Part shown: piece after piece, positions 1 to 35,033 of the stretch
How the letters are laid out: every line of letters begins with the position of its first letter
Position numbering within the stretch: position 1 is the stretch's first letter
Assembly (NCBI GenBank): GCA_027622555.1
Contig: JAQBYJ010000060.1
Coordinates: 1-35,033 of the forward strand
Direction of reading: 5' to 3'
Origin: Verrucomicrobiota bacterium
GTDB lineage: Bacteria > Verrucomicrobiota > Verrucomicrobiia > Opitutales > UBA2995
Length of the DNA: 35,033 nucleotides
Program-made: the position numbers and the translations under genes
The notes under the pieces: generated by a model
What the model was told of the DNA's origin: nothing
Seen by the model: the letters and a program-made list of their open reading frames with translations, nothing else
The model's database searches: none

Positions 1-760
1 CAGAAGACATAAAGGAAAATACAAATCCAAAAAAGTCGTTAAGACGGCTTAAGTTAGCGCCATTCTGGACTGACCCCTTTCTTCCCCTCCGCGCCGTGGC
101 TTCCCGCAACTGTTGGTCCACCACGATCAGGATGGCTTGATAGGGTTCGAGTATTTTTATAAAAAACTCGGGGAGGTTTTGTTTCAGTTCCTCGAAGACC
201 TTCGGTTTCCACCAGCTCGAATCCAGTTCGATGCCATAGTAGAGACCATTGCTGGTACCGACATTTTGGAGACGTTTGAGTTCCTTGGCCAAGGTCTCGC
301 GTTGCCGGCTCAGGCTACGCTCCCGTTCCTCCTGCTGAGTCGGCACCCGCACCACACACAGCGCTCTTTTGTTTCCAGCCAGGTAGCGGTCCAGGTGACC
401 GCACAGTTCCTTCGCGTCACGCTTGTCTGTTTTCACACGCTTGCCATACTCATCCCAGTTGCGCGGGCGCACCACCAGGTTTTCGATGCCAAGAGCCTCC
501 AGCTTGCGATGCAACACGTAGCCGAAACAACCCGCCTCGTAGCAGCTGACCACCCGCCGGGCCAGACCGCGCTGCTTCTCCACCCAGACCAGAAACTTGG
601 CCGGACTAAAGCGCTGGGGACTCTGGGGCGCCTGCTGGTCGATCTGACGAACGACCACGTACTTTTCCTTGTGGATGTCAATTCCAAGCTTGATGACTTC
701 CGCTGTCGCTTCAGTCTGTTTCTTCGATGATGTGGGAGTAATGATTATTGATTTCTTCAT
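1..760 (-). CDS. IS110-family DEDD transposase, N-terminal 253 codons (runs off left edge, possibly 3'-truncated)
   Basis: The minus strand is open from an ATG at 760 to the window edge with no stop. The product has the RuvC-like N-terminal domain of IS110-family transposases: LGIDIHKEKY (Asp28), CYEAG (Glu75) and KTDKRDAKEL (Asp112, Asp115) give the D-E-D-D catalytic set. A charged, coiled-coil-like stretch (about 135-165, TQQERERSLSRQRETLAKEL) and LEPYQAILIVVDQQLREA follow, as expected before the C-terminal Transposase_20 domain. After about residue 225 (position about 86) the reading no longer resembles the family: it becomes RRGRKGSVQNGANLSRLNDF where a glycine-rich GLG/TGL region would be expected. 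The 3' part may therefore be replaced by other DNA. The C-terminal catalytic serine region is not visible. These enzymes move circular elements and are guided by an element-encoded RNA. The family call is firm; whether this copy is intact is not known. Confidence 0.88.
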   Translation of the reverse strand, partial: MKKSIIITPTSSKKQTEATAEVIKLGIDIHKEKYVVVRQIDQQAPQSPQRFSPAKFLVWVEKQRGLARRVVSCYEAGCFGYVLHRKLEALGIENLVVRPRNWDEYGKRVKTDKRDAKELCGHLDRYLAGNKRALCVVRVPTQQEERERSLSRQRETLAKELKRLQNVGTSNGLYYGIELDSSWWKPKVFEELKQNLPEFFIKILEPYQAILIVVDQQLREATARRGRKGSVQNGANLSRLNDFFGFVFSFMSS

Positions 761-1036
761 AAGATTGTGAGTTCAGACGTTTCATTCGTCTCTGACAATC
801 CTCCCATGTCATCTTTCTTCCTTTCCCGGATCCCGAAAGATAGACTATTTTATAGACTTTGGATGCGAAATGCCCATGCTGGGTGTTAAGAATAAATACC
901 TCCTAATAAATCATCTCTCCTAATTTTCTCTTCTGAATGATTATGTGCGTCGTACTACGTGAACTTCCTCAACTTTGTTACTCGTTCTAAATCCTCTGCA
1001 TTTTTTTATACGGACTAGTTATATCCCTATCACACT
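761..1036. other. Non-coding region between the transposase start and the TonB receptor start
   Basis: This 276-base AT-rich stretch lies upstream of both divergent genes and has no credible ORF. It should contain one end of the IS110 element. In the IS110 group, the region 5' of the transposase is where the guide (bridge) RNA is encoded, so this is where such an RNA would lie if the element belongs to that group. A short direct repeat, ATAGACT, occurs twice near 840-860. I could not place the element end or a convincing promoter for the receptor gene. Confidence 0.5.
763..800 (-). ncRNA. Imperfect hairpin just upstream of the IS110 transposase (possible bridge-RNA piece)
   Basis: Read on the minus strand, GATTGT pairs with ACAATC (6 bp). 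An internal loop (CAG opposite GAACTC) follows, then AGACG pairs with CGTCT (5 bp) around the loop AATGAAA. It starts 2 bases upstream of the transposase ATG. A stem with an internal loop in this position recalls IS110 bridge RNAs, but a single 38-base hairpin is weak evidence. It could equally be a translational control hairpin or chance. Confidence 0.25.
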
Positions 1037-4000
1037 ATGAAAACAATACCACCTATCACCCCATCTCTTCGCCTTGGATCATTCACCAAAGACCCAATAT
1101 TTGTAGTATCTCTTTTAGTGGTCCTTTTAACTTTTCTCCCGAACCTTTTCGCTCAAGAGGATAGAGAAGATGGGGAAATTTTTAACTTATCTCCCTTCAC
1201 CATTGATGCTTCGGAGGACACCGGCTACGTGGCTACCTCTACTTTGGCCGGTACCCGCATTAAAACGGATTTGAAAGACCTGGGTGCGGCGATCAGTGTA
1301 TACACGACTGAATTTATGAAAGATACCGGGGCAACTGATGCGGGTACGCTGTTGTCTTACACAACCAATGCGGAAGTCGGAGGTATCCAAGGAAACTTTT
1401 CCGGAGCCGAAGCTAATAGGGTTCCATCGGACACGGGGCGTTACATGGTAACCGATGCGCGAACCAACCCGCAGCTTAATCAGCGCATTCGTGGATTGGG
1501 AGCAGCCGATTTAACCCGTGGGTTCTATTTAACCGACATACCTTTCGATTCTTACAACACTGAGCGGGTTACGGTGAGCCGCGGACCCAACTCTCTACTC
1601 TTCGGTATCGGTAGCCCGGGAGGAGTGATCAATAATGCCACCAAACAGGCATTACAGGATACCAGCATCACCGAAGCTAGTGTTCGCTTTGACAACTATG
1701 GCAGTTTGCGTGGGGAATTCGACGTGAACCGGAGCATTATCGCCGGAAGAGTCGCCATTCGTATCGCAGGCCTGGACGACCATATCAAATACAAGCAAGA
1801 GCCCGCGTGGAATCGGGACCAACGCATTTACGGGGCTCTGGATGTCGTGCTTTTTGAGAACAAAAACAGTGAAGTGGTCGGTGCCACCAAATTCAGGTTT
1901 AACGGCGAAGAAGGCCAATCCAGGGGATCTCCGGTGGAGATCATACCACCCACCGCTTCTTACCACAGCTGGTTTGAACCAGTGCCGGCGGGTCTCGAGC
2001 AATATACCGGTGAACGGCCCGCCAACAACTCATTGGCTCCGAGCGACGGAGGCACCTGGAAGTTTCAGGAAACCTACAACCCCTACAAGTTCAACAAGGA
2101 AGGTCAGATCAACACCAACACCCACCCCGCCGCATTCCGCACCTTCCCCATCGTCTACAATCAGCCGGATGCCCAGGTGCCAAACGAGGGACTGGGCAAC
2201 GATATCGGCGGACAGGTGCTCATTCTTCCCTGGAACGCCAACCGGGATACACTTGCGAGCACGGGCCTGGCCGGAACGCCCGCCGCCATTGATGCCTGGG
2301 GCCCCGACGCTCCGGGGACGACCCGTGTGGCCCAATCCACCATTTACAACGCCACTACTGCCTACGCTGAGCCATGGGCGGTTGGATTTTCCGCTCCAAC
2401 CATACAAAACACAGACGTTTTTGATTACCGGAACAAAGTGTATAGTGGCGGGATAGACCACGTGACGCGGAATTTCGATGCGGTCAACTTTGCCTTGGAG
2501 CAAAACTTTTTCGATGACAAATTGGGCATTGAAATCGCTTACGACAAGCAACACTACGACTACAAACAGGACTTCCTTTTCTCGGGACAGGCCCAGGCGC
2601 CCAGCACCACCGGTCCTTACGATGTGTATGTTGATATCAACCGATTCACTCAAAACGGTCAGGTAAATCCCAACGTGGGCCGGGCCTACACACGCTTGCG
2701 GACTCCCGCCATTCGTTTGGGGGAATCCGACCGGGAAACCTTCCGGGTCACCGTATTCGGAGAGCTGGATCTCACGGAAAACGATGGGTGGTTAAAGCAC
2801 CTGGGGAAACACCGGCTGACCGGACTCTTCAACGACTATACACTGAACACGCACAGCCTGGAACGGTGGAAGGGATGGAACAGCAGCGAGTTCAATATTG
2901 GAAACGCGCTACAGGCTGATCCGATCGCCCATTTCCGTCGTCCCGTAACGCTCATGGTTTACACTTCCGATGATTTGCGTGGGTTAAGTTCCATTGATGA
3001 TGTCCGCTTGGCACAAATTAATATCCCGCGGCTCCAGGATGGACTCACCATGCAGGCCGTCTATGCGGATACCAGTTCCAACAATGCGGAGCGAAGATTA
3101 AGGACCGGAGCGGTCACCGTCACCGAATACCTCAACGATGAAGACATTGGAAGAACCGAGATTCAGGCCCAGGCCCTGGCGTGGCAGAGTTATTTTTTAA
3201 ACAACCATATCGTCGGGCTCTATGGCATCCGGACCGACGATGTTAAAAGTTTTATTCGGGCCAATGCTGATGAGGTCGGTTTTGAAAGCCGGGACCTCCA
3301 TCCTAACTTTGGTGTATGGAGAGATGACTTCACCCGCCTGAGCTCAACACCTGCCCTTGACGAGTCCGGGGACACCACCTCGTGGAGCGTTGTCGGACGT
3401 TACCCCGAAGTACTGTTGGGGGATCTTCCGGGCGATATGGATCTACAAGTCCACTATGCCGAATCGGAAAACTTCAATCCGATTCAACCCAGAGGTTCAG
3501 TCGATGGCGGTTTCTGGCCACAGCCTACCGGAACCACGGAGGAATATGGATTATTGGCCAGTTTCGGGGACAACAAATTTACCGTTAAACTCAACTGGTT
3601 TGAAACCAGCTTGAATGCCGTTACGGCGGGACCAAGCGTGAATGTGGGTGGCTTTGGGGTGGCCCGCATCAACACTTACCGCGATGCCGAACTCAACCTG
3701 AACAGACCGTGGCAGGCTCAGATCGATGCGACAGTGACCAATGATCCGGCAAACTTTCCCATTAAAAGTTATGCGGAGTATTACCCCCTGGCGATAGCCG
3801 CCATTCCGCAGGCTATTAGGGACAACCTGAATGGCAGGCAAGTGGATGCCAATGGGGATGGCCAGTGGGATTCTTATATATTGGATCCCATCACGAATCT
3901 CGCCTCCACGCAAAACCGTGTGGCTGAGGGTTTCGAAGTTGAATTGACTTTCAACCCAACTCCGAACTGGCGCTTCCTGGCCAACATCAGCGAGCAGGAA

Positions 4001-4579
4001 ACGATTAACAGCGATACGGCAAACCTCATGGCGCTATACGAATCACAATATACTGCGGCTTTGGTATCTTCAAGAATTGGCGAGTTGCCGTTTGGTGCAG
4101 ACGGTACCCAGGCAGTAAGGCAAATGAACGAACAGTGGGGTAATCAGGGTGTTGTACCCGTCCGTACTGCCAAGGCGCTGGATAACACCGTTTCCAATGA
4201 ACAACGGAAATGGCGATTCGTCGGAGTGACCAATTACAGCTTCAATGAAGGCGCTCTGGCGGGTGCTTCTATTGGTGGTGCTGTGCGCTGGGAAGACGAA
4301 GCGGCAACCGGTTACCTGTATTCCGTGGTGGATGGCGTTGCCGGTCCGGATGTATCGAGACCTTACCTGGATGACGGCCTATTCAGCGGAGACCTCTGGA
4401 TTTCCTATGAAAAGAAAATCTGGGATAATAAGATCGATTGGAAGATTCAGTTGAATGTACGTAATCTCGTAGGCGAGAACGGTGACATACCTGTTAAAAC
4501 TAACCCCGATGGTCGAATTGCGGTTGTGCGTATTCCCAATCCCAGGACGATCTCGTTATCGAACACATTCAGTTTCTAA
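1037..4579 (+). CDS. TonB-dependent outer-membrane receptor
   Basis: At 1180 residues this is the size of the large TonB-dependent receptors of Verrucomicrobiota. An N-terminal hydrophobic segment (about 21-39, IFVVSLLVVLLTFLPNLFA) reads as a signal peptide cleaved before QEDRED. The mature start FNLSPFTIDASEDTGY followed by TLAGTRIKTDLKDLG is the TonB-box/plug signature of this group. The plug continues through IRGLGAADLTRGFYLTDIPF and the ERVTVSRGPNSLLFGIGSPGG motif (about 180-200). The rest is beta-barrel-like, with alternating aromatic strands, and ends in an aromatic residue (SLSNTFSF). It should import a large or scarce ligand through the outer membrane using TonB-ExbBD energy. There is no SusD gene next to it, as usual in this phylum, and the substrate cannot be read from the sequence. 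The ATG at 1037 has no obvious Shine-Dalgarno. Confidence 0.95.
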   Translation: MKTIPPITPSLRLGSFTKDPIFVVSLLVVLLTFLPNLFAQEDREDGEIFNLSPFTIDASEDTGYVATSTLAGTRIKTDLKDLGAAISVYTTEFMKDTGATDAGTLLSYTTNAEVGGIQGNFSGAEANRVPSDTGRYMVTDARTNPQLNQRIRGLGAADLTRGFYLTDIPFDSYNTERVTVSRGPNSLLFGIGSPGGVINNATKQALQDTSITEASVRFDNYGSLRGEFDVNRSIIAGRVAIRIAGLDDHIKYKQEPAWNRDQRIYGALDVVLFENKNSEVVGATKFRFNGEEGQSRGSPVEIIPPTASYHSWFEPVPAGLEQYTGERPANNSLAPSDGGTWKFQETYNPYKFNKEGQINTNTHPAAFRTFPIVYNQPDAQVPNEGLGNDIGGQVLILPWNANRDTLASTGLAGTPAAIDAWGPDAPGTTRVAQSTIYNATTAYAEPWAVGFSAPTIQNTDVFDYRNKVYSGGIDHVTRNFDAVNFALEQNFFDDKLGIEIAYDKQHYDYKQDFLFSGQAQAPSTTGPYDVYVDINRFTQNGQVNPNVGRAYTRLRTPAIRLGESDRETFRVTVFGELDLTENDGWLKHLGKHRLTGLFNDYTLNTHSLERWKGWNSSEFNIGNALQADPIAHFRRPVTLMVYTSDDLRGLSSIDDVRLAQINIPRLQDGLTMQAVYADTSSNNAERRLRTGAVTVTEYLNDEDIGRTEIQAQALAWQSYFLNNHIVGLYGIRTDDVKSFIRANADEVGFESRDLHPNFGVWRDDFTRLSSTPALDESGDTTSWSVVGRYPEVLLGDLPGDMDLQVHYAESENFNPIQPRGSVDGGFWPQPTGTTEEYGLLASFGDNKFTVKLNWFETSLNAVTAGPSVNVGGFGVARINTYRDAELNLNRPWQAQIDATVTNDPANFPIKSYAEYYPLAIAAIPQAIRDNLNGRQVDANGDGQWDSYILDPITNLASTQNRVAEGFEVELTFNPTPNWRFLANISEQETINSDTANLMALYESQYTAALVSSRIGELPFGADGTQAVRQMNEQWGNQGVVPVRTAKALDNTVSNEQRKWRFVGVTNYSFNEGALAGASIGGAVRWEDEAATGYLYSVVDGVAGPDVSRPYLDDGLFSGDLWISYEKKIWDNKIDWKIQLNVRNLVGENGDIPVKTNPDGRIAVVRIPNPRTISLSNTFSF

Positions 4580-4600
4580 AGCGAGCAAATCGTAGTTGTG

Positions 4601-4641
4601 AGGACGAAACGTTCGTGCATATCGCACGACGAATTCGTCCT
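4601..4641 (+). terminator. Hairpin terminator between convergent genes
   Basis: AGGACGAAACGTTCGTGC (4601-4618) faces GCACGACGAATTCGTCCT (4624-4641) across a 5-base loop. Eight outer and six inner pairs match, with a 4-base internal mismatch. TTTCTTC follows on the plus strand. It starts 21 bases after the receptor stop and could serve the receptor gene. The near symmetry would let it also act for the minus-strand operon ending at 4711. Confidence 0.6.
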
Positions 4642-4710
4642 TTCTTCATCGAAGATCTTTTCGCTCCGGAGGACATCGGTTATTTAAATAGTCCTAACAC
4701 ACATGAAAGA

Positions 4711-5568
4711 TTACTCGGCTACCACGGGATTGATGAGCGTTCCCAATATACCAATTTCAACTTCTAGGGTATCGCCTGGAACCATGTAAAGGGGAGGTTC
4801 CCGTTTGTCTCCCACGCCACCAGGCGTTCCCGTTACGATCACGTCACCCGCTTCCAAAATGGTAAATTGGGAAATGTAGCAGATCAAATGCGGCACGGAG
4901 AAGATCAGATCGGCCAGAGTTGCGTCCTGCATGATTCTGCCGTTTAAACGTGTTTGAATGGGCAGTTGAGTGTAATCGCCAACCTCGTTTGGGGTTACCA
5001 TGTAGGGTCCGAATGCACCCGTTCCAGGAAAGTTTTTCCCTGGGGTAAACTGTGATGTGTGGCGCTGCCAGTCCCGAACGCTTCCATCCACATAACACGA
5101 GTATCCAGCGACATGATTCATCGCAGTTTCCTCCGGGATATTTCGACCACCGTTTCCAATGATTACGGCCATCTCACCTTCGAAGTCGAAACGATCGGAT
5201 ACGTTTGGTTTTATCAGTGCCTGCCGATGCGCAATTTGTGAATTGGCAAAGCGGGTGAAAATGGTCGGATATCCTACTTCTGGACGCTTCGTTTCGGCTC
5301 TGTGCTTTTCATAATTCACGCCAATACAAAGGATTTTAGCCGGGTCCGGGATAACGGGCAAAAGTGTCACTTCCGACAGCGCAAAATCAGTAGAGCGCCC
5401 TTTCGCATATTCACGAGCCTTGGATAGGAGGTCGGCAGCTAATGCTCCTTTTAGAGAGTCCACGCCATCCTCCAACTTATTTGTTAAATCTATAATTCCG
5501 TCATCGAGTAGCGCACCAAATCCGGTGACGCCTTGTTTTGAAAAGCTAAGCAATTTCATAGTGTTCAT
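4711..5568 (-). CDS. Fumarylacetoacetate hydrolase (FAH) family protein
   Basis: This 285-residue protein has the FAH fold. The short N-terminal domain begins MKLLSFSKQG, so the start could also be the ATG three codons in. The catalytic domain starts around PAKILCIGVNYEKHRAE (77-92). The metal ligands are FDFEGEMAVIIG (Glu130, Glu132) and VDGSVRDWQ (Asp161). PGKNFPGTGAFGP supplies the conserved Lys178 region, and VTGTPGGVG closes the site. Family members cleave C-C bonds in diketo acids or isomerise/decarboxylate them (acylpyruvases, 2,4-diketo-3-deoxysugar-acid hydrolases, homoprotocatechuate pathway enzymes). The exact substrate is not evident. No signal peptide is present, so it is cytoplasmic. 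It is last in a likely three-gene minus-strand operon, 41 bases after the hydrolase. A 12-base palindrome ATTCGATCGAAT (5572-5583) lies just before the start. Confidence 0.92.
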   Translation of the reverse strand: MNTMKLLSFSKQGVTGFGALLDDGIIDLTNKLEDGVDSLKGALAADLLSKAREYAKGRSTDFALSEVTLLPVIPDPAKILCIGVNYEKHRAETKRPEVGYPTIFTRFANSQIAHRQALIKPNVSDRFDFEGEMAVIIGNGGRNIPEETAMNHVAGYSCYVDGSVRDWQRHTSQFTPGKNFPGTGAFGPYMVTPNEVGDYTQLPIQTRLNGRIMQDATLADLIFSVPHLICYISQFTILEAGDVIVTGTPGGVGDKREPPLYMVPGDTLEVEIGILGTLINPVVAE

Positions 5569-5609
5569 TTAATTCGATCGAATCTTCTGCGCACAGACGA
5601 GTGAGTCAA

Positions 5610-6515
5610 TTAATCAGATAGCTTGGCTATGAGAAATGCTTCCAGACTTCCGTATTTGGTTTCCGGATGATCGGGAGAAGTCACGTTACATTCGAGGCCG
5701 ATTTTCGACATGGCTTCCTGGAGCCTGAGGCCGAGAAGGACGTGGTGGACCCAGGTACCTTCGGCAGTGTTTTTATCGACCGGAACGTCGCCTCGATTGT
5801 AGGTCATGTAAACCGGGACGTCGTCTTTGGTCAGGTGGGTGATTGCGGAGGCATCCGTCATCAGTTTTTTAACGCGGGGCGAATCCCAGTCCGATTCATC
5901 TTTGACGTCATAAAATTTGTAGAGGGCTTCGTGGTTTTTCAGGTCGGGCACGCCAAACCATTTGCGGAAGGTTCGCAGGTCGTAGGTGGATTGTCCGTTG
6001 GTGGTGGCCGCGGCGGTGATGCGGGTGGACTGCCTGGCGATGGGGTCTTTGCTTTTGGGATCGGCCAGGTCTTTGTGAAATCCTAACCAGAGGGAAATGC
6101 CGGCACCGGCGGAGCCTCCGTAACAGGCGACTTTGCCGGAATCCAGATTCCATTCCTTTGCCCGGCTGCGAATGGTCTGCAGGCATCGGGCCGCATCTTC
6201 CATCATGATAGGATAGGGGCCAGCGTCAGACAGGCGGTATTGGATCGCAGCGACCGAAAGTCCGGCTTCCTGAAATGTCTTCAAAGAGTTGGCATTGATG
6301 TTTTTGCTTCCACCTCGAAAGCCTCCTCCGTGAATATAGATCACCAGGGGAGTGGGTTTATCGGATGGAGTCAGCCAGATATCGAATACGTGCCGCTCAT
6401 GGTTGCCGTACGCTACATCAGCGTGAGTGGGGGCAGGTTTTTGGTTTTGGGCCAGGCAAGCGAATGTTGGAACTAGAAATAACAAGATAAGAATTTTTAT
6501 GCGTGTTGTTGGCAT
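5610..6515 (-). CDS. Exported alpha/beta hydrolase (HSL/BD-FAE-like esterase)
   Basis: The 301-residue product carries an N-terminal export signal (IKILILLFLVPTFACLAQ). Cys20 could be a lipobox cysteine, though the preceding residues are not ideal. The oxyanion motif HGGGF is at 62-66, the nucleophile elbow GGSAGAG places Ser135, and the late PDHPETKYGS supplies a candidate catalytic histidine near 283. Family members are carboxylesterases that often act on acetyl or feruloyl esters of polysaccharides or on small esters. In this setting, after an amidohydrolase and before an FAH-family gene, an ester-trimming role is reasonable but not proven. The gap to the upstream gene is 79 bases with no evident terminator, so co-transcription is likely. 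Confidence 0.88.
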   Translation of the reverse strand: MPTTRIKILILLFLVPTFACLAQNQKPAPTHADVAYGNHERHVFDIWLTPSDKPTPLVIYIHGGGFRGGSKNINANSLKTFQEAGLSVAAIQYRLSDAGPYPIMMEDAARCLQTIRSRAKEWNLDSGKVACYGGSAGAGISLWLGFHKDLADPKSKDPIARQSTRITAAATTNGQSTYDLRTFRKWFGVPDLKNHEALYKFYDVKDESDWDSPRVKKLMTDASAITHLTKDDVPVYMTYNRGDVPVDKNTAEGTWVHHVLLGLRLQEAMSKIGLECNVTSPDHPETKYGSLEAFLIAKLSD

Positions 6516-6594
6516 GATGTGGGTTGGTCTGGAGGTGAATTAGTGGATAACGAGATCATCGCTATATCCGGGCTGATCAAATTGGGTTTTCCTT

Positions 6595-7854
6595 TCACGA
6601 TGCGGGAGGGATATTCATCTCACTGATGACTCTACCGGCACGAATACAATGTACGGGTTGAACATCGTGGTCGGTCGTTTCGGTAATACCGAGGCTATCA
6701 GTCAAACTCGTCTTTTGGTCTGCGATGCGAAACAGGGTAAGATCAGCGACCGTTCCGGGAGAAAGCGAGCCGAGTTCCTTAGGTTCATCAATTAGCTCAG
6801 CTGGCCCTAAGGTGGTCATTCGAACGAGCTCGGTTAGCGTGTACCCAAGGTGCAGGTACTTCGCCATATTTCGACCGTAGGACCAGACAGGGCCATGGAC
6901 GTTGCCGGTGTGAATGTCCGTGGAAAGTGAGTGGATGGGGAAGTTGTGCTTTTGAGCGTTTCTTGCGGCTTCCCAGGCGAAGCTGGCCGCACCATGCCCG
7001 AGATCAAAACGAACGCCGCGTTCAAGCGCCTGCCAAGCCTCGGCTACCGGTTTTCCATTCGCATGGAAAATCCCTCCTGGAAATCCTCTTAAGCTGTGAG
7101 TGACAATGTCACCCCTGTCGAGCAGGCTGAGGGTATCCTGAACTACTGGAGGGGCTTTCCCAATATGGGCCATGACATGAGTCCCCGTTTCACGGGCGGC
7201 CTGAACCGCAAGTTTTGTTGGAGTTGTGCCGAGATTGCCAGCATGAACGATAGAGGCCAGGACTTTGACCCCTTTAAGAATGTCCCTGTTTTCTTCAATA
7301 GCCTGGATGGTGATCTCCTGGTCAAAGAGTTTCCAGCTCCCCTGCATCGGAATATCCGGTTCATTGCGGTGTGCGGCGACGTTCACGAATCCGATCACCC
7401 GGGTCAGGGATTTGTCGACGATGTCACGCCGAAACGCATCGACTTCCGTACCCCGGAACCCACCCGGTTCGGCAAGAGTAGTCACGCCTGTGTAAACTCC
7501 CGCGTCTTTGTCGGCATCTATCGCATTAGAGGCCGTCCCCACGAATACATGCGTATGCAGATCTATCCAGCCAGGCGTAACATACAGACCCTTGGCATCG
7601 ATTACTCGGCGCGCGCGTCCACGGGGTAGTGAGTCGGCGACCTCGACGATCTTTCCGTTCGTGATACCGATGTCGGCAGTCTTGTTCAGTTCGTTGTAGG
7701 GATCCAGGACAGTGCCGCCGGCAACGATCAAATCGAAGGATTCCTCTCTGCTTTGACCCTGTAAATCTACAGTGGTGAGTATCGCAGCTCCGGCCGCGGC
7801 ACTCTTCAGGAAATCGCGCCGGGTCAGAGGATGAGTTGTTCGAAAGTTATGCAT
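6595..7854 (-). CDS. Exported amidohydrolase/deacetylase-family metallohydrolase
   Basis: The 419-residue product begins with a twin-arginine-type signal (TRRDFLKSAAAGAAIL). The amidohydrolase core follows: the beta-sandwich start FDLIVAGGTVLDP (40-52), then PGWIDLHTH with metal ligands His100 and His102. Next come GVKV (Lys197, candidate carboxylated bridge), MAHIGKAP (His230), THSLRGFPGG (His253) and LSTDIHTG (Asp313). The pattern fits the dihydroorotase-like branch annotated as amidohydrolase/deacetylase (EF_0837-like). The substrate is unknown; cyclic amides and N-acyl compounds are typical. It is the first gene of the minus-strand trio 7854-4711. A Tat signal suggests a metal-loaded enzyme folded before export. 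Confidence 0.88.
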   Translation of the reverse strand: MHNFRTTHPLTRRDFLKSAAAGAAILTTVDLQGQSREESFDLIVAGGTVLDPYNELNKTADIGITNGKIVEVADSLPRGRARRVIDAKGLYVTPGWIDLHTHVFVGTASNAIDADKDAGVYTGVTTLAEPGGFRGTEVDAFRRDIVDKSLTRVIGFVNVAAHRNEPDIPMQGSWKLFDQEITIQAIEENRDILKGVKVLASIVHAGNLGTTPTKLAVQAARETGTHVMAHIGKAPPVVQDTLSLLDRGDIVTHSLRGFPGGIFHANGKPVAEAWQALERGVRFDLGHGAASFAWEAARNAQKHNFPIHSLSTDIHTGNVHGPVWSYGRNMAKYLHLGYTLTELVRMTTLGPAELIDEPKELGSLSPGTVADLTLFRIADQKTSLTDSLGITETTDHDVQPVHCIRAGRVISEMNIPPAS

Positions 7855-8342
7855 CGGGTTTTGTGTCGGTGGTAGTGAAGTTTAGCCTTAAAAGTCCTTA
7901 GAGAGTGAAACCATGAACCGTGAAAAGGTGGTATTCCTACATTTTTGCTTTCTTTGAATGATTGGCAAGGCCTCCCTTTAATTTGTACTTTCAAAACTGG
8001 GAGGATGCTAACGCAGGCTTCCAGGCCATGTCAATTGGGCCGTTGCGCACGATTCGCTCATGTAATACACAGGAATGGTGTGATTCTTTCTGCGGGGAGG
8101 TCCGAGGTATTTTTGCCTCTTTTTGTTCAGACTCATCTGAAGCGGACCGCTCGGCGTGTCCCTACCCTGGATTTGTCTAGCTTAGGTAGGGCGGTTTTGC
8201 CAAAACCGCCGTCAGGGATTTACCCCATAGAAAGAATCACATCCACACTGGAATGAATCGGATTTTTTTAGTCGATATGGTTCTCAAATGTGTCTCTGAT
8301 ATATAGTTCGGTTCGCCACCAAATTACCCTGTTAGTTCCCTA
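7855..8342. other. 488-base intergenic region between divergent genes
   Basis: It separates the amidohydrolase (minus) from the DUF1592 gene (plus) and must hold both promoters. The only clear structure is the palindromic repeat at 8185-8224, preceded by CCCTACC at 8160-8166, which can pair with the GGTAGGG of the repeat. Short ORFs here read through the palindrome and match nothing I recognise. I found no convincing -35/-10 pair or RNA gene. Confidence 0.6.
8185..8224. repeat. Palindromic intergenic repeat (REP-like), copy 1
   Basis: GGTAGGG leads into a perfect inverted repeat with 10-base arms, GGCGGTTTTG and CAAAACCGCC, around a single C (8190-8210). GGTA at 8185 and TACC at 8221-8224 can close an outer stem. 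A second copy with the same GGTAGGGCGGTTT start lies at 30954. The two copies differ by a paired T/A to G/C change that keeps the stem. It is non-coding and sits 119 bases upstream of a DUF1592 gene. Confidence 0.8.
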
Positions 8343-10403
8343 ATGAAATCTTGTTTCGCCATTTTGACTGTACTCGCCATCGTGAGCGCTTCACCGGTTG
8401 TAGCCCAAAACAAAAAGAAGGGCCTTGATTTTACGCGGGATATTCAACCAATTCTGGAAACGTTGTCGGCTGAAGAAAGAAGTATCCTCCTTGACTGGGC
8501 GGAGGCAGGAGCGCCGATCCCTTTGATCGCTGGTCACCAGGTTTCGGAAACGGACTTTTTCCAGGAAAAGATCGCGCCCCTGTTTGCTCAACATTGTTTG
8601 GAGTGCCATGATTCGAGCGCACGGGAAGGAGCCTTGGATTTGTCGAGAAAGGAAAGTGCCTTCAAGGGAGGTGATTCTGGTAAGGCTATTCTGCCGGGAA
8701 ATGCCGAGGAAAGCAGTTTGTGGGAATCAGTGTTTTTCGACGACATGCCGGAAGATCGTCCACACCTTTCTCAGGAGCAGAAAGACCTGATAAAACAATG
8801 GATCGATGACGGTGCAGAGTGGACGGTTGATTGGATCGATCCGGCTATTTACGAAAAAGAGGACAGCAAAGAAAATTGGATCAGACGACTCACTGTTGAT
8901 GAATACATTGAAACCGTTTGGCATGCGACGGGTGTTGATATCGAAAAAGAGGTACGCGATGTTTTGCCACCGGATCTTCGTGCGGACGGATTCAGCAATA
9001 CCGCTTACAATTTGAATGTGGATTTCGACCACGTGCAGGCCTATGCCAAATTGGCGAACCTCATCGTTGGGCAAATGGATGTTCTGGCATTTGCTGAACG
9101 ATTTTATAAGGACCTGAAGTTTACTGACAATGACATGGGAGCATTGCTCGATAAAATGGGAAGGTGGTTGCTGCGTGGTCCTTTGAATGATGGGGAGATC
9201 ATTGCGATTCGTGGAATATCAACCACGGTTGCCAGTGCAGGCGGAGATAAGGAAGAAGCGGTCAGGTTAATGATTGAAGGCATGTTGCAATCGCCTCGTT
9301 TTATTTACCGATTGGAAAAACAACGGGCACAGAAAACGGTATCTCCAGTATCTGAATACGAACTTGCTTCTCGTTTGAGTTATATGATTTGGGGAGGTCC
9401 GCCTGATGAAGAACTATTTCGTTCGGCCGAAAAAAATGAGCTAAAGTATCCGTTCGAGTTGGAGAAGCAAGTGAAGCGCATGTTGGCAAATCCTCGAGCG
9501 GTAAAACACTCGACGAAGTTTATTCAAGAGTGGCTCGATTTGGATCGTTTGGAAAATCTACGACCGAATTCCGAAAAGTTTCCGAACTGGAATCCAGAAC
9601 TTGCCGCGGATATGCGAGCAGAAACCCTGGCCTATTTTCAGGAAGTCATTTGGAGCCAAAACCGTCCTTTGGGCGACCTGCTTAATACACAAATCACGTT
9701 CGTCAGTCCTGCCTTAGCTGATTTCTATGGTCTTCAATCGGCCGATGCGACCACGCTTGAAAACGGCTTGGTTCGTTTCGATTTATCCGAAAATCCATAC
9801 CGGGGTGGATTGCTGACGCAGGGGAGCATGCTTACAGTAGGTGGCGACGAAGCTTCCATGGTAACACGTGGTCTTTTTGTTTTGCATGATCTTTTAAGAG
9901 GAACGGTCAAACCTCCACCGCCCGGATTAGATGTGATCCCGATTCCAGCCAAACCTGGTGAATCCAATCGCTTTATAGCCATGATCCGGGTCAACGATAA
10001 AACCTGTGGAGGGTGCCATTCGCGATTTGAGCCTTTGGCATTTGGCTTGGAGAAATTCGATGGCTTGGGGGCATTCCATCATGTGGATGAGCATGGCAAC
10101 GAATTGAGGGAAGACGGAGAATTGTTGATTCCAGGAAATTCCGAAGCGGTGCCCTACAAAACGGTTTCCGAGCTGATGGATCTTTTGGCGCAAAGTGACC
10201 GGGTAAATGAAACTTTAACGTGGAAGGTGGCCCAATGGGCCTTGGGTCGGCCCTTGACTTTGGAGGACGCTTTCGTCCTTGACAGAATCCATGAAACCGC
10301 CAAAAAAGAAGGTGGTTCTTATCCCAGTGTTATTTCCGCACTCGTGATGAGCGAGCTTGTGCAAACCACCCGAACCGAACCGATTGCATCTACCCTGAAT
10401 TAA
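8343..10403 (+). CDS. Diheme cytochrome-like DUF1592/DUF1588/DUF1585 protein (module 1)
   Basis: This is a 686-residue exported protein with signal peptide 1-21 (ending SPVVA-Q). The c-type heme site CLECH (85-89) lies in a planctomycete-type cytochrome domain ending QKDLIKQWIDDGAEW. Then come DUF1587 (about 178-240, LTVDEYIETVW), a short DUF1595-like region (about 265-325), DUF1592 (about 335-460, ELASRLSYMIWGGPPDEEL), DUF1588 with a second heme motif CGGCH (555-559) followed by SRFEPLAFGLEKFDGLG, and DUF1585 (about 600-680). Residues 29-60 (DFTRDIQPIL joined to LSAEERSILLDWAEAGAP) look like the two ends of another cytochrome domain with its CxxCH centre missing. It is shorter than the 817/827-residue relatives at 28466 and 31017 because it lacks their inserted beta-sandwich. 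Function is unknown; a periplasmic electron-transfer or oxidase role is only inferred. Confidence 0.92.
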   Translation: MKSCFAILTVLAIVSASPVVAQNKKKGLDFTRDIQPILETLSAEERSILLDWAEAGAPIPLIAGHQVSETDFFQEKIAPLFAQHCLECHDSSAREGALDLSRKESAFKGGDSGKAILPGNAEESSLWESVFFDDMPEDRPHLSQEQKDLIKQWIDDGAEWTVDWIDPAIYEKEDSKENWIRRLTVDEYIETVWHATGVDIEKEVRDVLPPDLRADGFSNTAYNLNVDFDHVQAYAKLANLIVGQMDVLAFAERFYKDLKFTDNDMGALLDKMGRWLLRGPLNDGEIIAIRGISTTVASAGGDKEEAVRLMIEGMLQSPRFIYRLEKQRAQKTVSPVSEYELASRLSYMIWGGPPDEELFRSAEKNELKYPFELEKQVKRMLANPRAVKHSTKFIQEWLDLDRLENLRPNSEKFPNWNPELAADMRAETLAYFQEVIWSQNRPLGDLLNTQITFVSPALADFYGLQSADATTLENGLVRFDLSENPYRGGLLTQGSMLTVGGDEASMVTRGLFVLHDLLRGTVKPPPPGLDVIPIPAKPGESNRFIAMIRVNDKTCGGCHSRFEPLAFGLEKFDGLGAFHHVDEHGNELREDGELLIPGNSEAVPYKTVSELMDLLAQSDRVNETLTWKVAQWALGRPLTLEDAFVLDRIHETAKKEGGSYPSVISALVMSELVQTTRTEPIASTLN

Positions 10404-10404
10404 A

Positions 10405-11820
10405 ATGAAGTACAAAAACATCAGTCGCCGCACTATGCTTAAAGGATTGGGCACGGTTGCCATCGGGGTCCCCTTTTTAGAGGAGATGCTTGTCGGCAAG
10501 GCTGTGGCCGCGCCAGCCGTACCGGTTCGCGCCTTCAACGTATTTTTTGGTTTGGGCATTCCGGCTCCTCTTCAGAAGGAAGGTTTCGAGGGCGTGTTGG
10601 AACCACTCAAGGAGCTTGGAGACAAACTGCTGATCATGCGGAATGTGGACCAGGTCCGGGCCGATGAATCGGGTATCAACGCCCATTTCGATGGCGCCTC
10701 CGCTTCGTTCACCGCGGAGGCTCCGCTCGGTGAGGCCAAATCGGGAGGACCTTCCATTGATCAGGTGGTTCGTAATTTCCACTATCCCAAGGGTCTGCCA
10801 TCCGGTGTTGTCCCAACGTTGGCGGGGGGCACTTATTTCCGCCGCAGCCGGGTGAGCCGCTACGTTCACTCCTACAATATGGATGGCACCGTGGCCGCCA
10901 CCATGCAGGAACGCCCTCGTGATTTATTTGAACGGGTCTTCGGCAGAATGGAACTTCCGGAAGGCATGACCGCCCGCGACCTGCACTTGAAACGCAGCGT
11001 TCTGGATTCCGTGGTCAGCCAATATAAGTTTTTCACCGGTGCCCATTCTCCTCTGGGAGCTCAATCAAAGGCCCGCATCGCCGATCACCTGGACCGCGTC
11101 CGGGAATTTGAGCAACGGGCTTATTCTCACCGTCCCATTGGTGAAGGACCCGCGTTGCCGCCTAAATCAAAAATCAAACACGGTGGAGAAGCGGATCCCG
11201 GAGGCGAAGGCATCGATATGCTACTCGAAGACCTTTCTGTGGAGTGGCGTTTGATGGCGGATCTTTATGCGCTGGCCATCCAAACCGACAAGGCCCGCTT
11301 TGGAGCCCTGACATTCCTGGCCGCCGGTGAACGGCTGCGTGTGAAAGGTGACTATGAGTACAACGGCCGCCACATCTTTTCTTTCGACGATGCAGCGCAA
11401 CACAACAAATCCGGTTCCGCCGGGTGCAGTCATGAGTGGTGGCATAAGTTCGATGAAAACCAACCCAACACGCAATTACGGGCTCACGCGCATTTCAAGA
11501 TGCGGGAAGTCGCCTACTTCCTGAAGCGCCTGGACGATGCCGATTCCATGGAAGGGAATGGAAAATCGATCCTCGAAAATTCCATGATCACCATTTCAAC
11601 CGAATCGGGCGATGGGCGCCATTCGGATGTGAAGCGCGAGCTTTCCGGAGTTTTCCATGCCATCACCAGTGCGAACGGACGCTTTAAAACCGGCCAGATC
11701 ATGGATGTGGGCGCGGAAGGTATCGACGTCTATAATACGATGCTTCAAGGGATGAACGTGAACTACAAACTGGGACCCGCGGACCGCGATCGCGTTTCCA
11801 TAGACGGAATCCGCGCGTAG
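10405..11820 (+). CDS. Tat-exported DUF1552 protein (module 1 partner)
   Basis: The 471-residue protein begins with a twin-arginine signal (SRRTMLKGLGTVAIGVPFLE) and continues as a DUF1552 protein: NVFFGLGIPAP, GPSIDQVVRNF, LKRSVLDSVVSQY and ALAIQTDKARFGALTFL. DUF1552 is, to my knowledge, related to the alkaline phosphatase/sulfatase-like fold and almost always sits beside DUF1592-type cytochromes. That is the case here: the start lies one base after the upstream stop, so the two are surely co-translated from one message. Tat export implies folding, perhaps with a cofactor, before crossing the membrane. The reaction is unknown. G/C content seems visibly higher than in the preceding gene. Confidence 0.93.
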   Translation: MKYKNISRRTMLKGLGTVAIGVPFLEEMLVGKAVAAPAVPVRAFNVFFGLGIPAPLQKEGFEGVLEPLKELGDKLLIMRNVDQVRADESGINAHFDGASASFTAEAPLGEAKSGGPSIDQVVRNFHYPKGLPSGVVPTLAGGTYFRRSRVSRYVHSYNMDGTVAATMQERPRDLFERVFGRMELPEGMTARDLHLKRSVLDSVVSQYKFFTGAHSPLGAQSKARIADHLDRVREFEQRAYSHRPIGEGPALPPKSKIKHGGEADPGGEGIDMLLEDLSVEWRLMADLYALAIQTDKARFGALTFLAAGERLRVKGDYEYNGRHIFSFDDAAQHNKSGSAGCSHEWWHKFDENQPNTQLRAHAHFKMREVAYFLKRLDDADSMEGNGKSILENSMITISTESGDGRHSDVKRELSGVFHAITSANGRFKTGQIMDVGAEGIDVYNTMLQGMNVNYKLGPADRDRVSIDGIRA

Positions 11821-11821
11821 T

Positions 11822-13285
11822 ATGATCCGGATTTTTGCTTTTACTTTTTTTCTAGGCTTCACCGCGTTTTCCGCTCAAGCGGCGGATCGTCCCAATGTTC
11901 TCTTTATCGCCATTGACGACTTGAATGATTGGGTGGGTTGCTTTGGGGGACATCCCCAGGTTCAGACTCCCCATATCGACAAATTGGCCGAGCGCGGAGT
12001 TCTTTTTTCCAACGCCCATTGCCAGGCACCGATTTGTAATCCTTCACGGGTCAGCTTGATCCTGGGAAAACTTCCCTCCACGACCGGCATGTATTTCCTG
12101 GGGCCCAATTTCAGGTCGGTGGATGGAACGAAGAACGAGGAAACGATGTTTCAGTATTTCAGGAAGCATGGTTATCACACCTCGACCATGGGAAAGATAT
12201 TTCATGGGGCCGTGGATGAAGCCTCCTTCGACCACATTCAGAAAGCTTCCGGATGGACCAAGGGAAAAGAAAAAGTGCGTTTCACTATTCCGGGAAGTCA
12301 CCCGGGATGGGATTGGGGGGAAGTGGACGTTCCGGACGAAGATATGCTGGATTACCGTACGGCCACCTGGGCCGCAAAAGAACTTCCCGAACTGGCGAAA
12401 AAGGAAGAGCCTTTTTTCCTGGCGGTTGGATTTCACCTGCCTCACGTGCCCATCTATGCTTCCAAAAAGTGGTTTGATTTATATCCGTTGGGGGATATCC
12501 AGCTACCTGCCGCCATACCCGGCGACCGGGACGACCTCCCGGAGATTGCCAAGGAATTGACCCTCAACCCAACCGCACCGCGTCATGAATGGATGGTGGA
12601 AAACGATGAAAGCCGCCATGCCGTCCGCGCCTATCTGGCGGCCACCAGTTTCGTCGATGACTTGATCGGCAAGATTTTGGATGGACTCGAAAAAAGCGGC
12701 GAAGCGGACAACACCATCATTGTTTTGTGGGGTGACCATGGATTTCATCTGGGTGAGAAACAACGCTGGGCCAAACGCACCCTCTGGGAGGAAACCACGC
12801 GCGTGCCTTTGATTATTTCCGCCCCTGGCATGAAAAAAGGCGGGCGCAGTGCCCGTCCGGTTGGGCTGATTGATTTGTTTCCCACGCTGACCGACCTTTG
12901 CGGATTACCGGCCAAAAATGATTTGGAAGGCCAGAGTCTTGGCACTCTCTTAAAAAATCCGGATGCGCGTTGGGATCGACCTGCGCTGTGCACCTTTGGC
13001 CCGGACAATCATTCGCTGCGTTCCGAACGTTGGCGGTACACCGTCTACGCCGATGGATCAGAAGAGCTGTATGACCATGAAAATGATCCCCATGAATGGA
13101 ATAATTTGGCGGGAGACCCAAAATTCACAAAAGTCATAACCGGATTAAAAAAATTCCTTCCCAAGTTGAATGCGGATCCGCTGCCGGGCAGTTCGGGCTC
13201 GGACTCGCCACTTTACGGCGAGGGAAAGATATCTTTACAAGAGGCTATGAAACGTGGCCAACAACAATTAGAAAAAGGAAATTAA
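11822..13285 (+). CDS. Exported sulfatase, iduronate-2-sulfatase-like
   Basis: The 487-residue type I sulfatase has a signal peptide (IFAFTFFLGFTAFSAQA). RPNVLFIAIDDLNDWVG supplies metal ligands Asp32/Asp33. The formylglycine signature is C72-N-P-S-R (APICNPSRVSLILGKLPSTT), and TMGKIFHG (Lys125, His128) and WGDHGFHLGEKQRW complete the site. The order and the TMGKIFHG motif resemble iduronate-2-sulfatase and related enzymes acting on sulfated glycans. Activity needs oxidation of Cys72 by a formylglycine-generating enzyme or anSME, neither of which is in the window. The gene starts one base after DUF1552 and is followed one base later by the TauD-like gene, so sulfate ester removal and the dioxygenase step are probably produced together. 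The true sugar substrate cannot be told from sequence alone. Confidence 0.95.
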   Translation: MIRIFAFTFFLGFTAFSAQAADRPNVLFIAIDDLNDWVGCFGGHPQVQTPHIDKLAERGVLFSNAHCQAPICNPSRVSLILGKLPSTTGMYFLGPNFRSVDGTKNEETMFQYFRKHGYHTSTMGKIFHGAVDEASFDHIQKASGWTKGKEKVRFTIPGSHPGWDWGEVDVPDEDMLDYRTATWAAKELPELAKKEEPFFLAVGFHLPHVPIYASKKWFDLYPLGDIQLPAAIPGDRDDLPEIAKELTLNPTAPRHEWMVENDESRHAVRAYLAATSFVDDLIGKILDGLEKSGEADNTIIVLWGDHGFHLGEKQRWAKRTLWEETTRVPLIISAPGMKKGGRSARPVGLIDLFPTLTDLCGLPAKNDLEGQSLGTLLKNPDARWDRPALCTFGPDNHSLRSERWRYTVYADGSEELYDHENDPHEWNNLAGDPKFTKVITGLKKFLPKLNADPLPGSSGSDSPLYGEGKISLQEAMKRGQQQLEKGN

Positions 13286-13286
13286 T

Positions 13287-14135
13287 ATGATTCGCACACA
13301 GCTGGAGATTGTCCCCATAGCAGGAGCTCTGGGAGCCGAAATTCGTGGCATCAACCTCGCCGAAAATTTAAGCGATGAAGTCATTCAGGAGATTCGCCAG
13401 GCCCTGCTGGATCATCTGGTCATTTTCTTCCGTGACCAGGAGATGACTCCTCAGCAGCAACTGGCTTTCGCCAAACGTTTCGGTGAATTGGATGAACATG
13501 ATTTTGTCCAAGGCCTGAAAGACTATCCCCACATCATTCGCTTGGTTCGCGAGGCCAATGAGAAGGGAAGTAACTTTGGCGGTGTATGGCATTCCGATGT
13601 TACCCACCAGAAAGCTCCGGCTCTCGGATCCATATTGTATGCGCTGGACGTTCCTCCCGTGGGTGGAGACACCCTGTTTGCCAACCAATACCTGGCTTAT
13701 GAAACGCTATCCGAAGGTCTGAAGGAAACGCTTCAAGGACTGGTCGGTATTCACACCGCCAAAGGACCGTTTGGACCTGAAGGACGGGCGACCAAGAACT
13801 GGCTCAACATGCAGGTGGTCACCAGTGACAAGGCCCTTGAGGAAACGGAACACCCGGTCGTGCGCACCCATCCCGAAACCGGTCGCAAAGGCCTCTTCGT
13901 CAACCGGACCTTCACCGTGCGCTTCAAGGATTGGACCGAAGAAGAAAGCGCGCCGCTACTGGAATATCTTTTCGATCACTCCCGCAAGGAGGCCTTCACC
14001 TGTCGCTTCAAATGGGAAAAGGGCTCGGTGGCATTCTGGGATAACCGCAGTGTGATGCACTACGCTTTGAATGACTATAACGGCCACCGTCGCGAAATGC
14101 ACCGGGTCACCGTGGCGGGGGACAAGCCGTATTAA
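13287..14135 (+). CDS. TauD/TfdA-family Fe(II)/2-oxoglutarate dioxygenase
   Basis: The 282-residue cytoplasmic protein is close in length to TauD (taurine dioxygenase, about 283). Iron ligands are WHSDVT (His102, Asp104) and the distal VMHYA (His258). HRREMHRVTVAGDKP (around Arg273) binds 2-oxoglutarate, and PPVGGDTLFAN is the usual strand after the HxD motif. Relatives hydroxylate taurine or other sulfonates, alkyl sulfates (AtsK type) or chlorophenoxyacids, releasing sulfite, sulfate or phenol. It is the last gene of the plus-strand operon. An AAGGAA (13275-13280), 6 bases before the ATG, is one of the few good ribosome sites in the window. Coupling to a sulfatase suggests organosulfur use, but the substrate is inferred only. 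Confidence 0.93.
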   Translation: MIRTQLEIVPIAGALGAEIRGINLAENLSDEVIQEIRQALLDHLVIFFRDQEMTPQQQLAFAKRFGELDEHDFVQGLKDYPHIIRLVREANEKGSNFGGVWHSDVTHQKAPALGSILYALDVPPVGGDTLFANQYLAYETLSEGLKETLQGLVGIHTAKGPFGPEGRATKNWLNMQVVTSDKALEETEHPVVRTHPETGRKGLFVNRTFTVRFKDWTEEESAPLLEYLFDHSRKEAFTCRFKWEKGSVAFWDNRSVMHYALNDYNGHRREMHRVTVAGDKPY

Positions 14136-14150
14136 TCGCGAACTGAGCTT

Positions 14151-14804
14151 CTAGTTTCCGGGAGCCTTTTTTGTGCCCAAGATTTTTCTTCCCTGGATAA
14201 TGGCTTCGGTAAAGAGCAGCGGGAATGCCCAGCAAAACCAGCTTGCAGCGGTGAGGCGTTCAAACAGGGTTCCTACTTCAAGCGCTGTTAGAATACCTAC
14301 CAGTATTCTGAAAAATACGAAACCGAAGGTGACCACATAGCTTCTGATCATCCACTCCATGTGCTGCTGAATGAAGCGGCGTTTGATGGCTATAAATCCG
14401 AGTCCGGTTGTAATTACCCAAGCGCAACCTAGCCCAAATAGACCAGCGCCGAATACCCAGTTTACCTCTGTTGTGAATGAGAGATAGAAGGAGGAAATAC
14501 TTGAGAGAGTAACCGTTGCCAAATAAACCATTCCGAGTTTTCGATGTAAGGGCATCGATTTGCGTTTGGTTCCCATCCAAAGAACGGGTGCGCCTACTAA
14601 TAATGCAATGGAGCCGCTCGCAACATGAGTGAAGATCCAGACTGTGCGACCTTCGAAACGGGCGATGACTTCCGGGTCCAATATCAGGTAAGGAAATGCA
14701 AATATGGCGAAGAAACCGATGGCCAATAACACTCCGATTAGGAGAAGAATCAACCATGGTAAATGGCTGGGACGGGATAATGGTGTTTGGGCTGATTGAG
14801 ACAT
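14151..14804 (-). CDS. DUF2306-like integral membrane protein
   Basis: The 217-residue protein has about seven hydrophobic segments. It resembles the DUF2306 family: FTHVASGSIALLVGAPVLW, PLHRKLGMVYLATV, then RRFIQQHMEWMIRSYVVTFGFVFFRI. The conserved histidines (in FTHVASG, PLHRKLG, QQHMEWM) recall heme- or metal-binding membrane proteins, but the function of the family is not established. It lies 17 bases downstream of the acetylesterase and is probably the last gene of the dctPQM operon. It ends convergent to the TauD-like gene, only 15 bases away, with no clear terminator between. Confidence 0.8.
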   Translation of the reverse strand: MSQSAQTPLSRPSHLPWLILLLIGVLLAIGFFAIFAFPYLILDPEVIARFEGRTVWIFTHVASGSIALLVGAPVLWMGTKRKSMPLHRKLGMVYLATVTLSSISSFYLSFTTEVNWVFGAGLFGLGCAWVITTGLGFIAIKRRFIQQHMEWMIRSYVVTFGFVFFRILVGILTALEVGTLFERLTAASWFCWAFPLLFTEAIIQGRKILGTKKAPGN

Positions 14805-14821
14805 TTAATATTAGAGTAGAG

Positions 14822-16366
14822 TTAACGATGCTCTACGCCCATCGTAATACCCGGCCAGTTGTCCGTGCGGAAAGGAGTCATCGGAAGGCCTTCGCGGCTG
14901 TACATGGTGCAGACAGGATTGTTGGCCCAGGCGTAGCGAACGGCCACAGGTTTGGATACTTCGTCGCTCCATACTTCCACCTGGTTTGTACCTACAATGG
15001 TCGCCTTGGCCCAAACAAACTTTTTATCGGCACCGGCTATGGCGAAACCTTGAGGTTCTCGTGTATCAAACGAGTAAAGCCCTTGGCCAACGCTGTCGAA
15101 GGTAAGCAGAATTTTGTTACCTTTTGTCTCCATAGATTGGTAGGTCGGACTTTTATAGAGAATGTCGAAACCGTAATCGTTTGCCAGGGCCCAACGGGAA
15201 AGACGATTGGCTACGGTCTGCTTGTCGCGGGGATGAATGTCTCTGCCTTCGCCCACATCGATGATGACAGCTTCACCCACGTTGCTTAGGCGATCCATGG
15301 TCATGGTTTGGGCTTCACGAAGTTCCGCCCAATCGGTATCTCCAGGATCGGCTTCCTCTTCCCTGAAATCCGCCAACTGCACATAATAAAATGGGAAGTC
15401 CCCCTGGTTCCATTCGTCGCGCCAGTGTTGGATCATCAGTGGGAAAAGATCTCTGTATTGGTAAGCACGGCCGGCATTGGATTCTCCTTGATACCATATC
15501 GCGCCACGAATGCCGTATCCGATGGTCGGATGCAGCACGCCATTATAAATATTGGCTGGCCGTTGATTGCCATCCATCAAGCCGCGTGGTCTCTGCGGCT
15601 GTTGACCCTGTCTCCCGTTATTGCGCCAGGCGGCCAGCTCCTTTTCAAACTTGGTCATCGTATTTGCCTCGTCCTGCTTGGCTTCATAGTCCTTCCACCA
15701 AGCCATCATTTTGTCAAAGCGTCCGTCTTTCTCGAGCACATCCCTACGGATCCATGCATCGGCCGCGGAGCCACCCCACGCGTTGTCAATCAGGCCAATG
15801 GGGACGTCGAGTGCCTGGTGCAAATTTCGTCCAAAGAAGTATCCTACGGCAGAAAAATTCTCGAGAACATCAGCCGTGCATACCTCCCATTGCCCTTTGA
15901 AGTTTTTCTGTGCTTCTTGAGTCCCGACTTGCGGTACGGAAATGAGTCGGATGTTGGGATGATTGGCGGTGAGCAATTCTACCTCCGCGTTGTAAGAATT
16001 GGCTACTGTCCAAGCCATGTTGGATTGACCTGAGCAGATCCAGACTTCTCCGACTAATATATCATCATAATAGAACTCATTGTCCTCTCCCTCGATTTCG
16101 AGTTTGTGGGGACCGCCTGCGGGCATCGGTTTCAGGTTTACCTTCCAGTTGCCCTTCGCATCGGCTTTGGTCGAGTGGCTCTGGCCGTTTATTTCAACTT
16201 CAATTTCTTCGCCGGGTTTGGCCCAGCCCCAAACAGGGTTCTCCCGATTTCGTTGTAGGACCATGTGGTCACTAAAAATGCTGGGAAGGGAGACTTCGGC
16301 TTGAAGGAGAGAGTTGCCTAAAAGGAGAGAGAGGAAAACGAAGAGGACTCGGATTGGGTAGTGCAT
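14822..16366 (-). CDS. Exported SASA-type sialate O-acetylesterase-like hydrolase
   Basis: The 514-residue protein has a signal peptide (VLFVFLSLLLGNSLLQA). LPSIFSDHMVLQR is the usual start of the N-terminal beta domain, and an Ig-like segment runs to about 95. The SGNH/SASA catalytic domain opens with VWICSGQSNM (nucleophile Ser115). AIWYQGESNAGRAYQY is the second conserved block, and VGEGRDIHPRDK carries the catalytic Asp/His. Members remove acetyl groups from sialic acids or from xylan and other glycans. The gene follows dctM by 36 bases on the same strand, so deacetylation and TRAP uptake are likely co-expressed. Sialic acid is possible, but an acetylated algal or plant glycan is equally likely. 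Confidence 0.93.
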   Translation of the reverse strand: MHYPIRVLFVFLSLLLGNSLLQAEVSLPSIFSDHMVLQRNRENPVWGWAKPGEEIEVEINGQSHSTKADAKGNWKVNLKPMPAGGPHKLEIEGEDNEFYYDDILVGEVWICSGQSNMAWTVANSYNAEVELLTANHPNIRLISVPQVGTQEAQKNFKGQWEVCTADVLENFSAVGYFFGRNLHQALDVPIGLIDNAWGGSAADAWIRRDVLEKDGRFDKMMAWWKDYEAKQDEANTMTKFEKELAAWRNNGRQGQQPQRPRGLMDGNQRPANIYNGVLHPTIGYGIRGAIWYQGESNAGRAYQYRDLFPLMIQHWRDEWNQGDFPFYYVQLADFREEEADPGDTDWAELREAQTMTMDRLSNVGEAVIIDVGEGRDIHPRDKQTVANRLSRWALANDYGFDILYKSPTYQSMETKGNKILLTFDSVGQGLYSFDTREPQGFAIAGADKKFVWAKATIVGTNQVEVWSDEVSKPVAVRYAWANNPVCTMYSREGLPMTPFRTDNWPGITMGVEHR

Positions 16367-16402
16367 TTGATTCTGATGATTGAGTTTTGAAGAACAACTG
16401 GT

Positions 16403-17704
16403 TTACAGAAATTCTGGTGTTAGCCAACGGGGAAGAAATAAAATCATTTCGGGAAAAAGGATGACAAGAATAAGTAGCAGGAGCATCGGAATCAGAATGA
16501 TACCTACGTCCTTCATCGCATCGACCACTTTGATTTTTCCCAGCGCACAAGAAATAAGCAGGCACAATCCGTAGGGAGGAGTAACCAGTCCGAAGGCAAG
16601 AGAGATAACGCCAATGATGGCGAAGTGGATCGGGTGCATGCCTACTTTCGTTGCTACTGGAAGCAGAATGGTTCCTAAAATGATGATAGCCGGAATCGCA
16701 TCGATGAACATACCGATAATCAGGAACGCCAGTGCAACCAGAAATCCCGTAGTAATGATCCCGGTACCGTAACCGGCCAATAAGTTTACCAGCTCCTGTG
16801 GAACGCGATAGTAAGCGAGTAACCAACCAAAAGCTGAGGCTGTTCCGATACAGAAAAGAGAAATGGCTGCCAAGCGTGCAGATTCATAGAGGACCTTCGG
16901 CATTTCTTTAATACCGATCTTCCGGTAGACTATGCCGCCCAATAACGCCGAATATACCACTGCGACGACCGATGCTTCCGTCGGCGTAAACAACCCAAAT
17001 ACTATGCCTCCGACGATGATCGCCGGGGTTACCAGCGCAAAGATCGCCTGACCGAAAGCGGATACAAATTCTTTTAGAGATGCTCGTTGGTAGATGGGGT
17101 AGTTCCGGATCTTGGCGTAGACCAGCACGGTGCTCATCATAAATACAGCCATCAGGAATCCGGGAACGACTCCTGCGAGGAATAACCCGCCAATGGAGAC
17201 CGACATCAGTCCGCCCCAGACGATCATCAAAATGCTGGGCGGGATGATTACCCCCATAACCGATGAGCAGGCTGTGATCGCCACCGCGAAGTTGGTATCG
17301 TAACCTTGCTTTTTCATTGCAGGAATCATGAGGGATCCGATTCCGGCTGCGTCGGCGGTTGAAGATCCTGAGATTCCCGCGAAGAGCATGCTAACCATCA
17401 CGTTGATGTGCCCGAGACCGCCCGGTAGGTGCCCTACGGATGCACGGGCAAGGCTTACCAGACGTTCCGTTATCCCGGAGGCGTTCATTAAATTGGCCGC
17501 GAGCAGGAAGAATGGAACCGCCAGAAGAATAAATGAGTTGTAGGACTTCCACATCTCCTGGAGCAAGATGATCGGTCTCATTTGGGGATCGATCAGAAAC
17601 ACCGGAATACAAGCGAGGCCAAGAGCAAACGAAACAGGGACCCGTAGCAATATGAGAACTGCGAATAGACCGAAGAGAATCAGAGATACTTCACCGGCGC
17701 TCAT
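16403..17704 (-). CDS. dctM: TRAP transporter large permease (DctM)
   Basis: The 433-residue protein has about 12 transmembrane segments. DctM hallmarks are LLAVPFFLLAANLMNASGIT, FAGISGSSTADAAGIGS, VMGVIIPPSILMIVWG and LAFGLVTPPYGLCLLI. It forms the sodium-coupled elevator part of a tripartite ATP-independent periplasmic transporter in the inner membrane. Its ATG overlaps the dctQ stop in an ATGA (17701-17704), implying translational coupling. Confidence 0.97.
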   Translation of the reverse strand: MSAGEVSLILFGLFAVLILLRVPVSFALGLACIPVFLIDPQMRPIILLQEMWKSYNSFILLAVPFFLLAANLMNASGITERLVSLARASVGHLPGGLGHINVMVSMLFAGISGSSTADAAGIGSLMIPAMKKQGYDTNFAVAITACSSVMGVIIPPSILMIVWGGLMSVSIGGLFLAGVVPGFLMAVFMMSTVLVYAKIRNYPIYQRASLKEFVSAFGQAIFALVTPAIIVGGIVFGLFTPTEASVVAVVYSALLGGIVYRKIGIKEMPKVLYESARLAAISLFCIGTASAFGWLLAYYRVPQELVNLLAGYGTGIITTGFLVALAFLIIGMFIDAIPAIIILGTILLPVATKVGMHPIHFAIIGVISLAFGLVTPPYGLCLLISCALGKIKVVDAMKDVGIILIPMLLLLILVILFPEMILFLPRWLTPEFL

Positions 17705-18240
17705 TCTTCGATCATTTGGCTGGTGTGTTTAATTAGCCGGATGTCATCGACAACTTTTTCGATTAGAAAAAGCAGCCAGGTAAAACCGGCCAGTGGAAAT
17801 GAAATGTAAATGGTGGCCATATTGATCCCACTCATTTCGGAGGACTGAATGAAACCGAATTGTGCGAATTCGATTCCGAATACAATAAAGATACCGGACA
17901 TGGCTCCAATGAAACTATGCACGATCAGATTCCTTATTCCCTGACTTCGTTTCGTAATAGGATTGGGGAGTAGATCGACGTCGAAGTGTGTGCCATCACG
18001 AACAGCAATCATTGCCCCGATCATGATAATCCAAACAAAGCAGAATCGCGCTACTTCTTCCGTCCAGATATAGCGGGGAATGATTCCTGTATAACGGGAC
18101 AATATCTGAAGTGAAACCGGGACAATGATAAGGGCCATGAGTGCGGTGATCGAAACAATCAATACCCGGTGGTATCCGCTGTTAAATGACCTCAATACGC
18201 CCAGCAGTAAGCCGGGTATTTTTTTAACCCTAGATTTCAT
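17701..18240 (-). CDS. dctQ: TRAP transporter small permease (DctQ)
   Basis: The 179-residue protein has four predicted transmembrane segments (about 28-48, 65-83, 105-128, 143-162). The DctQ signature is IWTEEVARFCFVWIIMIGA followed by RDGTHFDVDLLPNP. It pairs with DctM in the inner membrane. It lies 29 bases after dctP and overlaps dctM by 4 bases. The N-terminus is basic (MKSRVKKIPG). Confidence 0.95.
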   Translation of the reverse strand: MKSRVKKIPGLLLGVLRSFNSGYHRVLIVSITALMALIIVPVSLQILSRYTGIIPRYIWTEEVARFCFVWIIMIGAMIAVRDGTHFDVDLLPNPITKRSQGIRNLIVHSFIGAMSGIFIVFGIEFAQFGFIQSSEMSGINMATIYISFPLAGFTWLLFLIEKVVDDIRLIKHTSQMIEE

Positions 18241-18269
18241 CTGTTAGGCGCAGCGAATAAATGACAGGG

Positions 18270-19262
18270 TTATTGAATTTCATTAATTCTTTTCAGCACC
18301 TCGGCGGCTCCGATTTCATTGGCGTAGGATTCTTTTACGGGAGTCGCCAGTTTGAGCAATGTTTCACGCTCCGTGAATGTATGAGTCTTCAACTTTTTTT
18401 CCGACTCCATTTGAGCTAGAATTTCAGCATCCTGGGAGGATTCCATTTGCCGACCAAAAGCTCCTGCTTCTTTTCCCGCTTTGAGGATTGCAGCTTGCAG
18501 ATCTTCAGGAAGGCGCCGAAACGTTTTACCACTAAAACACAAGGGTCGAACGGTGATGGCGTGCTGAGTGAGTGAGATATCCGGGCCCACTTCGTAAAAT
18601 TTCATCTGCTGGATCCCCGCGGCTTCATTTTCTGCAGCATCGATGACTCCGGTCTGGATTGCGTTATAAACTTCGTTGTAGGCGATGACTGTCGGGGTCG
18701 CGGTTATGGCTTGAAACATTTGGGTCTGAATGGGCGCTCCCATGACACGAATATCGAGCCCTTCTAGCTCGGCCATATTTGTAACGGGTTTATTAACGAT
18801 CAAGTGACGGGTTCCACCGCCCGCGTAGCCGATGAACATCACATCGGCACGTTTCAAGACATCATCAGCGATGGGTTGAAGGGCGTCACCATCTAGTACC
18901 TTGTTCCAATGATGGATGTCACGGAAGAGAAATGGCATGTCCATCAGCGGTGCCGCCTTTGAGAAGGTCGACATGTGGGACGGGGAAACCAGGCCGAAAT
19001 CAACGGACAGCCCTTGACTCATATAACCGAAGTAGTCCTTTTCCAGGCCAAGCTCACTATTCATGTAGATTTCAAATTCAATCGGCTGACCGTAGTATTC
19101 CTTCACTAATTCCTCGAATTTAATAAGCGTCTGAGTGTAGCTGTGATTTTCGTCAAATTGGGAGGCGCCTCGAAGTCGAATGACACCGTCACCTTTTGAG
19201 CAGCCAAAATAAGTGAAGGAGAATAGTATTATGGTTAGGGCGATAAAGAAGAGTCTTTTCAT
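18270..19262 (-). CDS. dctP: TRAP transporter substrate-binding protein (DctP)
   Basis: The 330-residue binding protein is first in the operon. The N-terminus (RLFFIALTIILFSFTYFGC) suggests either a lipoprotein at Cys21 or a cleaved signal. DctP features are IYMNSELG, GLVSPSHMSTFSKAAPLMDMPFLF and ELEGLDIRVMGAPIQ, where Arg172 is at the position that salt-bridges the ligand carboxylate in characterised DctP proteins. AIQTGVIDAAENEAAG follows. The ligand is thus probably an organic acid such as a uronate, sialic acid or other sugar acid. Context (acetylesterase downstream, sulfatase divergent) favours a sugar acid. A 31-bp inverted repeat lies 52 bases upstream of its start. Confidence 0.95.
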   Translation of the reverse strand: MKRLFFIALTIILFSFTYFGCSKGDGVIRLRGASQFDENHSYTQTLIKFEELVKEYYGQPIEFEIYMNSELGLEKDYFGYMSQGLSVDFGLVSPSHMSTFSKAAPLMDMPFLFRDIHHWNKVLDGDALQPIADDVLKRADVMFIGYAGGGTRHLIVNKPVTNMAELEGLDIRVMGAPIQTQMFQAITATPTVIAYNEVYNAIQTGVIDAAENEAAGIQQMKFYEVGPDISLTQHAITVRPLCFSGKTFRRLPEDLQAAILKAGKEAGAFGRQMESSQDAEILAQMESEKKLKTHTFTERETLLKLATPVKESYANEIGAAEVLKRINEIQ

Positions 19263-19313
19263 ATACTTGAGTTAAAATGATTGGTAAGCTTGGAGATTAC
19301 TCAACAAAGAAAG

Positions 19314-19344
19314 GGTAAACCAAGAGAAGGTGAATTGGTTTGCC
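19314..19344. promoter_or_regulatory. 31-bp inverted repeat in the divergent dctP/sulfatase promoter region
   Basis: GGTAAACCAA (19314-19323) and TTGGTTTGCC (19335-19344) are inverted repeats matching at 9 of 10 positions, separated by 11 bases. Half-site centres are 21 bases apart, about two helical turns. It sits in the 116-base gap between dctP (minus) and the sulfatase (plus). This is what an operator shared by two divergent transcripts would look like. A hairpin in the sulfatase leader is the alternative. No regulator gene is visible in the window. Confidence 0.5.
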
Positions 19345-19378
19345 TGGTTGTTAGTGGGAACCTCAAAATATACGCCTT

Positions 19379-20812
19379 ATGTTTTTTCGAATTTCACTTT
19401 TCCTTTTGGTAGTGCTCACCGCTTTAACGGCCCAGGACCGTTCTCCCAACATCGTTTACATCATGTCGGACGAATTGTCCTACTTTGAACTGGGACATAT
19501 GGGGAACCCCTACATAAAAACCCCGAATATCGACCGCATGGCGGCGAATGGCTTGAGGTTTACGAATGCACTGGCTGCATCCCCTGTGTGTGGTCCACTT
19601 CGTGGGTGCCTGATGACGGGTAAACATGCCGGTCATGCATCTGTTCGGGATAACCCTGGCGGCACACCCATTCGAGCTGAAGAAGAAACCATAGCGTCAG
19701 TGCTGAAACAAAAAAATTATGCCACGGGTGGTTTTGGTAAGTGGGGCGCGGGAGGCCGCGGTTCAACCGGTGTTCCTGAAAAGCATGGGTTCGACGTGTT
19801 CTTTGGTTACTATGATCAGGTTCACGCCCATAGCTTTTATCCTCCTTACCTGATTCGGAACAGCGAAGAAGTCCCCCTGATGGGCAATATCGGAGGTCGG
19901 CATGGGAAAACTTACTCCCATTACCCCATCGTGGAAGAAGGTCTTGAGTTTATTCGTAAGAACAAGGACCGACCTTTTTTTGCCTACTTTCCGTTTACTC
20001 CGCCGCATGGAATGTTCGACATTCCAGCCGACGATCCAGCTTGGGAGCAATATGTGGGCGAGGCCTGGATCAATGACCCTTCTATCGATCAGGAAGCGAA
20101 GAACTATGCGGCCATGTGTACCATGGTCGACAACAACCTCGGCTCGATCTTGGCCCTACTGGAGGAACTGAATCTGGCCGAGAATACGATCGTGTTTTTT
20201 ACCGGCGACAATGGCGGACAGGAACGGTTTAAAAACAACGAGCATCCTCACGGATTTTTTGCTCCTAACGTGAATCCGAAAACAGGAGTGGTGTTCCGGG
20301 GTAGCAAGGGCAACCTTTACGAAGGTGGTTTGAAGATTCCGTACCTTGTTCAATGGTCCGGAAAAATCGAGCCTGCGCGGGTCAGTGATTTTGTTTTTAC
20401 ACAATACGATGTGATGGCAACCCTTGCGGACCTCACAGGAACCGAAGTCCCAGAGAATACGGATGGTAGCTCTATCCTTCCGGAAATTTTGGGCGAGTCT
20501 GGTCGGTCATACAGCCATGATATGTTTTATTGGGAATATCGCGGACAAACAGCTGTTCGTTTTGAAAACTGGAAAGCCATTCAACCCAATGAATCTCAGG
20601 ACTGGGAGTTGTATAACTTGGGGTCTGACGTTTCAGAATCCATAAACCTGTCCAAAAGACACCCTGACATTCTTTCGAAAATGAAAGCCTTTGCGGTTGC
20701 CTCACACGAGCCTGTCAGGCCTGGAACTTTTCACGACCCCAAACGAGAACTTCACGAACGAGATCGTTGGGCGAAATGGGGAACTTCAGGCGAAGACTCT
20801 CAAAGAAAGTAA
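19379..20812 (+). CDS. Exported type I sulfatase with CGPLR active-site motif
   Basis: The 477-residue protein has a signal peptide (FFRISLFLLVVLTALTAQ). SPNIVYIMSDELSYFELGHMG carries metal ligand Asp31, with Glu32 in place of the usual second Asp. The formylglycine motif is C71-G-P-L-R-G within ASPVCGPLRGCLMTGKHAGH. It satisfies the core C-x-P-x-R but has Leu where Ser is normal. GGFGKWGAGGRGSTGVPEKHGFDVFFGY and FFTGDNGGQ complete the site in the usual order. It should hydrolyse sulfate esters in the periplasm or outside the cell after Cys71 is oxidised. It is transcribed alone, divergent from the TRAP operon, with which it may share the 19314 inverted repeat. It ends 28 bases from the convergent gene at 20841. 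Confidence 0.92.
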   Translation: MFFRISLFLLVVLTALTAQDRSPNIVYIMSDELSYFELGHMGNPYIKTPNIDRMAANGLRFTNALAASPVCGPLRGCLMTGKHAGHASVRDNPGGTPIRAEEETIASVLKQKNYATGGFGKWGAGGRGSTGVPEKHGFDVFFGYYDQVHAHSFYPPYLIRNSEEVPLMGNIGGRHGKTYSHYPIVEEGLEFIRKNKDRPFFAYFPFTPPHGMFDIPADDPAWEQYVGEAWINDPSIDQEAKNYAAMCTMVDNNLGSILALLEELNLAENTIVFFTGDNGGQERFKNNEHPHGFFAPNVNPKTGVVFRGSKGNLYEGGLKIPYLVQWSGKIEPARVSDFVFTQYDVMATLADLTGTEVPENTDGSSILPEILGESGRSYSHDMFYWEYRGQTAVRFENWKAIQPNESQDWELYNLGSDVSESINLSKRHPDILSKMKAFAVASHEPVRPGTFHDPKRELHERDRWAKWGTSGEDSQRK

Positions 20813-20840
20813 ATAATCCAGGTTCTGGAAAAAGACTCGA

Positions 20841-21725
20841 TTAGTTATTCTCGGCTTCCGGTTCCACTTCATTCGAGATGACCTCGATCTCTCCCATTTC
20901 AACACGGGACTTATCGTCGATCCGTCTCTGGGTAAGTCCTTTGATGTTCTTCCCAAAATAATCGCCGGCCACGTAGTTCATTTCCTGGATAGCATCCTGG
21001 TAGGATTGTCCAACGGCGCGAATACTGTACCGCGTTGTCCAAAGAAGCTCTAATTCGTTGTTCAGCATTTTCTGGAGATCATAAGCGATCAATACTACAA
21101 AATACCGCTCTTCAGCGAGCAGGGTTTTCAGTAATTCCTCTTCCCGCCTCGTGATGTTCTGATGAAACGCTTCTTCCATTCCGAGTAGCTGCGCCTTGTA
21201 GTAAATCGACCGGTCGTTTCCATCGGCGTAAGAATCTGCCGCTGCCATATTGAATCCAAAATCCGCGGTAGCGTTCATTTCACCTGGAGTAAGCGTGGCC
21301 CCTCCCGCTCCTGCATTTGCTACGGTATCATTGAATCCGCGATCTTCCAAGGAAGTGTAACCGAGCAATTCATCGTCACTTACAGTTTCTGTGGTTCGCC
21401 CCCAGTGAACGACGATGACCAGATCGCTTTTTGTGCGGTCGAGCTCCGGATAATAATTTTGTTTCTGAAGATGCACCGCCATATTATGGACAATATCCTC
21501 GAACGTCAGCTCTTTCATGCCTTTGTCGAAGGTGGTTCCAGGGTGGTAATTGCCCTTCATAAACTGATAAGTTTGTATTTTTTTTGTCTTATCCGTTGCT
21601 CGCGCTTTTACATAATCCTCTGACGCAACTGCTTTTATTGCTATTCGATTGACCGCTTGTGCCTCGGTTAAAAACAGAAAAATTACGGCCGTGAAAGCAA
21701 CTGGGAAACGGAGGATGTGTTTCAT
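20841..21725 (-). CDS. Exported protein of unknown function, paralog B
   Basis: I do not recognise the family with certainty. The start chosen is the ATG at 21725, which begins a signal peptide (KHILRFPVAFTAVIFLFLTEAQA) and gives 294 residues, matching the 296 of the neighbour at 21772. A longer reading from 21842 overlaps the neighbour and has no signal. Blocks shared with the paralog are NRI.IKAVAS, KKIQTY, ELTFEDIV, GYTSLED, EERYFVVLIAYD, TRYSIRAVGQS, VAGDYFGKNIKGL and KSRVEMGEIEVI. The layout (small lipid-free secreted protein with DLVIVVHWG and an acidic tail) loosely recalls DUF4136-type envelope proteins, but I would not assign it. Confidence 0.8.
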   Translation of the reverse strand: MKHILRFPVAFTAVIFLFLTEAQAVNRIAIKAVASEDYVKARATDKTKKIQTYQFMKGNYHPGTTFDKGMKELTFEDIVHNMAVHLQKQNYYPELDRTKSDLVIVVHWGRTTETVSDDELLGYTSLEDRGFNDTVANAGAGGATLTPGEMNATADFGFNMAAADSYADGNDRSIYYKAQLLGMEEAFHQNITRREEELLKTLLAEERYFVVLIAYDLQKMLNNELELLWTTRYSIRAVGQSYQDAIQEMNYVAGDYFGKNIKGLTQRRIDDKSRVEMGEIEVISNEVEPEAENN

Positions 21726-21771
21726 TTTAGAGGAGAATTTAGAGGTGATAAATTTAAAGTATCTGTGTTGC

Positions 21772-22662
21772 TTACTGTTTATTACCTGGAATGACGAAGA
21801 AAGTTTCATGTTTAACCTGGTTGCTATTGTCTGGCTCCGCATCTGATCCAGTTGCGATTACTTCAATCTCTCCCATTTCCACACGGCTTTTGTCGGTCGC
21901 ACGGTTCTTGTTCAAGCCCTTTATGTTTTTGCCGTAATAGTCTCCGGCTACCAGGTTCATGTCCCGGATGGCCTGGCTGAAAGACTGACCGACAGCGCGA
22001 ATGCTGTAACGGGTTGACCAGAGCAACTTGGTCTCCCCTTTTTTAATCAACGGAAAGTCGTAAGCCATCAACACGACAAAATACCGCTCCTCCTGCAACA
22101 TGGACTTCAGCTCGTGCTCCTCAGTGGACGACGTCCGCCTATCATAAGCCTCTTCCATGTCCAGGAGTTGGGCTTTTTTATAGGTGGATTGCTCGTTGGA
22201 TTGATTCATGTTTTCAGCCACACTTCGCATGAACTGAAAATCGGCCAGGGCCCCGGCATCCATATCTTCTGAGTAACCCATGTCTTCGAGTGACGTATAC
22301 CCCATCATCTCTTCGAAAGATTCCTCATAGTCGGTCACACCGTAGTGCACCACGATAAGCAGATCACCTTCGCCGACCAAAGGATGATTGTAGTAGCCTT
22401 GCTGTTTTAGATGCTCGGCCATGTCCGTGACAATATCCATGAAGGTAAATTCCTTCAATCCCCGATTTTTGGTCCTGCCCGGATAAAAACGACCTTCAAC
22501 GAAATTGTAGGTTTGGATCTTTTTTTCGCCATCCAGAGCCCGGTCTTTTACGTACTCTGCAGAAGCCACTGCCTTGATCACAATTCGGTTTGCTGCATTG
22601 AGCGAGCAAATGGAGAAAATTGAAATAAGCAGAAAAAAAAGTGAGGCGAAAACGATCTTCAT
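21772..22662 (-). CDS. Exported protein of unknown function, paralog A
   Basis: The 296-residue protein has a signal peptide (IVFASLFFLLISIFSICSLNA). It is about half identical by eye to the downstream gene at 20841, from which it is separated by 46 bases, so the pair is a tandem duplication. Conserved blocks are ANRIVIKAVAS, KKIQTYNFVEG, DLLIVVHYG, GYTSLEDMGY, EERYFVVLMAYD, TRYSIRAVGQS, VAGDYYGKNIKGL and DKSRVEMGEIEVI. The central segment between GYTSLED and the KAQLL.MEEA block differs in length and sequence from paralog B. No cysteine-based or catalytic motif is evident. Secretion plus tight C-terminal conservation suggests an envelope role. Confidence 0.82.
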   Translation of the reverse strand: MKIVFASLFFLLISIFSICSLNAANRIVIKAVASAEYVKDRALDGEKKIQTYNFVEGRFYPGRTKNRGLKEFTFMDIVTDMAEHLKQQGYYNHPLVGEGDLLIVVHYGVTDYEESFEEMMGYTSLEDMGYSEDMDAGALADFQFMRSVAENMNQSNEQSTYKKAQLLDMEEAYDRRTSSTEEHELKSMLQEERYFVVLMAYDFPLIKKGETKLLWSTRYSIRAVGQSFSQAIRDMNLVAGDYYGKNIKGLNKNRATDKSRVEMGEIEVIATGSDAEPDNSNQVKHETFFVIPGNKQ

Positions 22663-22719
22663 GACTGGAATTACGTAACGGTGAATGTTGAGGGACTTTC
22701 AACCGTATCTATGTGAGTG

Positions 22720-22738
22720 AAAACGGCCAAATCGTTTT
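22720..22738 (-). terminator. Possible weak terminator after the DUF1501 gene
   Basis: AAAACG and CGTTTT form perfect 6-base arms around a 7-base loop. On the minus strand the 3' arm ends in a T run. It sits 58 bases after the DUF1501 stop and before the paralog A start. A second imperfect inverted repeat (ACGGTGAA / TTCAACCGT, 22678-22706) lies closer to paralog A. The stem is short, so this is tentative. Confidence 0.25.
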
Positions 22739-22795
22739 ACCGGTTACACCATGCTGAAACCCACCAAGGCACGTAGAAATAAAAGGCTGGGGGAA

Positions 22796-24070
22796 TCACG
22801 AAAATAAATCCGGAATTGGCTGTCCCCGATCGGTGATTGGAATAGGGCGGTCTCCGTGAAGCAGGTTCTTGCTGTAATCTACTCCCAGCGCGTGGTGGAT
22901 CGTAGCATGCAGGTCGGGCACGGACACGAGATTCTCCAGTATGTTTTTGGAATGATCGTCCGTGCTTCCGTAAGCGCCGCAATGATTGAGGCCACCCCCA
23001 GCAAGCGCCACACTGAAGGCAGAGCCTTGGTGGCCACGACCCCCGGCCACATCAAAAGAAGACGGGCGACCAAACTCGCCAGCAACTACGATGAGAGTGC
23101 TGTCGAGTAGCTTGTGGTTTTCGAGATCATCAATCAAGGCTGCCAGCGCTGTGTCCAATTCCTGTATAAGCAGGTGCTGCCCTTCCTGACCTTCGCGGTG
23201 AGTATCCCATCCGGTGCCGTTTTTAAAATTCAAGTTATGCAGCACTTCGACAAATCGGGTACCCCGTTGCACAAGACGCCGTGCCAAGAGGCAGCGTTGA
23301 CCAAACTCTCCGCCATACGTTTGCCGCAGGCTGTCCGTTTCCCGATCGAGTTGGAAAACTTTGGAGAATCCACCCCGGCTCATTTGCAGGCTGGTGTCCA
23401 TGACGGTTTCGTACTCTAGCAAAGGATCCTCCATTGGAACCGTCCGGGCAATCTCATCCCGCATGTTTTTCAACATCCTTTGTCGGCGCAGGTCTCTGGC
23501 TTCGCTCACGGTTGGCGGTCTTGTAAAACCTACCGGACCTCTGTCCGTATCCGTCACATACAGGTAGCCGTATTTTGCCCCCAGGAAACCCGCGCCACGC
23601 GAATTGCTCGGAGGACCGCAAACGACATATCCCGGCATTCCGATATCGGCTGAGCCCAATTCGTGATTCACGATAGCGCCAATGGAAGGGTAGACAACCG
23701 TGCCACTCACAGGGCGTCCGGTATGCATAAAGTTGACCGCCGCCGCATGTTCATTAATCACCTCATGGTGCACACTTCTGACCAGGGTCATACGGTCCAA
23801 TCGCGCTGCTGTCTGGTGCAAATGTTCGCAAACCTGTACGCCCTTAACGGCGGTATCGATAGCGGGATAGGCGGAACCAGCAATTCTTTGCAACGGATCA
23901 CCCAGAGCCTTGGGATCCCAGGTATCAACCTGGGCGTTTCCTCCACCCAGCCAGATGAAAATACACGATTGGGCTGGGCCCTTCGGAATTTGATTGGATC
24001 GCAGCCCGGCTGGGAGCGCAGTCAGCATCGCCCCACCGGCGGATGTCTTAAGGAATGTTCTGCGATTCAT
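22796..24070 (-). CDS. Tat-exported DUF1501 protein (module 2 partner)
   Basis: The 424-residue protein begins NRRTFLKTSAGGAMLTALP, a twin-arginine signal. DUF1501 features are CIFIWLGGGNAQVDTWDPK, LVRSVHHEVINEHAAAV, the tail region VVAGEFGRPSSFDVAGGRGH, SVALAGGGLNHCGAYGSTDD and LHATIHHALGVD. DUF1501 belongs, as I recall, to the alkaline phosphatase-like clan. It is nearly always encoded next to DUF1549/DUF1553 cytochromes, as here, where it starts 2 bases after the cytochrome stop. The histidines and acidic residues could bind metal. The reaction is unknown. Confidence 0.94.
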   Translation of the reverse strand: MNRRTFLKTSAGGAMLTALPAGLRSNQIPKGPAQSCIFIWLGGGNAQVDTWDPKALGDPLQRIAGSAYPAIDTAVKGVQVCEHLHQTAARLDRMTLVRSVHHEVINEHAAAVNFMHTGRPVSGTVVYPSIGAIVNHELGSADIGMPGYVVCGPPSNSRGAGFLGAKYGYLYVTDTDRGPVGFTRPPTVSEARDLRRQRMLKNMRDEIARTVPMEDPLLEYETVMDTSLQMSRGGFSKVFQLDRETDSLRQTYGGEFGQRCLLARRLVQRGTRFVEVLHNLNFKNGTGWDTHREGQEGQHLLIQELDTALAALIDDLENHKLLDSTLIVVAGEFGRPSSFDVAGGRGHQGSAFSVALAGGGLNHCGAYGSTDDHSKNILENLVSVPDLHATIHHALGVDYSKNLLHGDRPIPITDRGQPIPDLFS

Positions 24071-24072
24071 AA

Positions 24073-26985
24073 TCAGGGAATGAACTGAAATTCGGGGGTG
24101 TTGATCAAAAGCCAGGCAGCATCTTCCATGCGTTCGCGCCAGTCTGCCTCCAATGTTTTGGTTGGTTCGGGGCCTTGTTGAAATGTTTCAACCTTCGCCG
24201 CTACGTGGTAGTTGGCCTCGACACTCAAGTGATTGCCCCAACTGACTTCCCGGATTTCAGGAATCCACTTTTCCTTTTCAAACCCGTCAGTCTTGGCCGT
24301 TTTTCTCGAATCAAATCCTTCTTCGAGCAATGCCTTGAATTCCGTTTTTTCATGGTCCTTCGGAAGCCGGGTCAGGAAACGGAGGAAAAGCTGATCCACC
24401 AATGCTTCAGTTGAGTCGACCTCCCAGGCCAGAGCCGTCAATTCGCTATAGTCGCTGAGCCCAGTTACCCACAAGGTCAGGCTGCTGTTTGCCAACACCC
24501 CGGGCTGCATGACATTGGTTTCTGATTCCCGGTCAGTGATCGGTTCGGCCCGGTTTGGTCGCCAACCGTAGGCGCGCATCAGTGACACGATTTCGTTTAC
24601 CATCGGCAAAGTCAGGCTGGCTCGCTCCCGCTCGGTTGAGGTGGAAACAAACTCCCAGGCACGTTTTGGGAAGCCGTAGTTGACAAATGTTTCGGGGTCC
24701 CAATGCCCTTCCACATCGAGAGTTAGTTCTTCGGTAAACAGAGGCACTCCGGCGCTACTGAAAAGAGAATCCACCAACTGCTCGGCTGTCATACTTCTGC
24801 GCTGAGGCGCTTCTAAAAAACGGTTGTCTCCCGATGAATGGTTGATGGAAGTCCGCGCGTAAGCCGCGCTGTTAAGGATAAGGCGTGACAGCTGTTTCAG
24901 ATCGTAATTGTTGGCCACGAATTCACGGGCCAGATACTCCAGCAACTCCGGATGGCTGGCTGCATTTCCTTCCCAGTCAAAGGCGGGTTCGACAAAGCCT
25001 TTGCCGAAGTACCGCTTCCAGATGCGGTTGACGATTACCTTGGCGAATCTTCTGTTTTGCGGGCGGGTGATCTGCCAAGCAAGGTCAACTGCTGGATTGA
25101 TGAAGGCCATCTCTTCTTTGATTGAATGTTCAACAAGTTCCGTGAACGGCCAGTTGGGCTCGACCGAGGTATCCGGTTCCAGGTTACTTTGAATTATGGG
25201 CTTCCTTCCATTGAGCCGTTCGAAAAAAGTGACAGGGACCGTCGAAGTATCAGGAACTTGAAGGGCTTTGCCACCCAACATGGCAGCCAGGGAAAACAGG
25301 TCTTTCTGAGTGGTTGAATGATAAGGCGAATCGTGGCAGCGAGCGCACTTCATTTCGATTCCCAAAAAAGCGGTGGCAACGACATGGGCCTTCTCTGCCA
25401 TGGGCGAGTCGTTGTCGGTAGCCAGCCCAAAGCCTCCGGCACCTCCGGCAAAGGCCTCACCCTGAAAGGTAACCAGCTCCGTCACAAATTGGTCGAAGGG
25501 TTTGTTGTCCAGTAGGGACTCATGAATCCAGTAACGAAACGGACCGGAGTGATTGAGCGTCGGTTTCATCAGACTCGGGTTCTCTGCCAGCACATCCTGC
25601 CAGTAGGATACCCAGTGATCCGCGTAGCGCGGGTCGTTCAGAAGTTGATCAACCAAACGGCTTTTTTTATCGCGGCGTCTATCAGTTTGATAGCGTTTGA
25701 TTTCGTCCGTGTTCGGGGGAACGCCAACCGTATCCAGATATATACGTCGCAGAAATGAAAGCTCATCCAGCGGTTCGGGTGTGGAAACAAATTCTGTGAC
25801 GCGGTTCCACTTGGCGCCGGATTGAATCCAATTTTCAAGGATCGCGATCTGTTCTTCAGTTAAAGGATCTGTTTCAAATGGCATGCGATCCAATTCATCT
25901 TCGACCGTTATGCGGACAAATAATTCACTCCGTTCGGCATCTCCGGGAACGAGGGTGGCAAACTCGGATTCCCCGCCTGCCAGGGCCGCTTGGCGACTGT
26001 CGAGCTTGAGGCCTCCCTTGGCCTTTTTCCCATGGCAGCGAATGCAATGCTCTTCCAGGATGGGCCAGACCTTTTCCTCGAACAGGTTGTCTTCCGATTG
26101 TTTGCCAATTGAATTGTTGTTTTCGACGATCCTGGCATCGAGCAATTGGTCTATTACATTTTGTGCTTTGAAATTTATCCCGCTGACCTTTCCTTCAATC
26201 GGAGGAAGCGCATTTATATAACGCCTCGCTTCCTTGTGGCGTGAATTCCAGTAAGAGCTCAGCTGTGTCCGCGCCCGATCCCGCTGTTCCTGATTCAATC
26301 GTTCGAAGCTGCTCTTTTGGGTTTCTTTGAGCTCCGACATGGCCATTAACTCAAACGAAGTTGGATGCATTTCCTTGGGCGATAGAAGAAGCCATGGATC
26401 CGACTGCTGCTTTTGAAAGGCGACTAACAACTCATGCACGGGCACCGATTTGTTGCGGTAAGCAATCAGGCATTCCAGGGACACTTTATGAGCTCCGCTT
26501 GTTGCAGAAACGCTTGTCAATAGATCCTTGGTGCCCAGTCGACCTCGCGGATAGGGGAGTCCGGGATCTACGGCTGGACGCATGTGTCCATGAGCGTTCG
26601 GACTTTCTGTAACCGCCTCACCCTGGGAAATAATTTGGTCGTCTAACCACAGGCGCGATTTGCCATTGGTGCGGTCTAAAAAAGTATAAGCATGATCGTC
26701 CAGATTTACTTTCCCGGTCATTCGAATGAGTATGGGAGCCTGATAGCGCAACCGCTCACCCAAGGGGCCATATTTTTGTGGCAGGTCGAATAGCGCAAAA
26801 CTGGGAAGAACGAAACTGGCATCCGGTTCTCCCAGGTTGACCGGCCATTCGGTTTTACTTTCCACGCCTTCAAATAGCTCCACCAACACCTGCCCCTGCG
26901 GAATCCTGGGTTCAGGAGCCGCCTTCGCGAGGCTGACGAGGCTTATGGCGAGGATTAGGACTTGGACTGTGGTGCGAAATTTCAC
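24073..26985 (-). CDS. DUF1549/DUF1553 cytochrome-like protein with PA14-like N-terminus (module 2)
   Basis: The 970-residue exported protein has signal peptide VLILAISLVSLAKA. An N-terminal beta-sandwich (about 30-190; AYTFLDRTNGKSRLWLDDQI) resembles PA14-type carbohydrate-binding domains. A planctomycete cytochrome domain with CIRCH (314-318) follows, ending EQIAILENWIQSGAKW. DUF1549 (about 405-600, LSFLRRIYLDTVGVPPNTDE) contains a second heme motif CARCH (547-551). DUF1553 (about 650-900) shows RRFAKVIVNRIWKRYFGKGFVEP and LKQLSRLILNSAAYARTS. Two CxxCH motifs imply two c-type hemes. Together with the PA14-like domain this suggests a surface or periplasmic redox protein that binds glycans. 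That is inference, as no member is biochemically characterised to my knowledge. It leads a two-gene operon with DUF1501. Confidence 0.93.
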   Translation of the reverse strand: MKFRTTVQVLILAISLVSLAKAAPEPRIPQGQVLVELFEGVESKTEWPVNLGEPDASFVLPSFALFDLPQKYGPLGERLRYQAPILIRMTGKVNLDDHAYTFLDRTNGKSRLWLDDQIISQGEAVTESPNAHGHMRPAVDPGLPYPRGRLGTKDLLTSVSATSGAHKVSLECLIAYRNKSVPVHELLVAFQKQQSDPWLLLSPKEMHPTSFELMAMSELKETQKSSFERLNQEQRDRARTQLSSYWNSRHKEARRYINALPPIEGKVSGINFKAQNVIDQLLDARIVENNNSIGKQSEDNLFEEKVWPILEEHCIRCHGKKAKGGLKLDSRQAALAGGESEFATLVPGDAERSELFVRITVEDELDRMPFETDPLTEEQIAILENWIQSGAKWNRVTEFVSTPEPLDELSFLRRIYLDTVGVPPNTDEIKRYQTDRRRDKKSRLVDQLLNDPRYADHWVSYWQDVLAENPSLMKPTLNHSGPFRYWIHESLLDNKPFDQFVTELVTFQGEAFAGGAGGFGLATDNDSPMAEKAHVVATAFLGIEMKCARCHDSPYHSTTQKDLFSLAAMLGGKALQVPDTSTVPVTFFERLNGRKPIIQSNLEPDTSVEPNWPFTELVEHSIKEEMAFINPAVDLAWQITRPQNRRFAKVIVNRIWKRYFGKGFVEPAFDWEGNAASHPELLEYLAREFVANNYDLKQLSRLILNSAAYARTSINHSSGDNRFLEAPQRRSMTAEQLVDSLFSSAGVPLFTEELTLDVEGHWDPETFVNYGFPKRAWEFVSTSTERERASLTLPMVNEIVSLMRAYGWRPNRAEPITDRESETNVMQPGVLANSSLTLWVTGLSDYSELTALAWEVDSTEALVDQLFLRFLTRLPKDHEKTEFKALLEEGFDSRKTAKTDGFEKEKWIPEIREVSWGNHLSVEANYHVAAKVETFQQGPEPTKTLEADWRERMEDAAWLLINTPEFQFIP

Positions 26986-27151
26986 GGGGAAAGGTCTGAT
27001 ATCCTCAACTGTAATATATGCTTCAACTGGTATTTGAAGCCCAAACTGCGGTTTGATTTAACTCAACACATATTCTTGAGCTTGGTCGGTGTCTTTGATT
27101 AAGGTGCAGAAAGACTTTTTAGTTGTTCCCATATATTTACCCTAAAACTGT
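26986..27151. promoter_or_regulatory. Divergent promoter region with two adjacent small hairpins
   Basis: The 166-base gap separates two outward-facing modules. It contains CTTCAA / TTGAAG (27021-27039, 7-base loop) immediately followed by CAAAC / GTTTG (27042-27055, 4-base loop). The second hairpin carries on its minus strand the 10-mer CAAACCGCAG (27046-27055), also found in the palindromic repeat at 30954. It could hold operators or a repeat fragment. No clear promoter elements were identified. Confidence 0.35.
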
Positions 27152-28453
27152 ATGAAACCCGTTCATTTCAATTTCGCTAAACACGTTTCCCGTCGAACAT
27201 TTCTGAGAGGTGTTGGCGTATGTCTGGCGCTTCCAGCTCTGGAGAGTATGTTTCCGGCGTTCGCCGCTTTCCCAGCATCCCAGGGGCCAAAACGACTGGT
27301 GGCGGTGGGGAATTCCTTCGGTATGTATCAACCGTCCTTTTTTCCCACTGAAACCGGGGCGGATTACGTTGCACCCGAGTTGTTGGCCCCACTGGATAAA
27401 CTGCGGAAATCTTTCACCATCTTTTCCAATCTTGATCACGGTCTCACCGGTGGTCACTTCGGCGTCCATTCGTTTTTATCCGGTGTGTTGAAGGTCGATG
27501 CCAAAAACATGCCCGACGGCAATATCAGCCTCGACCAGAGGGCTGCCGAAGTGCTGGGATCAACGACACGATTTCCCACGCTGACCGTGGGCTCCAGCAG
27601 TGGTTTGCATAACGGATGCCAGATGTCATGGACTCGCTCGGGGGTTCGGGTGCCTCCGATCACCGGTCCGCGGGAGTTGTTTAAAAAACTGTTCGAGCAG
27701 GATTCCGAAAAAGGCAAACGCGCGGCGGCCGAGAGATCCCTGTTAAAGAAATCCATTCTCGATTCCGTTTTGGAGGACGCCCATTCCATGGCGCGCTCCG
27801 TGACGGCGCAGGATCGGGATAAGCTGGATGAATATTTTACCGCCGTTCGCGAAACCGAATTGAAAGTCGATCAGGGACGGCACTGGATCGGTGTTCCCAA
27901 GCCAAAGGCTACCATTGAAGAACCGCCCAACCAGGGTATCGTTCTCGATATTCCGACACTGTATGATTTGATCATCCTGGCTCTGCAGACCGACTCAACC
28001 CGCATTGCCACGCTGGAAATTTCCAGTGAACAATTCGACGCCACGGTTCTGGGTGTTTCCGGTGGGTACCACCTCACCTCGCACCATGGTCAGCAGGAGG
28101 ACAAAATTCGGGACCTGGTAAAGCTAGAGCGTTACCAGACGGAACATTTCGCACGGTTTCTGGAAAAACTCGATACCCTCAAAGATGAAACCACCGGTGG
28201 GAGTCTGTTAAATGATTCCATGGTGTTGTTTGGCTCGGGTATGGGGAATGCAAACTCGCATACCAATACGGATCTTCCCATCGTCCTGGCTGGCGGCGGT
28301 TTCAACCACGGTCAGCACATTGCACTGCCCAAGGAAAGTCATCGGCGGGTTCCGCTTTCCAATCTCTACCTGTCCCTGCTCAACCGCATGGGAATCGAGG
28401 ACAGTTACTTTGCGCAGAGCACCGGGACGCTTCCTCAACTCGAAACAGTCTGA
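27152..28453 (+). CDS. Tat-exported DUF1552 protein (module 3 partner)
   Basis: The 433-residue protein has a twin-arginine signal (HVSRRTFLRGVGVCLALPAL). DUF1552 blocks are RLVAVGNSFGMYQPSFFP, FSNLDHGLTGGHFGVHSFL, SLDQRAAEVLG, LLKKSILDSVLEDAHSM, LYDLIILALQTDSTRIATLE, GGYHLTSHHGQQED and VLFGSGMGNANSHTNTDLP. The many conserved His/Asp residues fit a phosphatase-like metal site. It is more typical of the family than the 10405 product, which has replaced several of these blocks. Here the DUF1552 gene comes first and the cytochrome second (12-base gap), the reverse of module 1. Catalytic role unknown. Confidence 0.94.
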   Translation: MKPVHFNFAKHVSRRTFLRGVGVCLALPALESMFPAFAAFPASQGPKRLVAVGNSFGMYQPSFFPTETGADYVAPELLAPLDKLRKSFTIFSNLDHGLTGGHFGVHSFLSGVLKVDAKNMPDGNISLDQRAAEVLGSTTRFPTLTVGSSSGLHNGCQMSWTRSGVRVPPITGPRELFKKLFEQDSEKGKRAAAERSLLKKSILDSVLEDAHSMARSVTAQDRDKLDEYFTAVRETELKVDQGRHWIGVPKPKATIEEPPNQGIVLDIPTLYDLIILALQTDSTRIATLEISSEQFDATVLGVSGGYHLTSHHGQQEDKIRDLVKLERYQTEHFARFLEKLDTLKDETTGGSLLNDSMVLFGSGMGNANSHTNTDLPIVLAGGGFNHGQHIALPKESHRRVPLSNLYLSLLNRMGIEDSYFAQSTGTLPQLETV

Positions 28454-28465
28454 TTCCGGTAACCT

Positions 28466-30919
28466 GTGGTAAAACGTTTTGCTGTTGTCCTGATTGCGAG
28501 CCTGCCAGTTGTTGCTGCCGCAGTAGCCGACTCGCATTTCGATGCCTCCTTAACAGCCTTTGTTAACGACTATTGCGTGAAATGCCACGGCCCCGAAAAG
28601 CAGAAAGGGGTTCGTCGTTTTGATACCCTGAGCTTGCCGGTTTCCGATTCGGAAACGCTCATTCAATTGCAGGATATGCTCGATATTCTGAATCTGGGAG
28701 AGATGCCTCCGGAAGACGAAGATGAGAGACCAGAGGTCGATGGGCTTCTCCAGATGATCGGTATGCTAACCGACACAATTGAGACTCACAACGAACTGCT
28801 GGCCAGCACCGGTCAGAAAACGCTTTTGCGGAGACTGAATAGCCGGGAGTACCGGAATACGATTCGCGATTTGTTTAACATGAACACTTCGCTGTTTGAT
28901 CCTACCCAATCTTTTCCTCCCGATGAAACGGTCCAACATCTGGATACATTGGGAGATCAGTTGGTTACTTCCGGCTATCTGTTGGATCAGTACTTTGAAG
29001 CGGCGGATGAGGTCATTGAAAAAGTGTTCTCTGTCAGGAGTAAGCCCGTGGCACGGGAATGGACCTTCAAGAATAATTTCCGAAATCTCATGGGCTTGGA
29101 CACGGTCATGGAGAAGCTGTGCAACTATGAGTACATGATGCTTCTCGACTTACCATCTTCCATTCAGAACATCGGCGCTTACGGCACCATTTATGATTTC
29201 CTAAACGGGGTTCCCTTCGATGGCTACTATCGCATCCGCGTGCAAGCTGAGTCGAAGAATAGAAAACACAGCTACGTTCGGCCTATAACTTCCACCAATC
29301 CCAACCAACCTCACGAGCTGGGCATAGTTCCAGGCAATATTCTGGTTGGCGATATTGGGATGCCTCAACACATTGAACCGGTATTGGCCTCTTTCACCCT
29401 TCCGGATGACCAGGTGGAGTGGTATGAGGCCACGGTGTGGTTGGATGCCGGAATTACTCCGAGATTTATTTTCCCCAACGGCACGGTCAACGCACGGAGT
29501 GCAAATCGAGCCACCTTTGCCAGGATAGCCCCGACCTTAGACGAGGAGTTGGAAAATGACTTTCAGAACCGCAGATACATAACGCTAAAATACGGTAACC
29601 TGCCTCACATCCGGATTCACGAAGTGGAAATTACCGGACCCTTGTATGATAGCTGGCCGCCGCCGCCGCAAAAGACGGTTTTGCAGGGCGACCGTTTTAA
29701 TCCAGGGAAGGTGGGGGAACTCATCGCGGGATTTGCTACCCGGGCTTACCGCCGTCCGGCGACGAAAGAAGAGGTAGGCGAATTGTTGACCTTTTACGAA
29801 CACCGCCGTGCCGATGGAATTCCCAGATTTCGGGCGTTTAAAGAAACTCTCAAGCGCGTGCTGTGTTCGCCCGGGTTTTTATACCTGCATGAACCGTCCG
29901 ATGATCAGGGACGACTTACCGGTTATGCGCTGGCCTCTCGCTTGTCCTACTTTCTTTGGTCATCCATGCCGGATGAGGAACTTCTGGCGCTTGCATCACA
30001 AGACCACTTGAGCGATCCCGAGATACTTCAGCAACAGGTTCGTCGCATGCTGGCTGATCCGAAGGCGCTGTCCTTGGTGAAGAATTTTGTCGATCTCGTT
30101 CTGACCCTCAAGGACCTGGGAACCCAACCTCCGGATGACCGGGAATTCCGGCTTTACTACGAGCGCAATCTGCAGAAATACATGTACGAAGAAACATTGT
30201 ATTTCGTTCAACACCTCTTTGAAGAAAATCGGGCCATCACCGACCTGATCGATGCCGACTATTCCTTTATCAACGAACCTCTGGCAGAACTTTATGGCTA
30301 CCAGGATATTCACGGCCTGGATTTTCGAAAAGCGCAAATACAGGATCCCTTGCGTCGAGGAATCTTGGGACACGCATCGATCCTCACCGTTACCGCAAAT
30401 GGCATTGATACGTCGCCGGTTATTCGCGGCGTCTGGATACTGGAAAATATCCTGGGTACTCCTCCATCCCCACCGCCACCGGATGTGGAACCTTTTGACC
30501 CCGATACCCGTGGGGCCGTTTCACTGCGGGACCAGTTGGAGAAACATCGAAAAAATCCCACCTGTTATGAATGCCACCGTAAAATCGATCCACTGGGTTT
30601 TGCCTTCGAGAGTTTTGATCCCATCGGGCAATTGAGATCTGCCTACCCCAACGATTTGCCGGTGGATAGTTCGGGAACTCTACCGGACGGCACCTCCTTC
30701 CAGACAGTAGCGGAGCTGAAACACATATTGCTGGAGCGACAACCGCAAATTGCCCGGTCGCTAACCTCCAAGCTGCTCGCATTTGCCGCAGGCCGGCGCA
30801 TGGAAGCGGCTGATCGACGAGAGATGGAGCGCATCGTCGAACTTCATCAGGAGAAAGGGAATGGCTTCCGGGATTTATTCGAACTCGTAGCACTGAGTGA
30901 AATTCTACAGAAAAAATGA
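28466..30919 (+). CDS. Diheme cytochrome-like DUF1592 protein (module 3, first tandem copy)
   Basis: The 817-residue reading starts with GTG at 28466, the only start that includes the signal peptide (VKRFAVVLIASLPVVAAAVA). The next in-frame Met is after the heme motif. Order of parts: CVKCH (37-41) with HGPEKQKGVRRFD; DUF1587 (LLRRLNSREYRNTIRDLFNM, about 108-180); an inserted beta-sandwich (about 215-380, YYRIRVQAESKN and FTLPDDQVEWYEATVWLDAG); DUF1595 (RAYRRPATKEEV); DUF1592 (LASRLSYFLWSSMPDEEL); DUF1588 with CYECH (700-704); and DUF1585 to the end. It shares about two-thirds identity by eye with the next gene. Likely exported, with two c-type hemes; activity unknown. It follows DUF1552 by 12 bases. 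Confidence 0.93.
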   Translation: MVKRFAVVLIASLPVVAAAVADSHFDASLTAFVNDYCVKCHGPEKQKGVRRFDTLSLPVSDSETLIQLQDMLDILNLGEMPPEDEDERPEVDGLLQMIGMLTDTIETHNELLASTGQKTLLRRLNSREYRNTIRDLFNMNTSLFDPTQSFPPDETVQHLDTLGDQLVTSGYLLDQYFEAADEVIEKVFSVRSKPVAREWTFKNNFRNLMGLDTVMEKLCNYEYMMLLDLPSSIQNIGAYGTIYDFLNGVPFDGYYRIRVQAESKNRKHSYVRPITSTNPNQPHELGIVPGNILVGDIGMPQHIEPVLASFTLPDDQVEWYEATVWLDAGITPRFIFPNGTVNARSANRATFARIAPTLDEELENDFQNRRYITLKYGNLPHIRIHEVEITGPLYDSWPPPPQKTVLQGDRFNPGKVGELIAGFATRAYRRPATKEEVGELLTFYEHRRADGIPRFRAFKETLKRVLCSPGFLYLHEPSDDQGRLTGYALASRLSYFLWSSMPDEELLALASQDHLSDPEILQQQVRRMLADPKALSLVKNFVDLVLTLKDLGTQPPDDREFRLYYERNLQKYMYEETLYFVQHLFEENRAITDLIDADYSFINEPLAELYGYQDIHGLDFRKAQIQDPLRRGILGHASILTVTANGIDTSPVIRGVWILENILGTPPSPPPPDVEPFDPDTRGAVSLRDQLEKHRKNPTCYECHRKIDPLGFAFESFDPIGQLRSAYPNDLPVDSSGTLPDGTSFQTVAELKHILLERQPQIARSLTSKLLAFAAGRRMEAADRREMERIVELHQEKGNGFRDLFELVALSEILQKK

Positions 30920-30953
30920 CCTCTCTGTTTTTCTCAAACTTTTTGCATTTAAT

Positions 30954-31001
30954 GGTAGGGCGGTTTGGCCCAAACCGCAGATTCCAAGACGGCTCGCTAC
31001 C
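30954..31001. repeat. Palindromic intergenic repeat (REP-like), copy 2
   Basis: GGTAGGG leads into a perfect inverted repeat with 9-base arms, GCGGTTTGG and CCAAACCGC, around a single C (30960-30978). GGTAG (30954-30958) and CTACC (30997-31001) close an outer stem, so the unit is about 48 bases. It lies in the 97-base gap between the two tandem DUF1592 genes. Compared with copy 1 at 8185, the stem carries a compensated T/A to G/C change. Confidence 0.8.
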
Positions 31002-31016
31002 AAAAAATATATTGGC

Positions 31017-33500
31017 ATGCTAAGCTCCACCTCATTCAAATCTACTTTCGTGAAACGCTCGTTGCCATATTTGCTCATTTGGGTTCTGAGCTCTATCCCT
31101 TTGATCGGGAACTCTGATTTCGGAACTACTTTAACCAATTTTCTGGAGAGCTATTGCATTCAATGCCACGGCCCCGAAAAACAAAAAGGCGACCGGCGGC
31201 TTGATAGCATGAACTTGCCCATCAAAGACTCGGCGACTCTCATTGAGCTCCAGGATATTCTGGATATTTTGAATCTGGGAGAAATGCCACCTGAGGAAGA
31301 GGAAAAACGACCCGATGACCCTGAGATGCTCGCCATGATCGCGGGGTTGACCGAGACCTTGGAAGCGCATCATGCTCTTTTATCCAGCACGAATCGGGAA
31401 ACGGTATTGAGGCGCTTGAATCGCCGGGAGTATTTAAATAGCATCCGCGATCTGTTAAGCATGAACATCTCCCTTTTCGATCCGGCTCAGTCCTTCCCCC
31501 GGGATGAGGAAGAGCACCATGTCGATACCTTGGGCGACCAACTGGTTACTTCCAGTTACTTGTTGGATCAATATGTCGAGGCGGCCGATGCCATTATCGA
31601 AAAAGTGTTTGCAACCACCGGGAAACCCGAAGTGCGGAACTGGCATTTCACCGGCAATTTCAGGAGCCTGGAAGGCTTGGGGAGCACGATGGAGCAATTA
31701 TGCAATTACGAGTACATTGCCCTGTATGAGGTGCCAACCTCGCAAAGGCATGAAGGTGCCTATGGAACGATCTATGATTTTCTCGATGGGGTTCCATCGG
31801 ACGGCCATTACCGCATCCGTCTTCTCGCCGAAGCAAAAAACCGCATTCACAACCACATCGCGCGTGTATCCACCACCAACCCGAATCAGTTGCATGAACT
31901 CGCCATTGTCCCAGGCGACAAGCGGGTGGGGGAACTTGGAATTCCGCAGAGAATCGAGCCAACCCTGGCTTCCTTCACGCTGCCCGATGACCAACCCGGA
32001 TGGTACGAGGCAACCGTCTGGCTGGATGCCGGGATTACGCCGCGCTTTATCTTTCCCAATGGAACCATCAACTTGCGCAGTGCTTTCCAACCCGTTTTCG
32101 ACAAGATTGCCCCGACCCTCGATGAGGAACTGGTCAATGACTTTGGTAACCGGAAACTGGTTACGTTGAAATATGGAGAGTTGCCGCACATCCGGATCCA
32201 CGAAGTTGAGATAACCGGACCACTCAACGACCAATGGCCCAGTGCTTCCCAGCAATCCGTTTTACAAGGTAAACCTTTTTCCAGCCTTCGGGTAAAGAAG
32301 CTGGTGGGAGACTTCGCCACGCGCGCCTACAGGCGACCCGCCACCAGGGAAGAGAAAGATCAACTCATGTCATTTTATGAAAAACGAATGGAATCCGGCC
32401 TCGGCTCTTTCCAGGCGTTCAAGGATACGCTGAAGCGCGTGCTTTGTTCTCCGGGTTTTCTTTATCTGCAGGAGCCTGCGGATGAAGCGGGTCAATTAAA
32501 TGACTACGCTCTCGCTTCCCGCTTATCTTACTTTCTCTGGTCGTCCATGCCGGACGACATTCTGCTTCGCCTGGCCGCCAAAGGCAGCTTGGGTTCTCCG
32601 CGTGTGTTAAAGACCCAGGTCAGGCGGATGCTGAAGGACGAGCGCTCCGAGGCTTTTGTTTCCAATTTCGCTGATCTGGTTTTGACTTTAAAAGACCTCG
32701 GCTCCCAGCCACCCGACCGAAACAAATTTGCCATTTATTACCAGCGGAATCTGCAGAAATACATGTATGAGGAAACCCTTCAACTGGTGCGCCACCTCCT
32801 GAAGGAAAACCGCAAAATCACCGAGCTGATCAACGCCGATTACACCTTTATCAATGAACCCTTGGCCGAGCTGTATGGTTATGAAGGCATCCACGGATTG
32901 CATTTTCAAAAAATAACCCTTCCGGACAAGAGACGTTCCGGTGTGCTGGGGCACGCCTCGATCTTAACCGTGACGGCCAATGGCATCGATACCTCTCCGG
33001 TCATTCGTGGTGTCTGGATGTTGGAGAATATTCTGGGGTCTCCTCCCTCGCCTCCGCCACCGGATGTGCCGCCCTTCGACCCCGACACCCGCGGGGCTCT
33101 TTCCTTGCGGGATCAATTGGTGAAGCATCGCAAAAATCCGACTTGTTTTGAATGCCATCGGAAGATTGATCCCTTGGGTTTCGCGCTTGAGTCTTTCGAC
33201 CCCATTGGCCAATGGCGTTCCAGTTACAACAAGGATGTTCCCGTCGATTGCTCCGGAACCCTTCCGGATGGTTCCTCCTTTAATTCGATTGAGGAGTTCA
33301 AGGACATCCTTGTTGGAAGAAGCGACCAGATCATCCGGGCTATCACCAGCAAACTTCTCACGCTTGGTACGGGCCGACGGATGGAAGCCGCCGATCGCCG
33401 GGAGATTGACGCGATCATCGAGATTCTGCGAGACCAGGGAGACGGTTTCAGGGATCTGGTGGAATTGACGGTTCTTAGTGAGATTTTCCGGAGCCATTAA
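31017..33500 (+). CDS. Diheme cytochrome-like DUF1592 protein (module 3, second tandem copy)
   Basis: I place the start at the ATG at 31017 (827 residues). The frame is open back to a GTG at 30897, but that would translate the palindromic repeat and overlap the upstream gene. The chosen start gives a signal-like N-terminus (SLPYLLIWVLSSIPLIGNS). Parts mirror the preceding gene: CIQCH (47-51), DUF1587 (VLRRLNRREYLNSIRDLLSM), inserted beta-sandwich (FTLPDDQPGWYEATVWLDAG), DUF1595 (RAYRRPATREEK), DUF1592 (LASRLSYFLWSSMPDDIL), DUF1588 with CFECH (710-714) and DUF1585. Both heme motifs are kept, so the copy looks functional rather than decaying. It ends 49 bases from the convergent integrase. Confidence 0.93.
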   Translation: MLSSTSFKSTFVKRSLPYLLIWVLSSIPLIGNSDFGTTLTNFLESYCIQCHGPEKQKGDRRLDSMNLPIKDSATLIELQDILDILNLGEMPPEEEEKRPDDPEMLAMIAGLTETLEAHHALLSSTNRETVLRRLNRREYLNSIRDLLSMNISLFDPAQSFPRDEEEHHVDTLGDQLVTSSYLLDQYVEAADAIIEKVFATTGKPEVRNWHFTGNFRSLEGLGSTMEQLCNYEYIALYEVPTSQRHEGAYGTIYDFLDGVPSDGHYRIRLLAEAKNRIHNHIARVSTTNPNQLHELAIVPGDKRVGELGIPQRIEPTLASFTLPDDQPGWYEATVWLDAGITPRFIFPNGTINLRSAFQPVFDKIAPTLDEELVNDFGNRKLVTLKYGELPHIRIHEVEITGPLNDQWPSASQQSVLQGKPFSSLRVKKLVGDFATRAYRRPATREEKDQLMSFYEKRMESGLGSFQAFKDTLKRVLCSPGFLYLQEPADEAGQLNDYALASRLSYFLWSSMPDDILLRLAAKGSLGSPRVLKTQVRRMLKDERSEAFVSNFADLVLTLKDLGSQPPDRNKFAIYYQRNLQKYMYEETLQLVRHLLKENRKITELINADYTFINEPLAELYGYEGIHGLHFQKITLPDKRRSGVLGHASILTVTANGIDTSPVIRGVWMLENILGSPPSPPPPDVPPFDPDTRGALSLRDQLVKHRKNPTCFECHRKIDPLGFALESFDPIGQWRSSYNKDVPVDCSGTLPDGSSFNSIEEFKDILVGRSDQIIRAITSKLLTLGTGRRMEAADRREIDAIIEILRDQGDGFRDLVELTVLSEIFRSH

Positions 33501-33549
33501 GCCAAAACAATGGGCGTCGCCATCTTCTGTGCGGGGAGTTATAGAGCAA

Positions 33550-34755
33550 TCACAACACATCCAACGGACTCCTTACGCCCATTCCCGGCTTACGCATCAC
33601 ATGCGTATAGATCTGGGTAGTCTCGACGGATTTGTGTCCGAGCAATTCTTGCAACGTACGAATATCCATCCCCCCTTCCAGCAAATGTGTTGCGAATGAG
33701 TGGCGGAGAACGTGGGGCGTGACCCGCTTGTCAATCCCTACCTGCTGGGAAGTACGCGGCACGGCTACCTGGTAGGAATTTTCCATTAAATGATGGCGGT
33801 ATAGGTTACCCGACCGTGGATCTTTCCGCAGTTTTTTTGCCGGAAAGAAATACTGCCAGCCGAAATGCTTGCGAGCTACACTGAATTTTCGTCCGAGCGC
33901 GGGACCCATGCTGGCACCGTCGAAGCCTGCTTGCATGTCATCGTTATGCAAAGCCCGCACCTGCTCCACCTGCCGTTTTAATATTGGCACCAGAGACTCG
34001 GGCAGGACTGTGTATCGGTCCTTGCCACCCTTACTGTCGCGGACCTGAATTTGGTAACGTTCGAAGTCCACTTCCTGTATTCGCAAACGAAACAGTTCCG
34101 ATATCCGCAACCCGGACCCATACTGCAATCGACCGGCAAGTTGATAGGAAATTGGCAAATTTTCGAGCAGCCGACTCACTTCACTCTTCGTCAACACCAC
34201 CGGTATGCGATGCCTTTTCCTGGACCGGGTCGCTCCCCTGAAGTTCACTTCCCGCAGATCCAGCACATGACGGAAGAAAAACAGCAGCGCGTTAAAGCAC
34301 TGATCCTGTCCCGACGCAGCCAACTCCAGTTCTTCTGCCAGGTAAGTCAGAAAATCAACCACATCCTGTTCCCGGGCTCTCAGCGCATCCACCGGGTGCA
34401 GGAAAGCCTGGAACCGCCTGAGCCAACCCAGGTAGGATAATTCAGTACGGTAACGCAGATGGCGCAGCCGTATGGCAGACCGCATCTTTTTGCCTGCTCC
34501 GTCCATGGGGACCAGTTTCGTGAAATACCAGGCCATGGCCTTTCCCCATTGGTCCTTTTGCCGGTCTGTAAGACCTGGCTTGGTCAGCACTGCCTGTCGC
34601 CAAAATATTTTGCCATTGTCTCTTAGTGAAGGATCGCCAATCTGATGTTTAGCAACATAACCAAAATACCATTTCAAGGTAATCAGCCATGCCCTGCGTT
34701 CCTCTGCATTCAACCCCGGTTCCGATTCCAAAGCCTTTATTATCCACTCACTCAT
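33550..34755 (-). CDS. intI: Integron-type tyrosine recombinase (IntI-like) with N-terminal extension
   Basis: Using the ATG at 34755 (a TTG at 34785 would add 10 residues) the protein has 401 residues. Tyrosine-recombinase residues are Arg217 ([11 protein letters not shown]), Lys245 ([12 protein letters not shown]), His348/Arg351 ([19 protein letters not shown]), His374 ([12 protein letters not shown]) and Tyr383 ([11 protein letters not shown]). The insert between motifs, [19 protein letters not shown] then RRHHL-like [14 protein letters not shown], is the extra segment that separates IntI integrases from XerC/D. The ending GVRSPLDVL is also typical. Canonical IntI has about 320-340 residues. 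Here some 85 extra residues precede the SAM-like core and contain two W-x5-WYF-type repeats ([21 protein letters not shown]). The enzyme would recombine attC and attI sites, but none was recognised in the window. Confidence 0.93.
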
Positions 34756-34785
34756 GTCTACTAAGTGATACTTGATTCCGACCAA

Positions 34786-34934
34786 AGATTTGCAAGAAAA
34801 ATAGTAAACATACGTTCACCTTTTTTCTTTTATTCAAAACCTTAATAACCAATGAGCTACAGCCTGATCATCGAAATATTTGACGGTTCTTAGCTCTTGA
34901 AAATAATCAAGACTACTAATAGTTGGAAGACTGA
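34786..34934. other. Non-coding gap between integrase and the next gene (expected attI side)
   Basis: In most integrons the primary attachment site lies beside the integrase 5' end, which is here. I looked for GTTRRRY core sites and their complement and found none that fit; GTTGGAA at 34921-34927 fails at the last base. The gap is AT-rich, carries the LexA-like palindrome at 34804, and ends with GGAAG 5 bases before the ATG of the next gene. Confidence 0.4.
34804..34819 (-). promoter_or_regulatory. LexA-like (SOS box) palindrome upstream of the integrase
   Basis: On the minus strand this reads GTGAACGTATGTTTAC. The core GAACGTATGTTT fits the Bacillus-type LexA pattern GAAC-RNRY-GTTY exactly, and the two halves match at 5 of 6 positions. 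It lies about 50-65 bases upstream of the chosen integrase ATG, within reach of its promoter. Many integron integrases are LexA-controlled. The caveat is that Verrucomicrobiota LexA proteins may prefer a different motif. Confidence 0.45.
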
Positions 34935-35033
34935 ATGAATTCTACTACTAAATTCCATTACCAAGTTTTGCTCTTCATTTCGGGTATGCTTTTAACTTCC
35001 GGAACTAGCGCCGAAGATAGAAAAGAGAACATA
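34935..35033 (+). CDS. Exported protein, N-terminal 33 codons (runs off right edge)
   Basis: An ATG at 34935 opens a frame without stops to the window end. The peptide has a signal sequence: a polar start (NSTTKFHYQ), a hydrophobic core (VLLFISGMLLTSGT), then a likely cleavage after SGTSA before EDRKENI. GGAAG sits 5 bases upstream as a possible ribosome site. It is divergent from the integrase. Too little is visible to name a family. Confidence 0.7.
   Translation, partial: MNSTTKFHYQVLLFISGMLLTSGTSAEDRKENI

Follow-up and report, generated by a model that had tools for sequence, protein, structure and literature searches.

Why does one bacterial genome keep, many times over, a gene for a twin-arginine protein of predicted alkaline-phosphatase-like fold next to a gene for a large protein with haem-attachment motifs? 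This question is raised by a stretch of 35,033 nucleotides from a member of the Verrucomicrobiota (the window), in which a first-pass annotation had seen three such modules within 25 kb and had proposed a redox-assisted glycan-processing system outside the cytoplasm. Such genes are numbered in dozens in the host genome, 41 copies have been reported in Rhodopirellula baltica (PMC2754498), and records come from many phyla. No reaction or activity of such pairs is reported in the literature searched, as the annotation had said. Its interpretation is partly supported by the present analysis.

Paired genes of the window

All the paired genes of the annotation were confirmed by reading frames and Pfam in the 35,033-nt window. 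A DUF1592-type protein of 686 amino acids (8343..10403, forward strand; PSCyt1, DUF1587, DUF1595, DUF1592, DUF1588 and DUF1585) is followed, after a gap of 1 base, by a divergent DUF1552 (HXXSHH) protein (10405..11820, forward; Pfam 124.9 bits, profile 28-307), which has a Tat-like motif, SRRTML, at its N-terminus. A sulfatase gene (11822..13285, forward; Sulfatase and SGSH_C in Pfam) starts 1 base past the DUF1552 gene, and this four-gene run ends with the gene of a TauD/TfdA-type dioxygenase (13287..14135, forward; Pfam). The best NCBIfam match of the sulfatase is choline-sulfatase, below the family cut-off. The expected acetylesterase is present as a SASA protein at 14822, and Pfam detects a second sulfatase at 19379. 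On the reverse strand, a DUF1501 protein (22796..24070; Pfam 319 bits and a TAT_signal match) with the Tat signal MNRRTFLK is encoded 2 bases away from a DUF1549/DUF1553 protein with PSCyt1 (24073..26985, reverse; Pfam). The last group, on the forward strand, consists of a DUF1552 protein (27152..28453; Pfam 256.7 bits, twin-arginine motif SRRTFLRG), a DUF1592-type protein (28466..30919; Pfam) and its tandem copy with 66% identity (31017..33500; Pfam and reading frame). The open frame of the tandem copy extends from 30897, and the ATG at 31017, ahead of a signal-peptide-like stretch, is the likelier start.

DUF1587 (PF07626) is present in the proteins at 8343, 28466 and 30897, of which the first is without the large insert that the other two share in the alignment. 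All four large window proteins have two CXXCH motifs each. The pairs at 8343-11820, 22796-26985 and 27152-33500 are thus of two kinds, one of them occurring twice, rather than of three kinds as annotated. Pfam found one TonB plug protein (1037-4579) in the 23 window genes scanned, with neither SusD nor glycoside hydrolases at E<=0.01, and the combination of SusC/SusD and glycoside hydrolases that defines a polysaccharide utilisation locus of the Bacteroidota type was not found. No LPMO family is matched by these 23 genes in Pfam, nor is diheme cytochrome c peroxidase, MauG or RoxA at E<=0.01 by the window proteins.

Pairing and gene neighbourhood across genomes

The host genome has 58 units, 52 of them with both partners, and 54/54 adjacent pairs are co-oriented with median gaps of 2-23 bases depending on pair type, which supports the tight linkage named by the annotation. 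There are 18 copies of DUF1552 and about 40 of DUF1501. A DUF1592-type gene adjoins 16 of the 18 DUF1552 genes (2 of the 16 are incomplete), and of the remaining two, one is on a contig of 4.6 kb and one at the end of a contig. DUF1552 is adjacent at 73 of the 80 best DUF1592 loci, out of at least 590 from many phyla. Of 115 genomes of the phylum, 7 have both DUF1552 and DUF1592, with equal counts in 6 of them, and the other 108 have neither; DUF1501 scores above its cut-off in 51 genomes, precisely those having DUF1553 or DUF1800. In these genomes each partner family is therefore found over the cut-off only where the other occurs, which is new here. Since the profiles for DUF1553 and DUF1592 cross-match, a gene was assigned to the better-scoring one; a gene beside DUF1501 at locus L132 (5009-6958) was labelled DUF1592-type by the profile used here, without a Pfam DUF1592 match in that contig. 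In the tree of DUF1501, proteins of the host genome and the named loci were labelled 'haem-linked' by default except for three DUF1800-linked ones, and the DUF1501 protein of L138, with no partner in its stretch, is placed inside the DUF1800 clade.

The closeness of the three modules, which had been taken as meaningful, was rejected as evidence. In 5,000 random placements with contig ends ignored, a triple falls within 25.2 kb in 73% of cases, and in the host genome 9 neighbouring units lie within 15 kb of each other versus 7.7 expected, that is, no more clustering than by chance. The proposed association with sulfatases holds genome-wide, where they make up 14/85 genes adjacent to units versus 3/85 control genes, but not for the window itself, whose two sulfatases in 35 kb are background (1.3 expected, P = 0.38). 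These densities were taken from counts other than the family search that scored 150/335 candidates. Other genomes show this link to sulfatases in 0/43 cases of one gene order versus 9/23 of the other; in the window and at L093 it is present in the order that scores 0/43 elsewhere. The 25 listed families, of 107 matched by adjacent genes, include no glycoside hydrolase.

Fold and conserved residues of DUF1552 and DUF1501

An RR-x-F/L/M motif is found near the N-terminus of 17/18 DUF1552 and 36/39 DUF1501 genes of the host genome, fragments included, in agreement with the annotated Tat type and suggestive of export by this route. The AF2 model of the DUF1552 protein at 27152 (pLDDT 88.7) has an alkaline-phosphatase-superfamily fold. 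Its best matches in the fold search are NPP-type phosphodiesterases (VIA Z 17.2), with PafA phosphatase and iduronate-2-sulfatase at VIA Z of about 16; the Foldseek TM-scores are low, not exceeding 0.44 by query length in the 19 rows at E<=0.001. In profile comparison, where reversed controls reach at most 1.1%, DUF1552 matches DUF1501 at 98.7% (E 3.7e-16), and DUF1501 matches sulfatases at 94.8%. By these profiles DUF1552 is homologous to DUF1501, and by this model the DUF1552 protein has the alkaline-phosphatase fold, both of which are new here; DUF1501 would have the superfamily fold by homology to DUF1552 and sulfatases. The phosphatase-like fold named by the annotation is upheld to this extent. 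Sequence searches of solved structures gave no convincing relative for A1, A2, DUF1501, DUF1553 or two first haem domains, the best E-values (0.02 to 1.2) being for short or unrelated matches, with none at 0.1 for DUF1553.

The conserved residues of the DUF1501 protein at 22796 are His108, Asp289, His291, Glu332, Arg335 and His347. Irrespective of partner type, H108, D289 and H291 are kept in 92/92 proteins and H347 and R335 in 91/92, and column 332 retains an acidic residue, Glu or Asp. In 91 distinct DUF1552 proteins, each counted once, His occupies the H108 column in 91/91 and the H347 column in 87/91, but the D289 column is Ser/Thr in 88/91 and the E332 column Gly/Asn in 76/91. DUF1552 is without the acids that DUF1501 keeps, and therefore the chemistry of the two families may differ. 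The divergent protein at 10405 keeps the counterparts of H102, D128, H307 and H311 and lacks those of H370, P376 and G381. These conserved residues are presumably catalytic or metal-binding. The invariant His of DUF1501 lies at a spacing equivalent to that of the alkaline phosphatase nucleophile; judging by this spacing, by its helix position and by a noise-level alignment (score 16), it apparently takes the place of the Ser, Thr or formylglycine (FGly) nucleophile.

The similarity of fold and profile to sulfatases, NPPs and PafA, together with the sulfatase neighbours, would fit a plain hydrolase, in which DUF1501 or DUF1552 acts as a metal-dependent sulfatase or phosphatase whose nucleophile is unusual, with the partner as scaffold and haems that do no more than sense redox state or serve maturation. 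We consider this distinctly unlikely, given the replaced acids of DUF1552, the His seemingly at the nucleophile position (a weak point) and the presence of at least one CXXCH in all of the 35 DUF1553-type and 18 DUF1592-type labelled genes of the host genome. Foldseek also places LtaP/LtaS and YejM high among the matches of the DUF1552 model. The protein might accordingly act, like LtaS or YejM, on the cell's own surface polymers in envelope biogenesis or structure, the number of paralogues then reflecting how varied the surface is, and not foraging. In the available text of PMC5122149, DUF1800-DUF1501 genes accompany those of bacterial chitin synthases, and the pair is conserved without haem, both of which would suit such a role. 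The accessory-looking distribution, with 18 DUF1552 and about 40 DUF1501 genes in this genome and DUF1552/DUF1592 absent from 108/115 genomes, and the sulfatase enrichment make it quite improbable.

The large partner, a proposed mechanism and known systems

The two-haem theme of the annotation applies to 4/4 large window proteins but not to the families as a whole. Haem is presumably attached at the CXXCH sites, of which 11/35 DUF1553-type proteins of the host genome have one. CXXCH is absent from 31/31 DUF1800 partners of DUF1501 and from 20/20 short DUF1553 proteins, which were chosen in 20 genomes of the phylum. The pair is thus retained where haem is missing, and haem, judged from these sequences, is dispensable, a point that is new here. 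Haem can be absent while the key residues of the partner stay, and therefore the phosphatase-fold protein is likelier to be the heart of the system.

The opposite assignment, in which the haem protein oxidises glycans or helps to do so, as a redox enzyme or electron donor in the periplasm or outside the cell, and the phosphatase-fold protein is accessory, draws on the conservation of haem sites in the DUF1592 type, where the second site is C-C-H in 99/99 rows (2/101 rows had been set aside before counting because they have fewer than two CXXCH) and the Met of MPP at the first is invariant in 61 sequences. It also draws on Cbp2D of Cellvibrio japonicus, which is thought to feed an LPMO and whose X183 cytochrome domain reduces LPMOs in the available text of PMC8981238. 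Growth on insoluble cellulose is reported to need cbp2D and cbp2E (PMC12542752, in the part available; Cbp2D also PMC8981238). A carbohydrate-binding-like insert in one window protein points the same way. This assignment is nevertheless unlikely in view of the CXXCH-free partners, beside which the residues of the phosphatase fold persist, and searches with the first haem domain of each of two window proteins did not retrieve the CjX183 structure.

PA14-like binding domains had been annotated, but neither PA14 nor any other binding domain was found at E<=10 in the first 300 residues of the protein at 24073 or in the inserts of those at 28466 and 30897; one glycosidase-domain match (E 0.15) was below the family cut-off. 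Residues 195-395 of the protein at 28466, however, are modelled as a CBM36/CBM6-like jelly roll (Z 9.1), followed by ephrin receptors and BcsB (Z 7-8), which gives modest support for a carbohydrate-binding-like fold. Foldseek has no match at E<=0.001 for the helical core in the model of the DUF1592-type protein, which does not imply a new fold, and a second fold search gave matches for the insert only. DUF1800 and DUF1553 show weak colinear similarity. Between DUF1592 and DUF1553, the permuted order gives a local path of 226 columns (score 55.9) versus 60 columns (52.3) for the native order, with reversed controls at 13-22 and global scores singling out no one cut; between DUF1592 and DUF1800 permutation brings no gain. 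These scores are suggestive only of a circular permutation of DUF1592 relative to DUF1553/DUF1800.

We tentatively favour, at somewhat less than even confidence, an obligate two-subunit enzyme of the cell envelope, with a catalytic subunit of alkaline-phosphatase fold and a helical exported partner. The DUF1552 or DUF1501 protein would be exported by Tat and carry a His-centred site, in which the invariant His probably occupies the position of formylglycine in sulfatases or Ser/Thr in phosphatases and is joined by further conserved His and, in DUF1501, by the conserved Asp, Glu and Arg. Substrate would be positioned by its companion, the large partner, whether DUF1592-type, DUF1549/DUF1553 or DUF1800, of which at least one bears the carbohydrate-binding-like domain. 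In many members, including all four of the window, two CXXCH haem sites could donate electrons to the site or accept them from it; redox assistance is plausible where a member bears haem, not as a shared theme. The substrates, often sulfated carbohydrates or small organosulfates, would differ between paralogues. Contact between the subunits, this substrate class and any electron flow are our inferences.

A bolder reading, which we regard as doubtful, takes DUF1552/DUF1501 for a catalytic class new to this fold, His-centred, probably metal-binding and with a chemistry other than ester hydrolysis, served by one ancient helical partner family (DUF1800, DUF1549/1553 and circularly permuted DUF1592) that has gained or lost haems and sugar-binding folds. 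If true, bacteria would possess a two-subunit enzyme family that can run with or without electron transfer. With the phosphatase-fold partner and its conserved residues as the constant part, and not the haem, an open-ended puzzle becomes directly testable. Compact haem-free DUF1553-DUF1501 pairs should be expressed more simply than haem proteins of the Cbp2D type, the full-length form of which could not be produced according to the available text of PMC8981238.

Pairing, sulfatase neighbourhood and the carbohydrate idea have been published for the PSCyt/PSD cassettes of freshwater Verrucomicrobia (PMC5615132, in the part available). DUF1501 and DUF1552, each named three times outside the main text there, are probably the two unknown families of that paper. 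The window proteins likewise join PSCyt (CXXCH) and PSD domains in one protein, DUF1549/1553 adjoining DUF1501 and the DUF1592 type adjoining DUF1552, and the sulfatase neighbourhood is shared genome-wide, while the window alone is not above background; the partner fold and haem-free versions are not given in the text available. Cbp2D has DUF1587, two CXXCH cytochrome domains and a carbohydrate-binding module, and TERTU_2913/3803 of Teredinibacter are grouped with it (PMC8981238, PMC10916295, PMC12542752, as far as available). The DUF1592-type window proteins share DUF1587 and two CXXCH with it, whereas no DUF1552 partner is mentioned for Cbp2D in these parts and no LPMO family is matched by the 23 window genes. 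The DUF1800-DUF1501 operons, as described in the available text, have the same twin-arginine DUF1501 family in equally tight pairing, but no CXXCH is present in the 31 DUF1800 proteins of the present analysis, and the linkage in that text is to chitin synthase genes. The alkaline phosphatase superfamily (NPPs, PafA and sulfatases) shares the fold and the C-terminal sequence profile with the phosphatase-fold partner, which differs in apparently having an invariant His for the Ser, Thr or FGly nucleophile and, in DUF1552, in the replacement of the acids.

Paired genes in the window and beyond

Every family named in the first-pass annotation was matched by Pfam in the window, which is the entire contig C60 (35,033 bases) of a 6.0-Mb genome (238 contigs, 95.8% complete). 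On the forward strand, a DUF1592-type gene is paired with a DUF1552 gene (starting at 8343 and 10405), and another DUF1552 gene precedes two DUF1592-type genes (27152, 28466 and 31017); a DUF1501 gene is paired with a DUF1549/DUF1553 gene on the reverse strand (22796 and 24073). The first pair leads a forward-strand run of four genes with 1-base gaps (8343-14135), encoding DUF1592, DUF1552, a sulfatase and a TauD dioxygenase. A TRAP transporter is encoded nearby on the opposite strand (16403-19262). The four-gene run may act on a small organosulfate instead of a glycan. The DUF1592-type copies of 28466 and 31017, 66% identical upon alignment, are a tandem duplicate adjoining a single DUF1552. 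The last DUF1592-type gene is next to an integron integrase gene (33550-34785, reverse strand; TIGR02249, 360.7 bits against a cut-off of 265), the start of which is 248 bases from the contig end, so that any attI/attC array would lie mostly beyond the contig. An IS110-type transposase gene (2-760, reverse strand) is truncated at the contig start. Directly downstream of the DUF1501 gene, two overlapping tandem genes on the reverse strand (20841-21842 and 21772-22662) encode similar-looking proteins of about 300 aa, with no Pfam match at E ≤ 10.

Pairing of the module genes exceeds chance. In the genome holding the window, 53 stretches around module genes were collected by family searches, and their genes were labelled with profiles built in this analysis, giving 18 DUF1552, 39 DUF1501, 35 DUF1553-type, 18 DUF1592-type (16 by Pfam) and three DUF1800 genes, fragments included. 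The partners in each of the 54 adjacent pairs share a strand, and the median gap lies between 2 and 23 bases for the different pair types. A DUF1592-type gene is found beside 16 of the 18 DUF1552 genes; of the remaining two, one is terminal on contig C74 and the other is located on a 4.6-kb contig (C212). Scanning species genomes gave at least 590 DUF1592 loci, and in the 80 best of these DUF1552 is adjacent in 73 and farther off in three; of those without it, three are short of room on one side and one has room on both sides. Across 115 sampled genomes of the phylum, DUF1552 and DUF1592 are both present in the same seven and both missing from the same 108, with equal counts in six of the seven (1, 1, 1, 5, 10 and 7) and 18 versus 16 in the genome studied here. 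DUF1501 is over the cut-off in 51 of the 115, exactly those with DUF1553 (34) or DUF1800 (24), three further genomes with sub-threshold DUF1501 matches only being left out; in candidate-rich genomes scoring stopped after 14 DUF1501 or 21 DUF1553 candidates, and these figures accordingly give presence and not copy number. Pairs are also present in metagenome-bin records (L223, L195, L216) that bear the names Klebsiella pneumoniae and Akkermansia muciniphila, and these bins may be misnamed. At L104:7227-8424, the two paired genes encode only 229 and 160 aa and lie among sulfatases, perhaps as a decaying copy. Three pairs within 25 kb are nothing out of the ordinary: the genome has 58 units (both partners in 52), a triple within 25.2 kb arises in 73% of 5,000 random placements, and contig C11 holds a second one.

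The phosphatase-fold partner

Profile comparison relates DUF1552 to DUF1501 (98.7%, E 3.7e-16) and each of them to sulfatases, DUF1501 in the C-terminal part (94.8%, E 5.3e-8) and DUF1552 less strongly (60.9%, E 8e-5), with reversed-alignment controls reaching 1.1% at most. An AlphaFold2 model of the DUF1552 protein 27152 (49 sequences; mean pLDDT 88.7, pTM 0.86) had 19 Foldseek hits among PDB chains at E ≤ 0.001, the best at 1.6e-4, with probabilities of 0.99-1.00 and TM-scores of 0.30-0.50; they include LtaP/LtaS, YejM, sulfatases and phosphonate monoester hydrolases. VIA-align gave Z 17.2 to snake-venom phosphodiesterase (rmsd 3.7, 247 residues) and Z of about 16 to PafA alkaline phosphatase and iduronate-2-sulfatase. 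R14, R15, R48, G57, H102, D128, Q129, H307, H311 and H370 of DUF1552 are 96-100% conserved among 91 proteins. In a joint alignment of these with 92 DUF1501 proteins (DUF1501 numbering), His occupies the H108 column in 92/92 DUF1501 and 91/91 DUF1552, the H347 column in 91/92 and 87/91, and the H291 column, in the HXXSHH region, in 92/92 and 80/91. DUF1552 has Ser/Thr at the D289 column (88/91) and mostly Gly/Asn at the E332 column (76/91), and these missing acids argue against standard two-metal hydrolysis in DUF1552. In the DUF1552 model, H102 stands at the start of a helix that follows a strand. The spacing from His to T-G in DUF1501 equals that from Cys in the sulfatase consensus, in a part where the alignment scores at noise, and hence we only infer that His occupies the place of the nucleophile.

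Large partners with and without haem

The two-haem theme proposed at first fits the window, where each large protein has two CXXCH motifs (predicted haem-attachment sites) by motif count, but not the wider set: of the 35 DUF1553-type proteins in the same genome, 24 have two and 11 have one. CXXCH is absent from 31/31 DUF1800 domains, from all 28 matching frames of stretches L242-L269 and from 20/20 short DUF1553 proteins of 20 genomes of the phylum, which were chosen for short frames (493-687 codons) and not at random. DUF1501 is found in the fetched stretch for 18 of these 20, and on another contig of the genome for the remaining two. In a tree of 92 DUF1501 proteins, where the label "haem" was assigned by default, those linked to haem-free DUF1553 form one clade (18 rows, support 100), nested in a 25-row branch with the DUF1501 of the window and two rows from the same genome having two-CXXCH partners; this nesting fits one loss of haem. 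DUF1800-linked DUF1501 forms a separate branch (support 99), joined by a single row from that genome that has no partner. The conserved DUF1501 residues are identical across the haem-, haem-free-DUF1553- and DUF1800-linked groups, which argues that haem is optional while the AlkP-fold residues are constant.

DUF1553 matches DUF1800 weakly and in colinear order (Pfam E 0.0026; 77% over 226 columns, and 41% in another profile comparison). The short unit of DUF1592, compared alone, matches them at 94.8% and 80.8%, respectively, and lies at the opposite protein end, suggesting that DUF1592 may be circularly permuted relative to both. At L132:191-6958, a DUF1592-like gene without a Pfam DUF1592 match follows a DUF1553-DUF1501 pair. 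In the model of 28466 (61 sequences; pLDDT 88.4, pTM 0.87), the helical core has no Foldseek match at E ≤ 0.001, and the insert at 195-395 forms a jelly roll nearest to CBM36 (Z 9.1) and CBM6 (Z 8.3). Binding of sugar by this insert is modestly supported, because other jelly rolls come next at Z 7-8.

Sulfatase neighbours and a possible role

The association with sulfatases suggested by the first-pass annotation is upheld genome-wide, but the two sulfatases of the window do not exceed the background level (1.3 expected at the control density; P = 0.38). Module stretches hold 41 sulfatases in 433,505 bases outside module genes, versus 15 in 400,000 control bases (one-sided P = 0.001), and directly adjacent genes are sulfatases in 14/85 cases versus 3/85 random control genes (P = 0.009), the controls being located on larger, module-free contigs. 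In other genomes (L162-L241), a sulfatase is directly downstream of 9/23 DUF1552-first pairs and 0/43 DUF1592-first pairs; in the genome holding the window, the first pair of the window and L093 are both DUF1592-first yet have a sulfatase. Two sulfatase matches in this genome (C11:35149-36192 and C99:270-1322) each have one internal stop codon. No glycoside hydrolase is among 25 listed of the 107 families matched by module-adjacent genes, beyond which single ones are possible.

The pair may be a two-subunit envelope enzyme with the AlkP-fold protein as the catalytic part, to which we give slightly less than an even chance. The AlkP-fold protein is chosen because its invariant polar residue set is kept in versions with and without haem, and because the Tat route is a natural exit for a protein that folds around its cofactor while still in the cytoplasm. 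Its large partner would keep the substrate in place, sometimes via a sugar-binding fold, and haem-bearing partners would pass electrons; the chemistry would be either hydrolytic or redox.

Among the papers matched by full-text search, in a collection that covers few subscription journals, none announces in its title or the first lines of its abstract a biochemical activity for DUF1501, DUF1552, DUF1553, DUF1592 or DUF1800. Rhodopirellula baltica has 41 copies each of PSD1 and PSC2 (PMC2754498), DUF1501 gene clusters are cited from a 2012 paper (PMC4452313), and DUF1800-DUF1501 operons are reported with chitin synthases (PMC5122149). Cbp2D-like proteins are treated in PMC8981238, PMC10916295 and PMC12542752. 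In freshwater Verrucomicrobia, the same domains are described with two unknown neighbour families, sulfatase neighbourhoods and binding modules, and a carbohydrate role has already been proposed for these cassettes (PMC5615132).
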